From: Rufibacter sp. DG15C
Lineage (GTDB): Bacteria; Bacteroidota; Bacteroidia; Cytophagales; Hymenobacteraceae
Length of the DNA stretch: 64,000 nucleotides
Assembly (NCBI RefSeq): GCF_001577755.1
Contig: NZ_CP010776.1
Span: forward strand, 3,534,001-3,598,000
Reading direction: 5' to 3'
Positions 1-64,000 of the stretch are shown here, piece after piece. The translations under genes were made by a program, and so were the position numbers. The first letter of the stretch is position 1, and each line of letters opens with the position of its first letter. The notes below the pieces were generated by a model that was given only the letters and a program-made list of their open reading frames with translations, had not been told where the DNA came from and ran no database searches.

Positions 1-582
1 CAGGTCGCAGACTTGGGCCACCATCTTGGTGAGGAGCGCATAGGAGGCAATGTTGAAGGGCACGCCCAGAAATACGTCGGCTGAGCGTTGGTAGAGCTGG
101 CAAGAGAGTTTGCCCTCGGCTACGTAGAACTGGAAGAACGCATGGCACGGCGGTAACTTCATGTTGTTGACCTCGGCCACGTTCCAGGCACTCACAATCA
201 GGCGTCTGGAGTCTGGGTTGTTCTTGATTTGCTGGATGACCTGCGCAATCTGGTCAATGTGTCCGCCGTCGGGCGTAGGCCAGGACCGCCACTGCGAGCC
301 GTACACCGGGCCCAGGTCGCCGTTGGCATCGGCCCATTCGTCCCAAATGCTCACGCCCCGCTCCTGCAACCACTTTACATTAGTTTCGCCCCGCAAAAAC
401 CAGAGCAGTTCATAGATAATAGACTTGAGGTGCACTTTCTTGGTGGTCACCAGCGGGAAGCCCTCTTGCAGGTTAAACCGCATCTGGTAGCCAAACACAC
501 TAATAGTACCAGTGCCGGTACGGTCTTCTTTCTTCACGCCCTTGTCCAGAATATGGCGCATCAAGTCTAGGTAAGCCTGCAT
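1..582 (-). CDS. thyA: Thymidylate synthase, 3' end cut by window edge
   Basis: Reading the minus strand from the ATG at 582 gives 194 codons without a stop, running off the window at base 1. The enzyme makes dTMP from dUMP with methylenetetrahydrofolate in the cytosol. The N-terminal EDRTGTGT phosphate-binding motif is at about residues 19-26, and [12 protein letters not shown] carries the nucleophile at Cys146, the same number as in E. coli Thy[20 protein letters not shown] follows at about 166-184. About 70 C-terminal residues are missing because of the window boundary, not a mutation. It is divergent from the DUF885 gene at 770. The identification is very secure. Confidence 0.97.
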
Positions 583-769
583 CTTTTATAATTAGAAAGT
601 ATGAATTAGAAATTAGAAATGGGTGGGACCCATTGTTGCCTTGAAGATAGGCAAAACAAGACATTCAGCTTTCAACATACTTCTACTTATTTCAAAAAAG
701 TAACCAGGCATAAACGGAACGCAAATAGTACCTATATTGAAAGCTGAATTCTAACCTTCCCTAACCAAC

Positions 770-2569
770 ATGAAAAAAACCATGCTGGCTGGACTGTTGG
801 CTTGCGGCCTGTTCGCGTGCCAGAAGTCCTCCAACCAAGACACCGAGGGCGGCTCCTCTGCTTCGGGCACCAGAACCAACCTCAACGGCCTGCTCAAATC
901 CTACTGGGACACCAACAACCGACTGTTCCCCCTGGACGCCACCGCCCAAGGCGATAACCGCTACAACCACCTGTTGCCCAATGACAACACCCAGGCCTAC
1001 CGCGACACTCTGCAGAACTTCTACCAGTCCTACCTGGACAGCCTGCAACAGTACAACCGCGAGAAGCTTGCTGAGAACGACCGCATTAGTTATGACATCT
1101 TCCAGTATGAGATGCAGACGCGCCTGGAGGGCCTGAAGCTCAACACCTGGATGATTCCGTTCCAGCAGTTCTGGGGCCTGCCCTTGACCATGGGCCAATT
1201 GGGTTCGGGCACCGGCAACCAGCCGTTCAAAACCACCAAAGACTATGACAACTGGCTGGGCCGCGTGCAAGGCTTCACCGCCTGGGCAGACAGCGCCATC
1301 GGTAATTTCCGGTCTGGTATGGCTGCGGGCGTAGTCTTGCCCAAGCCTTTGGTGGCCAAGATGATTCCGCAGCTGGAGGCCCTGGTGGTGGCAGACCCTA
1401 CTAAGAGCTTGTTCTACTCGCCTATCCAGAACTTCCCGAAAGAAGTGCCTGCCGCCGACAGAGCGCGCCTGACGGAGGCCTACAAAAAAGCCATCACTAC
1501 CCAACTGGTGCCTACCTACCAAAAGCTGGCCACGTTCCTGCAGAAAGAATACCTGCCCAAAGCCCGAACCACTACCGGCATAGCAGACGTGCCCGGCGGA
1601 AAGGACATCTATAACTACTACGTCAAGTACTGGACCACCACAGACAAGACCCCAGACGAAATCTATGAGACCGGTAAGAAAGAAGTAGCACGCATTAGAG
1701 CCGAAATGGAGAAGGTCAAAAACCAGGTTGGCTTTAAAGGCGACATGAACGCCTTCTTCCAGCATCTCAAGTCTGACCCCAAGTTCATGCCGTACAAGAA
1801 ACCCGAAGACGTGCTGAACGCCTTCCGGGCCATTCAAGCCAGGATAGAACCCAACCTGTCCAAGATGTTCGGCCGTACGCCTAAAACGCCGTTTGAAATT
1901 AGACAAACCGAAGCCTTTAGAGCCGCCTCTGCCTCTGCCGAGTACAACCAAGGCTCCCCAGACGGCACCAGACCGGGCATTTTCTATGTGCCTATCCTGG
2001 ACGCTACCAAGTTTGCCACCACCTCGGGCATGGAGTCTTTGTTCCTGCACGAAGCCATCCCCGGCCACCACTACCAAATCTCCCTGCAGCAGGAAAACCA
2101 AGACCTGCCAGACTTCAGGAGATTTGCCTGGTACGGTGCCTACGGCGAAGGCTGGGCCCTGTACACCGAGTCCCTGGGCAAAGAGCTAGGCCTGTACCAA
2201 GACCCCTACCAGTACATGGGCGCCCTGGGCGATGAGATGCACCGCGCCATCAGGCTGGTGGTTGACGTGGGCATGCACACCAAAGGCATGACAAGAGAGC
2301 AAGCCATCCAATACTTTATGGAGAACATGGCCATGTCTGAAGAAGGCGTCATTGCCGAAGTGGAGCGCTACATGGCCATCCCCGGCCAGGCCCTCTCTTA
2401 CAAGATTGGCCAATTGAAGATTAGAGAACTCCGCGCCAAGTACCAGCAACAGCTCGGCTCCAACTTCTCCCTGGCCGCCTTCCATGACGAGTTCCTGAAA
2501 GACGGCGCCATGCCCTTGAAGATTGTAGAAAAGAAGATGGACGATTGGGCACAGAACCAAAAACGATAG
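770..2569 (+). CDS. DUF885 family lipoprotein, putative metallopeptidase
   Basis: This 599-residue protein starts with a lipoprotein signal peptide (MKKTMLAGLLACGLFAC, lipobox LFAC), so it is probably anchored to a membrane facing the periplasm. It matches the DUF885 family. HEAIPGHHYQ at about 427-436 resembles a gluzincin-type HExxH/HExxxGHH zinc site, and GEGWALYTE about 30 residues later would supply the glutamate. A peptidase role is inferred from these motifs; the substrate is unknown. The ATG at 770 gives a well-formed signal peptide. A strong intrinsic terminator follows at 2623, so it is probably monocistronic. Confidence 0.88.
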   Translation: MKKTMLAGLLACGLFACQKSSNQDTEGGSSASGTRTNLNGLLKSYWDTNNRLFPLDATAQGDNRYNHLLPNDNTQAYRDTLQNFYQSYLDSLQQYNREKLAENDRISYDIFQYEMQTRLEGLKLNTWMIPFQQFWGLPLTMGQLGSGTGNQPFKTTKDYDNWLGRVQGFTAWADSAIGNFRSGMAAGVVLPKPLVAKMIPQLEALVVADPTKSLFYSPIQNFPKEVPAADRARLTEAYKKAITTQLVPTYQKLATFLQKEYLPKARTTTGIADVPGGKDIYNYYVKYWTTTDKTPDEIYETGKKEVARIRAEMEKVKNQVGFKGDMNAFFQHLKSDPKFMPYKKPEDVLNAFRAIQARIEPNLSKMFGRTPKTPFEIRQTEAFRAASASAEYNQGSPDGTRPGIFYVPILDATKFATTSGMESLFLHEAIPGHHYQISLQQENQDLPDFRRFAWYGAYGEGWALYTESLGKELGLYQDPYQYMGALGDEMHRAIRLVVDVGMHTKGMTREQAIQYFMENMAMSEEGVIAEVERYMAIPGQALSYKIGQLKIRELRAKYQQQLGSNFSLAAFHDEFLKDGAMPLKIVEKKMDDWAQNQKR

Positions 2570-2622
2570 CTTTTGGAGTCCTGAGTTCTGAGTCTAGAGT
2601 CGCGAGTCTTTTTTAAATATAG

Positions 2623-2663
2623 AAACTGCCGCTTTCCTGTTGGAGAGCGGCAGTTTTGTTTTT
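2623..2663 (+). terminator. Intrinsic terminator of DUF885 gene
   Basis: An 11-bp perfect stem, AAACTGCCGCT (2623-2633) with AGCGGCAGTTT (2646-2656), is followed by a T-rich tract. That tract is also the first arm of 38-bp repeat copy 1, so terminator and repeat are fused. Confidence 0.85.
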
Positions 2664-2693
2664 AGCCTGTTTTCTGGAAAATACCCCAAAACG
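2657..2693. repeat. 38-bp palindromic repeat, copy 1
   Basis: The left arm, TGTTTTTAGCCTGTTTTCTG, is well kept. The right arm is degraded in its middle (GGAAAATACCCCAAAACG). The element begins inside the T tract of the preceding terminator. Confidence 0.8.
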
Positions 2694-2836
2694 GGCTATT
2701 GCTTTCCTATCAGCAGACCAGAAAAGCAGAAGAAAGCAAGGCGTGGGAGACAAGGCTAACCATTGTCTCTACATAGGCACCGCGCCAGCGAGAAAAGGCA
2801 TTGCAACTTCTCAACCAGCAGTCCGCCGGCCCTTGA

Positions 2837-2880
2837 CCTCGGGAAAAGAGACTGGTTAATTTAAGTCTCTTTTCCCGAGG
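2837..2880. repeat. 17-bp perfect inverted repeat
   Basis: CCTCGGGAAAAGAGACT (2837-2853) and its exact complement AGTCTCTTTTCCCGAGG (2864-2880) flank a 10-nt AT-rich loop. No T tract follows, so it is not a classic intrinsic terminator. Its function is unknown. Confidence 0.8.
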
Positions 2881-2957
2881 GAGAAAGTAATGACGTGTCT
2901 ATTGGTAGAAGTTTAAGCTCACTATGAAACGAATCACTTCTCACGGTGCGTCTCTGT

Positions 2958-3041
2958 GAGCCCCCGCCCTGTCCGAGCGGTCAGCGAGTTCGGGGGCTCT
3001 TGATTCTTTTGGTTACTTTTCTCATCAAGGAGAAAAGTGAC
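2958..3041. repeat. Double-hairpin noncoding block
   Basis: The first stem is GAGCCCCCG (2958-2966) with CGGGGGCTC (2991-2999), followed by a moderately T-rich stretch. The second stem is GTTACTTTTCTC (3012-3023) with GAGAAAAGTGAC (3030-3041), containing one G-T pair and a 6-nt loop. No gene ends just upstream. From memory, similar blocks recur in other Bacteroidota, which would make it a dispersed element; that needs a genome-wide search. Confidence 0.5.
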
Positions 3042-3182
3042 AGACCTGAGCAGAAAGTAACAGAAGAGAGATTAGGAAGGACAGAGTTAGGTGGTATTGG
3101 CGGAAATAAAAGAATCAGATAAAGAAGTCATCCCCCAACCCCCTTCAAAGGGTGACAAAAAAGCTCCATGCAAAAGGAAAAT

Positions 3183-3219
3183 CATTTTTGAGTTGATTTC
3201 TGAAAACAAGCCAAAAACG
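3183..3219. repeat. 38-bp palindromic repeat, copy 2 (degenerate left arm)
   Basis: The right arm, GAAAACAAGCCAAAAACG, is close to consensus. The left arm, CATTTTTGAGTTGATTTC, has drifted. It lies just before the TACTTTTG promoter element of the next gene. Confidence 0.7.
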
Positions 3220-3233
3220 ACCGGCAGAAAAGT

Positions 3234-3241
3234 TACTTTTG
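3234..3241 (+). promoter_or_regulatory. Bacteroidota -7 element TACTTTTG
   Basis: This is an exact match to TAnnTTTG, 41 bp before the ATG at 3283. No TTG is present at the expected -33 position, so only the -7 box supports it. Confidence 0.5.
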
Positions 3242-3282
3242 TGCGTTGTCTGTATTAAGCGACAAGAAGAACCGTGAATCCT

Positions 3283-4152
3283 ATGAAAAAGCTTATTTCC
3301 TTTAGTTTAGCCCTTGGTTTATCCCTGCCATTGTCATTGGCGGCCCAAACCCTGTCGGCGCCTCCTGCCAGCACGCAAGAAACCAAACCGAAGGCTTCTA
3401 AGTCCATTGCCAATTCTACCGCGCCCAAACCACCGGTGCCGCCCGCAGGTACCGCCAAAACGACAACTACCAAAACCACTACCACCAGCGCTGGGTCATT
3501 CAAAGGAACAACAGCAAGTACCTCTACTACAAAGGTCCCAACAAAGTCTACTACCCAGACCACTACTTCTTCCAAAACCAGCGAAGAAACCAAGGACAAG
3601 GAGAAAGCCCCAACACCGCCGCCAGCACCTTCCAAAGTGCAACGCCTCATCACTGAGCGGGAGCAATTGGTGTTAAAATACGACTACCTCAAAACACAGG
3701 AAAACAGCTTCTGGGGCAATGCCTCTAAAGAAGACTTGATTGCCGTGGTAGAAGCCTTGAAAGCCATTCTTCAGAAAGACTCAGAGATTATCCTAGCGGT
3801 AGAGCAAGAGAAACTAGAGGCCCGCAAAAACGCCGCCCAGCGCACTGCCCAATTAGAAGCAGAGACCAAGAAACTAAATACCCAGGTACAAGGCGATAAG
3901 CGTGTAGTGACGGACAACATCTATGAAATGAAGACCTCCTTGGTCTACGCCCAAAACCTGAACCGCCGTTTGTCCAAGCAAATCACAGACCTTCGTGAGG
4001 AGTTGGAAACCGCTGAGGATGCTAAGTTTGAGCATGACGCCATTGCCTTAGGCTTTTTCATCTTGTCCCTGGGCTTGGTATTCTATGTCATTCGGCTTAA
4101 AAACCGGATTGGCAACTTACAACAGCACCAAGAGGAAGAAGTAGAAGCGTGA
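3283..4152 (+). CDS. Exported coiled-coil protein with C-terminal membrane helix
   Basis: I do not recognise a family. The 289 residues comprise a signal peptide ending near SLPLSLAAQ, a Thr/Pro/Lys-rich low-complexity linker (about residues 25-115), a long predicted coiled coil (about 120-245) and a membrane helix (AIALGFFILSLGLVFYVIRL, about 253-272) with an acidic tail. An upstream in-frame GTG at 3274 is possible, but the ATG at 3283 starts a better signal peptide. The stop overlaps the next start by 4 nt (GTGA), so the two genes are probably translationally coupled and act together. Confidence 0.75.
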   Translation: MKKLISFSLALGLSLPLSLAAQTLSAPPASTQETKPKASKSIANSTAPKPPVPPAGTAKTTTTKTTTTSAGSFKGTTASTSTTKVPTKSTTQTTTSSKTSEETKDKEKAPTPPPAPSKVQRLITEREQLVLKYDYLKTQENSFWGNASKEDLIAVVEALKAILQKDSEIILAVEQEKLEARKNAAQRTAQLEAETKKLNTQVQGDKRVVTDNIYEMKTSLVYAQNLNRRLSKQITDLREELETAEDAKFEHDAIALGFFILSLGLVFYVIRLKNRIGNLQQHQEEEVEA

Positions 4153-4514
4153 ACGAAACGCTAGTACCGCTGGCCCAATACCTCACCTACGCCCAAGCTG
4201 TTGACCTTTATAATGACCTGATGGGTATAGAGGTAGTAGCCTTGGTAAAAAGCTGCGGCCCTCCCACCCTCCCTTACGGCGCGGGTACTTATTATCAGTT
4301 ATTGGTCAAGCAACAAGACCTTCTCCCAAGTCAAATTGTTTTAGCTGAGTTTTCACAAAAACAAGCCAAAAACGAAAGCCTGGCTCTTGCTTGCCCACGT
4401 TGCAGCTCTACCCAGGTAGGACTTAAAGCTAATTTATCCTGGTGGCGCAAAATCATTTACGCCGGTACCACCGTATGGAAATGCCAAACCTGCCACAGGA
4501 CGTATTTTAAATAA
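4149..4514 (+). CDS. Small zinc-ribbon protein, DUF2007-like N-terminus
   Basis: The protein has 121 residues and starts at a GTG overlapping the previous stop. The C-terminus carries two Cys pairs, CPRC (82-85) and CQTC (112-115), a likely zinc ribbon. The N-terminal part (YAQAVDLYNDLMGIEV, then YYQLLVKQQDL) resembles DUF2007-type domains; this is an inference. Residues 64-75 (VLAEFSQKQAKN) are encoded by a degenerate copy of the 38-bp palindromic repeat lying exactly between the two parts. The biological role is unknown. Confidence 0.72.
   Translation: MNETLVPLAQYLTYAQAVDLYNDLMGIEVVALVKSCGPPTLPYGAGTYYQLLVKQQDLLPSQIVLAEFSQKQAKNESLALACPRCSSTQVGLKANLSWWRKIIYAGTTVWKCQTCHRTYFK
4338..4374. repeat. 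38-bp palindromic repeat, copy 3, inside a CDS
   Basis: 28 of 37 positions match the consensus. The right arm (ACAAGCCAAAAACG) is nearly intact and the left arm is eroded. It is translated in the frame that decodes the consensus as VFGLFSGKQAKN, giving VLAEFSQKQAKN at residues 64-75 of the zinc-ribbon protein. Confidence 0.65.
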
Positions 4515-4599
4515 ATAAGACACAAGACATTGGACACAAGATTCAAGACGGTAGGTCTTGTCTTAGGTCTTACATCTTGCGTCTTGCCTCTATAATTTA

Positions 4600-6567
4600 A
4601 TGAACGACATTCTCAACGAATTACTGGACGTAAAGGCCCTGCTCAAACTGGAGCAGGAAGAAGACCGCAAGCAGTACCAGCTAAAGAACGCCCTCACCAC
4701 CATTGCTGAGCGCAAGCGGCTAGGCATCTGCTGGTACCCCGTGCAGATTACCAAGCAGGAAGTAGGCTTCGGGAACAAGATGGTAGTGGAGCTGGAGCGC
4801 TCCTCGGGCCGCGACCAGTTGCACATGTTCCAGGCGGGTTCCTCGGCGTCTTTGTTTACCAACGGGGACGGTGGGGCCTTGAATGGTGTGGTGCTGGAAG
4901 TAAAACGCAACAAACTGCGCCTGGCCACCTCCAAAGAAGACCTCCCCGACTGGCTGGAGGAAGGCGGCCGGCTAGGCATAGAACTCACCTTTGATGAGGT
5001 CAGCTACCGCGAGATGGACATTGCCCTCATGAAGGTGATGGAAGCAGAGAAAAGCCGCTTGGCCCAGCTGCGGGACATTCTGTTAGGCAGTGAACCAGCT
5101 ACGTTCAGAAGAGAGAAAGAATTTGCGCCTATTGAGGTGTTAAACCCGTCGCAGAACGCGGCGGTCAAAAACATTATGCAGGCCGTAGACGTGGCCATCA
5201 TCCATGGGCCTCCGGGCACCGGCAAAACCACCACCCTGGTGCAGGCCATCCTGGAAACCTTGAAAGCCGGTGAGCGCCGCTTATTGGTGACTGCGCCTAG
5301 CAACACCGCCGTGGACTTGCTCACTGAAAAATTGGCCGAGCAAGGTGTGAACGTGATTAGAATAGGCAATCCGTCTAGGGTCTCTGAAGTCTTGCTGGAG
5401 CATACCTTGGATGCGCAGGTCATGCACCATCGTGACTACCGCCAGCTCAAGAAACTGCGCAAGTCCGCCGAGGAATACAAGGCCATGGGCAGTCAGTTTA
5501 AGCGCAACTTTGGCTGGGAAGAAAAAGAACAGCGCCGTCGCTACAAAGACGAAAGCAAGAAACTGCTCAATGAGGCAGAGGACGTGGAGCGCTACATCAC
5601 CGAGGATTTGCTGGACCACGTGGAAGTGGTGACTTGTACCCTGGTAGGCTCGGCTAACCGCGTGATTCGGCATTTAAAATATGACACGGTGTTCATTGAC
5701 GAGGCCGCACAAGCCCTGGAGCCTGCCTGCTGGATTCCCATCACCCGTGCCAACCGCGTAGTACTGGCCGGCGACCACCACCAGTTGCCGCCCACGGTCA
5801 AATCCATGATTGCCGAGCGCAACGGCCTGGCCAAAACCCTGTTTGAGAAGTGCATCGCGCGTCAGCCCGAAACGGCGGTCATGCTCACCACGCAGTACCG
5901 CATGCACCAGCACATCATGGGCTTCTCCAACACCCAGTTTTACAAAGGCGAATTGCAGGCGCATGAGAGCGTAGAAGCCGCCACCTTGCAAGAGGTGCAT
6001 CCGCAGTTTGACCCGGGCTTGATTGTGGAGTTCATAGACACGGCCGGGTGCGGCTACAATGAAACCACCATCGCCGAAGGCAGCAGTACTGCCAACCCAG
6101 AGGAGGCTGATTTGCTCATTAAGCATTTACTTAACCTCTTAACGCCCTATGAGCCCGCCGGCCTGAACGAGGAAGGCGAAGAACGTCCGTTGAAGATAGG
6201 CATCATCTCGCCGTACCGCGCGCAAATCAATTACTTGAAAGACCAGGTAGAGCATGAACCCAAACTGCACCAACTGCAACAGCGTAGGCAGCTGTCGGTG
6301 GGCACGGTAGACTCCTTCCAGGGGCAGGAACGGGACATCATCTACATCTCCATGGTGCGCAGTAACCCAGAGGGTGAGATTGGGTTTCTGGCCGACATTC
6401 GCCGCATGAACGTGGCCATGACCCGGGCCAAGAAAAAGATGGTGATTGTGGGCGACAGTGCCACCTTGGGCGAGCATCCTTTCTACCAGGAATTTTTGAC
6501 CTACGCCGAAACCATTGGCGCCTACCGCAGTGCCTGGGAGCTGTTATCGCCCGGCGAGGCGGAGTAA
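4600..6567 (+). CDS. SF1 DNA/RNA helicase, IGHMBP2/Upf1-like
   Basis: This 655-residue protein belongs to the Upf1/IGHMBP2-like branch of superfamily 1 helicases. Motif I is HGPPGTGKTTT (about 201-211), motif II IDEAAQALEP (about 366), motif III LAGDHHQLPPTV (about 388), motif IV QYRMH, motif V VDSFQGQERDII and motif VI NVAMTRAKKKM. An ATP-driven 5'-3' nucleic-acid unwinding role is expected from the family; the substrate in bacteria is unknown. The ATG at 4600 follows an 85-bp spacer of repeated aagac/gtctt words. slyD starts 76 bp downstream on the same strand. Confidence 0.93.
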   Translation: MNDILNELLDVKALLKLEQEEDRKQYQLKNALTTIAERKRLGICWYPVQITKQEVGFGNKMVVELERSSGRDQLHMFQAGSSASLFTNGDGGALNGVVLEVKRNKLRLATSKEDLPDWLEEGGRLGIELTFDEVSYREMDIALMKVMEAEKSRLAQLRDILLGSEPATFRREKEFAPIEVLNPSQNAAVKNIMQAVDVAIIHGPPGTGKTTTLVQAILETLKAGERRLLVTAPSNTAVDLLTEKLAEQGVNVIRIGNPSRVSEVLLEHTLDAQVMHHRDYRQLKKLRKSAEEYKAMGSQFKRNFGWEEKEQRRRYKDESKKLLNEAEDVERYITEDLLDHVEVVTCTLVGSANRVIRHLKYDTVFIDEAAQALEPACWIPITRANRVVLAGDHHQLPPTVKSMIAERNGLAKTLFEKCIARQPETAVMLTTQYRMHQHIMGFSNTQFYKGELQAHESVEAATLQEVHPQFDPGLIVEFIDTAGCGYNETTIAEGSSTANPEEADLLIKHLLNLLTPYEPAGLNEEGEERPLKIGIISPYRAQINYLKDQVEHEPKLHQLQQRRQLSVGTVDSFQGQERDIIYISMVRSNPEGEIGFLADIRRMNVAMTRAKKKMVIVGDSATLGEHPFYQEFLTYAETIGAYRSAWELLSPGEAE

Positions 6568-6643
6568 ATCTTTTGGCTTCGGGATTTCGTTAGAGGCAAA
6601 TACTTGTACCTTTACCCTTTCAATACACCTATAACCAACAGCT

Positions 6644-7156
6644 ATGAAAATAGAAGAAAATAAAGTGGTGACGCTCACCTACGAACTTAAGGTAACCAAC
6701 GAAGAAGGCGAGTCAACGCTAGTAGAAATTGCCGACGACGAGAACCCTATGGTGTTCTTGTATGGCGTGAGCGGATTGCCAGAGAAATTTGAGCAGGAAT
6801 TGTCAGGCAAGGAGTCTGGCCAGGACTTCAAATTCACTCTTTCTTCTGATGAAGGCTACGGTGACCTGGACGAGAGCGCGGTGGTGCCGGTTCCAAAATC
6901 GGTGTTTGAGGTAGACGGCAAGATTGACGAGGAAATGGTGCAGGAAGGCAACTACATTCCTATGTCAGATAACGAAGGAAACCACATGCAAGGCCGCATT
7001 GTAAGCGTGCATGATGACCACGTTTTAATGGACTTCAACCACCCACTGGCTGGCATGGACATGCACTTTGAAGGCAAAGTAGTGAGTGTGCGCGATGCGT
7101 CTCCAGAGGAGATTGCCCACGGCCACGTACACGGCGAAGGCGGACACCACCACTAA
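6644..7156 (+). CDS. slyD: FKBP-type peptidyl-prolyl isomerase, SlyD-like
   Basis: The protein has 170 residues and the SlyD layout. An N-terminal half-FKBP domain (YELKVTNEEGE, FLYGVSGLPEKFEQEL) is followed by the insert-in-flap region around DFKFTLSSDEGYGD, then MDFNHPLAGMDMHFEGKV returns to the FKBP fold. The His-rich tail (HGHVHGEGGHHH) is the metal-binding end typical of SlyD. It should isomerise prolyl bonds and chaperone proteins in the cytosol. A strong terminator follows at 7181. Confidence 0.93.
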   Translation: MKIEENKVVTLTYELKVTNEEGESTLVEIADDENPMVFLYGVSGLPEKFEQELSGKESGQDFKFTLSSDEGYGDLDESAVVPVPKSVFEVDGKIDEEMVQEGNYIPMSDNEGNHMQGRIVSVHDDHVLMDFNHPLAGMDMHFEGKVVSVRDASPEEIAHGHVHGEGGHHH

Positions 7157-7180
7157 GAATTACTGTAATATAAAGTTATG

Positions 7181-7220
7181 AAAAAAGGCGGACTTGATTG
7201 GGTCCGCCTTCTTTGTTTTT
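7181..7220 (+). terminator. Intrinsic terminator of slyD
   Basis: AAGGCGGAC (7185-7193) pairs with GTCCGCCTT (7202-7210) and is followed by CTTTGTTTTT. The T tract is shared with 38-bp repeat copy 4. Confidence 0.85.
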
Positions 7221-7251
7221 GGGCTGTTTTGGTGGAAGTAGGCTAAAAACG
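7214..7251. repeat. 38-bp palindromic repeat, copy 4
   Basis: The copy is diverged (TGTTTTTGGGCTGTTTT, then GGAAGTAGGCTAAAAACG). It lies between the convergent slyD and ACP phosphodiesterase genes and is fused to the slyD terminator. Confidence 0.75.
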
Positions 7252-7256
7252 ATAAC

Positions 7257-7862
7257 CTATGATTTTAAGTGCAAGGTGTTAATCCGTTCTATTTCCTCTT
7301 CCACATACTTCTCCAAATCTGGAAAAAAGCGATTGAATTCTTGGTGGTAGAAGTCATAGTTAAGCTGTAGCTCCTCGCCGGCAGTTTCCATGTTAGATTC
7401 AAACGTAGTGCGCCGGCTCAAGCCCTTTAAGGCTTTAGAAATTCCCCAAACCTGCGCATATGAAACCAGCCAGTTCTGGTTAACCATATAAGGTAAAAAA
7501 GTCTGCACTTTTGGTGGAAGCCACTCCGGTCTGCTTTGGATGGCGGCGTAACTCTCTTCGGCAAAAACATCCAAAGGCACGGCACTGAACTGCTGGAAGT
7601 TGGCGGCCAGAAAATGGTCATAGTATACATCTGCCACTACGCCTGCGTATTTTTTGTACAAAGGTCGAAGGCGCTCTATCGTTTCCTTGACCACGGCGTG
7701 GCTGTCGGTGAACTGGTCAATGAGGCGGTGGAGCTTGATTCCCTGTTGAATGCGTTCCGGGAACTGTAGAATCTGGGCGCCGCGCACGCCATCGGCTATA
7801 AAATTTCCGAACTTCAGTTCAGGGTCATTGCCAGACAGGTACAGGTGGGCCAGGTAGTTCAA
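7257..7862 (-). CDS. acpH: Acyl carrier protein phosphodiesterase (DUF479)
   Basis: This 201-residue protein starts MNYLAHLYLSGNDPELKFGN, the family hallmark, and continues with FIADGVRG and LHRLIDQFTDSH. VVADVYYDHFLAANF carries conserved Asp and His residues. The family removes the 4'-phosphopantetheine arm from holo-ACP in the cytosol. It matches AcpH in length (about 193 residues). A TACCTTTG promoter element sits upstream on the minus strand at 7880-7887. Confidence 0.9.
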   Translation of the reverse strand: MNYLAHLYLSGNDPELKFGNFIADGVRGAQILQFPERIQQGIKLHRLIDQFTDSHAVVKETIERLRPLYKKYAGVVADVYYDHFLAANFQQFSAVPLDVFAEESYAAIQSRPEWLPPKVQTFLPYMVNQNWLVSYAQVWGISKALKGLSRRTTFESNMETAGEELQLNYDFYHQEFNRFFPDLEKYVEEEIERINTLHLKS

Positions 7863-7879
7863 AACAGAAAGTGTAAAAC

Positions 7880-7887
7880 CAAAGGTA
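7880..7887 (-). promoter_or_regulatory. -7 element TACCTTTG for acpH
   Basis: On the minus strand this is an exact TAnnTTTG match, 17 bp before the acpH ATG, giving a leader of about 10 nt. No clear -33 TTG is seen. Confidence 0.5.
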
Positions 7888-7981
7888 CACTTTACGGTTA
7901 AAGACTCAGGCAGTTCTTTCTAAGGAACCCTCAGAACAGGCTGCCCGTATTCTAGTACAAAACCGAGAGACCTTACCTACT

Positions 7982-8485
7982 ATGGAAAACCAATCAAATA
8001 ATCAGCAGAAAGACATTAAAACCCTGTTAGACAAAATAAAGGCCATTGACGTGGCCATGCTCAGCACTGTGGAGCCCGACGGCACCATTCGGTCGCGGCC
8101 CATGCGGCACATGAAGGCAGATGAGAATGCTACCATCTGGTTTTTGACCGGCTACGCCTCTGGCAAGACGCATGAGATTAAAAACGAAAGCCACGTGAAC
8201 CTGAGCTACGCCGACCCAAGCAACAACCTGTATGTGTCCATCTCGGGCCACGCCACCGTGAACCGCGACCAGCAGAAGATTGACGAGCTTTGGAACCCTG
8301 CCATGAAAGCCTGGTTCCCCGAAGGCAAGGAAGACCCGAACATTGGCGTCCTGAAAATCACCATTGACCAGGCCGAGTACTGGGATTCACCGAACAGCGC
8401 CGTGGTGCATTTGTACGGCATGGCAAAAGCGATAATAACCGGAGAGCCCGCCCACCCCGGCGAAAACAAAAAGATTAATTTGTAG
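7982..8485 (+). CDS. Pyridoxamine 5'-phosphate oxidase-like flavin-binding protein
   Basis: This 167-residue protein resembles the general-stress-protein-26 branch of the PNPOx-like split-barrel fold. The pattern VAMLSTVEPDGTIRSRPMRH is followed by WFLTGYASGKTHEIKNESHVNLSYADPS and VSISGHATV. Members bind FMN or a related cofactor; the substrate is unknown. A short intrinsic terminator follows the stop at 8496-8520. Confidence 0.88.
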   Translation: MENQSNNQQKDIKTLLDKIKAIDVAMLSTVEPDGTIRSRPMRHMKADENATIWFLTGYASGKTHEIKNESHVNLSYADPSNNLYVSISGHATVNRDQQKIDELWNPAMKAWFPEGKEDPNIGVLKITIDQAEYWDSPNSAVVHLYGMAKAIITGEPAHPGENKKINL

Positions 8486-8495
8486 TTGATACAGG

Positions 8496-8520
8496 AAAGG
8501 GAGTTTCGGCTCCCTTTTTT
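8496..8520 (+). terminator. Intrinsic terminator after PNPOx-like gene
   Basis: AAAGGGAG (8496-8503) pairs with CTCCCTTT (8510-8517) around a TTTCGG loop and ends in a run of Ts. Confidence 0.8.
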
Positions 8521-8551
8521 CTTGCCCTATTGCTGGGCTTTGGCCGAATCC

Positions 8552-8589
8552 CGTTTTTCGGCTACTTTTAAGAAAACAGGCCAAAAACG
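8552..8589. repeat. 38-bp palindromic repeat, copy 5
   Basis: 31 of 38 positions match the consensus. The right arm, GAAAACAGGCCAAAAACG, is perfect and the left arm carries several changes. It lies between the upstream terminator and the CrtA-like gene, ending 7 bp before the likely TTG start. Confidence 0.85.
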
Positions 8590-8596
8590 AAGCACC

Positions 8597-9322
8597 TTGT
8601 CACCCTCTGCCCCTTTTTCCCCAGCGCACACTACCCTATCCCTGTTTGGCGTTAAACCCGGGCATTGGCGGTGGGGCCTGGCGCAGATGGGCACCTCGCA
8701 GCCTGCCTTGAGAAAAGTCAAAGGCCTCAACTTCTTCAAGCTCTTGGGCAGTGGGCAGGGCCGCGGTTTCAGCCTCAAGCCCAACTGGTACCGCTACGGC
8801 CTCATGGCCACTTGGGACTCCCCTGCCGCCGCACAGGACTTTCTGGAAGGCCACCCACTGTTGCAGGAATACCGGGAGCACACCTTTGAACAATACCACC
8901 TGGGCTTACAACCCTTGCAGGCGCATGGCCTTTGGAGCGGTAGGAATCCTTTCACCACAGAAACCTATCCTTCCCCAGATAACGCGCCCATTGCCGTGCT
9001 CACCCGCGCCACCATCCGGCTCACCAAAGCCATGGACTTCTGGAAACACGTGCCCCAGGCCAGCGCCAGTCTAGACGATGCCCAAGGCTTGTTAGCCTCC
9101 ATTGGCCTAGGCGAAGCGCCTTTAATCAGACAGGCTACTTTCAGCCTATGGCAGAATGAGTCCGATATGAAAGCCTACGCCTATAGAACCGCCTCGCACA
9201 GGGACGTCATCACCAGAACCAGAACCCAGGGTTGGTATTCAGAAGAGCTGTTCGCCCGCTTCACTCCCATCAGCAGTCATGGCACCTGGAACGGGGTTGA
9301 CCCTTTGGGTGGTTTGCTGTAG
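8597..9322 (+). CDS. Spheroidene monooxygenase (CrtA)-like protein
   Basis: The sequence resembles the CrtA spheroidene monooxygenase family: LSLFGVKPGHWRWGLAQMG at the N-terminus, then FFKLLGSGQGRGFS, LTRATIRLTKAMDFWKHVP, RQATFSLWQNESDMKAYAY and the closing ARFTPISSHGTWNGVDPL. The family oxidises acyclic carotenoid ends with O2. No other carotenoid gene is nearby, so the substrate is open. The frame stays open back to 8486, but that stretch contains a terminator and a repeat; the first plausible start is TTG at 8597 (about 241 residues). The start is uncertain. Confidence 0.8.
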   Translation: MSPSAPFSPAHTTLSLFGVKPGHWRWGLAQMGTSQPALRKVKGLNFFKLLGSGQGRGFSLKPNWYRYGLMATWDSPAAAQDFLEGHPLLQEYREHTFEQYHLGLQPLQAHGLWSGRNPFTTETYPSPDNAPIAVLTRATIRLTKAMDFWKHVPQASASLDDAQGLLASIGLGEAPLIRQATFSLWQNESDMKAYAYRTASHRDVITRTRTQGWYSEELFARFTPISSHGTWNGVDPLGGLL

Positions 9323-9323
9323 T

Positions 9324-9830
9324 TTAAAGAATTTCGAATACAATTATTGCTGAGAAAATTAAAAGGCTAATTCCAAAGCCATGAGTTTGGCCCTTTTCGT
9401 TTTTCGTGAATAATGAGTACAGGCTTAACAAGCTTAGGAGAATAAGCCAAGCAAAATATGGTTTATAAACGCTAAAGGATGGAAATGCCTTTAACATTTG
9501 CTTAGTGTCTCTATCCATATAATGGACTTCCTTTATAATTCTCAGCATTGGTGTTTGCAAGAGTTTAACCGGCCCATCAATCCAGATTTTAGACATATCC
9601 TCGGTGTCAAGAAATATCTTCCTATCCTTCACCACAATTGCTGTAATTAAGCTCGAATTATAATCACTATAGCGTGGCTTTGAATAAGTAATTCCATCTA
9701 AGTGAATTTCCTTCTCATTGACTACCTTTTCAATTAGAAAAAAGTCAACCATACATAGTAGTATACCAATCATCTCAAGCCACAAGATTGCTTTTCTCCA
9801 GCTTATGTTGTTTAGGTTTCTAACATTCAT
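9324..9830 (-). CDS. AT-rich hypothetical membrane protein
   Basis: I do not recognise this 168-residue protein. It has an N-terminal helix (about 12-32, AILWLEMIGILLCMVDFFLI), an extracytoplasmic or soluble middle with KVVNEKEIHLDGITYSKPRY, and two C-terminal helices (about 127-142 and 150-167). The layout suggests a small membrane protein. It is visibly more AT-rich than its neighbours, hinting at recent acquisition. Its stop lies one base from the stop of the CrtA-like gene, a convergent junction too tight to hold the 38-bp repeat. Confidence 0.65.
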   Translation of the reverse strand: MNVRNLNNISWRKAILWLEMIGILLCMVDFFLIEKVVNEKEIHLDGITYSKPRYSDYNSSLITAIVVKDRKIFLDTEDMSKIWIDGPVKLLQTPMLRIIKEVHYMDRDTKQMLKAFPSFSVYKPYFAWLILLSLLSLYSLFTKNEKGQTHGFGISLLIFSAIIVFEIL

Positions 9831-9906
9831 ATTGAGCCTATATAGGCATAAAGATATAAGTTAGATTCATGTTTAATAGGTTTAGCCGCTCTAACAGGAA
9901 ATTCCT

Positions 9907-9914
9907 TACTTTTG
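9907..9914 (+). promoter_or_regulatory. -7 element TACTTTTG upstream of leuS
   Basis: An exact TAnnTTTG match 65 bp before the leuS ATG at 9980. The -33 box is not convincing. Confidence 0.5.
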
Positions 9915-9979
9915 CGGTTAGCCTATGCAGGGCTACCCAATTGAACAAACCTGCCTTACAGCAGAAAACACATACGCCC

Positions 9980-12754
9980 ATGTCAGCAGAGTACGACTAC
10001 AAATCCATAGAGCAGAAGTGGCAACGCTTCTGGAGCGAGAACAAGACCTTCAAGACGGAGATTGACACCAGCAAACCCAAGTTTTACTCCTTGGACATGT
10101 TCCCGTATCCATCGGGGGCTGGTTTGCACGTGGGTCACCCGCTAGGGTACATCGCCTCTGACATTGTAAGCCGCTACAAGCGCTTGAAAGGTTTCAACGT
10201 GTTGCACCCCATGGGCTTCGACTCGTTTGGTTTGCCAGCGGAGCAGTATGCCATCCAGACGGGCCAGCACCCTGCCGTTACCACCAAGCAGAACATTGAG
10301 CGCTACATTGAACAGTTGAACAACCTGGGCTTCTCCTTTGACTGGGACCGCGAAGTGCGCACCTCAGACCCCAGCTACTACAAGTGGACGCAGTGGATTT
10401 TCATGCAGCTCTTCAACAGCTGGTACAACAACGACACTGACAAAGCGGAGCCGATTGAAACGTTGGTAGCCATTTTAGAGAAGCAGGGAAACATTCACGT
10501 GAATGCCGCCTGTGACGAGGACACGCCGCACGTGACCGCTGATGCCTGGGCCAGGTTAAACGAGAAAGAACAGCAAGATTTTCTGTTGAAATACAGACTG
10601 ACCTTCTTGTCTGAAGCCGTGGTCAATTGGTGTCCGCAGTTGGGCACCGTATTGGCCAATGACGAGGTAAAAGATGGCGTTTCTGAGCGCGGCGGTTACC
10701 CGGTAGAGCGCAAGCTCATGAAGCAGTGGATGATGCGCATCACCGCCTACGCTGAGCGCCTGTTGCAAGGTCTGGATACCATTGACTGGCCTGAGCCGGT
10801 TAAGGAGATGCAACGCAACTGGATTGGCAAGTCGGTGGGTGCCGAGCTACGATTTCAGGTAGACGGCCATGAGCACAAACACATCACAGTGTTCACCACG
10901 CGTATTGACACCATCTTCGGGGCTAGCTTTGTAGTCTTAGCCCCAGAGCATGAATTTGTATCTGAGATTACCGCTCCTGAACAACGCGCCGAAGTTGAGG
11001 AATACGTAGCCTGGGCCAAGAACCGCTCAGAACGCGACCGCATGTCTGACGTGAAATCCGTGACGGGTACCTTTACCGGAGCCTTTGCCATCAACCCCAT
11101 CTCTGGGGAGAAAATCCCGGTATGGATTGCGGACTACGTATTGGCGGGTTACGGAACGGGCGCCGTCATGGCTGTTCCAGGGCATGATTCCCGTGACTAT
11201 GCCTTCGCGAAGAAATTCAATCTGCCTATCCCTGAAGTAGTAGCAGGTGGAGATTTAAGCAAAGAAGCCTTCGCCGCCAAGGAAGGAAAAATCATCAACT
11301 CAGATTTCCTGAACGGCCTGGAGGTGAAAGACGCCATTAAAGCCGGTATTCAGCGAGCCGAGGAACTAGGCGTAGGCAAAGCCCGCATCAATTACCGCAT
11401 GCGTGACGCCGTGTTTGGCCGCCAGCGCTATTGGGGCGAACCCGTTCCAGTGTATTACAAAGACGGCATTCCTGCCTTGTTAGAAGAAAGCGAACTGCCG
11501 CTGGTCTTGCCAGAGGTAGACGCCTACTTGCCGACAGAGACCGGTGAGCCTCCTTTGGGCCGTGCACAAGACTGGAAATACCGCGGTGAGTTTGAGTACG
11601 AATTGAGTACCATGCCCGGTTGGGCGGGTTCCAGCTGGTACTGGTACCGCTACATGGACGCCCAGAATGACAAGGAGTTTGCGAGTAAAGAATCGATTGA
11701 CTACTGGCAGAATGTGGACCTATATATTGGTGGTTCTGAGCACGCTACGGGCCACCTCCTCTATTCCCGCTTCTGGAACAAGTTCTTATTTGACCTGGGC
11801 ATGGTAAACCAGGAAGAGCCCTTCAAAAAGCTCATCAACCAGGGCATGATTCAGGGTAGGTCTAACTTTGTGTACCGCATCAAAGACACCAATACCTTTG
11901 TCTCTTATGGTTTGAAAGACCAGCATGAGGTAACCGCCCTGCACGTGGATGTGAACATCGTGGAGAATGACATTCTGGATTTGGAGCGCTTTAAAGCCTG
12001 GCGACCTGACTTCGCGGAAGCCGAATTCATTCTGGAGGACGGCAAATATGTGGTGGGTGTGGAGATTGAGAAGATGTCTAAGTCGAAGCACAACGTAGTA
12101 AACCCAGATGTGCTGGTAGAAGAATACGGTGCCGACACTTTGCGCATGTATGAGATGTTCTTAGGACCGTTAGAGCAGTTCAAGCCCTGGAATACCAACG
12201 GAATGGACGGCGTGTACAAGTTCCTGCGTCGCTTCTGGAAACTCTTCATGGATGAGCAAGGGAACTGGGCTGTGACCGAGGAGGAAGCTACTCCTGCCGA
12301 GTTGAAAGCCCTGCACAAAACACTCAAGAAAGTAGAAGAAGACATTGAGCGCTTCTCCTTCGGGACCAGCGTGAGTCAGTTCATGATTTGCGTGAATGAA
12401 CTAACGGCTTTGAAAACGAAGAAACGCGCCATTCTGGAGCCTTTGACCATTGCCCTGGCTCCTTACGCGCCGCACATATCTGAAGAGCTTTGGAACCGTC
12501 TGGGACACAAGGAGAGCATCACCTACGCCACCTTCCCAGAGTGGGAAGAGGAGTACCTCACAGAAAGCACCTTTGACTACCCAATCTCCGTGAACGGGAA
12601 AGTGAAATCAAAGCTCACCTTCGACCTGAAATTGTCTAAAGAAGACGTAGAGAAAGAGGTTTTGGCGTCTGAACAGGTTCAGAAATTGCTGGAGGGAAAG
12701 CCAGTGAAAAAGGTGATTGTGGTGCCTGGCAAGATTGTTAACGTTGTGATCTAG
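9980..12754 (+). CDS. leuS: Leucine--tRNA ligase
   Basis: This 924-residue class I synthetase charges tRNA-Leu. The HIGH-type motif is HVGHP at about 49-53 inside [17 protein letters not shown], and the KMSKS loop is [14 protein letters not shown] at about 697. The long insertion between them holds the editing domain, with [12 protein letters not shown] and the [17 protein letters not shown] region. ATG 9980 ([18 protein letters not shown]) fits the family start better than the in-frame extension to 9869. The TAG stop is immediately followed by a perfect 38-bp repeat. Confidence 0.97.
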
Positions 12755-12792
12755 CGTTTTTGGCCTGTTTTCTGGAAAACAGGCCAAAAACG
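12755..12792. repeat. 38-bp palindromic repeat, copy 6 (exact consensus)
   Basis: Both 18-bp arms are intact around a TG centre. This copy is the reference sequence used here. It starts on the base after the leuS stop codon and lies in the convergent leuS/YjbR junction, 8 bp before an intrinsic terminator. Confidence 0.95.
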
Positions 12793-12800
12793 AATAAAAA

Positions 12801-12835
12801 AAGAAGCTCGACAGTAATGCCGAGCTTCTTTTTTT
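12801..12835 (+). terminator. Intrinsic terminator of leuS
   Basis: AAGAAGCTCG (12801-12810) pairs with CGAGCTTCTT (12821-12830), followed by five more Ts. An A-run on the left side also allows termination from the other strand. Confidence 0.88.
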
Positions 12836-12855
12836 ATGATAGAACCTTAAGGAGG

Positions 12856-13209
12856 TTATAGCCCAAGCTCTTCTTTTACTTTCCTAGGCAAGCCTTTTAC
12901 CACCAAATCATACGAATGGTCTATGAGCTCAGCCAACAAACCCATTGGCAAGAAGGCTTCCGGCATGACTGTATTCCAGTGCTTTTTGTTCATGTGATAT
13001 CCCGGCTGTATGGCTGGGTATTGTTCCCGAATCTCGGCTGCCCGCTCCGGGTCGCATTTCAGGGACACACCCCCAGCAAAATTAGATAGGCTACAGAGGG
13101 CAAACATTTTACCGGCCACTTTAAAGACAAGGGTATCTTGGTCAAAAGGAAGCGTTTCCTCTACATGTGGCTTCTGGAGGCAGTACTCTCTAAATTCTTC
13201 AATGTTCAT
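12856..13209 (-). CDS. MmcQ/YjbR family protein
   Basis: This 117-residue protein matches the MmcQ/YjbR (DUF419) family: CLQKPHVEETLPFDQDTLVFKV, KMFALCSL, SLKCDPERAAEIREQYPAIQPGYHMNKKHWNTV. The fold resembles CyaY-like DNA-binding proteins, and a DNA-related role has been suggested for the family. It is convergent with leuS. Confidence 0.87.
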   Translation of the reverse strand: MNIEEFREYCLQKPHVEETLPFDQDTLVFKVAGKMFALCSLSNFAGGVSLKCDPERAAEIREQYPAIQPGYHMNKKHWNTVMPEAFLPMGLLAELIDHSYDLVVKGLPRKVKEELGL

Positions 13210-13508
13210 GGCTCAAGTAATACAAAACCAACCAATCACGCAACAAATAGAGCTGCTTCTATAGTGTCAAGAGTAACCTAGTTGTAAGGCAAGAGGAAAG
13301 CTTTTGATAAAAAAATGCTCCCATGGTAAACTTAACAATAAAGCCTATCATGGGAGTTTGGATTAAATTTGGGATGTAAGTGGAGGATTAAATCTTGTAT
13401 TGATTTCTTTCCTACTTCATACCAATGGAATCCTTTAGGTTAATACATAGATAAAAAAGAGTCCCGCTACTTCAGCAGGACTCTTTATCAAAAGCAGATT
13501 ATCTGTAC
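13210..13508. other. 299-bp intergenic region
   Basis: No gene is seen. It contains an inverted repeat CTCCCATG/CATGGGAG (about 13319-13360) preceded by an A-run, which on the minus strand would read as a terminator-like hairpin. It also holds the terminator at 13453-13487 serving the small minus-strand gene. The rest is AT-rich and featureless to me. Confidence 0.6.
13453..13487 (-). terminator. Intrinsic terminator of the 56-aa gene
   Basis: AAAGAGTCC and GGACTCTTT form the outer stem with an inner GCT/AGC pairing. On the minus strand it ends in a T run and lies just downstream of the small gene's stop. Confidence 0.8.
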
Positions 13509-13679
13509 TTATCTGGTCATCCACTTAAACACCAGATAAATCAGACCCATTAAAAACATAACCATAGACACTTTATTGATCCTGTGCATGGTTCGCAGGT
13601 TAAAAGTGGTTTTACGGTTAGGGTCTTTCTTCCTGAAAAAATAAGTTGCCACTTCCGTGAAATCAAAAAGGCCTTTCAT
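13509..13679 (-). CDS. Small conserved-looking membrane protein (56 aa)
   Basis: The minus strand from the ATG at 13679 to the TAA at 13511-13509 encodes 56 residues: MKGLFDFTEVATYFFRKKDP, then a basic stretch (NRKTTFNLRTMHRINK) and one membrane helix (VSMVMFLMGLIYLVFKW). It has its own terminator just downstream. It resembles short DUF6728-type Bacteroidota proteins as I remember them, but I hold that loosely. It follows ispG on the same strand at a distance of about 80 bp, so it may be in the ispG transcript. Confidence 0.75.
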   Translation of the reverse strand: MKGLFDFTEVATYFFRKKDPNRKTTFNLRTMHRINKVSMVMFLMGLIYLVFKWMTR

Positions 13680-13759
13680 ATATGCTGTCTTAAGAGTGCA
13701 AACTTAATGGTATTCCTTTAACAATTATGTGTCAAGAATGATTACCGAAATTGAGTAAT

Positions 13760-15793
13760 TCAGGCCTGATTTCCTAAGGGCTCAATCCAATTGCCGTCTT
13801 CCCTAATCAATTCTATTAGCTCATCCACGGCGCGTTCTTCTGGAACTGATTTTTTGATTACCTGTTGGCCGCGGTATAGGGCAATCTTGCCTTTTCCTAC
13901 ACCTACATAGCCGTAGTCCGCATCGGCCATCTCACCAGGACCGTTGACTATGCAACCCATGATGCCAATCTTGACGCCTTTCAAATGGTCGGTGCGTTTT
14001 CTGATCATAGCGGTGGTTTCTTGTAGGTCAAACAAAGTACGGCCACAGCTTGGGCAGCTGATGTACTCTGTTTTACTCATGCGGGTGCGGGCAGCCTGCA
14101 AAATGCCAAAGGCCAGTTTATTCAAATTTTCTAAGGTATGGCCCCACTCCTCTTTGTCACGGTGGCTCAAATCTTGAGTGCTCAACAGTACGCCATCACC
14201 CAGACCATCAACCAAAAGGCCTCCCACGTCAGTGGCAGCATATAACTGCACCTCTTCATCTGTCAAGTCTTCATAAGAACGCTTGATAATGACCGGAACC
14301 GGTTGCCCTTGGTTCATGAGCCGAATGAAGGCCCTGCGCTGCTCTGGCATAGCATGCTCATTCTCCGTTTCAAGGACTAGCACTACATCAGGGCGGTTAT
14401 GCAAAGACTCTACAAAGTCTTGGGTCAATTGACCGAAGGACGCCTGCACAAAATTGAGCTGTGGGTGCCAGGAATCTGCAGTCTCAAACTGGGCAGCCGT
14501 GTATAAAGGAAAAAGATCCTCCCGCTGCTCTACCTCTAGCCAAGCAGTATAATCCAAGATCTCCTTCAAGCCGTTGGGCAACATAAAGCCTATGGGGGTG
14601 CTGCCAGTATAGACATAATCAGCGCCCTGGTCACTCATATGGAATTTGTCCAGAGAAGGTGAATAGATATGTCCAATGGACCTAAGGTCATCAAAGGTAA
14701 TCTCCTCCAGACGGCTCAGATCTGCGACTACACGGGGTACATTGTGTCCGCCAATATTAAGTACTTCGCGGGTTTCGCGACGATGGTACTGGAACGGAGT
14801 ATAAGGTAATTCCTGAATAGGCTTAATCGGCGTATGACCTGCGCGGTGGGTATACCTGTCAATAAGCGCCTTGGCCACGGGGGCTTCCAACTCGGGCGCT
14901 TCGGTTAATGAAACACGCACAGTGTCTCCTAGGCCATCTTCTAGTAAAGTACCAATGCCCACGGCAGATTTTACACGGCCATCTTCTCCCTCGCCGGCTT
15001 CGGTTACACCCAAGTGCAAGGGATACGGTTGCATGCCTTCTTCTTCCAGTTTCTGCACCAATAACCTATAGGCCTGCACCATGACCTGCGTGTTGCTGGC
15101 TTTCATAGACAAGACCACGTCATAATACTGCATATCCTCGCAAATGCGAAGAAATTCCAAGGCGCTCTCCACCATTCCTAGCGGAGTGTCACCGTAACGA
15201 CTCAAGATCCTATCAGACAAAGAACCGTGGTTGGTACCAATGCGCATAGCAGTGCCGTGCTCTTTGCAAATAGTAACTAGCGGCGAGAACCTAGCCCTTA
15301 TGCGATCCAACTCTGCCTGGTACGTGGCATCTGTATAGTCAATGACTTGAAACTTCTTCTTATCTGCGTAGTTGCCCGGGTTCACACGGACTTTCTCTAC
15401 CAGTTTGGCGGCTAGTTCTGCGGCGTTGGGCGTGAAATGGATGTCAGCGATCAAAGGCACAGAATACCCACGGGCCCGAAGTTCCTTTTTGATGACCCCA
15501 AGGTTCTCAGCTTCTGTGACACTGGGTGCCGTAATACGCACGTATTCACAGCCGGCTTCTACCATCCTGATCACCTGTTCTACAGAGCCCTGGGTGTCCA
15601 TGGTGTCTACGGTGGTCATGGACTGCACCCTAATTGGATTAGTGCCACCCATGGCCAAGTCACCTATGCGAACTTCACGAGTCAGGCGACGGGTATAGTC
15701 AGTAAGGCTGGGGCAATAAATGCCGCCCAACGTAGAGGCTGTTGAATTCATAGGGGTGCTTGCGTCCATACTCAGATAACCAACGCTGTCCAT
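13760..15793 (-). CDS. ispG: 4-hydroxy-3-methylbut-2-enyl diphosphate synthase, long form
   Basis: The 677-residue protein is the long IspG/GcpE form found in Bacteroidota, Chlamydiae and plants, with an extra central domain. It reduces MEcPP to HMBPP in the MEP isoprenoid pathway using a 4Fe-4S cluster. The TIM-barrel part is at the N-terminus (GGTNPIRVQSMTTVDTMD, VNPGNYADKKKF). The C-terminal cluster domain has CPSCGRTLFDLQ and GIMGCIVNGPGE. I chose ATG 15793: a TTG at 15811 would fall inside a TAATTTTA promoter-like element (15816-15823) or its spacer. ATGs at 15769 and 15751 are also possible. Confidence 0.95.
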   Translation of the reverse strand: MDSVGYLSMDASTPMNSTASTLGGIYCPSLTDYTRRLTREVRIGDLAMGGTNPIRVQSMTTVDTMDTQGSVEQVIRMVEAGCEYVRITAPSVTEAENLGVIKKELRARGYSVPLIADIHFTPNAAELAAKLVEKVRVNPGNYADKKKFQVIDYTDATYQAELDRIRARFSPLVTICKEHGTAMRIGTNHGSLSDRILSRYGDTPLGMVESALEFLRICEDMQYYDVVLSMKASNTQVMVQAYRLLVQKLEEEGMQPYPLHLGVTEAGEGEDGRVKSAVGIGTLLEDGLGDTVRVSLTEAPELEAPVAKALIDRYTHRAGHTPIKPIQELPYTPFQYHRRETREVLNIGGHNVPRVVADLSRLEEITFDDLRSIGHIYSPSLDKFHMSDQGADYVYTGSTPIGFMLPNGLKEILDYTAWLEVEQREDLFPLYTAAQFETADSWHPQLNFVQASFGQLTQDFVESLHNRPDVVLVLETENEHAMPEQRRAFIRLMNQGQPVPVIIKRSYEDLTDEEVQLYAATDVGGLLVDGLGDGVLLSTQDLSHRDKEEWGHTLENLNKLAFGILQAARTRMSKTEYISCPSCGRTLFDLQETTAMIRKRTDHLKGVKIGIMGCIVNGPGEMADADYGYVGVGKGKIALYRGQQVIKKSVPEERAVDELIELIREDGNWIEPLGNQA

Positions 15794-15852
15794 ACATTGT
15801 TCAGCGTACAATTTGTAAAATTAACATCATTTTCTGAGACCGGCGCACGCTT

Positions 15853-16212
15853 TTAGGATAAGTCCAGAGGGTTCACCTTACCAGGAGCCTCAGGGTCTGC
15901 CTCATCGTCCAATTTCCCTAATTCCTTCTTTATCCTGTTTTGCACCTCGTCGTCCTCCAAGGCGGTTTTCTGGTCTAACTGGTACATGTCTAAAGGATAT
16001 TTCTTAGCCATCTCATGCAGAAAAAAGATGTAGGTGTCTATTTTATTGATGGCCTCAGACACAAACTGGCTTCCCCGGTCTACCTCCTCAGCTAAGCCTT
16101 GCTTCAAATCTTCGGCCTGCCGTATCTCTGCTTGTATATAATAGGCTGGATTGGTCCCTTTGGTCATTTCATTCACCAAACGTTCCTTAAATTCTTCTTG
16201 CTCTAGTTCCAT
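15853..16212 (-). CDS. Hypothetical charged helical protein
   Basis: This 119-residue protein has no family I recognise. It is highly charged and probably helical (MELEQEEFKERLVNEM, AEIRQAEDLKQGLAEEVDRG), with a conserved-looking middle (SEAINKIDTYIFFLHEMAKKYP) and an acidic, proline-containing tail. No signal peptide or membrane helix is seen, so it is probably cytosolic. It sits upstream of ispG on the same strand, about 60 bp away. Confidence 0.7.
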   Translation of the reverse strand: MELEQEEFKERLVNEMTKGTNPAYYIQAEIRQAEDLKQGLAEEVDRGSQFVSEAINKIDTYIFFLHEMAKKYPLDMYQLDQKTALEDDEVQNRIKKELGKLDDEADPEAPGKVNPLDLS

Positions 16213-16338
16213 GGTACAACTACCTCCTTCCTTCTCTCCTTGTATTTACGCTGGAAGGAAGGATTGGTAGTAACCTTAAGCACAAACAAAAGGAGGCTTT
16301 AGCCGTACAAAAAGGCGATTCTTTAAATTCTATGTACC

Positions 16339-16824
16339 ATGTCACTGCCTTTCCTTAAAAAAAGCCACGCCCATGCTGCCCGTTTATTGCATGAAGCAGG
16401 CCTCAGCGTAAGTCAAATTCCGCAGGCCATTCAAGTAGCCAAAGATACTGTTGAAACTTGGGTGAACCGTGAAGTCGCCAAAGGGCACGCCACGCAAGCC
16501 TTTGAGATTTTAAAAGGTCAGGTACAGGAGAAAGGGCACAAAATCCTATTTGAGCAGTTACGTGAGCTAGTGCTAGTGCGGTTGATGATCCATTTAGGGC
16601 TGAAAAGTGTTTTGGCCAGTTCCATTGCTACGCTGCTTCTTCCGTTTGTCATGAAACGCATGCTAGATATTTTAGCCAGAAACCCAGAAGTAAGTGCTTG
16701 GTGGGCCAACCTCAATTTACGGCAGCACCTTCCTTCTACTGAAGAAATCAAAGCTAAGATTGAAACTGTCACAAACGCTTTGACTAACAAAAGCTCCAAA
16801 GAGGATATAGCCCTAACACAATAG
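16339..16824 (+). CDS. Hypothetical protein with HTH-like N-terminus
   Basis: The protein has 161 residues. The N-terminus (HAARLLHEAGLSVSQIPQAIQVAKDTVETWVN) looks like a helix-turn-helix of the kind that starts transposase or phage-type regulators; this is a weak inference. A hydrophobic helix (SVLASSIATLLLPFVMKRML, about 95-114) may be a membrane segment. No family was recognised. It is divergent from the gene at 15853-16212 and convergent with glnN. Confidence 0.65.
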   Translation: MSLPFLKKSHAHAARLLHEAGLSVSQIPQAIQVAKDTVETWVNREVAKGHATQAFEILKGQVQEKGHKILFEQLRELVLVRLMIHLGLKSVLASSIATLLLPFVMKRMLDILARNPEVSAWWANLNLRQHLPSTEEIKAKIETVTNALTNKSSKEDIALTQ

Positions 16825-16829
16825 CGACT

Positions 16830-16867
16830 CGTTTTTGGCCTGTTTCCTGAGAATTAGCCTAAAAACG
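16830..16867. repeat. 38-bp palindromic repeat, copy 7
   Basis: The left arm is near-consensus and the right arm diverged (GAATTAGCCTAAAAACG). It lies in a convergent junction, between the stop at 16824 and the shared terminator at 16891. Confidence 0.85.
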
Positions 16868-16890
16868 ACCTAAACTTGATTTCAAAAAAT

Positions 16891-16934
16891 ACAAACAAGA
16901 AAGGCGCCCCAATTGGAGCGCCTTTCTTGTTTGT
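16891..16934. terminator. Bidirectional intrinsic terminator
   Basis: A perfect 17-bp stem, ACAAACAAGAAAGGCGC (16891-16907) with GCGCCTTTCTTGTTTGT (16918-16934), has A/T-rich outer ends suitable for both the upstream gene and glnN. Confidence 0.88.
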
Positions 16935-16948
16935 ATAAATAAAGTCTC

Positions 16949-19141
16949 TTAGTGAGAGAACATCATTTCTCTGTACTTCACTAGTGGCCATTGCTCATCG
17001 TCTACAATCAGTTCTAGCTTGTCTACGCTGTAGCGGATGGTGTCAAAGAAAGTGGTTACTTCTTCACAGTATCTGATGGACCGCTCACGGGTATCTTCTA
17101 CCTTGTTCAACTCCTTACGGCGCTCAATCATCTGATCCACGTTAGACTTAATGGTGGTCAAGTGCTTAGAGATGGATTTGATGGTGTCTACCGTCGTTTG
17201 AGTGTACTGCTCTTCTTCCAAGCCAATTTCGCGCAAACCTTTGATGTTCTGCACCAGCTTGGTTTGATAGGCAACCGCTGTTGGAATCACGTGGTTCAAG
17301 GCCAAATCGCCCATTACTCTGGATTCAATCTGCACACGCTTCAAGTAATCTTCTAGAAGGATGTCATGACGAGCATGCAACTCTCGCTCATTGAAGATAC
17401 CATGCTTGGTGAACAAGGAGATGGCTTGCTCATCAACCAATTTATCCAAGGCCTGCGGCGTGGTTCTGATGTTGCTCAAGCCTCTGCGCTCTGCTTCCTC
17501 TTCCCACTCTTTAGAGTAACCGTTTCCTTCAAACCGTATGGCTTTAGAAGAAATTACATACTCACGCAATACGTCAATGATGGCTACTTCTTTCTTCTTG
17601 CCTTGTTCCATCAACGCATCCACGCTGTTTCTGAAGTCAATCAACTGATCCGCTACAATGGCGTTCAACACCGTCATGGCGTTGGCGCAGTTAGCAGAAG
17701 AACCAACCGCTCTAAACTCAAACTTGTTACCGGTAAAGGCAAACGGCGAAGTACGGTTACGGTCAGTGTTGTCCAATAAGATTTCTGGGATTTTGTCAAT
17801 GCCCAGCTTCATGTACACGTTATCGCCTTTGTCTAAAGGCAATTTGGCGGTGCGCTCCAGTTCGTCTAAAACTTCTGAAAGCTTAGTACCAATGAACACA
17901 GACATGATGGCCGGTGGTGCCTCATTGGCGCCCAGGCGGTGGTCATTGCTGGCCGAGGCGATGCTGGCGCGCAACAAGTCTGCGTAGCGGTGCACGGCTT
18001 TGATGGTAGTGATGAAGAAAGTCAGGAATTGAAGGTTCTCCTTTGGTCGGCGGCCCGGGCCTAAAAGGTTCACGCCAGTGTCTGTGCTCATAGCCCAGTT
18101 GTTGTGCTTACCGCTGCCGTTTACGCCTTTGAATGGCTTCTCATGCAACAATACTTTAAAGTGGTGCTTCTCGGCTACGCGATCCATGATGTCCATCAAC
18201 AGTTGGTTGTGATCCACGGCCAAGTTCGCCTCCTCATAGGTTGGCGCGCACTCAAACTGATTAGGAGCTACCTCGTTGTGGCGGGTGCGCAATGGTATGC
18301 CTAGTTTGTGGGCTTCGGCTTCAAACTCTACCATAAAGGCATGCACTCTAGATGGAATGGCACCAAAGTAATGGTCTTCTAACTGCTGTCCTTTGGCCGG
18401 GGCATGTCCAAATACGGTACGGCCAGTCATGACTAAGTCAGGGCGGGCGTCATACAAGGCACGGTCTACCAAAAAGTATTCCTGCTCAATACCCAAGGTG
18501 GTAGTCACGCGGGTAACGTCCTTGTCAAAATACTGGCAAACATCTAAAGCGGCTCGCTCTACCAGGTCTAAGCTCTTTAACAATGGCGCTTTAAAGTCAA
18601 GAGCCTCACCGGTGTAAGAAACAAAGATGGTGGGAATACAAAGGGTACGGGCACCGGCGTTTTCAATGATGAAAGCTGGTGAAGTTGGATCCCAGGCGGT
18701 ATAGCCACGGGCCTCAAAGGTATTTCTAATGCCGCCGCTCGGGAAAGAAGAAGCGTCAGGCTCCTGCTGCACCAAGGCATTTCCTTTAAATGTTTCTAAC
18801 GCGCGTCCGTCAGAGCTAATGTCAAAGAAAGAGTCATGCTTCTCAGCGGTTTCTCCGGTTAAGGGCTGGAACCAGTGGGTATAGTGAGTCGCGCCTTTGC
18901 TCATGGCCCATGTACGCATGGCAGCTGCCACGGCATCTGCCAGGTTACGGTCAACCTTGCTCCCAGATTTAATGGCGTATTGCAGCCTTTTGAAATAGTC
19001 ACCAGACAGATACGAGCGCATGGCATCAATGCCAAATACGTTACTGCCATAATAATCAGAGATTTTGTGGGCAGGCAGTTGAACTTCAACCGCTTTCCGC
19101 TGATTCACTAACTCTAAAGCTTTAAACCGAAGGATAGCCAT
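16949..19141 (-). CDS. glnN: Glutamine synthetase type III
   Basis: This 730-residue GSIII ligates ammonia to glutamate using ATP. It has the size and motifs of the GSIII family: LCIPTIFVSYTGEALDFKAPLLKS, TTLGIEQEYFLVD, APNQFECAPTYEEANLAVDHNQ, VNGSGKHNNWAMSTDTGVNLL, and the C-terminal long helical region. It is the main ammonium assimilation enzyme in many Bacteroidota. No sigma54-type promoter is visible upstream. It is divergent from the gene at 19379. Confidence 0.96.
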   Translation of the reverse strand: MAILRFKALELVNQRKAVEVQLPAHKISDYYGSNVFGIDAMRSYLSGDYFKRLQYAIKSGSKVDRNLADAVAAAMRTWAMSKGATHYTHWFQPLTGETAEKHDSFFDISSDGRALETFKGNALVQQEPDASSFPSGGIRNTFEARGYTAWDPTSPAFIIENAGARTLCIPTIFVSYTGEALDFKAPLLKSLDLVERAALDVCQYFDKDVTRVTTTLGIEQEYFLVDRALYDARPDLVMTGRTVFGHAPAKGQQLEDHYFGAIPSRVHAFMVEFEAEAHKLGIPLRTRHNEVAPNQFECAPTYEEANLAVDHNQLLMDIMDRVAEKHHFKVLLHEKPFKGVNGSGKHNNWAMSTDTGVNLLGPGRRPKENLQFLTFFITTIKAVHRYADLLRASIASASNDHRLGANEAPPAIMSVFIGTKLSEVLDELERTAKLPLDKGDNVYMKLGIDKIPEILLDNTDRNRTSPFAFTGNKFEFRAVGSSANCANAMTVLNAIVADQLIDFRNSVDALMEQGKKKEVAIIDVLREYVISSKAIRFEGNGYSKEWEEEAERRGLSNIRTTPQALDKLVDEQAISLFTKHGIFNERELHARHDILLEDYLKRVQIESRVMGDLALNHVIPTAVAYQTKLVQNIKGLREIGLEEEQYTQTTVDTIKSISKHLTTIKSNVDQMIERRKELNKVEDTRERSIRYCEEVTTFFDTIRYSVDKLELIVDDEQWPLVKYREMMFSH

Positions 19142-19366
19142 GTGCTCTTAATGTTGTTGGTTAAGGAATGATGTAAAATTACACCTCCATACGGACATCG
19201 CAAACAAATGACTATATTTTTTAGGGTTGTTTTCTGATATTACCATACAAATTACATGATACCCCCCCTATATCTTATGGTGGTTTTTTATTTTAGAACT
19301 TAAATTTTTAAAACACCCCCTTATTTTCAACACCCATCCCTCCTTTAAAGGAGTATCAATTACCAG

Positions 19367-19374
19367 TATATTTG
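19367..19374 (+). promoter_or_regulatory. -7 element TATATTTG abutting a start codon
   Basis: An exact TAnnTTTG match ends 4 bases before the GTG at 19379. Transcription would start at or just inside that codon, implying a leaderless mRNA or a later start. Confidence 0.5.
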
Positions 19375-19378
19375 TGCT

Positions 19379-21223
19379 GTGAAACGAATCTTGTACAGAA
19401 CCCTTTCCTACCTAGCCTTTTGGACCCTTCTATTTCAAGTAGCCAGGGCTATTTTTTTAGGCTATCACTCTTCTAAAACCGGAACGCTTGACTTTATAGA
19501 AGCACTCAAGGTGTTTGGTTATGGCTTTAGGATGGATATTTCCTTTGCCGCCTACTTAAGTGCTCTACCATTCCTGGTCTTTTTAATGGAAGTGGCCTTT
19601 AGAAAAGCGGTTTGGCTGAAAGTAATTAGGGTGTACACGTATGTTCTCATCCCGTTGGTGCTGCTCTTGACCACCATGGACCTGGAATTGTATGCGGCCT
19701 GGGGTTTTCGGTTGGATGCAACCCCGTTGCAATACCTTAATACGCCCGCCGAAATGATAGCCTCTGCCGGGTCTGCGCCGGTGGGTTTGTTGGTGGTTCA
19801 ATATATATTATTTGCCATTGTTGCTATTTGGGCCTTTAAAAAACTGAGCCAAACCTGGGAACGCAGTCCACATCATAAACAAAAGCTGCTGTTAGAGTTG
19901 GGGGCTAGCGTATTTCTAGTGGCAGTCCTTATACTCCCTATTAGAGGTGGTTGGCAGCAGATCCCCTTAAACCAGAGTGACGTCTACTTTTCTCAGAACA
20001 TGTTCGCAAACCATGCGGGCGTGAACGTGCCCTGGAACGTGATGCAGTCCTTGCTTCGCAAAAGCTACGACACCAAAAACCCTTATGAATACCTAGACGG
20101 CAAGAAGGCCGATGCCTTGGTGCAGGAGCTTTATACGCCTAAAAGCGATACTATCCCTTCGCTTCTCAGAACAAAAAAGCCCAACGTACTCTTTATTATA
20201 GTAGAGAGCTACACTGCTAAGCTGATTGGCGCCCTTGGTGGCCCGCCCGACGTGACGCCCAACCTGAACGCCTTGGCCAAAGAGGGAATCTTATTCTCTA
20301 ATATATATGCCTCCGGAGATAGAAGTGAAAAGGGCATGGTGGCCCTGCTGAGCGGCTACCCGGTGCAAACCACCACTTCCATCATCAAGACCCCCAAGAA
20401 AACGGAGCGCCTGCCGCAGTTGGCCTCAGACTTAAAGAAGGAAGGCTATTTTACCAATTATTATTATGGAGGCGAATTGGCATTTGCTAATATCAAATCC
20501 TTTCTGGTTAACGGGGGCTATGACAAGCTGATTGATAAAAGCGATTTTCCGGCAGAGTCTTACAACTCTAAATGGGGCGCCCATGACCATATCCTCTTAG
20601 ACCGAGTGCAGAAGGATTTAAAAACCATGAAATCACCGTTCCTGATGACAGTCTTCACCTTGAGCAGCCACGAACCCTACGAGGTGCCCATGCCCGCAAA
20701 GTTCAAAGGCCAGGATGAGGAGACCCAGTTCAAGAACGCTTTCCATTACACAGACTGGGCATTGGGCAGGTTCTTTACGGAGGCAAAAAAGCAGGCCTGG
20801 TGGCAGAACACCTTGGTAGTCATTGTAGCGGATCACGGCCACTTGTTTCCGGGCCGGGATGCCAATGACGCGCCCAGCAAATTCAAAATCCCGTTAATGC
20901 TGCTGGGTGGGGCCCTGGCGGTAAAAGACACTGTTATTTCTACCATTGGGTCCCAGACAGACTTGGTACCGACGCTCTTGCAACAAATGGGATTGCCTAC
21001 ACACCACTATGCCTGGAGCAAGAACCTGCTGGACGCCAAGGCCACTCCTTTTGCCTTCTATGTGTTTAATGACGGCTTCGGGATGGTGACGGCAGACGGG
21101 GCGCTTACTTTTGACAACGTGTCCAAAAAGCCCATTCAACGGGACAGCGCAGTGACAGACAAACAAGTAGAGCAAGGCAAGGCCTACATGCAAACCAGCT
21201 TTAACGACTTCCTGAAAAAGTAG
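19379..21223 (+). CDS. LTA synthase-like sulfatase-family membrane enzyme
   Basis: The 614 residues comprise five N-terminal membrane helices (within about 1-190) and a periplasmic sulfatase/alkaline-phosphatase-fold domain. NVLFIIVESYTAK places the likely Thr nucleophile at about 279, and VADHGHLFPG (about 482-491) supplies metal ligands. The layout matches lipoteichoic-acid-synthase-like phosphoglycerol or phosphoethanolamine transferases. In a Gram-negative it more likely modifies a periplasmic glycan or lipid A; that is an inference. The start is GTG 19379 or an in-frame TTG at 19391, since a promoter element abuts the GTG. Confidence 0.87.
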   Translation: MKRILYRTLSYLAFWTLLFQVARAIFLGYHSSKTGTLDFIEALKVFGYGFRMDISFAAYLSALPFLVFLMEVAFRKAVWLKVIRVYTYVLIPLVLLLTTMDLELYAAWGFRLDATPLQYLNTPAEMIASAGSAPVGLLVVQYILFAIVAIWAFKKLSQTWERSPHHKQKLLLELGASVFLVAVLILPIRGGWQQIPLNQSDVYFSQNMFANHAGVNVPWNVMQSLLRKSYDTKNPYEYLDGKKADALVQELYTPKSDTIPSLLRTKKPNVLFIIVESYTAKLIGALGGPPDVTPNLNALAKEGILFSNIYASGDRSEKGMVALLSGYPVQTTTSIIKTPKKTERLPQLASDLKKEGYFTNYYYGGELAFANIKSFLVNGGYDKLIDKSDFPAESYNSKWGAHDHILLDRVQKDLKTMKSPFLMTVFTLSSHEPYEVPMPAKFKGQDEETQFKNAFHYTDWALGRFFTEAKKQAWWQNTLVVIVADHGHLFPGRDANDAPSKFKIPLMLLGGALAVKDTVISTIGSQTDLVPTLLQQMGLPTHHYAWSKNLLDAKATPFAFYVFNDGFGMVTADGALTFDNVSKKPIQRDSAVTDKQVEQGKAYMQTSFNDFLKK

Positions 21224-21241
21224 AACCCGGAACCTTTTTCT

Positions 21242-21279
21242 CATTTTTGGCCTGATTTCAAGAAAAGAGGCTAAAAACG
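21242..21279. repeat. 38-bp palindromic repeat, copy 8
   Basis: CATTTTTGGCCTGATTTC forms the left arm and GAAAAGAGGCTAAAAACG the right arm. It lies between two co-directional genes, 4 bp before the -33 TTG of mtaB. Confidence 0.85.
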
Positions 21280-21283
21280 GACA

Positions 21284-21315
21284 TTGGGCATTTGCCTTGA
21301 ATCTCCGTATCTTTG
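21284..21315 (+). promoter_or_regulatory. mtaB promoter TTG-N21-TATCTTTG
   Basis: TTG at 21284-21286 and TATCTTTG at 21308-21315 fit the Bacteroidota housekeeping consensus. The start codon is only 10 bp after the -7 box, so the leader is very short. Confidence 0.65.
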
Positions 21316-21325
21316 CCCCCTGATT

Positions 21326-22645
21326 ATGAAAAAGGTAGCATTTTATACACTGGGCTGTAAACTGAATTTTTCTGAGACCTCTACCCTGTCCAGAATCTTT
21401 CAGGAGCGTGGTTTTGAGAAGGTGGAGTTCACGGACACTCCAGATATCTATGTCATCAACACCTGCTCTGTCACAGACAACGCAGACAAGAAGTGCCGTA
21501 AGGTGGTCAAGGAAGCGCTCAAGCATTCGCCAAATGCCTTCGTCACTATTGTGGGTTGCTACGCCCAGTTAAAACCTGCTGAGATTTCTGAAATACCGGG
21601 CGTGGATGCCGTTTTGGGCGCCGCCGAAAAATTCCAGCTGGTGGACATCCTGGAGGGCTTTGTGAAAACCGGCAAGCCCCAGGTGCACGCCAGCGCCGTC
21701 TCTGAGGCCAATACCTTTGTCAATGCCTACTCCTTTGGGGACCGGACGCGCACCTTTTTGAAAGTACAAGACGGCTGCGATTACTCCTGCACGTTCTGCA
21801 CCATTCCGCAGGCCCGTGGCAAAAGCCGAAGCAACACCATTGAGAAAGTAGTCCAGGAGGCTAAAGAGATTGGTGCTTCTGGCGTGAAAGAAATTGTCTT
21901 AACGGGCGTGAACACCGGCGACTTCGGGTTGCAGGACGGCGTGCGCGTAGAGAACTTCTTCCAGTTGGTACAGGCCTTGGATCAAGTGGAGAATGTGAAC
22001 CGCTTCCGGATCTCGTCCATTGAGCCTAACTTGTTAAGTGAGGACATCATCAACTTTGTAGCCAACTCCAACCGGTTCATGCCGCACTTCCACGTACCCT
22101 TGCAGTCGGGGAGCAACAAGATTTTGAAGTTGATGCGCCGCCGCTACCTGCGCGAGTTGTATGCCCAGCGAGTGGACTGGATCAAGACGTCCATGCCCCA
22201 TGCCTGTATTGGAGTGGATGTGATTGTGGGCTTCCCCGGGGAGACCGAAGAAGATTTCCTGGAGACCTACAACTTCCTGAACGACCTCAATATCTCTTAC
22301 CTGCATGTGTTCCCCTATTCAGAGCGCGCCAACACGTCGGCCATAGAGTTGCCGGGCGTGGTGCCGCAGAAAACCAGGAACCAGCGCGCCGACATGCTCC
22401 GGATTTTGTCAGAGAAAAAGAAACGCGCCTTCTATGAAAGCCAGATTGGCTATGAGGGCAAGGTTCTGTTTGAGGCAGACATCACGGATGGCTACATGGA
22501 AGGCTTCACCGAAAACTACGTGCGCGTGGTAGCCAAATACGATCCAGTCATGGTGAATGAAGAAAAACACGTGCGTTTGACCAACATCACCGCTGCCGGG
22601 CTCATGGAAGCCGAAGAAACCTTTGCCGAATTTTTAGCGCATTAA
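21326..22645 (+). CDS. mtaB: tRNA t6A37 methylthiotransferase
   Basis: This 439-residue radical-SAM methylthiotransferase converts t6A37 to ms2t6A37 in tRNA. The N-terminal UPF0004 cluster Cys are in GCKLNF, NTCSVTDNADKKC and GCYAQL. The radical-SAM CxxxCxxC is CDYSCTFC (about 151-158), with a C-terminal TRAM domain (EADITDGYMEGFTENYVRV). GCKLN rather than GCQMN separates MtaB from MiaB, whose gene is at 42423. ATG 21326 is chosen over the upstream in-frame GTG because that falls before the promoter. Confidence 0.95.
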   Translation: MKKVAFYTLGCKLNFSETSTLSRIFQERGFEKVEFTDTPDIYVINTCSVTDNADKKCRKVVKEALKHSPNAFVTIVGCYAQLKPAEISEIPGVDAVLGAAEKFQLVDILEGFVKTGKPQVHASAVSEANTFVNAYSFGDRTRTFLKVQDGCDYSCTFCTIPQARGKSRSNTIEKVVQEAKEIGASGVKEIVLTGVNTGDFGLQDGVRVENFFQLVQALDQVENVNRFRISSIEPNLLSEDIINFVANSNRFMPHFHVPLQSGSNKILKLMRRRYLRELYAQRVDWIKTSMPHACIGVDVIVGFPGETEEDFLETYNFLNDLNISYLHVFPYSERANTSAIELPGVVPQKTRNQRADMLRILSEKKKRAFYESQIGYEGKVLFEADITDGYMEGFTENYVRVVAKYDPVMVNEEKHVRLTNITAAGLMEAEETFAEFLAH

Positions 22646-22660
22646 AGAGCCTTGACTATA

Positions 22661-22699
22661 AAAAGCCCCGCTTTCTACATTAGACGGCGGGGCTTTTTT
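22661..22699 (+). terminator. Intrinsic terminator of mtaB
   Basis: AAAAGCCCCGC pairs with GCGGGGCTTTTT and ends in a T run. Confidence 0.88.
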
Positions 22700-22714
22700 A
22701 TGCTTTAAAATAAA

Positions 22715-22774
22715 ATGTAAAGTTTATTTGTCATTTGTAAACTATTCTTTACATTTGACAAGCAAACTTTACAT
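22715..22774. promoter_or_regulatory. Promoter with concentric operator palindrome
   Basis: The promoter is TTG (22728-22730)-N19-TACATTTG (22750-22757). Around it are four TGTAAA/TTTACA words: TGTAAAG 22716-22722, TGTAAAC 22736-22742, TTTACAT 22748-22754 and CTTTACA 22767-22773. The outer pair (11-bp arms ATGTAAAGTTT/AAACTTTACAT) and the inner pair share the centre at 22744.5. This looks like an operator for an autoregulating repressor, plausibly the XRE protein encoded at 23256. Confidence 0.75.
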
Positions 22775-22777
22775 GTC

Positions 22778-23266
22778 ATGAAAACACGTTATCTCTTTCC
22801 GCACCGGTTTAAGAAACTTGGGTGGGTTTTGTTGATTCCTTCGTTGCTCCTTGGGCTGCTGCTTACCAATGAGGTTATTTCCTTCCCTTGGTTAGAGATG
22901 AAAGTTTTTGCGCTGTATGACCCGGCCATGCTGGGTGAGAAAACAGGCACTAAAGAAGCGTTTGAAATGATTGAGAACAACTTGGCAGACGAGATCATAG
23001 CCTGCCTGCTCATTGTCAGTACCCTCTTAGTGGCTTGCTCAGAAGTGAAAGAAGAAGACGAATTCATAGGCAAACTAAGGTTGGAGTCCTTGCTATGGGC
23101 CACGTATGTGAACGCCGCCTTTTTAATCTTCTGCCTCTTCTTTATCTATGGGCTGGGCTTTTACCAAGTCATGGTCTACAACCTGTTCACGCTCATGCTT
23201 CTATTTTTGGTGAGGTTCCAAGTGGTGCTATACAAGGCCTCTAAATTACCCGCGTATGAAGAATAA
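22778..23266 (+). CDS. Small polytopic membrane protein
   Basis: This 162-residue protein has about four membrane helices: WVLLIPSLLLGLLLTNEVI near residue 15, a segment near 70-88 (IIACLLIVSTLLVACS), one near 108-128 and one near 132-152. No family is recognised with certainty. Its 3' end overlaps the XRE regulator gene by 11 nt, and both are transcribed from the promoter with the nested operator. Such membrane-protein/XRE pairs are common in Bacteroidota, and a sensory or self-regulating role is an inference. Confidence 0.78.
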   Translation: MKTRYLFPHRFKKLGWVLLIPSLLLGLLLTNEVISFPWLEMKVFALYDPAMLGEKTGTKEAFEMIENNLADEIIACLLIVSTLLVACSEVKEEDEFIGKLRLESLLWATYVNAAFLIFCLFFIYGLGFYQVMVYNLFTLMLLFLVRFQVVLYKASKLPAYEE

Positions 23267-23456
23267 CGTGCGTACTGAACGGGTGGCGCTTAAATTGACC
23301 CAAGAGGATTTGGCCAAAAAGATTGGCGTCAGTAGGCAGACCATCAATGCCATGGAGACCAACCGGTACATCCCCTCCACCGTGTTGGCCTTAAAGGTGG
23401 CTCAAGTGTTGAGCAAGAAAGTGGAAGAGCTGTTCAGCTTGGAGGACACCGACTAA
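23256..23456 (+). CDS. XRE-family transcriptional regulator
   Basis: The protein is a bare 66-residue Cro/C1-type helix-turn-helix domain (VALKLTQEDLAKKIGVSRQTINAMETNRYIPS). It has no sensor domain, so activity would depend on dimerisation or on contact with the overlapping membrane protein. It starts inside the previous gene (11-nt overlap). It is the best candidate to bind the TGTAAA/TTTACA operator at 22715-22774. Confidence 0.9.
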   Translation: MKNNVRTERVALKLTQEDLAKKIGVSRQTINAMETNRYIPSTVLALKVAQVLSKKVEELFSLEDTD

Positions 23457-23504
23457 ACCAAGTTTCTGGGAAGCTTTTGTTCCTTATTTATGCTAAGATT
23501 GAAA

Positions 23505-23550
23505 AAGCCGATTTTGGCCTGTTTCAACCAAAACAGGCCAAAATCGGCTT
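23505..23550. repeat. 38-bp palindromic repeat, copy 9, with 20-bp perfect stem
   Basis: The core is 23509-23546. Both arms carry the paired change CGATTTT/AAAATCG in place of CGTTTTT/AAAAACG. Flanks AAGC/GCTT extend it to a perfect 20-bp stem around a 6-nt loop. It lies in the convergent XRE/SBF junction and its right flank overlaps the stop codon of the SBF gene. Confidence 0.92.
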
Positions 23551-24592
23551 ATGCTTTATTGGGGGTCAGAACATTGTTATTTTGCCTAGCCAACCGTTGC
23601 GCTAAAATGCTGGCAATAACTAGTTGGAGCGCGTGGTACAGCATTAAGGGAAGCAGGATGATCCCCAAGGAGGCCGCGCCAGGAAAAATCACCTTAGACA
23701 TGACGGTGCCGTGCACCAGTGATTTTTTAGATCCACAGAATACAGCGGTGATGGTATTCTCGCGGTGAAAGCCCAGCAATCTGCTTAACCCTTGCAACAA
23801 GCCAAACACCACAAAAAACAAGGAGACCATCGCCAAGCCCAGCAAGATCAAGTGCCAGGTACTTAGGCTTTCAAACAGGTTTTGCGCAAAGGAATCGCAG
23901 AAGCTGGAATAGACAATAAGGAGGATGATGCTTTGATCAAACAGCTTGAGCCGGGCTTTGTGCTTCTCAGCGAAGGCCCCAAATCGATGATGCAGCAAAA
24001 TGCCTACCGTTACGGGCAATACCACCTGAAGCAGTAATTTCAGAATAATCTGGGTGAGGTCCATTTCGCCGGCAGCGCTGGTGCTCATGAACAGGCTCAT
24101 CCAAAACGGTGTCATAAACACCCCAATCAAGCTGGAGATACTGGCGTTGAAAATGGCGCTGGGAATGTTTCCGCCGGCAATGGACACCATTACCACCGAG
24201 GAGGATACCGTGGAAGGCAACGCCGCCACGTAAAATATGCCTACCCATAGCATAGGATTCTCAATGTCGGGGAATAGCAAATAAGCAGCGTAGACGATCA
24301 ACGGAAACAACAAGAAGGTACCGGCCTGCACCACCAGATGGAGGCGCCAGTCCTTTAAACCTGCCCTCAGTTTAGTAGGGCTCAACCTTAGGCCGTAAAA
24401 AAAGAAGATCAGGGAGACGCCGTACGTGGTAATCTCTCCTATGGGCAAGGGCCCTTCTTCAGCTCCCAAATCTGGATGTAGATACGCCAGGAAAATGGCC
24501 AAGAGTATCCCAATCAAAAAACCGTCCAATCCTATTTTCTTCAAAAAAGAAGTCTTGATAATTGGCGCTTGTTCTGGTACGGATTGAGGCAT
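23549..24592 (-). CDS. Bile acid:sodium symporter-family transporter
   Basis: This 347-residue protein has about 9-10 membrane helices and resembles the SBF-like/SLC10A7 branch: GVSLIFFFYGLRLSPTKLRAGLKDWRLH, then YVAALPSTVSSSVVMVSIAGGNIPSAIFNASISSLIGVF, and the later GSKKSLVHGTVM. It probably moves an organic anion with sodium across the inner membrane; the substrate is unknown. Confidence 0.88.
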   Translation of the reverse strand: MPQSVPEQAPIIKTSFLKKIGLDGFLIGILLAIFLAYLHPDLGAEEGPLPIGEITTYGVSLIFFFYGLRLSPTKLRAGLKDWRLHLVVQAGTFLLFPLIVYAAYLLFPDIENPMLWVGIFYVAALPSTVSSSVVMVSIAGGNIPSAIFNASISSLIGVFMTPFWMSLFMSTSAAGEMDLTQIILKLLLQVVLPVTVGILLHHRFGAFAEKHKARLKLFDQSIILLIVYSSFCDSFAQNLFESLSTWHLILLGLAMVSLFFVVFGLLQGLSRLLGFHRENTITAVFCGSKKSLVHGTVMSKVIFPGAASLGIILLPLMLYHALQLVIASILAQRLARQNNNVLTPNKA

Positions 24593-25097
24593 GGTGAAAG
24601 GTGTATGAGTGACTCTCCTATCGGCAAAGATGCAGGACAGTCGGCATTTAACAAATCCAAGTGGTCAGCAGGCGCATGGTTTAGTGTTTGTTTTCAAGAT
24701 GGTTTTGCAAGGCACGCTTTGTCTCCTTCGTTTTTGGCCTATTTCCTGGAAAATAGCCCAAAAACGAAAACACTTCTTCTTTTAGACTCTTACTGCTAAG
24801 GCCTATCTGCAAGGTGAGGTACTGTACTAAATCGGGCAGCAGATGTTCAAGAATGAACAAATTAAAATTATGTCACAATCTATTTCTACTGGAAATCAGC
24901 CAGTTAGATATCCGGCATCCCTTTGGCAACAGTTTTGATAAGGCATGACCAACTTGTAAGAAGGTTGTAGACCTCTTATGGCATGGCTCGGTTAAAAAAA
25001 CATGGTCAAGCAACCAAAGCGTCTATGTCTTCATCTATGGGTTATCTGCGGAGCACCATTTAACAATTCGTCACCCTTTCCATTATTGCCCAATCCT
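24593..25097. other. 505-bp divergent intergenic region
   Basis: It holds 38-bp repeat copy 10 (24729-24766) and a weak sigma54-like element at 24922-24940 (TTTGGCAACAGTTTTGATA, GG-N10-GA instead of GG-N10-GC). No gene is convincing; the open frame at 24569-24799 reads through the repeat. The remaining sequence shows nothing I can name. Confidence 0.6.
24729..24766. repeat. 38-bp palindromic repeat, copy 10
   Basis: CGTTTTTGGCCTATTTCC pairs with GGAAATAGCCCAAAAACG. The CTG/CAG of the consensus is replaced on both sides by CTA/TAG. It is the only copy found between divergent genes. Confidence 0.9.
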
Positions 25098-27533
25098 ATG
25101 AAAAACATCTTCTCATTTCTCTTTTCATTTCTGTTCTTCTCCCTGTCCCTTGCTGTACACGCCCAAACACCTGGCTCTTTAACGGGTCTGGTGAAAGATG
25201 AAAAAGGCGAACCCTTGAGTTACGGGACCATCGCTTTGCTTAAAAACCCAGGTGCCACGGTCGTAAATGGGGCGGGAATTGAAGTGGATGGCTCGTTTAA
25301 GTTGCCCTCGCCAGCGGCTGGTACCTATGTGCTTAGGCTAAGTGTGATGGGGTTCCAAACTTTGGAGACAGCTCCCTTCACTGTGTCGGAGGTGGGTTTT
25401 ACCAAGAACTTCGGGACCCTAGTGGTGAAATCAGATGCCAAGCAATTGAATGAGGTGACAGTGGAGGCCATGCGCCCAACAATTATTAACCACCCAGATA
25501 AAATGGTAGTGAGCGTTGAGGGAACGGCCATGGCCGCCGGTAGCACCGCCCTAGAAGTGCTGGCAAAAAGCCCAGGCGTGTGGGTGGACCAGGATGGTAA
25601 CATTCAGTTGAATGGCAAAGCCGGCGTGAAAGTGATGATTGACGGGAAGTTAACCTACCTATCTGGAAAACAATTACAAACCATGCTGCAAAGCATGCCC
25701 GCCGATAATGTAAAAGACCTGGAGATCATCAGTAACCCTTCGTCCAAGTTTGACGCCGAAGGAAACTCGGGCATCATCAATATCAACCTCAAACGGAATA
25801 CCCAGACTGGGTTTAACGGAAGTGTGTACTCGGGTTACCAATACAACAGAATGCACGGCTACAATGCGGGAGGAAATGTCAATTACAAGGAGAAAAACTG
25901 GAGCACGTTTGCCAGCGCAGACATGGCCCGCCGGGTAAACTGGCGCAAGAACACCATGTACCGCGAATTTAATTTTTCGGATACAAAAACCATTTTTGAC
26001 CAGGAGGGTGATGAAGAGGGCATCAGGGACATTCCCTCCATTAGGTTAGGGGCAGAGGTGGACATTAATCCAAAACACAGCTTAGGAGTCACCTATAACT
26101 GGACAAGCCTCACCTTTGACAATTTTTATAATACCAATACCTACCTGATCAGTGAAACTGCGGCCAACAGCCAGTACATTGAAGCACGCAACACCATTGA
26201 CGGCCGGTACTACAATGGTACCCTCAACGGTCATTATCTATACAAAATAGACACCCTGGGTAGTACCCTCTCCGCAGATATTGACTATGTAACCATCCTG
26301 GACCAAGACAATTCAAGATTTTCTAACAGCTATTCTGCAATTGGAGGCGCGCACCCGTACCATCAGGAACACCTTGGCAGCGACAACCCTACCCAGTATT
26401 CCATCTACTCTGCCAAGGCAGATTATACCAAGAAGTTCTTAAACAAAACCAAACTGGAGGCAGGCCTAAAAGCCAGCTATGTTGAGTCTGACAATTTGCT
26501 GAAGTTCTATACCCAACTAGGCGCCTGGAAAGCCAACAATCCCAACCGCAGCAACCACTTCATCTACAAGGAGAATATTTTTGCCGGGTACCTGAACTAC
26601 ACCATGAGCTTAGGGAAGCAGTGGAGCGTACAAGCGGGCTTGCGGGCTGAACAGACTGTCTCTGAAGGGTACTCGGTGACCTTACAGGAAACCACTCCAA
26701 GAGAGTATCTGGACCTCTTCCCTAGCGTATTCCTGCAACAGAAGGTGAATGACAACTACCAAATTACTTACAACTACAGCCGCCGCATTCAGCGACCAAA
26801 TTATGACAGACTGAATCCGTTTGTCTTTTACCTGGACCCCTTGACATGGGCACAAGGCAACCCGCAACTTCGGCCTCAATACTCCAACTCAGTACAGGTC
26901 TCCCAAACCTGGAAGAACACTTACATCCTGACGTTGGGCTACTCTAAAACGACAGATTTTATTGCCGAGATTCCAATACAAAGAAACGAGTCTAATACTA
27001 CGGTGTTTGGCCCAAGAAACGTGGATGACCATGACTCCTACTTCGGGACGGTGATTGCTCCGATGAAGGTTTCCAACAAATGGGACATGAACAATACGCT
27101 AACGACTGGGTATCAGAAGTTCTCCATAGTCCTAGAGGAGGCAAGACAAGAGAATAAACAGTTTTATTACATGGTTAACTCCAACCACAACATTCAACTG
27201 CCTTACAAAACCCGTCTGGAACTCAACGCCGGGTACCAAGGTCCTAATGCCTATGGGTTATATAAAATAGATCAGACATGGTGGATAGACGCCGGCGTGA
27301 AGCGATCTTTCTTTGAGGACAAATTAGAGGCTTCCCTATCGGTAACTGACATTTTTAAAACCAGAAGAGTGATTGGTTCAGCCAACCTGGGAGAGAATGT
27401 CAATAGTTTTGACCAGTACTTCGGGGCCCAGAGCGTAAAACTGAATCTAAGATACCGATTTAACAAAGGCGAAAAATTTGAAATGAAACGCCGCAACACC
27501 AACCTAGACGAATTAAACAGAGCTGGTGGCTGA
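25098..27533 (+). CDS. Outer-membrane beta-barrel (TonB-dependent-receptor-like) protein, paralogue 1
   Basis: The 811 residues comprise a signal peptide ending AVHAQ, a carboxypeptidase-regulatory-like domain (about 25-110), a plug-like region (SPGVWVDQDGNIQLNGKAG, LKRN), and a C-terminal barrel of the OMP_b-brl_3 type rich in alternating aromatic strands. No clear TonB box is seen. It is closely related to the protein encoded at 28050; both end with the same RFNKGEKFEMKRRNTNL block. ATG 25098 gives the signal peptide. The ligand is unknown. Confidence 0.88.
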   Translation: MKNIFSFLFSFLFFSLSLAVHAQTPGSLTGLVKDEKGEPLSYGTIALLKNPGATVVNGAGIEVDGSFKLPSPAAGTYVLRLSVMGFQTLETAPFTVSEVGFTKNFGTLVVKSDAKQLNEVTVEAMRPTIINHPDKMVVSVEGTAMAAGSTALEVLAKSPGVWVDQDGNIQLNGKAGVKVMIDGKLTYLSGKQLQTMLQSMPADNVKDLEIISNPSSKFDAEGNSGIININLKRNTQTGFNGSVYSGYQYNRMHGYNAGGNVNYKEKNWSTFASADMARRVNWRKNTMYREFNFSDTKTIFDQEGDEEGIRDIPSIRLGAEVDINPKHSLGVTYNWTSLTFDNFYNTNTYLISETAANSQYIEARNTIDGRYYNGTLNGHYLYKIDTLGSTLSADIDYVTILDQDNSRFSNSYSAIGGAHPYHQEHLGSDNPTQYSIYSAKADYTKKFLNKTKLEAGLKASYVESDNLLKFYTQLGAWKANNPNRSNHFIYKENIFAGYLNYTMSLGKQWSVQAGLRAEQTVSEGYSVTLQETTPREYLDLFPSVFLQQKVNDNYQITYNYSRRIQRPNYDRLNPFVFYLDPLTWAQGNPQLRPQYSNSVQVSQTWKNTYILTLGYSKTTDFIAEIPIQRNESNTTVFGPRNVDDHDSYFGTVIAPMKVSNKWDMNNTLTTGYQKFSIVLEEARQENKQFYYMVNSNHNIQLPYKTRLELNAGYQGPNAYGLYKIDQTWWIDAGVKRSFFEDKLEASLSVTDIFKTRRVIGSANLGENVNSFDQYFGAQSVKLNLRYRFNKGEKFEMKRRNTNLDELNRAGG

Positions 27534-27536
27534 TGA

Positions 27537-27580
27537 AATTTCCCTCACCAAGGACCTTTTTACCCCTGGTGAGGGAAATT
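27537..27580 (+). terminator. Inverted repeat after paralogue 1
   Basis: AATTTCCCTCACCA (27537-27550) and TGGTGAGGGAAATT (27567-27580) form a perfect 14-bp stem. The following T run is weak, so termination is likely but not certain. Confidence 0.65.
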
Positions 27581-27752
27581 ATTCTTTAAAGAAACCGTCC
27601 ATAGTCCTATCTTAATTTTATAGAGTTAGCAGCTTCTTGTTCTTATTTAACTTATTGATTAAGAATATTTTCAGGCCGGTTTTTAATTTAAAAACCACCC
27701 TCTACCCACTTTAAAGTGCATTTGTGAAAAATAATTGAAATAAAATGAAACA

Positions 27753-27788
27753 GTACCTTGCGTTACATAGTACCTTATAATATCTTTG
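27753..27788 (+). promoter_or_regulatory. Promoter TTG-N20-TATCTTTG with GTACCTT element
   Basis: TTG (27758-27760) and TATCTTTG (27781-27788) fit the consensus. The -33 TTG is embedded in GTACCTTGC-N8-GTACCTTA (27753-27777), which recurs at 27998-28022. The overlap with the promoter suggests a repressor site. Confidence 0.7.
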
Positions 27789-27824
27789 TCTCGACAAGAA
27801 CTCAAAATACCCACTGCGCCATCT

Positions 27825-27980
27825 ATGAAAAAGAAATCCAACTTCAGAAAACAAGCCACCGAAAGCGTGTATGAAGTCCTTTCGGTGTCTAAGACAATTA
27901 TGCTCTCCTCTTTGCTGTTGGCTTCCTCAGCCGCGTTGTGCTGGGGCTCTATTGCCGCGGTTGAACTTCTGTGCCCCTAG
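27825..27980 (+). CDS. Small hydrophobic peptide (51 aa)
   Basis: The ATG at 27825 opens a 51-residue frame: basic N-terminus MKKKSNFRKQATESVYEVL, then one hydrophobic segment (TIMLSSLLLASSAALCWGS). It lies about 30 nt downstream of the predicted start site of a good promoter, which supports it as a real gene. No homologue was recognised. It could also be only a leader to the barrel gene at 28050. Confidence 0.45.
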   Translation: MKKKSNFRKQATESVYEVLSVSKTIMLSSLLLASSAALCWGSIAAVELLCP

Positions 27981-27997
27981 GCTTTTTTTTTGCCCAT

Positions 27998-28022
27998 GTA
28001 CCTTGCATAACCAAGTACCTTA
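27998..28022. promoter_or_regulatory. Second GTACCTT-N10-GTACCTT element
   Basis: GTACCTTGC-N8-GTACCTTA is repeated here with identical outer arms and a diverged spacer, 28 bp before the ATG of paralogue 2. It is a candidate binding site for the same regulator as the site at 27753; PadR-type control is a guess. Confidence 0.55.
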
Positions 28023-28049
28023 CACATTTCACATCATATTGCATAATCC

Positions 28050-30473
28050 ATGAAAAAGCTATTACTCCTCTTCTTCTCTCTCATGTCCATGATGGCAACG
28101 GCCCATCAAACCCAAGCACAAACAGCCGGCCAGTTGTCTGGCCAAATTGTAGACCACAAAGGTGAGGCCATGAGCTATGGCACCATCACCCTTCTAAAGG
28201 CCTCAGACGCTTCTTTGGTGACGGGTGCTGCCGTTGAGGTGACGGGTGACTTTAAAATGAAAACACCGGCCCCAGGCAAATATTTCTTGAGGGTAAGCGC
28301 CATTGGCTTTGCCAATACAGACCTGCCAGCTTTTGAGGTAACTGGTCCTACTTTTTCTAAGGACTTCGGGAAGGTAGCCTTGCAGCAAGATGCCAAGGCT
28401 TTGAAAGAAGTGGTGGTACAGAGCCTTCGGCCTACCGTAGATGTTCAAGCAGACAAAATGGTGGTAAGCGTTGAGAATACGGCCATGGCGGCGGGCAATA
28501 CCGCATATGACGTTTTATCCAAAAGCCCTGGCGTTTGGATTGACCAGGACGGTAACATCCAGCTAAACGGTAAGGCGGGCGTACAAGTCATGATTGACGG
28601 CAAGCTCACCTATTTAAACGGGAAGCAGTTACAGACCATGTTGCAGGGCATGCCCGCCGAAAACCTCAAAAACCTGGAGATCATTGCCAACCCCTCTGCC
28701 AAGTTTGACGCCGAAGGTACCTCGGGCATCATCAATTTGAACCTGAAGAAAAACACCATGACCGGCTTAAACGGGAATGTGTACGGCGGGTATCAATACA
28801 ACACCAAGCATGGCGCCAACGGCGGTGCCAATGTAAACCTGAAGCAAGGCAAATGGAGCTCTTTTGCCACTGCAGATCTGGCCGAACGTCCTAAGAAAAG
28901 AACCTTCACCATGGACCGTGTTTTCAAGCAGGAAGGGGAAGACACCCGTCTCATCATGGCAGGCGGCGAATTTGGGTCTCAGTTTTCTAAATCTCTGCGC
29001 GTGGGAACTGACTATGACTTCTCAAATAGCCACAGCATTGGGGGTACGCTTAACCTTTCGCAAAACAAGGCAAATACTGGGGTCAACACCAATACCAGAT
29101 TTAACCAGGACCTGAGCACCACCCTTACTCATGATAACAGCAAGTTCACCAACGTGAGTGGCAATGCGCATTACCTAGGTAAACTAGACACAGTGGGCAC
29201 CACGCTTTCAGCAGATATAGATGTGGTAAGGATCACTGACAGAAGCACGGGGGATTTCTTGAACAAGCAATTCCTAGCGGGTAGCACCACCCCTTCTGAC
29301 CAAGAACTGCTAGAGAACAGCAATCCTACCTCCTATCAGATATACTCAGCCAAGGCAGACTATACCCGCTTGTTCCCGAAAGTGAAAGGCAAATTGGAAA
29401 TTGGAGCTAAAGCCAGCTATGTGCAGTCAGACAACCAAATTGATTTCTATCAAGTGGAAGGCAATAGCCGCACGCTGGATTTTGGACGCTCAGACCACTT
29501 CATATATGATGAGAACATCTACGCCGGGTATGTAAACTTTAGCAGAAACTTAGGCACCAAGTGGACCTTGCAAAGCGGTTTGCGCGCCGAGTACACTGAT
29601 TCTAAAGGTAATTCCTTGCCTTACGCCAAAGTGACCCCAAGAACGTATCTGGACTTCTTCCCTAGCATCTTCTTGCAGCAGCGGGTTTCTGACAATTACC
29701 AAATCAGCTATACCTATAGCCGCCGCATCAACCGCCCACGGTATGAGAACCTGAATCCATTTGTGTTCTATATTGACAACAACACCTTCGCCAAGGGAAA
29801 CCCGCTTTTGAAGCCAGAGTATACCAACTCTTTTCAAGTGACCCAGACGTTTAAGAAAACCTATAACCTGGTGTTAGGCTACGCGCATACCAAAGATGAC
29901 ATCACCGAAGTTCCTGAGCCGTTCCCCGCTGAGAACAAGTTGATCTTTATGCAACGCAACGTAGAAAGCAAAAACATGAACGCCACCCTGATTCTTCCCA
30001 TCACGGTCAATCAAAAATGGTCCATCAACAACAACGCCACCTTGGCTTACCAAGAATATAACACTATCATCAAGGAGCAGAACATCAACAACAGCCGCAT
30101 GATGTTCATGGCCCAAAGCAACTCTAATATCTTGTTGCCGAAAAACTTCAAATTAGAAGCCACAGCCGGCTACCAAGGCGCGGGCGTCTTCAACGTCTAT
30201 AGAACCAACCCAAGCTGGTTCATGGACTTAGGCATAAAACGCTCTTTCTTGAAAGACCAACTGGATGTGACCTTGAACGTGACGGACATCTTTAGAACCC
30301 GCAAAATGCAAGGCTACTCAGACGTGCAGGGCAATACCAACACCATTGACATGTACCACTACAACCAGAGCGTACGCTTAAACCTACGGTACCGCTTTAA
30401 CAAAGGTGAAAAGTTTGAAATGAAACGCCGCAACACCAATCTGGAGGAGCTGAACCGAGCCGGCGGTAATTAA
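28050..30473 (+). CDS. Outer-membrane beta-barrel (TonB-dependent-receptor-like) protein, paralogue 2
   Basis: This 807-residue protein has the same architecture as the gene at 25098. A signal peptide (to TQAQ) is followed by a CarboxypepD_reg-like domain starting GQIVDHKGEAMSYGTITLL, a plug-like region (SPGVWIDQDGNIQLNGKAG), a long barrel and the same closing RFNKGEKFEMKRRNTNL. The two are tandem duplicates separated by a regulated small gene. They may export or import related ligands, or be alternately expressed; the function is unknown. Confidence 0.88.
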   Translation: MKKLLLLFFSLMSMMATAHQTQAQTAGQLSGQIVDHKGEAMSYGTITLLKASDASLVTGAAVEVTGDFKMKTPAPGKYFLRVSAIGFANTDLPAFEVTGPTFSKDFGKVALQQDAKALKEVVVQSLRPTVDVQADKMVVSVENTAMAAGNTAYDVLSKSPGVWIDQDGNIQLNGKAGVQVMIDGKLTYLNGKQLQTMLQGMPAENLKNLEIIANPSAKFDAEGTSGIINLNLKKNTMTGLNGNVYGGYQYNTKHGANGGANVNLKQGKWSSFATADLAERPKKRTFTMDRVFKQEGEDTRLIMAGGEFGSQFSKSLRVGTDYDFSNSHSIGGTLNLSQNKANTGVNTNTRFNQDLSTTLTHDNSKFTNVSGNAHYLGKLDTVGTTLSADIDVVRITDRSTGDFLNKQFLAGSTTPSDQELLENSNPTSYQIYSAKADYTRLFPKVKGKLEIGAKASYVQSDNQIDFYQVEGNSRTLDFGRSDHFIYDENIYAGYVNFSRNLGTKWTLQSGLRAEYTDSKGNSLPYAKVTPRTYLDFFPSIFLQQRVSDNYQISYTYSRRINRPRYENLNPFVFYIDNNTFAKGNPLLKPEYTNSFQVTQTFKKTYNLVLGYAHTKDDITEVPEPFPAENKLIFMQRNVESKNMNATLILPITVNQKWSINNNATLAYQEYNTIIKEQNINNSRMMFMAQSNSNILLPKNFKLEATAGYQGAGVFNVYRTNPSWFMDLGIKRSFLKDQLDVTLNVTDIFRTRKMQGYSDVQGNTNTIDMYHYNQSVRLNLRYRFNKGEKFEMKRRNTNLEELNRAGGN

Positions 30474-30498
30474 TTTTCTTCTTTTTCTGCGCATCGTC

Positions 30499-30536
30499 CG
30501 TTTTTTGCCTATTTTCACGACAAAACCACAAAAACG
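30499..30536. repeat. 38-bp palindromic repeat, copy 11
   Basis: CGTTTTTTGCCTATTTTC forms the left arm and a degraded AAAACCACAAAAACG the right, with GTC/GAC flanks extending the pairing. It lies 8 bp before the terminator at 30545. Confidence 0.8.
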
Positions 30537-30544
30537 GACTTAGG

Positions 30545-30604
30545 AAAACCACAGATGAATCTGTCTCCGTTCTAAGTTGAGGCAAATGCATCTGTGGTTT
30601 TTAC
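30545..30604 (+). terminator. Terminator-like hairpin after paralogue 2
   Basis: AAAACCACAGATG (30545-30557) and CATCTGTGGTTTT (30589-30601) are perfectly complementary across a 31-nt loop and followed by Ts. Confidence 0.7.
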
Positions 30605-30636
30605 CTTTACACTACCACCTTTATTAATTCTTTCAA

Positions 30637-31263
30637 GTGAACGTTACAAAAAACCTATTGACCGTTGCCGCCGCCGCTTTGTTGTTGGCGTCCTGCAAAA
30701 ATGATTCTGCTCCTGCTACCACTACCACTGCTTCTAAAACCACTACAGAAGACAAAGCAGAGACTACCGGCACCACTACTGCCACAGTGGCCGCTCCAGA
30801 GATTGTGTACATCAATGCAGACTCCTTGCTTAAGAATTACCAGCACTTTAAAGATGCACAGGCCCGTCTAAAGTCTAAGTCTCAGCGCTTGGAGCAGGAA
30901 TTGCGTGGCAAGGCTACTTCTTTCCAGAAGGAAGTGGGCCAGTACCAGCAGGCTGGTCAAGGCATGACCAATGAACAGCGTGCAGCTACTGAGCAGCGTT
31001 TGGCGCAGAAAGAGCAGCAATTACAGGCTCAGAACCAGAATGCCAGCAACCAGTTGGCCAAGGAAGAAAACGAAGAGATGAAAAAAATCTACGACAAGGT
31101 AGAAGCGTATCTTAAGAAACTTAGCGCTGAAAAAGGCTACAAAATGGTTCTTTCTTATACCCGTGGCAACAGCGCCATCTTGTACAGTGACGAGTCTTTG
31201 GACATCACGCAAGACGTCTTAAAAGGCCTAAACGAAGAGTACAAGTCAGCCAACAAAAAATAA
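30637..31263 (+). CDS. OmpH/Skp-like lipoprotein
   Basis: This 208-residue protein starts at a GTG and has a lipoprotein signal (TVAAAALLLASC). A Thr-rich linker is followed by an OmpH/Skp domain: IVYINADSLLKNYQHFKDAQARLKSKSQRLEQEL, a Gln-rich coiled coil, and the closing MVLSYTRGNSAILYSDESLDIT. Skp-family proteins are periplasmic chaperones for outer-membrane barrels. Soluble Skp is usual; here the lipid anchor would tether it. A terminator follows. Confidence 0.87.
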   Translation: MNVTKNLLTVAAAALLLASCKNDSAPATTTTASKTTTEDKAETTGTTTATVAAPEIVYINADSLLKNYQHFKDAQARLKSKSQRLEQELRGKATSFQKEVGQYQQAGQGMTNEQRAATEQRLAQKEQQLQAQNQNASNQLAKEENEEMKKIYDKVEAYLKKLSAEKGYKMVLSYTRGNSAILYSDESLDITQDVLKGLNEEYKSANKK

Positions 31264-31282
31264 CCAAGAGTATCTCCAAAAG

Positions 31283-31314
31283 AAAAGCCCTACCATCACT
31301 GGTAGGGCTTTTTT
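31283..31314 (+). terminator. Intrinsic terminator of OmpH-like gene
   Basis: AAAAGCCCTACC (31283-31294) pairs with GGTAGGGCTTTT (31301-31312), followed by Ts. Confidence 0.9.
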
Positions 31315-31421
31315 ATGTCTCAAAATCTTGAAAAGGCAGATGTACTGTAAGCTTTTTATCCTTTTGAATGAATATTGATGATAGCCATGCTGGCCTGAAA
31401 ATATCCTGCTTAAAAGCCTTC

Positions 31422-31459
31422 TGTTTTTAGCCTGTTTTCTAGAAACCAGGCTAAAAACA
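31422..31459. repeat. 38-bp palindromic repeat, copy 12
   Basis: TGTTTTTAGCCTGTTTTC pairs with GAAACCAGGCTAAAAACA. Both ends carry matched changes (TG/CA and AGCC/GGCT) relative to consensus, and a C/G flank extends it. It lies in a convergent junction. Confidence 0.9.
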
Positions 31460-31466
31460 GATATGA

Positions 31467-31697
31467 CTAATAGAACCTATTAATCCGCTGGCTGCGCCCT
31501 ATCGCGAAGTAAAGGATCCAGCCCAGCACCGGCACAAAAATGACCAGCAGCAGCCAAATGATTTTCTCTACATCGCTTTTGAAATCGCTCTTTAGAATAT
31601 CCACCAACGCCCAAATCCAGAGGATAGTGGGAACCAAGAAAATCAAGGAAAGTGCCATTATGCCTAACCCTGCTAATTCACCAATGAAAAGGAACAT
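31467..31697 (-). CDS. PLDc N-terminal-domain membrane protein
   Basis: The protein has 76 residues and two membrane helices. WIWALVDILKSDFKSDVEKIIWLLLVIFVPVLGWILYFAIGR matches the phospholipase-D-nuclease N-terminal domain, which occurs alone in many small membrane proteins. Its role is unknown. It lies 38 bp downstream of the ABC permease gene on the same strand. Confidence 0.88.
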   Translation of the reverse strand: MFLFIGELAGLGIMALSLIFLVPTILWIWALVDILKSDFKSDVEKIIWLLLVIFVPVLGWILYFAIGRSQRINRFY

Positions 31698-31735
31698 CGA
31701 TTTTTAAATTTAAAGATGTGAGAAGATTTGCGTGC

Positions 31736-32968
31736 TTATTCGTAACGCAAGGATTCAATAGGGTCTAGCTTAGAGGCTTTGTAGGCAGGATAATACCCAG
31801 ACACCAAGCCCACCGAGATACAGATGGCTAAACCTACCATCATCCAAAGCCAAGGCACAAAGAACTCGCCTTGGCCAATAAGCATGGAGATGCCGTTGCC
31901 CATCAAAACGCCTAGAATAATACCGGCCACGCCGCCTAAAAGACAAATGACAATGGCTTCAATCAAAAACTGAGTTCTAATCTGCTTGATGGTGGCACCT
32001 AAGGCTTTTCTTATACCAATTTCTCGGGTACGTTCTGTTACGCTTACCATCATGATGTTCATGAGGCCAATAGAGGCGCCTAACAAGGTAATGAACCCAA
32101 TCAGGAAGCCTCCTGTACGCAAATATCCCGTTATTTTATCCAATGTCTGGGCGGCAGAGTCGCTTCTGGTAATCTCAAAGGAATCTTCCTGGCCTAACTT
32201 GTCCTGGCGTACTTTGCGCATGATACCGGTTGCTTCTTCCATGGCGTAAGCCAAGCTGGTACTACCAAGAATAGCTGATTTGATGCCGAAGGTTAAAGGC
32301 TCTGGCGTGGGTATCTGGGTAGCTGCTTCCATAGGAATGATGATGAGACGGTTGCTTCCGCCGCCGCCCATGCCGCTGCCTTCGCTTTTAATCATGCCCA
32401 CTACTTTAAACCTGCGACCCAACGTTAGAAGGCTCTTCCCTTCTGGATTTTGTTTAGGGAAAAGTTTCTCGGCTACTTCCTTGCCTATGATGGCCACTGG
32501 TGCACCTCCTTCCAATTCTATAGAAGAAAACGGCCGACCGCGCTCCAAGTCATAGTTTTCATTTACCATGAAGTTCTCATCGCCTCCCACAATGGTGATG
32601 TTGGGGTTGGTTTTGATATTACCGGCTTTTACCGCGGCGTTCCAAGTTACGTAGGTAGACAAGCTCACGCGGGCTTTATCCAGCATAAGTTCTTTGTATT
32701 GCTTGGCTTCAAATTCTGTGATGGGCGGATAGACCTTGCTTTGCCGGCCACCCTGCCGGTTGTTGTCATACTTTTGCTCAATGTCAAAAGAGTTGGCGCC
32801 CAGGTTGGCAAACGTATTACTCACCGAATACTTGATCCCTTCAATAGCCGTTAGAATACCAACCAAAGACATAATACCAATGGAGACAATCAAAGCGGTT
32901 AATACGGTCCTGAGCATGTTGCCCTGAATAGACCTGAAACCCTCCTTTGCGTTTTCTAACAGATTCAT
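31736..32968 (-). CDS. MacB-like ABC transporter permease
   Basis: The 410 residues match MacB/FtsX-type permeases. There is one N-terminal helix ([22 protein letters not shown]), a MacB periplasmic core domain (about 50-250), and three C-terminal helices with [28 protein letters not shown], the conserved coupling motif. It would work with a separate ATPase not seen here and does not move substrate through the bilayer in the known mechanism. It is divergent from the gene at 33100. Confidence 0.92.
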
Positions 32969-33068
32969 AGTTTGGTGAGGTTGTTGCTCTTTGGTTATTA
33001 GTCGTATAACCTGTTACTTTCTTACTGTTATAAAAGTACTAGTTTTCCCGATTACAGCCTGTTTTTCC

Positions 33069-33076
33069 TAAATTTG
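33069..33076 (+). promoter_or_regulatory. -7 element TAAATTTG
   Basis: Exact TAnnTTTG match 23 bp before the ATG at 33100. No clear -33 TTG. Confidence 0.5.
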
Positions 33077-33099
33077 TTTAAAACTAATTCTTGATCAAG

Positions 33100-34365
33100 A
33101 TGTTGCGCCGCATTCTTTTACTTTTTCTGGGATGGTGCTTGTCGGCTCAGGCTGGTTTTGCCTCCTACCTGCTCTTACCCATGGACGAGACGCAGAATAA
33201 CCACTTAAAAGCCTATGGCATTGCCTATTGGGCCTTGCAGCGTCAAGTAGAAGTGGACTGGCTTTTGAACTACAAAGGCGGCGCGTTTGCCTTTAAACAG
33301 GCTCAGCAACTAGAGAATGAGTTGGTGGTGCGGGGCATCAGCTACCAGACCATCTCAGATGCGCAATACGGCCAGGTCTTAAATGAGATTGCCGCGCAGG
33401 AGTCTAACATGGACGTCATGAAGCTGGAGAAAGCCCCCAAGATTGCCGTCTACTCGCCTAAGTCCAAACAGCCTTGGGACGATGCCGTGACATTAGTCCT
33501 AACATACGCTGAGATTCCCTATGACATTGTCTTTGACCCCGAGGTACTGGAAGGCAAGCTACCCACCTATGATTGGTTGCATTTGCACCATGAGGACTTC
33601 ACGGGCCAGCAAGGAAAGTTCTACGCCGCCTTTAGAAACGCGCCCTGGTACCAGGACCAAAAACGTGAAGCCGAGGCCATTGCCAAGCGCTTCGGGTTTA
33701 AGAAAGTGCCTGAATTGAAAGGCGCCGTGGTGCAGAAAATACGGGACTTCACGGCGGGCGGCGGGTTCATGTTTGCCATGTGCTCAGCAACAGATACGTA
33801 TGACATTTCGCTGGCCGCATTTGGCGTAGACATCACCGAGTCCATGTTTGACGGCGACCCTTCAGATCCTCAAGCCCAGCAGAAGCTCAACTTTGACAAC
33901 ACCTTTGCCTTCAAGGACTTTACCTTGGTGCGCGACCCTTTTCAATCTGAGTTTTCTAACATTGACAACAGCCAATTGGAGCGCCAGCTGCGCGAAGACA
34001 ACGACTACTTTCAGTTGTTCACCTACTCGGCTAAATGGGATCCCATTCCTACTATGCTCACGCAGAACCACGCCAAGACCATCAAAGGATTCATGGGCCT
34101 GACTACCGGTTTTAAGAAGCGTTTGATAAAATCTGATGTGGTAGTAATGGGCGAAACCAAATCCATTGACGAGGCCCGCTACATGCACGGCACCTTCGGC
34201 AAAGGCACCTGGACCTTTTATGGCGGCCATGACCCCGAGGATTACCAGCACTTGGTAGAGGAAGAACCCACTGATTTGTCCCTCCATCCCAATTCTCCGG
34301 GCTACCGATTAATCCTGAACAACATCCTCTTCCCGGCGGCTAAAAAGAAGAAACAGAAAACGTGA
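33100..34365 (+). CDS. Conserved exported protein, often called asparagine synthetase B
   Basis: The 421 residues begin with a signal peptide (MLRRILLLFLGWCLSAQAGFA). The body has an amidotransferase-like or Rossmann-type look (KIAVYSPKSKQPWDDAVTLVL, DWLHLHHEDF, GGGFMFAMCSATDTYD, YGGHDPEDY). Related Bacteroidota proteins are, as I recall, deposited as asparagine synthetase B, but I see no N-terminal Cys amidotransferase or AsnB synthetase motifs, and an exported protein could not do that reaction. The true function is unknown. ATG 33100 is preferred over TTG 33091. Confidence 0.75.
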   Translation: MLRRILLLFLGWCLSAQAGFASYLLLPMDETQNNHLKAYGIAYWALQRQVEVDWLLNYKGGAFAFKQAQQLENELVVRGISYQTISDAQYGQVLNEIAAQESNMDVMKLEKAPKIAVYSPKSKQPWDDAVTLVLTYAEIPYDIVFDPEVLEGKLPTYDWLHLHHEDFTGQQGKFYAAFRNAPWYQDQKREAEAIAKRFGFKKVPELKGAVVQKIRDFTAGGGFMFAMCSATDTYDISLAAFGVDITESMFDGDPSDPQAQQKLNFDNTFAFKDFTLVRDPFQSEFSNIDNSQLERQLREDNDYFQLFTYSAKWDPIPTMLTQNHAKTIKGFMGLTTGFKKRLIKSDVVVMGETKSIDEARYMHGTFGKGTWTFYGGHDPEDYQHLVEEEPTDLSLHPNSPGYRLILNNILFPAAKKKKQKT

Positions 34366-34400
34366 TTGTTAATGGCTGCTTGTCATTTGCAGATTGCTTA

Positions 34401-34460
34401 AAACCAAAAAGCGTTTTTGGCCTGATTTCCGGGAAACAGGCCAAAAACGCTTTTTGGTTT
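34401..34460. repeat. 38-bp palindromic repeat, copy 13, with 11-bp palindromic flanks
   Basis: The core is 34412-34449 with a CCGG centre. Unique flanks AAACCAAAAAG (34401-34411) and CTTTTTGGTTT (34450-34460) are perfectly complementary and extend the stem to nearly 30 bp with two mismatches. It lies in a convergent junction and has a T-rich right end. Confidence 0.93.
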
Positions 34461-34506
34461 TATACTTCAGAAAGAAATTCAACAATCAGCAATTGACAAT
34501 CAACAA

Positions 34507-35100
34507 TCAATGCATTCTGTCTGGTCTGTACTCTAGTTTAGAGATGATGTCAGCCTCAATCTGGAGCAGTTCCTGAAAGCGGGCGTCAACTATTTCCTTT
34601 GGCATGTATTCTTTGGCAAGCTTCACAAAACTCACGTAATGGGCCGCTTCTGACACCATCAGTTCATAGTAGAACTTCTGCAAGCCCTCGTCTTGAATGT
34701 TCTTCCAAAGCAACTTAAAGCGTTCGCAGGAACGAGCTTCTACCAAAGCATTCACCAGTAGGTGGTCCATGAGCTGTCGTTCGCGCTTGTCACCTTTTCT
34801 AATGTGCTTGCTTAATTCGGCTACGTACTCATCATTTCGGTTCCTGCCCAGGGAATAGCCGCGCTTTTTTAATTCTTCCAGCACCCGCTCAAAATGGCTC
34901 CACTCCTCGGCTACTAGGGCTGTCAGTTCCTCCACCAGCTTGGTTTTGTCTGGGTACTTGACAATCAAAGAAATTGCCGAGCTGGCTGCTTTCTGCTCAC
35001 AATAGGCATGGTCCACCAGAATCTCCTCAATGTTCATTTCGGCTATGTTCACCCATCGCGGATCTGTAGGAAGCTGAAGTTTTAATATACTCTTGGCCAC
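34507..35100 (-). CDS. miaE: tRNA-(ms2io6A)-hydroxylase
   Basis: This 197-residue diiron protein hydroxylates ms2i6A37 of tRNA. MNIEEILVDHAYCEQKAASSA, EEWSHFERVLEELKKRGYSLG, VEARSCERFKLL and VSEAAHYVSFVKLA provide the four-helix bundle with its Glu and His ligands. It completes the A37 pathway with MiaB (42423). The N-terminus fits ATG 35100. Confidence 0.94.
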   Translation of the reverse strand: MAKSILKLQLPTDPRWVNIAEMNIEEILVDHAYCEQKAASSAISLIVKYPDKTKLVEELTALVAEEWSHFERVLEELKKRGYSLGRNRNDEYVAELSKHIRKGDKRERQLMDHLLVNALVEARSCERFKLLWKNIQDEGLQKFYYELMVSEAAHYVSFVKLAKEYMPKEIVDARFQELLQIEADIISKLEYRPDRMH

Positions 35101-35191
35101 TAGATAGATTTGAAGATTTAGAAATGTAGAGATTCGGAAACGGAAGGATGAAATGGAACTTGGGTTTTAGGTGAAACCAGCTGCTATTCAT

Positions 35192-35239
35192 GCCATCGTT
35201 TTTGGTATGTTTTCTCGAAAACAGACCAAAAACGATGGC
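35192..35239. repeat. 38-bp palindromic repeat, copy 14
   Basis: The core is 35197-35234. The inner GGCC is changed on the right to GACC and on the left to GGTA, so it is nearly paired. Flanks GCCAT/ATGGC extend the stem. It lies between co-directional minus-strand genes, downstream of the porin. Confidence 0.9.
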
Positions 35240-35261
35240 CAAGAATCCTTACAAATTTCCT

Positions 35262-37184
35262 TTAGTCATAGAAATTCCAGCGCAACCCGAAGATGAAACT
35301 GAACGGATTGGCCGTGTACACTGGCGTTGTGAAATAGCCTTGCTCCCAGGCAGAGGTCACCGTGTTTATGTTGCTTAGCTTCAGGAACAGATTAATGGTC
35401 TTGATGTCGGCGTTTAGGAACAGGTCCAGCACGGGGTACTGGGTTACCTTGAATTCGTTCTGCAGGTAAAACTGTTGGGTAACGGGCATGTAGGCATCTG
35501 CATAATACCCAGAATGCCAGTTAGCCTCTACTCCTGCCTGTACAGTGATGGCGTTTTTGAACATGGGTCCCTGCGCATACAGTTTTCCGGTCCAATACCA
35601 TTCAGGCATTCTAATCACCTTAGGACCGGTTATGCTATTATAGTAAAGTGTGTTGTCCAAGACCAAAGCCTTCCAAGTAAAGCGGTGCTGGAGGTTTCCC
35701 TGCACCAAGAAATTAGTGCCGGTCGTTTGGGCTGGCTCTGCCTGGCGTCCACTCAAAGAATCCTGGAAATACACGTGGTTGTTGAGGATGGTGTACTGCA
35801 CCTGGGCTCTTAGGTAATTATTAAACGCCGAAGCCTCTAACTGTGCCGTGGTTTGGTCTGCGGTGGTATTCTCAAACCTGTTAAACCAGTCAAAATGGTT
35901 GCTGTAGTGAACCCGTTGCAACAAGGTGGGTGAATACGAGGTGCGGGTTTGGCTCAGAGACAACCATTTGAACCGGGCCTGGGCCGTGAGTCGGTAATCA
36001 TTTCCGCCAATCTGCAACTCGCCGTCAGTGGTGACATAGATATCGTTCTTAAGCCTGAATTGGGCCTCGCCGCCCACAAAATTATCAGCTATGTCTAAGG
36101 TTGACCCAACTTCATTGTATGAGATGGGGTCTGTTGGCAAGGCGTTACGCGAAGAAATTTCATACTGACCGTCCCGGCGTTTTACATACGCCCGGTAGAC
36201 AAAATATTTGGTGCTCCCCATCACCCCAAACGTGTTTTCCAACTGTCGGTACAAGGTGTTGTCCAGGGTTTCATTAGGGTCTAAGATTGTTCTGGGGTAA
36301 AAAAGAAGCTCATTGGTGCTGGTAGACGTCCCATAAGGAATGTTTTCATCTGCAAACCGCGTCTCTTGGGATAACCCATTCAGGGTATGGTAGAGCTGTA
36401 AACCTGAACCCAATAGTTTATACCATTGGGTGGCATGCAACGTGTGCCGGTTTTCTTTAGAGAAAGCGTTGTTTAGCCAAACCGGTTCGTTTTTGTAATC
36501 AAACAGATTGTCATCTTCATCTTCTAAAATTGGCCTAATACCTCCTGACTCAATCTGCTCATGCGTGGTCATGGCGTAGTTGGCCATGATGCGGTAGCGG
36601 TCATTCTCACTGTAATAATGAGTAAAGGCCTGCAGTCCGTAATGGTCCACTAAATCATAATCTCTTGGATTACCAATCTGCCGTTTAGTCCCAATGCGCT
36701 CTAATCCTAATCCAACGTTCCAGCGCGGATTAACATTACGCGTATGCTTGGCCCTAAAAATCTGCTCCCCTAAAGACCCTTGCAGATAGTTTAAGAATGT
36801 GAAAGGCGATTTGGTATCATAGTATTCTATTTGGTCAGGCTTGACGGCATAGAGGTCAAACGCGTTACGGCCGGGTCTGGTGCCTAAGGTTCCCGGCATG
36901 CGCCAGAACAAAGACTGGGAGGCAGTACCCACATTGCCTAGGTTTTGCTGCAGGCTGGAGTCATAGTACCAATGCCGCACGCTATGAAGGTTACTTAAAG
37001 AAGTGTCTATAGGTGCAGAGGCAAAATTTCCCTTAAAGATTTGGGCCTCATACAACACGCGGGTGGTTTTGGAGCCATAGATGGCTTTGGTGGAGTCGTC
37101 AATAATTTGCGCCTGCGCGCTCAAAACAGAACTTCCCCAAAGGAGGGTGGCCGCAATAAATATTTTTCTAAAAGTCACGGTCAA
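35262..37184 (-). CDS. Putative porin (Bacteroidota type)
   Basis: The protein has about 640 residues and a signal peptide (KIFIAATLLWGSSVLSAQAQ). The rest is a long beta-strand-rich barrel typical of the Bacteroidota putative porin family, with LYEAQIFKGNF near the start and FIFGLRWNFYD at the C-terminus, ending in an aromatic residue before Asp. It should form an outer-membrane channel. The start is TTG 37184 or GTG 37178; no ATG is suitable. Only two bases separate it from lpxK upstream, so they share a transcript. Confidence 0.85.
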   Translation of the reverse strand: MTVTFRKIFIAATLLWGSSVLSAQAQIIDDSTKAIYGSKTTRVLYEAQIFKGNFASAPIDTSLSNLHSVRHWYYDSSLQQNLGNVGTASQSLFWRMPGTLGTRPGRNAFDLYAVKPDQIEYYDTKSPFTFLNYLQGSLGEQIFRAKHTRNVNPRWNVGLGLERIGTKRQIGNPRDYDLVDHYGLQAFTHYYSENDRYRIMANYAMTTHEQIESGGIRPILEDEDDNLFDYKNEPVWLNNAFSKENRHTLHATQWYKLLGSGLQLYHTLNGLSQETRFADENIPYGTSTSTNELLFYPRTILDPNETLDNTLYRQLENTFGVMGSTKYFVYRAYVKRRDGQYEISSRNALPTDPISYNEVGSTLDIADNFVGGEAQFRLKNDIYVTTDGELQIGGNDYRLTAQARFKWLSLSQTRTSYSPTLLQRVHYSNHFDWFNRFENTTADQTTAQLEASAFNNYLRAQVQYTILNNHVYFQDSLSGRQAEPAQTTGTNFLVQGNLQHRFTWKALVLDNTLYYNSITGPKVIRMPEWYWTGKLYAQGPMFKNAITVQAGVEANWHSGYYADAYMPVTQQFYLQNEFKVTQYPVLDLFLNADIKTINLFLKLSNINTVTSAWEQGYFTTPVYTANPFSFIFGLRWNFYD

Positions 37185-37186
37185 AA

Positions 37187-38251
37187 TTAAGAATTTATAT
37201 GGAACCCCTCTCCTGTAATGGCCACCTGTAGATATTCATCAAAAGAGGGAACATGAGGCCAGAACTCGTTTACAATAGGCACATAAAACAAAGGCACTTC
37301 AGACATTAGCTGAGCATTAGCTGGTTGCTGCCATTTAACAGCATCCTTCTGTGTCATTACAATGGAGACATAATCTTTGTCTACCACTCTAGTCCAATAC
37401 GTGTAAATTTCTTCTATACGGGCAGGAGAATATTCAGCGTGGTCAGCCTCTTCAAAATGTTGTAGAATCTCATAGTGCTGCTCACGCAGGTATTCAACCA
37501 AGGGAGTTGCATTGACAATGCCGGTCACCAAAACCAACTTTTTTGATAAGGTTAACCCGCTTCCAAACCCAACTGCCTGCCCATAGCGAACCCTACTGAA
37601 AAACACTGGAATCTCTGCCCTACTGAACTCCTGTATCTCCTGAGTTATTGCTTGCTGCTCTTGAAGAGATAAAGACTCAGGGCACTTGGTCACCACTATG
37701 GCATCGGCGCGCTTGGCTCCATTTCTAGGCTCTCTCAACCTGCCCGCCGGAAGTAAAAAATCTTGGGTGAAAAGTCTTCCAAAATCTGTCAGCAACAAAT
37801 AAAAAGAAGCTTTCACCGCCCTATGCTGAAAGGCGTCATCTAGTAGAATAAGGTCTAAATCATGATACAGAGCTAATAGCTTTTGTATTCCTTCGGCCCG
37901 CTTTTCACAGACAGCCACTTTCACGTAGGGTAGACTTTGCAGGTATTGAAACGGCTCGTCGCCCAAGGAAAGCGCGGTGGCTTGTTCATTGCCTAAAACA
38001 AAGCCTTTGGTCTGGCGCTTATAACCCCTACTTAGGATGGCTATGTTTTTTCCTTTGTACAAGCGGGCCAGGTACTCCACCTGGGGCGTTTTGCCGGTGC
38101 CGCCCACAGAGAGGTTGCCCACACAAATCACCGGTATGGGTGCCTGGTAAGTAGCAAATACCTGCGTATCGTATAAGTAGTTGCGCACCGTCACCACTAG
38201 ACCGTATAGCCAGGAGAAAGGCAAGAGCAGATACTGGAGAATACGCGGCAT
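37187..38251 (-). CDS. lpxK: Tetraacyldisaccharide 4'-kinase
   Basis: The 354 residues fit LpxK, the inner-membrane kinase that phosphorylates the lipid A disaccharide at the 4' position. The N-terminus has the membrane-anchoring LLLPFSWLYGLVVTVRNYLYD, the P-loop is SVGGTGKTP (48-56), and ILLDDAFQHRAVKASFYLLL and RLREP follow. An in-frame ATG at 38260 exists, but the TACTTTTG element at 38267-38274 would place the transcript start there, so 38251 is favoured. The open frame extends upstream to 38641 only because it overlaps nif3. Confidence 0.93.
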   Translation of the reverse strand: MPRILQYLLLPFSWLYGLVVTVRNYLYDTQVFATYQAPIPVICVGNLSVGGTGKTPQVEYLARLYKGKNIAILSRGYKRQTKGFVLGNEQATALSLGDEPFQYLQSLPYVKVAVCEKRAEGIQKLLALYHDLDLILLDDAFQHRAVKASFYLLLTDFGRLFTQDFLLPAGRLREPRNGAKRADAIVVTKCPESLSLQEQQAITQEIQEFSRAEIPVFFSRVRYGQAVGFGSGLTLSKKLVLVTGIVNATPLVEYLREQHYEILQHFEEADHAEYSPARIEEIYTYWTRVVDKDYVSIVMTQKDAVKWQQPANAQLMSEVPLFYVPIVNEFWPHVPSFDEYLQVAITGEGFHINS

Positions 38252-38266
38252 AGCTACCATAGAGGA

Positions 38267-38274
38267 CAAAAGTA
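38267..38274 (-). promoter_or_regulatory. -7 element TACTTTTG for lpxK
   Basis: Exact TAnnTTTG on the minus strand, 15 bp before the preferred lpxK ATG. Confidence 0.5.
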
Positions 38275-38320
38275 ACTGAAATTTACCTTTCTTTGCAGAC
38301 AAAGGTCTAACGTCCATTTT

Positions 38321-39418
38321 ATGACCCAAATCAAAGAAGTCATTCAGGTATTGGAGCACTACGCGCCTCCAGCCTACCAAGAGTCCTATGACAACTCCTC
38401 TCTGCAAGTTGGCAATCCAGACGCGGAAGTAACCGGCGTATTGGTGACCTTGGATTGCACCGAAGAAGTAGTCCAAGAAGCGCTGGACCAGAACTGCAAC
38501 CTGATTGTGGCCCACCACCCGGTCATATTCAAAGCCTTGAAAAGTTTGACGGGCAAGACAGTGGTAGAGCGCATTATTTTGAAGGCATTCCAGCACAACA
38601 TTGCCATTTATGCCTGCCACACTAACCTGGACCATGTGCACAATGGCGTAAATGCCAAACTCTGCGCTAAATTAGGGATTGAGAATACTAGAATATTGGC
38701 TCCCAAGCCACAGCTCCTCACCAAACTGGAGACCTACGTCCCCTTGGAGGACACTCAAAAAGTATTGGACGCGCTGCATGCCGCTGGCGCCGGCCAGATT
38801 GGCGAGTACTCAGACTGCAGCTTCCGGATAACGGGTACGGGACGGTTCACCCCATCTGCCCAAGCTAACCCTCATATTGGAGAGCCCTGCAAAACTGAGG
38901 AAACCATTGAAAATAAGATTGAAGTGGTATTCCCCAGCTTTAAGCAAAACCAAATCATGCGCGCGCTACTGCAAGCCCATCCTTATGAAGAGGTAGCTCA
39001 TTACCTAGTAGCCTTGCAAAATGAAAACCAAGAGGTGGGCGCTGGCATGGTGGGTGAACTAAAGGAAGCCCTATCTCCAGAGGCCTTTGTCCAACATGTG
39101 AAAGAGTCACTGGAAATCACTACCTTTAAGCATACGGCCTGGCCCAAGGAACCTATCAAACGCGTGGCGGTCTGCGGCGGGGCCGGTAGTTTTCTCATTA
39201 AAAACGCCAAACAAGCGGGTGCCCAGGTCTTCTTGACCGCTGACTTAAAGTACCACGAGTTTTTTGAGGCGGGAACTCAAATGGCCCTTCTAGATGTAGG
39301 ACATTATGAGAGCGAAGTTTATACGAAAGAGTTGTTCTATGATATATTAATAAAAACTTTTTCTAATTTTGCAGTCAATTTGTCCTATATCAACACAAAT
39401 CCAGTCAGACACAGCTAA
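38321..39418 (+). CDS. Nif3-like dinuclear metal centre protein
   Basis: This 365-residue protein matches the NIF3/DUF34 family: YDNSSLQVGNPDAEVTGVLVTLDCTEEVVQEAL, NLIVAHHPVIFKALKSLTG, IYACHTNLDHVHNGVNAKL, and the C-terminal ADLKYHEFFEAGTQMALLDVGHYESE. His and Glu residues bind two metals in a hexameric ring. A central domain of the longer family form is present. Labels such as GTP cyclohydrolase 1 type 2 are not supported biochemically as far as I know. Confidence 0.92.
   Translation: MTQIKEVIQVLEHYAPPAYQESYDNSSLQVGNPDAEVTGVLVTLDCTEEVVQEALDQNCNLIVAHHPVIFKALKSLTGKTVVERIILKAFQHNIAIYACHTNLDHVHNGVNAKLCAKLGIENTRILAPKPQLLTKLETYVPLEDTQKVLDALHAAGAGQIGEYSDCSFRITGTGRFTPSAQANPHIGEPCKTEETIENKIEVVFPSFKQNQIMRALLQAHPYEEVAHYLVALQNENQEVGAGMVGELKEALSPEAFVQHVKESLEITTFKHTAWPKEPIKRVAVCGGAGSFLIKNAKQAGAQVFLTADLKYHEFFEAGTQMALLDVGHYESEVYTKELFYDILIKTFSNFAVNLSYINTNPVRHS
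39364..39371 (+). promoter_or_regulatory. -7 element TAATTTTG inside nif3 3' end
   Basis: Exact TAnnTTTG match 55 bp before the zinc-ribbon gene; the nearest TTG is 29 bp upstream, farther than usual. Confidence 0.35.
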
Positions 39419-39426
39419 TAATATAC

Positions 39427-40164
39427 ATGGAAAGTACTGTAGCAAGTAAATTAGATGCACTCCTAAGACTTCAGAGCTTAGATTCTCAATTGGACGAAAT
39501 TCTGCGTGTACGCGGTGACCTTCCTGAGGAAGTGAGAGACCTGGAGGATGAAATTGCCGGCTACCAGGTACGCGTAAGCAAGTTTGATGAAGAAATAGCT
39601 GATTTGCACCAGAACATAGCCAACCGCAAGCAGGCTATCAAGGATGCAGAGAAACTCATCAAAAAATATGAGGAGCAGCAGGAGAACGTTCGCAACAACC
39701 GCGAGTTTGACGCCATCACCAAAGAAGTAGAACTTCAGAAGCTGGAAATCCAGATTCAGGAGAAGAAAATAAGAGAGGCTAACTTCCAAATTGAGCAGAA
39801 GAACACTGACATTCAGGAAACCAAGTCTAAACTGTCTGAGCGCCAGAAAGATCTTGACACCAAAAACGGTGAACTACAGGTGATGGTACAAGAGAGCGAA
39901 GAAGACGAGCGCAAATTGAACGCCGCCAAAGAAGAAGCCAAGCAGCACATTGAAGAGCGTCTATTGATGGCCTACAACAGAATCAGAAAGAACGTGCGTA
40001 ACGGTCTTGCTGTAGTGGCTGTGAAGCGTGACGCCTGTGGTGGTTGCTTTAACACGGTTCCGCCGCAACGTCAGTCAGACATTGCCTCTAAGAAGAAAAT
40101 CATTGTTTGCGAGCACTGCGGACGCGTGTTGGCAGACGTAGAACAAAAAGCAGTGGTAGCATAA
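39427..40164 (+). CDS. Coiled-coil C4 zinc-ribbon protein (CdsZ/HP0958-like)
   Basis: The 245 residues form a long antiparallel coiled coil (about 1-175) followed by a C4 zinc ribbon, CGGCFNTVPPQR and CEHCGRVL. The architecture matches the zf-RING_7/CdsZ/FlgZ family, whose members act in type III secretion or flagellar assembly in other phyla. Neither system is seen here, so the role in this lineage is unknown; binding nucleic acid or an export substrate is speculation. It lies 8 bp after nif3 and is probably in the same operon. Confidence 0.9.
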   Translation: MESTVASKLDALLRLQSLDSQLDEILRVRGDLPEEVRDLEDEIAGYQVRVSKFDEEIADLHQNIANRKQAIKDAEKLIKKYEEQQENVRNNREFDAITKEVELQKLEIQIQEKKIREANFQIEQKNTDIQETKSKLSERQKDLDTKNGELQVMVQESEEDERKLNAAKEEAKQHIEERLLMAYNRIRKNVRNGLAVVAVKRDACGGCFNTVPPQRQSDIASKKKIIVCEHCGRVLADVEQKAVVA

Positions 40165-40181
40165 CTCTTACCTTGCTTTAC

Positions 40182-40220
40182 AACAAAAAGAGGATGGCCC
40201 AGGCCATCCTCTTTTTGTTT
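40182..40220. terminator. Intrinsic terminator after the zinc-ribbon gene
   Basis: AACAAAAAGAGGATGGCC (40182-40199) and GGCCATCCTCTTTTTGTT (40202-40219) form a perfect 18-bp stem with a 2-nt loop. Confidence 0.9.
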
Positions 40221-40244
40221 CTATTAAGTAGAACCTATTAATCC

Positions 40245-41549
40245 ATGCGTCAACTCACTCTCTCTTATCAAGACTTACCTGTTCCTATAGCGCAATGGAA
40301 ACAGCAAGCCTTGGCCTGGGCACATCATGGACATGAGGTAGTGGCGTATTATGAGCCGAATCAAATACCTTTCCGTCAAGGCGCTTTCCAGAATCTGCTT
40401 GGATTAAGGAAAAATGCTGCGGGATTGATCCAGGAGGGCATTGCCCGTTCTTTTAACGAGCTTCAGCAGTTGATTGACCAGTCGCTCCAAACTCCAATTT
40501 TTGGCTACCTCACTTATGACCTAAAAAACCAGATAGAGGAGTTACAAAGCCAGCATCCAGATCATATAGGTTTTCCAGAGCTGTACTTCTTTCAGCCGGA
40601 TACTTGGCTTGAATGGACCGAGGGAGAAGTTCAAATATGTTCTTTTACAGAAGACCCAACTCAAATTGCCGCTTCAATCCATAACACTCCGTTTTTGGCC
40701 TCTTTTCCAGAAAACAGCCTAAAAACGAAGCCTAGAATCCTTAAAGAAGACTACCTTCAAACAGTTGAGAAGCTTAGAACTCATATTCTGGAAGGTGATG
40801 TATACGAAGTAAACTACTGCCAGGAGTTCTTCACAGAGAAGGCCAACATTGATCCTTTGGCCGTCTTCTGGCAATTGAATGCGGCCTCTCCTACGCCTTT
40901 CGCGGGCTTTCTGAAACTAGAGCAGCGCTATCTACTGTGCGCCAGTCCAGAGCGATTCCTTAAAAAAGAAGGCGACTTGCTCATCTCCCAGCCCATCAAG
41001 GGTACCATCAAGCGCGGCGCTACGTCAGAGCAAGACCAGGCCAACAAACAAGCCTTAGCCTCCAGCGAAAAAGAACAGGCCGAGAATATGATGATTGTAG
41101 ACCTAGTCCGGAATGACCTCAACCGCATAGCCCAAACCGGCACGGTTAAGGTGGAAGAATTCTTTGGTCTTTACCCTTTCCAATATGTTTGGCAGATGAT
41201 CTCTACCATAGTGGGCAAAGTTGGGGCTTCTGTTTCTGCAATGGAGATCCTTAAAGCCACCTTCCCGATGGGCAGCATGACGGGCGCTCCTAAGATTAAA
41301 GCCTTGGAGTTGATAGAAGAATATGAGCAGACCAAGCGCGGCTTGTATTCGGGGAGCTTTGGGTACTTTTTACCCAACGGCGACTTTGATTTTAATGTGG
41401 TGATCAGAAGCCTACAGTACAATGCCCAGAACTTATACTTGTCTTTTGAGGTGGGCAGCGCCATCACCTATGACTCTGACCCAGAGCAGGAATACCAAGA
41501 GTGTCTTTTAAAGGCCGCCGCAATTACTCGGGTTCTGGAGCAGAAGTAA
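40245..41549 (+). CDS. pabB: Aminodeoxychorismate synthase component I, with repeat insertion
   Basis: This 434-residue chorismate-binding enzyme makes 4-amino-4-deoxychorismate for folate synthesis with a PabA glutaminase. SQPIKGTIKRGA carries the Lys of the PIKGT motif that marks PabB (TrpE has PIAGT). NMMIVDLVRNDLNRIA, PMGSMTGAPKIKALELI and RGLYSGSFGYF follow. Residues 149-161 (PFLASFPENSLKT) are encoded by copy 15 of the 38-bp palindrome. They sit in the linker between the N-terminal domain and the chorismate-binding core, which starts near EDYLQTVEKLRTHILEGDVYEVN. The reading frame is kept. Confidence 0.92.
   Translation: MRQLTLSYQDLPVPIAQWKQQALAWAHHGHEVVAYYEPNQIPFRQGAFQNLLGLRKNAAGLIQEGIARSFNELQQLIDQSLQTPIFGYLTYDLKNQIEELQSQHPDHIGFPELYFFQPDTWLEWTEGEVQICSFTEDPTQIAASIHNTPFLASFPENSLKTKPRILKEDYLQTVEKLRTHILEGDVYEVNYCQEFFTEKANIDPLAVFWQLNAASPTPFAGFLKLEQRYLLCASPERFLKKEGDLLISQPIKGTIKRGATSEQDQANKQALASSEKEQAENMMIVDLVRNDLNRIAQTGTVKVEEFFGLYPFQYVWQMISTIVGKVGASVSAMEILKATFPMGSMTGAPKIKALELIEEYEQTKRGLYSGSFGYFLPNGDFDFNVVIRSLQYNAQNLYLSFEVGSAITYDSDPEQEYQECLLKAAAITRVLEQK
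40690..40727. repeat. 38-bp palindromic repeat, copy 15, inside pabB
   Basis: 33 of 38 positions match the consensus, with a CCAG centre (inverted orientation relative to copy 6). It is translated as PFLASFPENSLKT in frame with pabB; the consensus in this frame reads FLACFLENRPKT. Confidence 0.92.
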
Positions 41550-41661
41550 AAAAATGTGCTTCAAATGTTTGCCGTGCCATTTACTTCTGGCTTCTTCTTT
41601 ACTATTAAAGGGCAAATTATCTTATCAATCCAATCTTACCTATTACTAAATCCTTTACATA

Positions 41662-42297
41662 GTGAAAAAAACCTCTACTATCCTAAGCATCCTTCTTGCC
41701 GGAAATTTTTTAATCTCAAGCTGTGCCTCTTCTTATAAGCCTATTAGGCCAGAAACCATTAGTTATGATTACAACAGCACTACTGTAGATCCCAACTTGA
41801 CTACTTCCTTTGCCTATGATGTCTTAACCTTAAGAGACAATAAAAAATATGCAAAAAAAGAAGTTAAAAGCAACTTGAGAGTAGTTTCTGTAAAGGTTGT
41901 TAATAATACCAACGCTCCAATCCATTTAGGGAAAGACTGCAGATTGTTAATGGGTGAAAGAGAAATCATTCCACTAGATCCTGCCATTGCCAGTAAAAAA
42001 CTAAATCAAGGAGTACCTATTTACCTTTTATACTCATTGCTATTCTTAAATATCACCAAACAATCTGGTGATGGCTATGCTTCTAAAACGTCTACTACCT
42101 CTATCCCCATTGGTTTACCAATAGCGGCCGGCAATATGATGGTAGCTGGTACCGCTAATAAAATTATGCGGGCTGAACTTACAGGCCATAACATTTTGAA
42201 TAAAACTGTTGGTCCCGGCGAAACAGTTTATGGCATTGTTTGCCTTACAGAATCAGTTACAGGAAAATTAAAATTCGATATAATCAGAGCAAACTAG
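41662..42297 (+). CDS. Hypothetical lipoprotein
   Basis: This 211-residue protein starts at a GTG and has a lipoprotein signal peptide (TILSILLAGNFLISSC). The rest is a probable beta-rich domain (LRVVSVKVVNNTNAPIHLGKDC, GPGETVYGIVCLTESVTGKLKFDI) with a short hydrophobic stretch (VPIYLLYSLLFLNI). I recognise no family. The gene is more AT-rich than its neighbours. A terminator follows at 42316. Confidence 0.75.
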   Translation: MKKTSTILSILLAGNFLISSCASSYKPIRPETISYDYNSTTVDPNLTTSFAYDVLTLRDNKKYAKKEVKSNLRVVSVKVVNNTNAPIHLGKDCRLLMGEREIIPLDPAIASKKLNQGVPIYLLYSLLFLNITKQSGDGYASKTSTTSIPIGLPIAAGNMMVAGTANKIMRAELTGHNILNKTVGPGETVYGIVCLTESVTGKLKFDIIRAN

Positions 42298-42315
42298 TTT
42301 TTACCTGATTCAATG

Positions 42316-42350
42316 AAAAAGCACCTGTTATTTAATTAGCAGGTGCTTTT
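42316..42350 (+). terminator. Intrinsic terminator of the lipoprotein gene
   Basis: AAAAGCACCTG (42317-42327) pairs with CAGGTGCTTTT (42340-42350). Confidence 0.85.
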
Positions 42351-42365
42351 GCGTTAAAATAACTC

Positions 42366-42404
42366 TGACATTCTGTCATCAACGCGCAGTTTTCAGTATC
42401 TTTG
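42366..42404 (+). promoter_or_regulatory. miaB promoter region with TGACA-N3-TGTCA palindrome
   Basis: TATCTTTG (42397-42404) is a perfect -7 element 18 bp before the miaB ATG. A 13-bp palindrome, TGACATTCTGTCA (42366-42378), covers the expected -33 position and may be an operator. Confidence 0.55.
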
Positions 42405-42422
42405 TCTTTTTACAAGTACGTT

Positions 42423-43862
42423 ATGCACGCACCCATTCTGGACTTAGATTTTATAGATAGCCGCACGCCTGATGAAGCAGCGGCCGCTTCCTGTGACACC
42501 AAAGTGAGCGTAGATACCTTCACTGGCCGTCAAAGGAAACTCTACATAGAAAGCTACGGCTGCCAGATGAACTTCTCTGACAGCGAGATTGTCTCTTCCA
42601 TTCTCTTCGAGGCCGGCTTTGACACTACCTCAGACTTAAAGCAGGCAGATTTAGTCTTGCTAAACACCTGTTCTATCAGAGAGAAGGCTGAGACCACCGT
42701 ACGCCACCGCTTGCTGCAATTGCAGCACATGAAGAAGAAGCGCCCTGGCATGATGGTGGGCGTTTTGGGCTGTATGGCAGAACGCTTAAAAAAGAACCTA
42801 CTGGAAGAAGAGAAAATGGTGGACCTAGTAGTAGGCCCAGACGCCTACCGCGACCTTCCTTCCCTCATCAATGAAGTAGACAGCGGCCAAAAGGCGGTGA
42901 ACGTATTGCTTTCACGTGAAGAGACGTACGCCGACATCAACCCCATCCGGTTAAACAGCAACGGCGTGAGCGCTTTTGTGTCCATTATGCGGGGCTGTGA
43001 TAACATGTGCTCCTTCTGCGTAGTGCCATTTACCCGTGGCCGTGAACGCAGCCGTGACGCACATTCAGTAGTGCGTGAGGCTGAAGAGCTTGTAAAAAAT
43101 GGTTATAAAGAAGTAACCCTGCTGGGTCAGAACGTGGACTCTTATAAGTGGACCTCTGAGGATGGCGCTGAGCATGTGAACTTCGCTCAACTCTTAGAAC
43201 GCGTAGCCTTAATCAGCCCAGATTTGCGCGTTCGCTTCTCCACTTCGCACCCCAAAGACATTACAGATGAGGTGTTGTACACCATGAAAAAGTACGACAA
43301 CATCTGCAAGTACATCCACCTACCTGCCCAAAGCGGAAACTCCAGAATCCTGGACTTGATGAATCGCACCTACGACCGTGCTTGGTACATTGCCCGCGTG
43401 GATGCCATCCGGAATATTCTGGGCGAGGAGTGCGCCATTTCCACGGACATGATCTCGGGCTTCTGCTCTGAGACGGAAGAGGAGCACCAGGACACGCTAA
43501 CCCTCATTGACTACGTGCAGTACGACTACGCGTACATGTTCTTCTATTCTGAGCGCCCTGGTACGCTGGCTGCGCGTAAGTTGGAAGATGACATCCCTTT
43601 GGAAGTGAAAAAGCGTCGCCTGCAAGAGGTGATTGACTTACAACGCAGCTATTCCTTGATCCGGAATGAGAAGACGGTGGGCACCGTACAGAAAGTGTTA
43701 CTGGAAGGATTCTCCAAGCGCTCCCAAGACATGCTGAGTGGCCGCGATGATAAAAACCGCATGGTCATCATCCCTAAAATGGATTTCCAGAAAGGCGACT
43801 ATGTGAATGTGCTCATCACGGGCTGTTCAGTGGGCACCTTGTTTGGCGAACCTATCCTATAA
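42423..43862 (+). CDS. miaB: tRNA-2-methylthio-N6-dimethylallyladenosine synthase
   Basis: This 479-residue radical-SAM enzyme adds the 2-methylthio group to i6A37 of tRNA. UPF0004 Cys residues are in [22 protein letters not shown] and LGCMAERL. The radical-SAM cluster motif is CDNMCSFC, and the C-terminus holds a TRAM domain ([21 protein letters not shown]). ATG 42423 is used; the open frame's TTG at 42402 lies inside the promoter -7 box. It is the first gene of a probable operon ending at secG. MiaE at 34507 acts on its product. Confidence 0.96.
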
Positions 43863-43963
43863 TTTGAAAATTTGGAGATGAGGAAATTAGAAGATGGTTT
43901 TCCTCAGGCGTTCCAACAGAACCTTTCCAAATCTTCACATTTTCAAATCTTCAAATTTAACGC

Positions 43964-45250
43964 ATGCGCGAACTAGATATTCAGTCTGTAAAGCAACGGT
44001 TTGGGATTATTGGCAACTCGCCTTTACTCAACCACGCCATTCAGGTGGCGGTACAAGTGGCGCCCACAGACATGACCGTGCTCATAAACGGCGAAAGTGG
44101 TAGCGGCAAAGAGTCCTTCTCTAAGATCATCCATCACCTGAGCCCGCGTAAACACGGCCAGTTCATTGCCATTAACTGCGGTGCCATACCAGAGGGCACC
44201 ATTGACTCAGAGTTGTTTGGCCATGAAAAAGGATCCTTTACCGGTGCACAAGAAGCCAGAAAAGGTTATTTTGAAGTGACCAACGGAGGTACCATTTTCC
44301 TGGATGAGATTGGAGAGATGCCGCTGGGCACCCAAGCACGTCTGTTGCGCGTGCTGGAGAATGGCGAATTTATCAAAGTAGGTTCGTCAAAGGTTCAGAA
44401 AACAGATGTGCGCGTGGTGGCTGCTACCAACGTCAACTTGATGCAGGCCGTGGAGCGCGGACAGTTCAGAGAGGACTTATACTACCGTCTAAACACGGTT
44501 CCCATCTCCGTGCCGCCATTGCGTGAGCGCGGCGAGGACACGCATTTGCTGTTCAGGAAATTTGCGAGTGACTTCGCGGAGCGCTATCATGTAAAGCCCA
44601 TTTCGCTATTACCTGAGGCGGTACATGAGTTGTTGCGGTATCGTTTTCCAGGGAACATCAGGCAATTAAAGAATATTGTGGAGCAGATTTCCGTTCTGGA
44701 GTATGAGCGTGAGATTACGGCAGACACGTTGCGCAAGTACTTGCCAAAAGAGCAGGTAAATCAATTGCCGGCCTTGATGCCGCATGATCGGCCTACTGAC
44801 GGCGCCAACAATTTCTCTGAGCGTGACTTGCTGTACAAGGTGCTCTTTGACATGCGAAAAGACATGAACGACCTCAAGCAATTGGTGTTTGACATTCTTT
44901 CGCATCAACAAGAGGATGCCGAGCTGCTAAAGGCCAACAGTCACCTGTTTGAAGAAGTGAAAGCTGTAGACAGACCAAGCCATGCGCCTGTCTACCGTGG
45001 CACCCAAGAGCGCCGTGACGGTTTTGTGATTGCCATGAACGAGGAGGAAGACGACTACGAAGAAAAAGTAGAGGACATCTCGCATGAAACCGAAGAGGAA
45101 AGCCTTTCTTTAGAGCATAAAGAAAAGGAGATGATCTTGAAGGCGCTCAAAAAACACAACAACAAGCGCAAGTACGCCGCCCGTGATTTGGGTATCTCTG
45201 AAAGGACCTTATACAGAAAACTGAAACAGTATGATATTGAAGATATGTAA
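43964..45250 (+). CDS. Sigma54-dependent transcriptional activator without receiver domain
   Basis: This 428-residue bacterial enhancer-binding protein has only the AAA+ and Fis-type HTH parts. Walker A is GESGSGKES (about 43-51), the sigma54-contact loop is GSFTGA rather than GAFTGA, and Walker B is GGTIFLDEIGEMP. The C-terminus is a Fis-like HTH (LKKHNNKRKYAARDLGISERTLYRKL). With no receiver or GAF domain its activity must be set by level or a partner. It overlaps lptE by 20 nt in the miaB-secG cluster. A possible target is the groES sigma54-type promoter at 48518-48533; this is an inference. Confidence 0.93.
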   Translation: MRELDIQSVKQRFGIIGNSPLLNHAIQVAVQVAPTDMTVLINGESGSGKESFSKIIHHLSPRKHGQFIAINCGAIPEGTIDSELFGHEKGSFTGAQEARKGYFEVTNGGTIFLDEIGEMPLGTQARLLRVLENGEFIKVGSSKVQKTDVRVVAATNVNLMQAVERGQFREDLYYRLNTVPISVPPLRERGEDTHLLFRKFASDFAERYHVKPISLLPEAVHELLRYRFPGNIRQLKNIVEQISVLEYEREITADTLRKYLPKEQVNQLPALMPHDRPTDGANNFSERDLLYKVLFDMRKDMNDLKQLVFDILSHQQEDAELLKANSHLFEEVKAVDRPSHAPVYRGTQERRDGFVIAMNEEEDDYEEKVEDISHETEEESLSLEHKEKEMILKALKKHNNKRKYAARDLGISERTLYRKLKQYDIEDM

Positions 45251-45773
45251 GCTGGCCTCGGCGTGGGCATTGGTGCTTTGCCTGACCGTGTTCCTGGGAG
45301 GATGCTATTCTTTTTCGGGGACCAATATTTCGCCGGAGGTAAAAACCATTTCTATTACTAACTTTAACAATGCATCTGGTCAGGGTCCGGCTAGTTTGCA
45401 GCAGTGGGTGACCGAAGACTTTAGAGACTACTTCCAGCGAAATACCAACCTGCGCGTTCTTCCGCAAGGCGGCGACTTACAGATTGAGGGTCAGATCATG
45501 GGCTATTCATTTAGTCCGGCTGCCATTCAGCGCACAGACTCCCCTGCCAATAGAGGTGGACTGGACCAGGCGGGTGCCAACAGATTGACCATTACCGTGC
45601 AAGTTAGGTACACAGATACAAAGAACCCGGCTAACAGCTTTGACCAAAGCTTTAACAGCTTCTTTGATTTCCCAGCTAACCAAGACATTAATCAGATTAA
45701 CAGAGGTCAGATCAATCAGATCATGGATAGATTAATCTATAATGTGTTTACAAAAACCGTCGCTAACTGGTAA
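45231..45773 (+). CDS. lptE: LPS assembly lipoprotein LptE
   Basis: This 180-residue lipoprotein has a signal peptide ending FLGGC. It matches Bacteroidota LptE: GCYSFSGTNISPEVKTISITNFNN, then LTIEGQ-like strand pattern (LQIEGQIMGYSFSPAAIQ) and LTITVQVRYTD. It should plug the LptD outer-membrane translocon. The start overlaps the upstream activator gene by 20 nt, so the two are translationally linked. Confidence 0.88.
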   Translation: MILKICKLASAWALVLCLTVFLGGCYSFSGTNISPEVKTISITNFNNASGQGPASLQQWVTEDFRDYFQRNTNLRVLPQGGDLQIEGQIMGYSFSPAAIQRTDSPANRGGLDQAGANRLTITVQVRYTDTKNPANSFDQSFNSFFDFPANQDINQINRGQINQIMDRLIYNVFTKTVANW

Positions 45774-45801
45774 CTTCGCACACCAGAACCAACCCATACG
45801 C

Positions 45802-47913
45802 ATGAATAAAGCGGCCTTTTTAAACATTATACGGCAAGTAGCGCCCATCCAGGACCAGGAGGTTGAAGACCTGGAAGAGTTGGTGGCGTCGTTCCCGTAT
45901 TGCCAGACCGCTCACATTCTGCTGGCTAAGGCCGCGTATGACCGGGGCAGTATGCTCTCTACGCAGAAAATGCGCAGGGCCGCCGCCCACGCCTCTAACC
46001 GCCAACTCCTCAAACGCATTGTCTACGCGCCTCCTATCCTGCACAATGCGGTGGATCAAGAGGTCTTAGAAGAAGAGGCACCGGCTGTTTTTGCCCCAAT
46101 TCCTGGAAACGAGGCCAAAAACGCCTTCCCAGAAGTTGCCCCCGAAGAAAGCATCTTACAGGCCTTAGAAAATATTTCAGAAGAGGACCTGCTGGACGTT
46201 GAAACCGATGTCCCAGATGAGATAGAGGAACCAGAAGAAGAATCCATTGAAGAGCAGCCTATTGAAGAGCCTGCAACTGAGGATGAAGCGGAGATTGAAG
46301 AGCCTTCCCAACCAGTTGATGCTACTCAAATCCTGGGAGAAACCATTTCAGAGCCTCAACTTCAAGTGGTAGAGAATCCATTAGAGGATTCTGCACCTGA
46401 GGAAGAATTTATTGCTGAATCTGAATTAGAGCAGGAAGCTTCATATGATCTGCTTGATGAGCAGGATTCTGCTTTTATAGAGAATTTCATTTTAGAAGAA
46501 GATCAAGCATCAGAAGAAGAATCAGAAGAAATCCAGCCCGAACTCAAGGAAGAGGAATCTGTGTCTGTTCCTATAGATATAGAGAAATTCGCAACAGAGG
46601 CCTTAGATGTAGAAGATGCAACGATAGAAGGTGAGTCTTCCTTGAATGACGAGCTAAACTATTCCACTTTTGAAGAGGATAATGAAGCACCTTCTTTAGA
46701 TTTTGCTGAAGATACAACTGAAGAGGCTGAACTCGCTGCCATTAGCTTGGATGAAGAAGAGCCAACTCATTTAACTTCTCTATCATCTATTGAAGACCAA
46801 CCTGTAGATGCAGAAATAGAGGCTGATTTTATTACCAACGCCGTCCAAGGATTAACCTCCCACAAGACAGCGAATGAACAACCTGTTGAGGAAATCCTTT
46901 TAACAGAGGAGCCAGCACTTGAATCCATTATTGCTGCCGAGCTGCTAAGCGAGCCAGTATCTGAGCAGGAAACCATTGCAGAGGACTCTTTGGAGCTACT
47001 TCCTAATGAAGTTGAAATAGAAGGCCTTATTAATGCTGACACTCAGGCAATTGACGTATCTAAAGAAGAGCCTGAAGTAGATGCATTGCCTAGCTCAGAA
47101 GAGGATGAGCTGTTCAGCTTGATGCAGATTGATGGTTTAGCCACGCTTTCGGCTCCTATTCCTAGCGTAAACCTTTCGCACGCCGAAATCATCTCTGAGC
47201 TTACCTCCCGCCCAGAGCCTATTGAGTTCATGCCAGAAGAAGCTGTCCTTCAAGAAGAGGCAGTAACAGCTGCTATCATTGAAGAGGCCCCTTTGGTGGT
47301 GAACACAGAGTTGGCAGAGTTTGTAGCGGAATTGCAAGGCCGGCCAGTAGTTGACAATCATGCTTTAGAAGGAGAACAAACTTCCTACCCTATGTTGCAG
47401 ATGGCGCCAGTGGCTGCTGCAACGTCAGAGGTGGAAACGGAGAAAGACCCCTACCTGAGCATTTTCTACCATAATAGCCTGGCGTATAGGATGGATTCCA
47501 GCCGCATGGGCGAGACCATTCAGTTACGGGATGACCTGACCACCTCCAAGCCCTACTACTTCCAGCCAGACTTGATCCTGGAGCACGTGAAAGGCAACGG
47601 GGCCATGGAACAAGTAGTGAAACCGGTGGCCAAGTTAGATGTTCAACTCAGCATCATAGACCAGTTCCTGAAGTCCAACCCCAAGCTGAAAAGCATGGCG
47701 CATTCCCAGCAGAAGAATGAGCCTCAGGAGGACCTTTCAGCTAAAAGCTCTAAGATTAAGAAGAACCTGGCATCAGAGAATCTGGCCCTCATCTTCATTA
47801 AACAAGGCAAATTCAAAAAAGCGCTCAAAATTTATGAGCAGCTTATTATGAAATTCCCCGAAAAAAAGAGTTACTTTGCCGAACAGATTGAAAAATTAAG
47901 AAACGAATTGTAA
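45802..47913 (+). CDS. Acidic TPR protein with repeat insertion
   Basis: The protein has 704 residues. A conserved N-terminal domain (about 1-80; VASFPYCQTAHILLAKAAYDRGS, RRAAAHASNRQLLKRIVY) is followed by a very acidic low-complexity region (about 85-540), a block starting DPYLSIFYHNSLAYRMDSS, and a C-terminal TPR-like hairpin (ENLALIFIKQGKFKKALKIYEQLI). The role is unknown; a scaffold role near envelope biogenesis fits the lptE/secG context. Residues 96-107 (VFAPIPGNEAKN) are encoded by repeat copy 16 at the border between conserved and acidic parts. ATG 45802 replaces an in-frame extension overlapping lptE. Confidence 0.85.
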   Translation: MNKAAFLNIIRQVAPIQDQEVEDLEELVASFPYCQTAHILLAKAAYDRGSMLSTQKMRRAAAHASNRQLLKRIVYAPPILHNAVDQEVLEEEAPAVFAPIPGNEAKNAFPEVAPEESILQALENISEEDLLDVETDVPDEIEEPEEESIEEQPIEEPATEDEAEIEEPSQPVDATQILGETISEPQLQVVENPLEDSAPEEEFIAESELEQEASYDLLDEQDSAFIENFILEEDQASEEESEEIQPELKEEESVSVPIDIEKFATEALDVEDATIEGESSLNDELNYSTFEEDNEAPSLDFAEDTTEEAELAAISLDEEEPTHLTSLSSIEDQPVDAEIEADFITNAVQGLTSHKTANEQPVEEILLTEEPALESIIAAELLSEPVSEQETIAEDSLELLPNEVEIEGLINADTQAIDVSKEEPEVDALPSSEEDELFSLMQIDGLATLSAPIPSVNLSHAEIISELTSRPEPIEFMPEEAVLQEEAVTAAIIEEAPLVVNTELAEFVAELQGRPVVDNHALEGEQTSYPMLQMAPVAAATSEVETEKDPYLSIFYHNSLAYRMDSSRMGETIQLRDDLTTSKPYYFQPDLILEHVKGNGAMEQVVKPVAKLDVQLSIIDQFLKSNPKLKSMAHSQQKNEPQEDLSAKSSKIKKNLASENLALIFIKQGKFKKALKIYEQLIMKFPEKKSYFAEQIEKLRNEL
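46086..46123. repeat. 38-bp palindromic repeat, copy 16, inside the TPR gene
   Basis: 30 of 38 positions match the consensus; the right arm GAGGCCAAAAACG is strong. It is read in the same frame as copy 3 (consensus peptide VFGLFSGKQAKN) and gives VFAPIPGNEAKN. Confidence 0.8.
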
Positions 47914-47914
47914 C

Positions 47915-48286
47915 ATGTATATTGCTCTGATCAGCGTCATCCTTTTCCTTTGCGTATTGTTAATCTTGGTGGTTTTATCCCAAAACTCCAAAGGAGGCGG
48001 ACTTTCTAGCCAGTTTGGTGGCGGCGGCACCAGCCAGTTAATGGGTGTGAAACGCACGGGAGACCTTTTAGAGAAATTGACTTGGGGCTTCGCCATTGGA
48101 ATCATTGTGTTGAGCCTAAGCTCACACTTTATCTTGAATGGTTCTAATGAAGTGGAAAGCCGCAGCGTGAACGAGCAACGTGCCGGCCAGGCCGCCCCAG
48201 CTGCCGCACCAGCCCTTCCACAACAGAACACAGCCCCTGCCCCAGCGGTGGCAACACCAGGAGCAGGCACAGACTCGGCTGAATAA
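47915..48286 (+). CDS. secG: Preprotein translocase subunit SecG
   Basis: This 123-residue protein has two membrane helices and the SecG pattern: ILVVLSQNSKGGGLSSQFGGGGTSQLMGVKRTGDLLEKLTWGFA. The Ala/Pro-rich tail (QAAPAAAPALPQQ) is common in Bacteroidota. It is part of the SecYEG channel. It begins one base after the TPR gene stop. Confidence 0.94.
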   Translation: MYIALISVILFLCVLLILVVLSQNSKGGGLSSQFGGGGTSQLMGVKRTGDLLEKLTWGFAIGIIVLSLSSHFILNGSNEVESRSVNEQRAGQAAPAAAPALPQQNTAPAPAVATPGAGTDSAE

Positions 48287-48317
48287 TTTTAAAACCGATA
48301 CTAATACAGCCCTTTAT

Positions 48318-48352
48318 AAGGCCCCGGACTTCACCGTTCGGGGCCTTTTTTT
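48318..48352 (+). terminator. Intrinsic terminator of secG operon
   Basis: AAGGCCCCG (48318-48326) pairs with CGGGGCCTT (48339-48347), followed by five more Ts. Confidence 0.9.
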
Positions 48353-48360
48353 GTCTTTAC

Positions 48361-48398
48361 CGTTTTTGGCTTACTTTTAGGAAAACAGGCCAAAAACG
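48361..48398. repeat. 38-bp palindromic repeat, copy 17
   Basis: CGTTTTTGGCTTACTTTT and GGAAAACAGGCCAAAAACG, with a short AC/GT flank pairing. It begins 8 bp after the secG terminator. Confidence 0.9.
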
Positions 48399-48480
48399 GT
48401 GAGCCTCGTGCCTTAACTGCCAAAGTGATCCGTAAGAGAAATGCGGTGGCAGGCAAAACTTGAAAACTTGGCAGACAAAC

Positions 48481-48533
48481 CCTGACAAATCGGGCAAGAA
48501 TGTCAGGAAAGGACGTTTGGCACAGGAATGGCA
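48481..48533 (+). promoter_or_regulatory. Candidate sigma54 promoter and dyad for groESL
   Basis: TGGCAC (48518-48523)-N5-TGGCA (48529-48533) keeps the invariant GG-N10-GC of sigma54 promoters, about 72 bp before the groES ATG. Immediately upstream is a dyad CCTGACA (48481-48487)/TGTCAGG (48501-48507) that could be the activator site. The -12 box differs from TTGCA at one base. Confidence 0.55.
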
Positions 48534-48604
48534 ATAAGGCAATGCGTCCTGGCCACTCCGTTGGCGGACATAGAATTAACTTAACCTTATATCATAAGAA
48601 AACT

Positions 48605-48892
48605 ATGGCATTAAACATCAAACCAATTGCTGGAACCGCGAACAGAGTGATTGTAGAGCCAGCTCCGGCAGAAGAGAAAACTGCTTCAGGGCTTTACATC
48701 CCAGACACTGCCAAAGAAAAACCACAGAAAGGAACGGTAGTAGCTATTTCAGAAGAAGATGGCGAAGGCAAAAAGCCATCTGTAAAAACTGGTGACCAGG
48801 TTTTGTATGGTAAGTACGCCGGCACTGAGATTTCTTTGGACGGATCAGATTACCTAATCATGAAAGAGTCTGACATCCTGGCGGTTCTTTAA
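48605..48892 (+). CDS. groES: Co-chaperonin GroES
   Basis: The 95 residues match Gro[33 protein letters not shown], the mobile loop, then [34 protein letters not shown]. It caps GroEL. ATG 48605 is the family start. groEL follows after 49 bp on the same strand. Control by the sigma54-type promoter upstream is proposed above. Confidence 0.97.
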
Positions 48893-48941
48893 TCACCCCT
48901 ATTGTATCTAAATCATCAACCATAACCATTGAAAGAATAGT

Positions 48942-50585
48942 ATGGCATCTAAGAACATTACCTTCGACATCGAAGCCCGTAACAAAATCAAAAAAGGCGT
49001 TGACACTTTAGCCAACGCTGTGAAAGTAACCTTGGGCCCTAAAGGCCGCAACGTGATCATTGACAAGAAATTTGGCGCGCCTAGCATCACCAAAGACGGT
49101 GTGACGGTTGCCAAAGAGATTGAATTGAAAGACGCCGTTGAGAACATGGGTGCTCAATTGGTGAAAGAAGTAGCCTCTAAAACCGCCGACATGGCTGGTG
49201 ATGGTACTACTACTGCCACTGTTTTGGCCCAGGCTATCTACACGGCCGGTTCTAAGAACGTGGCGGCCGGTGCCAACCCAATGGACCTGAAGCGCGGTAT
49301 TGACAAGGCCGTTACCAAAGTGGTAGCTAACCTGAAGGAGCAGTCTAAGAAGATTGAAAACTCTTCTGAAATTGCCCAAGTAGGTACTATCTCTGCCAAT
49401 AATGACGTGGAAATCGGGCAGATGATTGCCGATGCCATGGACAAAGTGGGTAAAGACGGTGTGATCACGGTTGAGGAAGCCAAAGGTACTGAGACCGAGG
49501 TGAAGACTGTAGAAGGTATGCAGTTTGACCGCGGTTACCTGTCTCCTTACTTCGTGACCAACCCAGAGAAAATGGAAGCCGAGTTTGAGAACGCTTACAT
49601 TTTGATTTATGACAAGAAGGTTTCTACCATGAAAGAATTGCTTCCAGTATTGGAGCAAGTGGTTCAGACTGGTAAAGCTTTAGTAATCATCTCTGAAGAC
49701 GTAGACGGCGAAGCCCTTGCTACATTGGTAGTAAACAAACTGCGTGGTTCTTTGAAAATTGCTGCTGTGAAGGCGCCAGGCTTTGGTGACCGCAGAAAAG
49801 CCATGTTAGAGGACATCGCAATCTTGACGGGTGGTACTGTTATCTCTGAGGAGCGTGGTTACAAACTGGACAACGCCACTTTGGACTACCTTGGTCAGGC
49901 GGAGCGTATCATCATTGACAAAGACAACACTACCATCGTGAATGGTCGTGGCGAGAAAGATGCTATCTCTGGTCGTGTGAACGAGATCAAGTCGCAGATT
50001 GAGAAGACTACCTCTGACTATGACAGAGAGAAGTTGCAAGAGCGTCTGGCTAAATTGTCTGGTGGTGTGGCTATCCTTTACATTGGTGCTTCTACTGAAG
50101 TAGAGATGAAAGAGAAGAAAGACCGTGTGGATGATGCCTTACACGCTACCAGAGCTGCCGTAGAAGAAGGTATTGTAGCTGGTGGTGGTGTTGCCTTGAT
50201 CAGAGCCATTGAGGCCTTGAACGACGTAGACACCCGCAACGAAGATGAGAAGACTGGTGTGCAGATCATTCGCACGGCGCTTGAGTCTCCATTGAGAACG
50301 ATCGTAGCCAATGCTGGTGGTGAAGGTTCTGTGATTGTAAACGAAGTACGTGCCGGTCAGGCTGACTACGGTTACAACGCCCGCGACGACAAGTTTGAGA
50401 ACATGTTTGCCGCTGGTATCATTGACCCAACCAAAGTAACGCGTCTTGCTCTTGAGAACGCTGCTTCTGTGGCGGCCTTGTTGCTGACCACTGAATGTGT
50501 GATTGCTGATGAGCCTGAAGAAGGTGGCGCAGCTGCCGGTGGTGGAATGCCAGGCGGTATGGGCGGCATGGGTGGCATGATGTAA
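48942..50585 (+). CDS. groEL: Chaperonin GroEL
   Basis: This 547-residue chaperonin has the standard motifs: [32 protein letters not shown], the apical domain, [15 protein letters not shown] and the GGM-rich tail ([14 protein letters not shown]). It folds proteins in the cytosol with GroES. A terminator follows at 50617. Confidence 0.98.
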
Positions 50586-50616
50586 TCATCTCCCCAGCAG
50601 CACACGTTGCATATAA

Positions 50617-50655
50617 AAGAAGCCCCGGCCAAATGGTCGGGGCTTCTTCATTTTT
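50617..50655 (+). terminator. Intrinsic terminator of groESL
   Basis: AAGAAGCCCCG and CGGGGCTTCTT form the main stem, extended by an imperfect GCC/GGT pair, followed by a T-rich stretch. Confidence 0.85.
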
Positions 50656-50665
50656 AAGGGCATTT

Positions 50666-50703
50666 CATTTTTGGCCTATTTCTAAGAAAACAGGGCAAAA
50701 ACA
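50666..50703. repeat. 38-bp palindromic repeat, copy 18
   Basis: CATTTTTGGCCTATTTCT and AGAAAACAGGGCAAAAACA. It lies in the convergent groEL/lipoprotein junction, just after the terminator. Confidence 0.85.
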
Positions 50704-50707
50704 GTGA

Positions 50708-51313
50708 TTACTGGATTTCTTTGATCTTGATATTGATGGTGTGCGGGGCCTTTTCATCGCCGCCGAAGTACGGATACAATTGATAGCCCTGCCCTTCTCC
50801 GGAACAGCTCCGCTCATGCTCTACCTTTTTGTTTCTAACCTGATAAGTGTATTTGCCATCGGTTAGGGTCAGTTCGCAGACATAGCTTTTGTTCAGGTCA
50901 ATGTCTGTGATATAAGTTGAGGTGTTCTTGCCGTTTTTATAGGAATAGGCATGTAACTCTAATTTGCCTTTGTACCATCTCCAGCCAAAACGTGCGCTAG
51001 ACACGTGATGAAACGCGCCACAATCAGACATGCCATACAGCTTGTTGATGTCCGCTTGATTGTTAGGATCTTTGGTGGTGTAAATGGCCGTGGAGTCAAA
51101 CTTCACCTCAAACTTGATTTTGCTCTTTGTAAAGGTCTTCAACGGGTTGGTGGTCTCATGCTTTCCAGCGGAAATCACATAATTGATTCCTTCTTCCGTT
51201 TGAGGCAGATTTGTTACCTCAGGAGTGAGTAGCTCTTCCACAGAACAGGAAGAAAGGAAGATGATAGAAAGAAGAATGAAAGGTCTTGTGAGTAGAGTTA
51301 TTTTCATACGCAT
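50708..51313 (-). CDS. Hypothetical lipoprotein
   Basis: This 201-residue protein starts MRMKITLLTRPFILLSII and has the lipobox LSSC. The body looks like a beta-sandwich (KSKIKFEVKFDSTAIYTT, SARFGWRWYKGKLELHAYSYKNGK, KYTYQVRNKKVEHERSC) ending TINIKIKEIQ. It resembles no family I can name. ATG 51307 is an equally good start. It is convergent with groEL. Confidence 0.75.
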   Translation of the reverse strand: MRMKITLLTRPFILLSIIFLSSCSVEELLTPEVTNLPQTEEGINYVISAGKHETTNPLKTFTKSKIKFEVKFDSTAIYTTKDPNNQADINKLYGMSDCGAFHHVSSARFGWRWYKGKLELHAYSYKNGKNTSTYITDIDLNKSYVCELTLTDGKYTYQVRNKKVEHERSCSGEGQGYQLYPYFGGDEKAPHTINIKIKEIQ

Positions 51314-51440
51314 AATTAATATGGTATAAAATTAATCCCAACTTTGCATATGACCTACAGCAACTTCCTTTTCCTTAGAAGGTTAATAGCAAGTTGTTGT
51401 TATTGTATAATTATATTTTTTTTAGGCTTCGTAACACCGA

Positions 51441-52268
51441 TCAATTATTTGGCTCATAGCACATATTGTACAAATCTTCTAAAGTGCCATTAAAAACATT
51501 TAGGTCTGCGTTTCCTTTAATGCCCTTTAACCTACCTGTATCTGTGTGTTGCCAAAAAGACCATTTATGATCATTGATTTTGTGACCATTCTCTGGTGTA
51601 TAATGCGCCAGCCATAACGGGTAGCCATCAAAATGCCCAACCAAGTGCTTTTCATAAAAAGCATAATTGGTGTAGATAATGGGTTTGATGTCATACTCAT
51701 CTTCTACGGCGTCTAACCATTCCTGCACTCCTGCTATAATTTCTTCGTCTGATTGGTGGTTGGTTACTTCTACATCAATAACCGGGGGCAAATCCCCTGC
51801 CTCCAGATGCACCCTATCCAAAAAATTCTTGGCTTGGTCGGTCGCGTTGCGTGATGGCAAAAAGAAATGGTAGGCTCCCCTTAATACACCATGCTTCTTA
51901 GATTCCCGCCAGTGTCTGGAGAAATACTTGTCCTGGTGAGAAATGCCTTCAGTAGCTTTAATAAAGGTGAACACTATCTTCTCTTTCTTCACCTGCTTCC
52001 AATCCACTTTACGCTGGTGATGCGAAATATCCAGGCCTAAGACTTCATAGTCGTTCGGGCGGAAGGTGGTGAGCGTATTGGAATGGGTGGCTTCCTCAAC
52101 TTTGTGTTTAAGGAACTCTAACCTTCCACCCTCCTTGTAATACTCCATCCCCAGGCGCAACACAAGAAAGGCTCCTATGCCCAATAGCAACGGCTTCCAC
52201 AAGGAATTAGAATCCTTTGAGGATGGGGCATTCTTAGAAGGGCGCTTGTAAGGTCGTTTGGTGGCCAT
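51441..52268 (-). CDS. Glycoside hydrolase family 25 lysozyme
   Basis: The 275 residues begin with an N-terminal membrane anchor (WKPLLLGIGAFLVLRLG, about 24-40). The rest is a GH25 domain: LGLDISHHQRKVDW, FTFIKATEG, GAYHFFLPSRNA, PPVIDVEVTNHQ with the catalytic Asp/Glu pair, PIIYTNYAF and the closing WSFWQHTDTGRLKGIKG. GH25 enzymes cleave the muramic acid-GlcNAc bond of peptidoglycan. The anchor implies action at the inner membrane. Confidence 0.93.
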   Translation of the reverse strand: MATKRPYKRPSKNAPSSKDSNSLWKPLLLGIGAFLVLRLGMEYYKEGGRLEFLKHKVEEATHSNTLTTFRPNDYEVLGLDISHHQRKVDWKQVKKEKIVFTFIKATEGISHQDKYFSRHWRESKKHGVLRGAYHFFLPSRNATDQAKNFLDRVHLEAGDLPPVIDVEVTNHQSDEEIIAGVQEWLDAVEDEYDIKPIIYTNYAFYEKHLVGHFDGYPLWLAHYTPENGHKINDHKWSFWQHTDTGRLKGIKGNADLNVFNGTLEDLYNMCYEPNN

Positions 52269-52310
52269 ATAGGTTGGAGTGCCTCAAAGATACGAAGTAG
52301 CGACTGCACC

Positions 52311-52348
52311 AAAAAAGAAAGCCCCACTGATTCTCTCAGCGGGGCTTC
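52311..52348 (-). terminator. Intrinsic terminator of POT transporter gene
   Basis: On the minus strand GGAAGCCCCGCTGA pairs with TCAGTGGGGCTTTC and runs into a T tract. Confidence 0.85.
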
Positions 52349-52369
52349 CCAAATATGAAAGTGAAAAGA

Positions 52370-53779
52370 CTAAGCGCCTCTTCCGTGCATCATGTGCAAT
52401 AATTTTTTAGCAATGGCTACCAGCAGCAAACCAGCGGCAATCACAAAGCCCGAGATTAATCCGAACACTTGCAACGGACCCAGGATTTCTACATACGAAG
52501 CGATATACCCACCTGCAATCTGGGCCACAAACGGCGCCAGGAACCAAACACCCATCAGCATTGACGTATAAGCAAGCGGCGAAAGGCGTGACACCATAGA
52601 CAAACCGATTGGTGACAGACAAAGCTCGCCAATGGTATGGAAGAAGTAAGTGGCAATCAGCCAGAAAATGCTGGCTTTTATGGTCTCATCTTCTACGTTG
52701 CCGCCTCTTTGCATCACAGCACCTACCATGAACAAGAAACCAACACCTAACAGAATCATACCCAAGCCCATCTTCACAGGAATGCTCAAGTCCTTGCCAC
52801 GCTGGCTCAAAGATAACCACAAGTTAGCGGTCAATGGCGCGAAGGCTACAATGAACAAGGGGTTCACAGACTGGAACCAAGCTGTAGGGATTAAGAAGCC
52901 GAATACCTCACGGTCAATGTATTTGTCAGTGTACAAAGAAAGTGAAGAACCAGCCTGCTCAAACCCTGCCCAGAAGAATACTACAAACAGCGTAATGATG
53001 AAAATCACGGCCATTCTATCCGTTTCTTCCTTGGTCAATGGGGCTTTTACCACTGGGTTGTTCTTGTCTACCTTCCCATCTGGGGCAACACCCACGTTAC
53101 CCAGATACTTAGGCGCTAACAGGTTGAAGGCCAATTGACCAATCACCATACCAATACCGGCGGCCAGGAATCCATAACGGAAACCATATTCGCTTACCGT
53201 GGTCACTCCATCAACTACTGTTTTAGTAGCAAAGATGTCCTCAGCTAAGATACCGCACACCAGAGGCGCAGCAAAGGCTCCCACGTTGATACCCATGTAG
53301 AAGATGGTAAAAGCAGCGTCACGGCGGTGATCGCCTTGCTCATACAGTTTTCCTACAATGGCAGAGATATTGGGTTTAAAGAAACCATTACCGATGATGA
53401 TCAACAGCAAGCCCACCGCGGTCATCATTGGAATGCCCATGATGTTACCCTGGTTTTCAATGCCTGGCGTGGCAAACAATGAGAACTGGCCCAAAGCCAT
53501 CAAAACACCACCAATTAAGATAGAGCGGCGCTGTCCAATATATTTTTCGGCTAACCACCCCCCAATGATGGGAGTAAAATAAACAAAGCCAGTAAAGTAG
53601 CCGTAGATGAGGTTACCGGTAGATTCTGCTATGCCAAGGCCGCCTGCTACAGCAGCTTTCGTGAGATACAGGATAAGAAGTCCCCGCATTCCGTAGTAGC
53701 TAAATCGCTCCCACATCTCGGTGAAAAACAATAGGTATAACCCTGGTGGGTGCCCTTTCTTAACGGTTGTTTCTTGCAT
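52370..53779 (-). CDS. POT-family proton-coupled peptide transporter
   Basis: The 469 residues have about 12-14 membrane helices. The family signature ExxERF is EMWERFSYYGMRGLL at the N-terminus, and GNGFFKPNISAIVGKLYEQGDHRRDAAFTIFYMGINVGAFAAP is the second PTR2 signature. Di- and tripeptides are taken up with protons across the inner membrane. The gene is divergent from pckA. Confidence 0.95.
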   Translation of the reverse strand: MQETTVKKGHPPGLYLLFFTEMWERFSYYGMRGLLILYLTKAAVAGGLGIAESTGNLIYGYFTGFVYFTPIIGGWLAEKYIGQRRSILIGGVLMALGQFSLFATPGIENQGNIMGIPMMTAVGLLLIIIGNGFFKPNISAIVGKLYEQGDHRRDAAFTIFYMGINVGAFAAPLVCGILAEDIFATKTVVDGVTTVSEYGFRYGFLAAGIGMVIGQLAFNLLAPKYLGNVGVAPDGKVDKNNPVVKAPLTKEETDRMAVIFIITLFVVFFWAGFEQAGSSLSLYTDKYIDREVFGFLIPTAWFQSVNPLFIVAFAPLTANLWLSLSQRGKDLSIPVKMGLGMILLGVGFLFMVGAVMQRGGNVEDETIKASIFWLIATYFFHTIGELCLSPIGLSMVSRLSPLAYTSMLMGVWFLAPFVAQIAGGYIASYVEILGPLQVFGLISGFVIAAGLLLVAIAKKLLHMMHGRGA

Positions 53780-53943
53780 GTGTCCTGGAGAGTTTTTAGT
53801 AAGTAATTGTTAGTTTGTGAGTGTTTTTTGAGAAATTCATAAAAGTAAATGTATCACCTTAGACGCATTTATTCAAATATGCCTCTTTATTAATAACTAC
53901 AGCCACTTTCAAGCCAACTTATAAAACAAACATCCGTTAGGGT

Positions 53944-53976
53944 TTGCTATTATCTCCACCCTTTTTTGTAATTTTG
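53944..53976 (+). promoter_or_regulatory. pckA promoter TTG-N22-TAATTTTG
   Basis: TTG (53944-53946) and TAATTTTG (53969-53976) match the Bacteroidota consensus, leaving a leader of about 53 nt. Confidence 0.6.
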
Positions 53977-54035
53977 TTAAACCAAGGCAATTGACGCCTT
54001 TCCCTATTATCAAAAATCAATTTTCAAACCTCCTT

Positions 54036-55649
54036 ATGAAAGAATTTGGCAAGAAATCATCAGCAATGGAATTGACCAGCTTAGGTATTTCACAGGCAAA
54101 AGACGTGTACTATAACATGACTCCCGCAGAGTTAGTAGAAGAGGCACTGAAAAACGGGGAAGGTTTCTTGACTGATACCGGCGCCTTGATGTGTGACACA
54201 GGCAAATTCACCGGCCGCTCTCCCAAAGACAGATTTGTGGTGAGAGATGAGAAGACAGAGAACTCTGTTTGGTGGGGTGATGTGAACATTGCCTTTGAGC
54301 CTGCCAAGTTTGAGGCCCTTCACCAAAAGATGATTGCCTATCTAGCCGATAAGAATTTGTACGTACGGGATGCGTATGCTGGTGCTGATCCAGAATACCG
54401 TTTAAACCTCCGCATTGTCAATACCATGGCGTGGCATAACCTCTTCTGCAACAACATGTTCTTGCGCCTGAACGAAGAAGAGCTTGAAAACCATACGCCA
54501 GACTTCACTATCATCTGCGCCCCAGGATTTGAGGCAGACCCAGCGGTAGACGGCACGCGTCAGCCTAACTTTGCCATCATCAACTTTTCTAAGAAAATGA
54601 TTTTGATTGGTGGTACGGGCTATGCCGGCGAAATGAAGAAAGGCATCTTCTCTGTCTTGAACTACATTTTGCCACATGAGCGCGAGACTTTGTCTATGCA
54701 CTGCTCTGCCAACGTGGGCAAAGACGGTGATACAGCCATCTTCTTTGGATTGTCCGGTACTGGTAAGACTACTTTGTCTGCAGATCCTAACCGAGGGTTG
54801 ATTGGTGATGATGAGCACGGCTGGACTAAAGACAGCGTCTTCAACTTTGAAGGGGGCTGCTACGCCAAAGTAATTGACCTTTCTAAAGAGAAAGAACCAC
54901 AAATCTGGGATGCCATCAAGTTTGGCGCCATCGTAGAAAATACCCGCTTCATTGAGGGCTCCCGCACCGTAGACTACACAAACAACTCTGTAACAGAGAA
55001 CACGCGTACCGCTTACCCAATCAACCACATTGACAACGCCATTGAGCCTTCTGTGGCTTCTATTCCGCAGAACATCTTTTTCTTGACGGCAGATGCATTT
55101 GGAGTATTGCCTCCAATCTCTAAGCTGAACAAGAGCCAGGCCATGTACCACTTCATCTCTGGATACACCGCTAAAGTGGCTGGTACTGAAGTAGGCGTAA
55201 CGGAGCCGCAGACCACTTTTTCTGCTTGCTTTGGCGCGGCTTTCTTGCCTTTGCACCCCACCAAGTACGCTGAGATGCTGGGTAAGAAAATGACCGAGAA
55301 CAACGTGAACGTTTGGCTGATCAACACTGGCTGGACTGGTGGTTCTTATGGAACTGGATCACGCATGAAGCTGCCTTTCACCCGCGCCATGATTACGGCC
55401 GCCTTGAATGGAGAGCTGAACGACGTTTCCTTTACCAAGCACCCAATCTTCGGGGTGGAGATGCCAGATGCCTGCCCTAACGTACCGGCAGAAATCTTGA
55501 ACCCACGCAATACTTGGACCGACAAAGACGCTTATGACCAAAAAGCGAGCGAACTGGCCAAGGCGTTCGTTAAGAACTTTACTAAATACGCTGACTACGC
55601 CAACGAGGAAATACTGGCCGGTGCCCCAGAAGTGGCGGTAGAAGCTTAA
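54036..55649 (+). CDS. pckA: Phosphoenolpyruvate carboxykinase (ATP)
   Basis: This 537-residue enzyme converts oxaloacetate and ATP to PEP for gluconeogenesis. FTGRSPKDRFVV is near the N-terminus, the kinase P-loop is GLSGTGKTTLSADPNR (about 238-253), and EGGCYAKVIDL and NTGWTGGSYGTGSRMKLPFTRAM follow. ATG 54036 fits the family; the TTG at 53991 would lengthen it without support. A terminator follows at 55681. Confidence 0.97.
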   Translation: MKEFGKKSSAMELTSLGISQAKDVYYNMTPAELVEEALKNGEGFLTDTGALMCDTGKFTGRSPKDRFVVRDEKTENSVWWGDVNIAFEPAKFEALHQKMIAYLADKNLYVRDAYAGADPEYRLNLRIVNTMAWHNLFCNNMFLRLNEEELENHTPDFTIICAPGFEADPAVDGTRQPNFAIINFSKKMILIGGTGYAGEMKKGIFSVLNYILPHERETLSMHCSANVGKDGDTAIFFGLSGTGKTTLSADPNRGLIGDDEHGWTKDSVFNFEGGCYAKVIDLSKEKEPQIWDAIKFGAIVENTRFIEGSRTVDYTNNSVTENTRTAYPINHIDNAIEPSVASIPQNIFFLTADAFGVLPPISKLNKSQAMYHFISGYTAKVAGTEVGVTEPQTTFSACFGAAFLPLHPTKYAEMLGKKMTENNVNVWLINTGWTGGSYGTGSRMKLPFTRAMITAALNGELNDVSFTKHPIFGVEMPDACPNVPAEILNPRNTWTDKDAYDQKASELAKAFVKNFTKYADYANEEILAGAPEVAVEA

Positions 55650-55680
55650 TCCTTTAGCAATTAATTTTCTTGAAATGAGT

Positions 55681-55717
55681 AAAAGCCTTCCCTCAAACGG
55701 AAGGCTTTTCTTTTTCT
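55681..55717 (+). terminator. Intrinsic terminator of pckA
   Basis: AAAAGCCTTCC pairs with GGAAGGCTTTT, followed by a T-rich run. Confidence 0.9.
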
Positions 55718-55728
55718 GGCAGTTCAAT

Positions 55729-55766
55729 CGTTTTTAGCTTATTTTTGAGAAAACAGGCCAAAATCC
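55729..55766. repeat. 38-bp palindromic repeat, copy 19
   Basis: CGTTTTTAGCTTATTTTT and GAGAAAACAGGCCAAAATCC. It lies 11 bp after the pckA terminator and 8 bp before the rsmE start. Confidence 0.85.
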
Positions 55767-55774
55767 ATAACCTT

Positions 55775-56488
55775 ATGCATGTTTTCTTCACCCCAGACAT
55801 CTTCTCTTCTTCCACAACCTATGTCCTGTCTGAAGAAGAATCCAAGCATTGCGCGCGGGTTTTGCGATTGGGCGTGGGAGATTTAGTGCAGCTGATAGAC
55901 GGCAAGGGAGGACAATTCCTGGGGCAGATTGCCGAGGCCACTCCTAAAAAAACCACCCTCCAGATTCTGGAATATCATTCTTCAGAAGACCAATGGGCCT
56001 TTAAAGTCCATATCGCGGTAGCGCCTACTAAAAACCTGGACCGCATGGAATGGTTCGTGGAGAAGGCCGTGGAAGTAGGCATAGACGAGATCACGTTTCT
56101 GCAGTGCGCCCGCTCCGAACGGAAGGCCCTCAACTTGGAACGACTCGAGAAGATTGCCGTGAGTGCTATGAAGCAGTCCCTTAAGACGCATCTTCCTCGT
56201 CTGCACCCGTTGACCAAGTACACAGACTTCCTCAAGACCGTCCCCGTGGAGAACACCTTCATTGCGCATTTGGTGGAAGGCAGCGAACGGCACTCTCTGG
56301 TTAAGAGCATCTCAGGGAATAATCATTATACCGTCCTGATAGGCCCAGAAGGCGATTTCTCACCTGAGGAAGTACAGCTGGCCTTGGCCAAAGGAATCAG
56401 GCCGGTGACCCTAGGTTCCAGCAGGCTTCGCACCGAGACCGCGGCCCTAGCGGCTTGTCATACCTTCCACGTGCTATTAGACGTTTAA
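55775..56488 (+). CDS. rsmE: 16S rRNA (uracil1498-N3)-methyltransferase
   Basis: The 237 residues form an N-terminal PUA-like domain (SKHCARVLRLGVGDLVQLIDGKGG) and a C-terminal SPOUT methyltransferase. IAVAPTKNLDRMEWFVEKAVEVG, LIGPEGDFSPEE and RLRTETAALAA are the SAM-knot signatures. It methylates 16S rRNA U1498. ATG 55775 is used, since the frame upstream reads through repeat copy 19. The stop is directly followed by repeat copy 20. Confidence 0.94.
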   Translation: MHVFFTPDIFSSSTTYVLSEEESKHCARVLRLGVGDLVQLIDGKGGQFLGQIAEATPKKTTLQILEYHSSEDQWAFKVHIAVAPTKNLDRMEWFVEKAVEVGIDEITFLQCARSERKALNLERLEKIAVSAMKQSLKTHLPRLHPLTKYTDFLKTVPVENTFIAHLVEGSERHSLVKSISGNNHYTVLIGPEGDFSPEEVQLALAKGIRPVTLGSSRLRTETAALAACHTFHVLLDV

Positions 56489-56526
56489 CGTTTTTGGCCT
56501 CTTTTCTGGAAAACAATGCAAAAACG
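56489..56526. repeat. 38-bp palindromic repeat, copy 20, supplies a start codon
   Basis: 34 of 38 positions match the consensus. The right-arm GGCC is changed to ATGC, creating the ATG at 56516 that starts the DUF4159 gene; the first codons MQKR come from the element. The copy fills the whole 27-bp gap from the rsmE stop and enters the next gene. Confidence 0.92.
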
Positions 56527-57181
56527 AATTTTCCTTTTATTCCTTCTATTTATCCAGTGCGTTAGCATGGTGAGCGGCCAGCGGCCCAGCTTCAGGATTG
56601 CGCGCTTGAAATACGGCGGCGGCGGCGACTGGTACGCTAATAAAACGTCCTTGCCTAACCTCATCAACTTCTGTAACCGGGAATTGAAGGCCAACATCGC
56701 CCCGCAGGAAGAGACCGTGGAGCCCGGCAGCCCCGAGATCATGGACTACCCTTTCGTGCACATGACGGGCCACGGCAACGTGGTCTTCACTGAGGGCGAG
56801 GCTCAGAACCTACGCAAATATTTGGTGGGTGGCGGCTTCTTGCACATTGATGACAACTACGGCCTGGAGAAATTCGCGCGGCGCGAGATGAAGAAAGTGT
56901 TTCCTGAGCTTCAGTTTGTAGAGATTCCGTTCAACCACCCGGTCTACCATCAAAAGTTTGACTTTCCACGTGGCCTGCCCAAGATTCATGAGCACGACAA
57001 CAAGCCTCCCCAGGGTTTTGGCTTAATTTACCAAGGCCGGTTGGTCTGCTACTTCTCCTATGAAAGCGATCTAGGCAATGGTTGGGAGGACCAGTCCGTG
57101 CACAATGACCCCATTGAGAAGCATTTGGCCGCTTTGCGCATGGGTGCCAATTTGGTTTCCTACGCCTTGACCAACTTTTAA
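56516..57181 (+). CDS. DUF4159 domain exported protein
   Basis: The 221 residues begin with a signal peptide (MQKRIFLLFLLFIQCVSMVSG) whose first four residues are encoded by repeat copy 20. The body matches DUF4159: RPSFRIARLKYGGGGDWYANKTSLPNL, PFVHMTGHGNV, GGFLHIDDNYGLEKFARREM and LVCYFSYESDLGNGWED. The family is linked to amidotransferase-like folds; the function is unknown. No other ATG nearby would keep the signal peptide. Confidence 0.88.
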   Translation: MQKRIFLLFLLFIQCVSMVSGQRPSFRIARLKYGGGGDWYANKTSLPNLINFCNRELKANIAPQEETVEPGSPEIMDYPFVHMTGHGNVVFTEGEAQNLRKYLVGGGFLHIDDNYGLEKFARREMKKVFPELQFVEIPFNHPVYHQKFDFPRGLPKIHEHDNKPPQGFGLIYQGRLVCYFSYESDLGNGWEDQSVHNDPIEKHLAALRMGANLVSYALTNF

Positions 57182-57203
57182 GTACTTTATCAAAACATTG
57201 AAA

Positions 57204-57251
57204 GAATCCGCTTTTGGCATAATTCCATAGAAACAGGCCAAAAACGGATTC
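57204..57251. repeat. 38-bp palindromic repeat, copy 21
   Basis: The core is 57209-57246 (CGCTTTTGGCATAATTCC and ATAGAAACAGGCCAAAAACG). Flanks GAATC/GATTC extend the pairing. It lies between the DUF4159 and smc genes. Confidence 0.85.
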
Positions 57252-57280
57252 TCTTTTAAGTCTCTTCCAAGCCTACATCC

Positions 57281-57313
57281 TTGCGGTACTCAGAACACTT
57301 TTTCGTATTTTTG
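57281..57313 (+). promoter_or_regulatory. smc promoter TTG-N22-TATTTTTG
   Basis: TTG (57281-57283) and TATTTTTG (57306-57313) fit the consensus; the ATG is 32 bp further on. Confidence 0.6.
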
Positions 57314-57344
57314 AGATTGTAGCCAGAGTAACTGGAAGAAGCGC

Positions 57345-60300
57345 ATGGAATTAGCAAGATTAGAGATTAAGGGCTTTAAGAGTTTCGGGGATAAGGTCAC
57401 CATTAACTTTGATAGCGGCATTACTGGTATTGTAGGACCCAACGGTTGCGGCAAGTCCAACATCGTGGACGCCATTAGGTGGGTATTGGGCGAGCAGAAA
57501 ACCCGTAACCTGCGCTCAGACAAAATGGAGAGCGTGATTTTTAACGGTACCAAGAACCGAAAGCCCCAGCAACTGGCCGAGGTCTCTCTTACCTTCAACA
57601 ACAACAAGGGCATTCTGCCTACCGAATACTCGCAGGTCACCATTACGCGCAAGTACTACCGTACCGGCGAGAGCGAATACCTGCTCAACAACGTTACTTG
57701 CCGCCTCAAGGACATCAACGACCTATTCCTGGACACCGGGATTGGCTCAGACTCCTATGCCATCATTGAGTTGAAGATGGTGGATGACATCCTCAACGAC
57801 AAAGACAACTCGCGCCGTACCCTGTTTGAGGAAGCGGCCGGCATCTCCAAGTTCAAGGTGCGCAAGAAACAGACCATGCGCAAGTTGGAAGAAACTGACG
57901 CCGATTTGGAGCGTGTAGAGGACGTCTTGTTTGAAATAGGCAAGAACTTGAAGAGCCTAGAGCGCCAGGCCAAAACCACTGAAAAGTATTACTCCCTTAA
58001 AGACGAATATAAGAAGCTAAGCCTGGAATACGCCCGCCGCAACATTGGCCACCACCAAGAGGCTTTGGAGCGTCTGGAAAGCGACCTTAAGAAGGAAACT
58101 GAACGCAAAGGTGGTTATTCTGAGGAGTTGGTAGCGCTGGAAGATGCGTTGCAGGAGCAGAAGACCCTGGTTGACCGTACCCAGCTGCAGTTGCAGAACA
58201 CCCAGAAAGAGGTGCACGAGCATACCAGCCAATTGCGCCAACTGGAAAACGAGATTAAGTTGAAAAGCGAGCGCAAGTTCTATTTGCAGGAACGCGCCAA
58301 GACTCTTCAGAGCCAAATAAGCCAGGATACTACCAACATTGGGCAGACCGAGGCCAGCCTGGGACAGTTGCAGAATGACCTAGAGGAGATTCAGGAAGAG
58401 CTACTCGTGTCTGAGGAGCAACTGGGTCTTACCAAAAAAGAAATGGAGCATGTAAATCAGCAGAAGTCTGATTTACAGAGAGAGGTGCAGGAGAAAACCC
58501 TGGCCCAGCGCCAGGTGCAGAATGAGGTGTTCACGCTCAACAAGAGCATTGAAATCACCCAGATGCAGATTCAGACGCACCGCGCCGAACTGGAGCGGAT
58601 GCAGCAGATGGAAGGCTCAGAGAACAGCCTCCAGATGCAGTATGAAGATGCGCTCGCTGAAACCCAGCAACAACTGGAGGAAGCCCAGGCCCAACTGGTA
58701 GCGTTACAGGAGGCGGAGCGTCTCTTGCAAGAAGAAATGACCAATACGGAGGCCACCTTGCATGAATACCGCCAGCAATTAATAGACATCAACCGCCAGC
58801 TGGACTCCAAGAAAAACCAGTACACCTTGACCAAGTCCTTGGTGGACAATTTGGAAGGCTTCCCAGATGCCATCAAGTTTCTATACAAGTCCAAGACCTG
58901 GCAGAAGCCGGCCCCGCTCCTGTCAGACATCATCTCCTGTGACCAGGAGTACAAGGCCCTGATTGAAAGCTACCTGGAGCCGTACATGAACTTCTTCGTG
59001 GTAGAAACCGCCGAGGACGCCGTAGAAGCCATTCATCTCCTTAACAACCAAAACAAAGGCCGCGCCAACTTCATCATCCTTTCTGAGGTGGAAGATTTGG
59101 ACGTGACCGCCACCATCAGCACCCCTAAGTACAAGGCGGCTCTGGAGACCGTCGCCTCTGAGGAGAAATACCATCCTTTGTTGCGCTACATGCTCAATGA
59201 GGTGTACATCAGTGCCACGTCAGACACGGAGTTGTACCTGAGTGACGGCCGCACCTACATCTTAAAAGACGGCTCCGTCATTAAAAAGCCATTGAGCGTT
59301 TCAGGAGGGTCTGTTGGGTTATTTGACGGCAACCGTTTGGGTCGCAAACAAAACCTTGAGAAACTGGCAGAGGAACTGGAAGCCTTGAAAGAGCAGTCTG
59401 AGCTGATGAAAAACAAAATCAGCACGCTCCAGCACGTTCTTCAAAACCAGAAGAACGGCACCCAGGCCGAGGCCATCAGACTGCAGGAACGTTCCATTAA
59501 TACCCTGCAACAAGAGCTCATCAGCCATAAGGTGCGCTATGAGCAGTTCCAGTTGAACCTACAAAACCAGGCCAGCAAGAAGGATGAGCTGTTTGAGAAA
59601 ATCCAGGAACTAGGCGAAACCTTAGCCGACCTCCTCCCCGATTCCGAAAGCAAAAATCTGGCCCTCAAAAGCTATGAGCAGGAGCTGGCGGGCTTAGCAC
59701 AAGTCCTTGACAAACAGAACGAAATCATCGCCGAGGTAAGCGGTATCTTTAACCAGGAGAACATCAAATTCCATCAGCTCAAGAACCGCCTGCAAAGCAT
59801 TCAGCAGGAACTGGCCTACAAGCAGAAGACCGTGATGAACCACCAGGAGCGCCTGGTGCAGTTGCAGGATGAGCTGGCCCGCGCCGAGGATGAGACCGCC
59901 ACCTTGGAGCAGTTTGTAGAAGACCAGTCCTATCAATTGGAGGAAGGCCTGGTGCAGAAAAAAGACCTTGCCCAGCAACTGGACGAGGTGGAGAAAGCCT
60001 ACTTCCATCTTCGCGGCGAAGTGGACGAGAAGGAGAAAGCCATCCGGGAGTTGCAACGTAAAAAAGAGAACACCGATGAAGTGTTCCAATCCATGCAGCA
60101 GGCCATCACCGACACCCGCATTAAATTGGTGGCCGTGTTAGAGCGTCTGTCAGCGGAGTTCAACATGAGCCAGGAAGATTTGGCGGAGGCCCCTACCGAG
60201 AAGCTGGACATCTCTAATGAGGAACTAAGCCAGCAGGTAAACACTATCAAGCACAAACTGGAGAACGTAGGACCGGTGAATCCCATGGCCGCCGAGGCCT

Positions 60301-60905
60301 ACCAGGAGATTGAAACCCGTCACCAGTTCATCCAGACGCAGAAGAATGACTTGGTAGGCGCCAAGCAGCAACTTTTAGATACCATCTCGGAGATTGACAC
60401 CGTGGCCAAAGAAAAGTACTTAGAGGCCTTTGACCAGATCAAGGACAACTTCATGCGCGTGTTTCGGTCCTTATTCTCTGAGGAGGATACTTGTGATCTG
60501 TACATCCAGGACCCAAGCAATCCGCTGGAGTCTAAGATTGAGATCATGGCCCGGCCTAAAGGCAAGCGTCCGTTGACCATCAACCAGCTGTCTGGTGGTG
60601 AGAAGACATTAACGGCCATCTCTCTGCTGTTTGCCATATACCTCTTGAAGCCTGCCCCGTTCTGTATCTTTGACGAAGTGGACGCTCCTTTGGATGATGC
60701 TAACATTGACAAGTTCAACAACATTGTGAAGAAGTTCTCAGGAGACTCGCAGTTCATTGTGGTGACGCACAACAAGCGCACCATGATCTCCACAGACGTG
60801 ATCTACGGCATCACCATGCTGGAGGCCGGCGTGTCCAGGGTGATACCTGTAGACTTAAGGGAATTGGCTCCAGAACCTGAAGAAGCGGCCGCTCTGACAG
60901 CCTAA
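57345..60905 (+). CDS. smc: Chromosome segregation protein SMC
   Basis: The 1186-residue protein has the SMC layout. The N-terminal ATP-binding head has Walker A GPNGCGKSNIVDAIRW (about 27-42). Two long coiled coils flank a hinge domain (about 500-660, with GFPDAIKFLYKSK and LSDGRTYILKDGSVI). The C-terminal head has the ABC signature LSGGEKTLTAISLLFA (about 1080) and Walker B CIFDEVDAPLDDAN. It organises and segregates the chromosome with ScpA and ScpB, which are not in the window. Convergent with the acyltransferase gene. Confidence 0.97.
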   Translation: MELARLEIKGFKSFGDKVTINFDSGITGIVGPNGCGKSNIVDAIRWVLGEQKTRNLRSDKMESVIFNGTKNRKPQQLAEVSLTFNNNKGILPTEYSQVTITRKYYRTGESEYLLNNVTCRLKDINDLFLDTGIGSDSYAIIELKMVDDILNDKDNSRRTLFEEAAGISKFKVRKKQTMRKLEETDADLERVEDVLFEIGKNLKSLERQAKTTEKYYSLKDEYKKLSLEYARRNIGHHQEALERLESDLKKETERKGGYSEELVALEDALQEQKTLVDRTQLQLQNTQKEVHEHTSQLRQLENEIKLKSERKFYLQERAKTLQSQISQDTTNIGQTEASLGQLQNDLEEIQEELLVSEEQLGLTKKEMEHVNQQKSDLQREVQEKTLAQRQVQNEVFTLNKSIEITQMQIQTHRAELERMQQMEGSENSLQMQYEDALAETQQQLEEAQAQLVALQEAERLLQEEMTNTEATLHEYRQQLIDINRQLDSKKNQYTLTKSLVDNLEGFPDAIKFLYKSKTWQKPAPLLSDIISCDQEYKALIESYLEPYMNFFVVETAEDAVEAIHLLNNQNKGRANFIILSEVEDLDVTATISTPKYKAALETVASEEKYHPLLRYMLNEVYISATSDTELYLSDGRTYILKDGSVIKKPLSVSGGSVGLFDGNRLGRKQNLEKLAEELEALKEQSELMKNKISTLQHVLQNQKNGTQAEAIRLQERSINTLQQELISHKVRYEQFQLNLQNQASKKDELFEKIQELGETLADLLPDSESKNLALKSYEQELAGLAQVLDKQNEIIAEVSGIFNQENIKFHQLKNRLQSIQQELAYKQKTVMNHQERLVQLQDELARAEDETATLEQFVEDQSYQLEEGLVQKKDLAQQLDEVEKAYFHLRGEVDEKEKAIRELQRKKENTDEVFQSMQQAITDTRIKLVAVLERLSAEFNMSQEDLAEAPTEKLDISNEELSQQVNTIKHKLENVGPVNPMAAEAYQEIETRHQFIQTQKNDLVGAKQQLLDTISEIDTVAKEKYLEAFDQIKDNFMRVFRSLFSEEDTCDLYIQDPSNPLESKIEIMARPKGKRPLTINQLSGGEKTLTAISLLFAIYLLKPAPFCIFDEVDAPLDDANIDKFNNIVKKFSGDSQFIVVTHNKRTMISTDVIYGITMLEAGVSRVIPVDLRELAPEPEEAAALTA

Positions 60906-60924
60906 TCTCAAAACAGCATAAATG

Positions 60925-60978
60925 AATCGGTCCGTTTTTGGCCTCTTTCCCGGGAAAGAGGCCAAAAACGGACCGATT
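60925..60978. repeat. 38-bp palindromic repeat, copy 22, within a perfect 54-bp palindrome
   Basis: The core is 60933-60970, with paired internal changes (CCTCTTTCC/GGAAAGAGG). Flanks AATCGGTC/GACCGATT are complementary, so all 54 bp form a perfect palindrome with no loop spacer. It lies in the convergent smc/acyltransferase junction. Confidence 0.95.
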
Positions 60979-60999
60979 TGCATTTCAGTATGGTAAGAA

Positions 61000-61548
61000 C
61001 TACCGAACGCCCTGGCTAGGGTATTTGGCTGTAACGGTTCTGTAGAAATTAAGGATCTTTTCCATGTCCGCGTCAAAGTCGCCGGTAGGCTGAATCATGG
61101 GCCCAATGCCGGCCTCCTTTTTGGCGTAGTCCAGGTAGCCCATCACAATGGGAACGCCCGCGCCCAAGGCCGTGTAGTAAAATCCTTTCTTCCAGCGGGG
61201 TTGGTACTTACGGGTTCCTTCTGGCGTTACCAACATAACCAATTCGTCGCGCTGCTTAAACAAGTCTACCATGGCGGCCACTAGGTTGTTGTTCTTCTTG
61301 CGGTCCACCGGTATGGCACCTAAAGCTTTTAGGATGGGGCCCATCGGGAAGAAAAACGCCTCCTTCTTGATGGTGATTTTAACGGGTACGCCCATCAAGT
61401 AAAAGGCCGCGCGCGCATAGATAAAGTCCCAGTTGCTGGTATGCGGTGCCGCCACCATAATCGCCTTCTTCACCCCGGGAGGCATACCGCCTTTCAGCGT
61501 CCAACCGGAAAGTTTAAAAATGGATTTCGCGAGTAAATTTCCAAACAT
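61000..61548 (-). CDS. PlsC-like acyltransferase
   Basis: This 182-residue protein matches the 1-acylglycerol-3-phosphate acyltransferase superfamily. APHTSNWDFIYARAAF has the catalytic HxxxxD (His36, Asp41), and VTPEGTRKYQPRWKKGFYYTA has the substrate-binding EGTR motif. It is short and may act on a different lipid from PlsC. Membrane association is expected. Confidence 0.88.
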   Translation of the reverse strand: MFGNLLAKSIFKLSGWTLKGGMPPGVKKAIMVAAPHTSNWDFIYARAAFYLMGVPVKITIKKEAFFFPMGPILKALGAIPVDRKKNNNLVAAMVDLFKQRDELVMLVTPEGTRKYQPRWKKGFYYTALGAGVPIVMGYLDYAKKEAGIGPMIQPTGDFDADMEKILNFYRTVTAKYPSQGVR

Positions 61549-61587
61549 AAAGAGGCGTTTTGAGGATTGAGACTACAATGATACAAA

Positions 61588-61614
61588 AAATACCAGCCTT
61601 TTAAGCTGGTATTT
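61588..61614 (-). terminator. Terminator of the OMP gene
   Basis: AAATACCAGC pairs with GCTGGTATTT; on the minus strand a T run follows. Confidence 0.8.
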
Positions 61615-61631
61615 AAACGATGTGAAATGGT

Positions 61632-62246
61632 TTATCTCTTCATACTCCGTTCTCTGAACAAGTAAACTTGCAAGCCAACATTGATGGACGGTCCCACCTC
61701 TGTGTAGTAATTGTCCTGGTTGGCAGGGTTCTTCTCTTTGTAGTAGGTAAACATGATGGCAGGCTCTACGGCTATCTTCGGGTTAATGAAAAGCGAATAC
61801 CCCACGCCGCCCCTTATCTCAGAGATGTCCCGTTTCAGGCTATTGGATAGGTTATAGATCCCAAATCCATAGCTGGCCTCGCCGAAGATCCCGTTGTTCA
61901 AAAAGTACCTGGCAAAAGGCCCCGCCAAAATATGAGTGGACGGATCATTGTCCGCCCCGTCCATTTTGACGCTGGTATGCGATACCGTACCCAAAACGCC
62001 TACGGCCAAATCATTGATTACAAAATACCCGAACCTTCCCTGCACGTCTATCTGCTTCTTGGAGCCTGACTGGGTTGAGTTGCTACTAGTGTGATTTTCA
62101 ATAGATCGATAGGCACCATTGATGCCACCGCCCACCATAATGGAGCGCTGAATAACCTTAGCGGCTAGAAGATTTCCCCTATTTTCTTGTGCGTGTGCCC
62201 TTGAAACTCCCAATAAGAGCAATAAAGTGTAAACCAATATCTTCAT
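61632..62246 (-). CDS. Outer-membrane beta-barrel protein
   Basis: The 204 residues have a signal peptide (MKILVYTLLLLLGVSRAHAQ) and an eight-strand-type barrel pattern: IMVGGGINGAYRS, GRFGYFVINDLAVGVLGTVSHTS, ILAGPFARYFLNNGIFGEASYGFG, GGVGYSLFINPKIAVEPAIMFTYY and INVGLQVYLF. It resembles the porin-family outer-membrane proteins of Bacteroidota. The function is unknown. Confidence 0.85.
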   Translation of the reverse strand: MKILVYTLLLLLGVSRAHAQENRGNLLAAKVIQRSIMVGGGINGAYRSIENHTSSNSTQSGSKKQIDVQGRFGYFVINDLAVGVLGTVSHTSVKMDGADNDPSTHILAGPFARYFLNNGIFGEASYGFGIYNLSNSLKRDISEIRGGVGYSLFINPKIAVEPAIMFTYYKEKNPANQDNYYTEVGPSINVGLQVYLFRERSMKR

Positions 62247-62343
62247 GCATACTAATCTGGTGATGAGCCTTATACGCTCCCAAACAAGCTGCAGTCTTGG
62301 TTATTTGAATATGATGATAGCACCTAGCCAAGAAAATGAACTG

Positions 62344-63105
62344 CTACTCCACCAACAGTTTCATCAGTTCCTTCTCTAAGGACTTAGCATACTGATAGCC
62401 TACCTCAAAAATCTCCTGGGCTTTGTTGATGGCATAGATGTGATAGTTTTTTAGGGCAGGCGGCTCCAGGAAGATAGAACATATGGCAATGCGCTGCTGC
62501 ACATTGGCATTGATGGCCAGATGGAAAACGCGTTCGGTCACCTGCCTAATGCTTTTGATATCTGCCTGGTGGTTGACGGGGTTAACGTGCACGCCAATGA
62601 TTTTATCACAGGTGCCGGTCAGGCACTCCACGGGTAGGTTGTTGAGCAGCCCCCCGTCCACCAGCAGCATTTCTTGGTGGGCCACCGGCTGAAACATGAT
62701 GGGCAAGGCAGAAGAGGCCCTAAGGGCGTTGGCCACCAACCCTTCCGTCAGGTAGACGGTGCTGCCCTGGTTTAGATCTGTAGCCGAAATAATCAACTGG
62801 GTGGGAAGGTCCGCGAAGGTGATGCCCTCCAAGTGCTGTTCAAATATTTTAAGCAGCGCGTTGGAATGGAGAATCCCCTTGTTGAGGGCTGGCCGCAAAA
62901 ATTGCGTCACAGAAACATCACGCACCAGTTCAAGAACCTCCTCTGGGGCAAAACCTGCAGCAATAAACGCCCCTGCAATCGCACCTGAACTGGTCCCTGA
63001 TATTACATCGATGGGAATCTGCAACTCATTCAGCGCCTTAATGACGCCCAAATGCGCAATGCCGCGGGCTGCGCCGCCAGACAAGCAGACTCCTATGCGC
63101 ACCAT
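62344..63105 (-). CDS. Patatin-like phospholipase
   Basis: The 253 residues have the patatin/RssA layout. The oxyanion loop is SGGAARGIAHLG (9-20), the nucleophile lies in GTSSGA (Ser39), and DGGLLNNLPVECL provides the catalytic Asp. It should hydrolyse acyl esters of lipids. It starts three bases after the stop of the MBL-fold gene, so the two are co-transcribed. Confidence 0.93.
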   Translation of the reverse strand: MVRIGVCLSGGAARGIAHLGVIKALNELQIPIDVISGTSSGAIAGAFIAAGFAPEEVLELVRDVSVTQFLRPALNKGILHSNALLKIFEQHLEGITFADLPTQLIISATDLNQGSTVYLTEGLVANALRASSALPIMFQPVAHQEMLLVDGGLLNNLPVECLTGTCDKIIGVHVNPVNHQADIKSIRQVTERVFHLAINANVQQRIAICSIFLEPPALKNYHIYAINKAQEIFEVGYQYAKSLEKELMKLLVE

Positions 63106-63108
63106 GAT

Positions 63109-63951
63109 TTAAAGCGCTGACAGCGGGAAGACTTGGTCTACCCGGACGCCTTTTTCCGTTTGCTTTACGGTGCAGCACTCATTCACTGAGTCATGCTCTA
63201 AGAAAAGAACCCAATTTTCGGCAGCGGCCTGGTTCAAGAATGCTTCCTTCTCTTGCAGGGTGAGTAATGGCCTGGTGTCATAGCCCATCACGTAAGGCAA
63301 AGGTAAATGCCCAACAGAGGGTAACAGATCAGCCATAAAACAAACGGTGCGGCCTTTGTATTGAATACGCGGCACCATCATCTTATCGGTGTGGCCGTCC
63401 ACATAGGTAACGTCAAAACCAGGTAGGAACTGTTGCTGCCCTACTTCTAGAAATGACAGGTGCCCGCTATCCTTTAAAGGCATTATGTTCTCCTTCAGGA
63501 AAGAGGCTTTCTCTCTGGGGTTAGGCACCGTGGCCCAAGTCCAATGGTCCTGGTTGCTCCAGTACTGCGCCTTCGGGAAGACCATCTCGAAGCTAGTGCC
63601 ATTGCTGCTGTATTTCACAGAGCCACCACAGTGGTCAAAGTGCAGGTGCGTCAAAAAGACATCAGTGATATCTGAGAAATCAAACCCGGCTTTGTGCAAG
63701 GACTTTTCCAGTGAATCGTCTCCGTACAGGTAATAGTGGCTGAAGAACTTGGCGTCCTGCTTGTCTCCTATGCCGTTGTCAATTAAAACAAGCCTGTCTC
63801 CTGATTCTACCAGCAGGCAGCGCATGGCCCAACTGCAGAGATTGTTCTCATCTGCTGGGTTGGTCTTCTGCCAAAGCGTTTTGGGTACCACGCCAAACAT
63901 AGCGCCACCGTCCAGCTTAAAATTTCCGGTAGGAATAGGGTATAGTTTCAT
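63109..63951 (-). CDS. MBL-fold metallo-hydrolase
   Basis: This 280-residue metallo-beta-lactamase-fold enzyme has the zinc motif THLHFDHCGG (about 100-109), a downstream VDGHTDKMMVP histidine and a final LEHDSVNECC. It resembles the quorum-quenching-lactonase/N-acyl hydrolase branch. The substrate is unknown. It is the first gene of a two-gene unit with the patatin gene. Confidence 0.9.
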   Translation of the reverse strand: MKLYPIPTGNFKLDGGAMFGVVPKTLWQKTNPADENNLCSWAMRCLLVESGDRLVLIDNGIGDKQDAKFFSHYYLYGDDSLEKSLHKAGFDFSDITDVFLTHLHFDHCGGSVKYSSNGTSFEMVFPKAQYWSNQDHWTWATVPNPREKASFLKENIMPLKDSGHLSFLEVGQQQFLPGFDVTYVDGHTDKMMVPRIQYKGRTVCFMADLLPSVGHLPLPYVMGYDTRPLLTLQEKEAFLNQAAAENWVLFLEHDSVNECCTVKQTEKGVRVDQVFPLSAL

Positions 63952-63963
63952 AGAGAGAAAATG

Positions 63964-64000
63964 CGTTTTTTGCCTGTTTTCTGGAAAAGAGCCTAAAAAC
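63964..64000. repeat. 38-bp palindromic repeat, copy 23, cut by window edge
   Basis: CGTTTTTTGCCTGTTTTC and GAAAAGAGCCTAAAAAC; the last base lies outside the window. It lies upstream of the MBL-fold gene. Confidence 0.88.

What the first reader, a model, noticed from the sequence alone, without database searches (positions are those of the whole stretch)
2657..64000. A 23-copy family of 38-bp near-palindromic elements
The window holds 23 copies of one element (left arm CGTTTTTGGCCTGTTTTC, centre TG, right arm GAAAACAGGCCAAAAACG), about one per 2.8 kb, dispersed as single units rather than arrays. One copy (12755-12792) is exact consensus. Copies range from exact to eroded, implying different ages, and centres CTGG or CCAG show both orientations. 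No RAYT-type transposase is encoded here. I know of no named family with this sequence.
Basis: seen in the sequence. Interest (0 to 1): 0.88.

Follow-up and report, generated by a model that had tools for sequence, protein, structure and literature searches.

The report
Genome-wide palindromic DNA words with dialects
Bacteria of the genus Rufibacter carry many copies (over a thousand in this genome) of a 38-letter mirror-symmetric DNA word, mostly just past the ends of genes, and species spell it in different dialects at the same places, so it looks less like a jumping element than like a mark read by an unknown protein.

Summary
The family is real: 22 distinct copies in the window (16 by a strict pattern with none in 100 shuffles) and 1062 places genome-wide (reversed control 0). 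All 16 genomes searched of its genus have it; 104 genomes of five other family genera have 0 or 1, like the control. One genus member is Rufibacter psychrotolerans.

A recently spreading element is not supported. Presence at gene ends is concordant in three species and offsets from stop codons are conserved; no consistent target duplication; a 30-kb probably acquired stretch has none; one coding site aligns without gaps in 11 species. Yet spelling differs between species at the same places. Half-sites are rigidly paired, most inner pairs vary independently in the own genome, and G.U pairs show no clear excess: mainly a DNA dyad, not an RNA stem. It is mostly one per gap, often near or inside terminators.

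Best reading: a recognition site of an unidentified dimeric protein, rewritten in place, most like dyad DNA uptake sequences, but without a type IV pilus ATPase. Uptake is inferred. Main rival: a chromosome-organising or insulating protein site.

The parts
2657..2694 (.). palindromic element, after DUF885 gene 770-2569(+)
   Evidence: score 39.0
3183..3220 (.). weak or eroded element upstream of ORF 3274-4152
   Evidence: score 18.4
4337..4374 (.). element inside ORF 4149-4514(+), whose protein is conserved; 9 species (own and 8 relatives) align here without gaps
7214..7251 (.). element in convergent gap, directly after a GC hairpin terminator of 6644-7156
8552..8589 (.). element after 7982-8485; several relatives have stops or gaps here, so probably non-coding
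12755..12792. exact-consensus element starting at the base after the leuS stop codon; at offset 0 in 5 of 10 relatives (one of them strongly eroded), with a sixth (G048) seen
16830..16867 (.). element between ORF 16339-16824(+) and the 3' end of glutamine synthetase III gene 16949-19141(-)
21242..21279 (.). element between 19379-21223(+) and 21284-22645(+)
23509..23546 (.). element in convergent gap before 23549-24592(-), with a matched change at position 3 (CGATTTT..AAAATCG)
24729..24766 (.). element in a divergent gap (24592-/25002+)
30499..30536 (.). element after 28050-30473(+), also in G017; the 9 other relatives with this gap show a GC hairpin with T-rich tail instead (judged by eye)
31422..31459 (.). 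element in convergent gap (31263+/31736-)
34412..34449 (.). element in the loop of a 12-bp gene-specific stem; other species have different stems at the same place
35197..35234 (.). element after the 3' end of 35262-37184(-), upstream of 34507-35100(-)
40690..40727 (.). element inside the coding DNA of a chorismate-binding enzyme gene 40245-41549(+) (called pabB-like here; the gene name is my inference); 11 species align without gaps
46086..46123 (.). element inside ORF 45742-47913(+)
48361..48398 (.). element after a T-tailed hairpin (ggggcctttttttg) and before ORF 48500-48892(+)
50666..50703 (.). element in convergent gap after the Cpn60 chaperonin gene 48942-50585(+)
55729..55766 (.). element after 53991-55649(+)
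56489..56526 (.). element from the base after one stop codon into the next ORF; its right arm holds the ATG at 56516
57209..57246 (.). element between 56516-57181(+) and the SMC gene 57345-60905(+), with a 6-bp flank stem
60933..60970 (.). perfect palindrome (19 of 19 pairs) in convergent gap after the SMC gene, with an 8-bp flank stem

Best explanation
The 38-bp sequence is a genome-wide recognition site rather than a mobile unit. Shown: it is a rigid double-stranded dyad (own dialect in outline GTTTT-N6-GTTTT-N4-AAAAC-N6-AAAAC) with T/A-tract positions kept across species and a middle that differs by species; it was found only in Rufibacter within its family (one doubtful single exception); it keeps many of its places over speciation while the spelling there follows each species' dialect; at well-resolved coding sites it varies without insertion; it is missing from one probably acquired stretch. 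Inferred: an unidentified dimeric protein reads it. Because about 50 bits at over a thousand sites follow changes of dialect, per-site selection is an unlikely keeper; a drive is more likely, in which DNA bearing the current dialect is preferentially taken up or recombined (as for DNA uptake sequences) and sites accumulate where they do least harm: just past stop codons, inside or after terminators, rarely in short promoter gaps or genes.
For: Restricted to the genus. Conserved places: 144 of 193 gene trios agree in presence or absence in all three species (68 all present, 22.5 expected if independent; 76 all absent, 25.7 expected); offsets conserved. In-place dialect: at 25 G048 loci with the same offset (<=3 nt) as in G000 or G017, 6.12 of 8 dialect letters are G048's, as at 9 G048-only loci (6.22). 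31 orthologous G000-G048 pairs differ nearly as much as shuffled ones (10.90 vs 11.34 of 38, SD 0.21). Columns 3-7, 12, 15-16, 23-24, 27 and 32-36 differ in 0-7% of 67 G000-G017 pairs while flank columns differ in 31-66%. Gap-free coding site in 11 species. Half-site spacing exactly 19 in 161 pairs; half-sites rarely alone. Gaps hold one copy more often than chance: 131 occupied vs 82.8+-4.4. Probably acquired 30-kb run: 0, 10.5 expected. Precedent: passages of PMC3630211 report species dialects of DUS, inverted DUS pairs at terminators, and 1294 DUS in Simonsiella muelleri as overlapping dyads. ComEC and DprA in 16 of 16. Passages of PMC7965970 report a Bacteroidota species preferring its own DNA.
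Against: No PF00437 (PilT/T2SS-type ATPase) over its cut-off in any of the 8 Rufibacter tested (4 have weak matches below it), so the known DUS/USS route seems missing. ComEC and DprA are widespread (10 and 11 of 14 control genomes) and prove nothing. Known DUS are short motifs; here halves occur almost only as dyads. Coding copies are few (9 of 172 in G000 by a crude caller; some may be chance), and short divergent gaps are avoided (4 of 86), which also fits a transcription-related function. Some pairs covary (position 7 in G000 and G017; positions 1, 6, 7, 13 in G048; flanks 1-6 in 7 of 11 species). G048 copies are heterogeneous. Rufibacter competence was not shown and no reader protein was identified.
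Confidence: 0.42

Rival explanations
1. Binding site of a chromosome-organising or insulating protein: a dimer sits between transcription units, stops read-through, anchors loops or recruits a topoisomerase; the dialects reflect co-evolution of its DNA-reading residues with its sites.
For: Rigid dyad with largely independent halves and T/A tracts about 10.5 bp apart within each arm. Mostly one per gap; 116 of 131 convergent gaps of 100-1500 bp occupied. Often directly after a terminator's T-tract. Short divergent gaps avoided (4 of 86).
Against: 48.5-54.8 bits per dyad at over a thousand sites is far more than is needed to find them, and genome-wide dialect change is hard to explain by selection on each site. 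Some copies lie in coding DNA. Convergent gaps have canonical terminators about as often with the element (90 of 130) as without (19 of 33).
Confidence: 0.33
2. REP-like non-autonomous mobile element: an ancient transposase (RAYT or other) scattered the palindrome at gene ends; species dialects are successive active subfamilies.
For: Copy number, length and gene-end bias match REPs as described in PMC3733652 (abstract, one section and passages seen). PF01797 proteins occur in 15 of 16 genus members, and in L168 (G054) an element lies roughly 250 nt on either side of the TnpA-like gene. Slight 2-bp and 4-bp direct-repeat excess at the borders in G000 (13 vs 6.8; 4 vs 0.9).
Against: None in the own genome, which has 1062 copies; both ends follow the same consensus, with no tag at one end; positions shared between species; gap-free coding sites; a 30-kb run without copies.
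Confidence: 0.13
3. RNA hairpin at mRNA 3' ends (terminator tip or exonuclease block).
For: Downstream of genes; part of the copies sit in the loop of T-tailed stems (56 of 252 convergent, 26 of 166 codirectional gene ends); T enrichment at +5 to +14 in sense; free-pair covariation in G048 (z 6.8), weaker in G012, G032, G006 (z 2.6-2.8).
Against: Sense-strand mismatches G.U 276 vs A.C 245 (227 vs 211): no clear RNA bias. Inner pairs 8-13 and 18 do not covary in G000 and G017 (z -1.7 to 1.8). No T-tract follows the palindrome itself. Two of seven tRNA genes have the element behind a complete terminator, though it could serve the neighbouring gene; that was not checked.
Confidence: 0.08
4. Palindrome-perfecting mutation (template switching) alone creates and homogenises the repeats.
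For: Flanks 1-6 are complementary beyond expectation in 7 of 11 species (z at least 2.6).
Against: Does not by itself give a genome-wide species consensus; inner pairs vary independently in G000 and G017.
Confidence: 0.04

Closest known systems
DNA uptake sequence (DUS) dialects of Neisseriaceae (PMC3630211; abstract and passages seen)
   Same: Thousands of copies, dialect conserved within each species, association with terminators, intergenic and coding copies, dyad arrangement of 1294 copies in Simonsiella muelleri
   Different: Bacteroidota; 38-bp near-obligate dyad with a rigid 19-base half spacing; no PilT-type ATPase found; uptake role untested
Repetitive extragenic palindromes, GTAG/CGTC (PMC3733652; abstract, one section and passages seen)
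   Same: 20-40 bp palindromes, high copy, mostly downstream of genes and between convergent or codirectional genes
   Different: Symmetric ends without a tag; no RAYT in the own genome; inherited positions; gap-free coding sites; species dialects at shared places
HIP1 highly iterated palindrome of cyanobacteria (PMC4390886; search listing only)
   Same: Highly iterated palindrome common in one clade, function unsettled
   Different: 8-bp GCGATCGC with methyltransferases that recognise its inner sequences; here 38 bp with a variable middle (methylation not examined)

Membership tests
DUS/USS-type uptake sequence | High copy number limited to a clade | tested here: met
DUS/USS-type uptake sequence | Species dialects at inherited places, varying by substitution | tested here: met
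DUS/USS-type uptake sequence | Short motif that also occurs singly | tested here: not met
   G000: at score >=14, 327 of 344 element half-sites pass; 31 others pass outside called elements, 10 of them without a partner; reversed-matrix control 4
DUS/USS-type uptake sequence | Type IV pilus machinery | tested here: not met
   PF00437 over cut-off in 0 of 8 Rufibacter and 1 of 41 family genomes; other pilus parts not searched
DUS/USS-type uptake sequence | Promotes DNA uptake or transformation | not testable with these tools
   Needs an experiment; ComEC 16 of 16 and DprA 16 of 16 only permit it
REP (RAYT-associated) | Extragenic palindrome of 20-40 bp in high copy | tested here: met
REP (RAYT-associated) | GTAG or CGTC tag at one end | tested here: not met
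   column and flank tables: both ends follow the same CGTTTTT consensus; no conserved tetranucleotide in the flanks
REP (RAYT-associated) | Cognate RAYT gene in the genome | tested here: not met
   0 in G000 at E <= 0.001, although 15 other genus members have PF01797 proteins
MITE / insertion element | Target-site duplication | tested here: not met
   no consistent length; slight excess at 2 bp (13 vs 6.8 in G000, 6 vs 2.4 in G048) and at 4 bp in G000 (4 vs 0.9)
MITE / insertion element | Empty sites in relatives | tested here: inconclusive
   no length change at a coding site; elsewhere relatives are too diverged (aligned blocks of G000-G017 listed are 70-87% identical)
Intrinsic terminator | GC stem directly followed by a U-tract | tested here: inconclusive
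   only a part is nested in such stems; convergent gaps have terminators about as often without the element (codirectional gaps: 63 of 170 with, 53 of 210 without)

The most novel reading that the evidence does not exclude
Rufibacter carries a previously undescribed self-recognition system: a near-obligate 38-bp dyad with species dialects, read by an unknown dimeric protein and spread by molecular drive through DNA uptake or recombination that does not use a type IV pilus ATPase. It would be a dialect-type uptake sequence in Bacteroidota with a new kind of receptor.
Probability: 0.33. Interest if true: 0.88.

Novelty: new variant of a known kind. Interest (0 to 1): 0.74.

Why it matters
About a thousand sites per genome whose spelling differs from species to species at the same places, in some cases through protein-coding DNA, suggest that something reads this word and that the genome is kept in line with it. 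Several dialects in one genus give a natural experiment: the reading protein should be one whose DNA-contacting residues change with the dialect. If it is an uptake signal, it would show self-recognition in natural transformation arising independently of the classical machinery; if it is a structural site, it would be an unusually dense gene-boundary marker.

Tried and rejected
Recent spread or copies of different ages: not supported for the own genome. G048 keeps heterogeneity (Spearman 0.24, p 0.003; variance 5.7 vs 2.45; one non-member row dropped), which could be an unfinished dialect change. Replacement of terminators: suggested by gap 30473-30637 and parts, not borne out as a general rule. 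RNA stem: no clear G.U excess. Compensation for a missing Rho: Rho in 60 of 60 family genomes. Even spacing beyond gene structure: seen in G048 only (0.6% of nulls as low), not in G017 or G000. Elements in divergent gaps as a clue to an autoregulated reader: listed, no candidate. IMG/VR pattern scan: 0. Genome contigs: 0 with the strict and 1 with the looser pattern. Structure prediction was not used because no protein candidate was found.

Limits: genes were called by my own codon-score script, so starts, and with them gap lengths and the coding share, are approximate. The dialect-free finder gave 7 control matches in the 11 Rufibacter regions (about 750 kb), so some of the 9 coding elements may be chance; the pabB-like site (33 of 38 letters) is unlikely to be. 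Of the 104 genomes of other genera, 9 have one match; that of G024 looks element-like, the other listed ones do not (capped list). Of the 18 papers (15 listed) only PMC3733652 was opened.

Full report
What is there. The window holds 22 distinct copies of a 38-bp palindrome; 16 pass a strict pattern for which 100 shuffles give none. The window lies at 3534001-3598000 of a single-contig 4,143,738-bp genome, in which the pattern has 1062 places at <=3 mismatches and its reversed control none. A looser pattern in named genomes hit only Rufibacter psychrotolerans (the own genome may be left out there), and that record is genus member G027 (100% over 1001 bases). All 16 genus members have the pattern, 8 to 1335 places each; of 104 genomes of five other genera 95 have none and 9 have one, as in the control. 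A dialect-independent finder gives 15-42 per 100 kb in eleven Rufibacter regions (0-3 control matches each) and none in about 310 kb of five other genera.

Anatomy. In 464 kb of the own genome (151 usable copies with <=4 mismatches) the best kept positions are 4-6, 12, 15, 16 and their mirror images (95-100%), while left-half positions 8, 10, 11, 13, 14, 17 and 18 hold the consensus in 69-81%. In 544 kb, strong half-sites of opposite strand lie exactly 19 bases apart in 161 pairs; each other distance listed occurs once; half-sites rarely occur alone. Information is about 48.5 bits per dyad in G000 and 54.8 in G048. Inner pairs 8-13 and 18 vary independently in G000 and G017, position 7 covaries; in G048 positions 1, 6, 7 and 13 covary (z 6.6-9); flanks 1-6 are complementary beyond expectation in 7 of 11 species. 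On the sense strand G.U mismatches are not clearly commoner than A.C (227 vs 211; 276 vs 245; the data overlap). The main constraint therefore appears to be on double-stranded DNA read symmetrically.

Where it sits. In 544 + 480 + 480 kb of three species (G000, G017, G048; 172, 178 and 184 elements), 116 of 131 convergent gaps of 100-1500 bp carry it, against 4 of 86 divergent gaps under 250 bp; 49 of 108 divergent gaps of 250-1500 bp also carry one. Among convergent and codirectional gaps, single occupancy is commoner than random placement by length allows: occupied 131 vs 82.8+-4.4 and doubly occupied 8 vs 32.2+-2.8 in G000; 118 vs 79.3+-4.2 and 20 vs 32.9+-3.0 in G017; 118 vs 80.5+-4.4 and 25 vs 33.6+-2.9 in G048. 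In the 464-kb sample the median distance to the upstream stop codon in codirectional gaps is 35 nt. Of 252 convergent gene ends with the element, a canonical terminator lies upstream of it in 62, the element sits in the loop of a T-tailed stem in 56, a terminator lies downstream in 70 and none was found in 77; of 166 codirectional ends the counts are 27, 26, 13 and 107 (categories overlap). Nine tRNA genes were found in the fetched own-genome loci; of the seven whose 3' side was examined, two have the element behind a complete terminator.

Inherited places, changing spelling. For 193 genes with partners in all three species the element downstream is present in all in 68 (22.5 expected if independent) and absent in all in 76 (25.7 expected). 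Offsets agree within 3 nt in 47 of 89 pairs with G017 and 22 of 74 with G048, against 8.2 and 7.0 expected. At such places the middle differs: positions 7-18 are TGGCCTGTTTTC in G000 and G017 and CGGGCTCATTTC in G048, often GGGGCTCTTTTT in G045, varied elsewhere. G048 sites at shared offsets are as fully in G048 dialect as G048-only sites (6.12 vs 6.22 of 8 letters; n 25 and 9). Orthologous elements keep some memory between G000 and G017 (6.70 differences vs 8.64 shuffled, 76 pairs) but hardly any between G000 and G048 (10.90 vs 11.34, 31 pairs). Columns 3-7, 12, 15-16 and their mirror images differ in 0-7% of G000-G017 pairs, flank columns in 31-66%. In G022, G037 and G051 anchor matches exceed the control (27, 17, 17 vs 2, 0, 0) but the free positions pair near the shuffled expectation (0.36-0.41), so the system may be decaying or differently spelled there.

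No insertion. The copy at 40690-40727 lies in the coding DNA of a chorismate-binding enzyme gene. Eleven species align there without any gap; six have a recognisable element (G000, G017, G048, G012, G054, G045) and five a sub-consensus sequence (judged by eye). The coding copy at 4337-4374 aligns gap-free in nine species. Of nine coding copies called in 544 kb of G000, eight are gap-free in the available partners and one has a gap in G048, with the chance caveat given under Tried and rejected. One residue changes to fit the dialect (K to M) and others differ likewise. No consistent target duplication was found. A run of 13 called genes over 30.4 kb without partners in the fetched stretches of G017 and G048 has 0 elements where 10.5 would be average; a tRNA-Ser gene lies about 1.6 kb beyond its end. 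The own genome has no PF01797 match.

What it most likely is. A site read by an unknown dimeric protein and rewritten in place. The nearest precedent found is the DUS of Neisseriaceae: passages of PMC3630211 describe dialects per species, inverted pairs at terminators and, in Simonsiella muelleri, 1294 DUS arranged as overlapping dyads; molecular drive was seen there only as a title in its reference list. It resembles a DUS in distribution and evolution, but it is not filed as one: half-sites rarely occur singly and no PilT-type ATPase was found. Some Bacteroidota are competent and prefer their own DNA (passages of PMC7965970), and ComEC and DprA are present in 16 of 16, which permits but does not show the uptake reading. 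The structural-protein rival fits position and symmetry equally well; I rank it second because of the excess information and the genome-wide dialect changes. That ranking is inference.

Literature. Searches for Rufibacter with palindromic, REP with Bacteroidetes, palindromic repeats, convergent genes, intergenic and Cytophagales, three of four, and Rufibacter with repetitive and intergenic showed no description of this family in their listings; the library holds open-licence papers only.

Noticed in passing
Own genome C1 about 3770641-3810536 (in L114-L116): Probable genomic island near a tRNA-Ser (gga) gene: 13 called genes without partners in the fetched stretches of G017 and G048 and without any element; the largest element-free interval in the 544 kb, about 52 kb, spans it.
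   Followed up: partly
L168, L171, L172, L173: PF01797 proteins (IS200/RAYT type) in 15 of 16 Rufibacter, none in the own genome. In L168 an element lies roughly 250 nt on each side of the gene; in the other three loci no strict-anchor element lies within 500 nt.
   Followed up: partly
window 56489-56526: One element fills the space between a stop codon and the next ORF, and its right arm contains that ORF's ATG; the element is at offset -1 to 4 in 9 of 11 relatives.
   Followed up: partly
window 45742-47913: 723-aa acidic protein without a Pfam match at E 0.001, poorly conserved between species, with an element in its coding DNA.
   Followed up: no
L033:1191-1265 and 2600-2674: Two tRNA-Asp genes with nearly identical terminators followed by TCGTTTTTAGG, which resembles a left arm of the element without a right arm.
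   Followed up: no
G024:C1:218561-218598: A single element-like match in a genome of another genus of the family.
   Followed up: no
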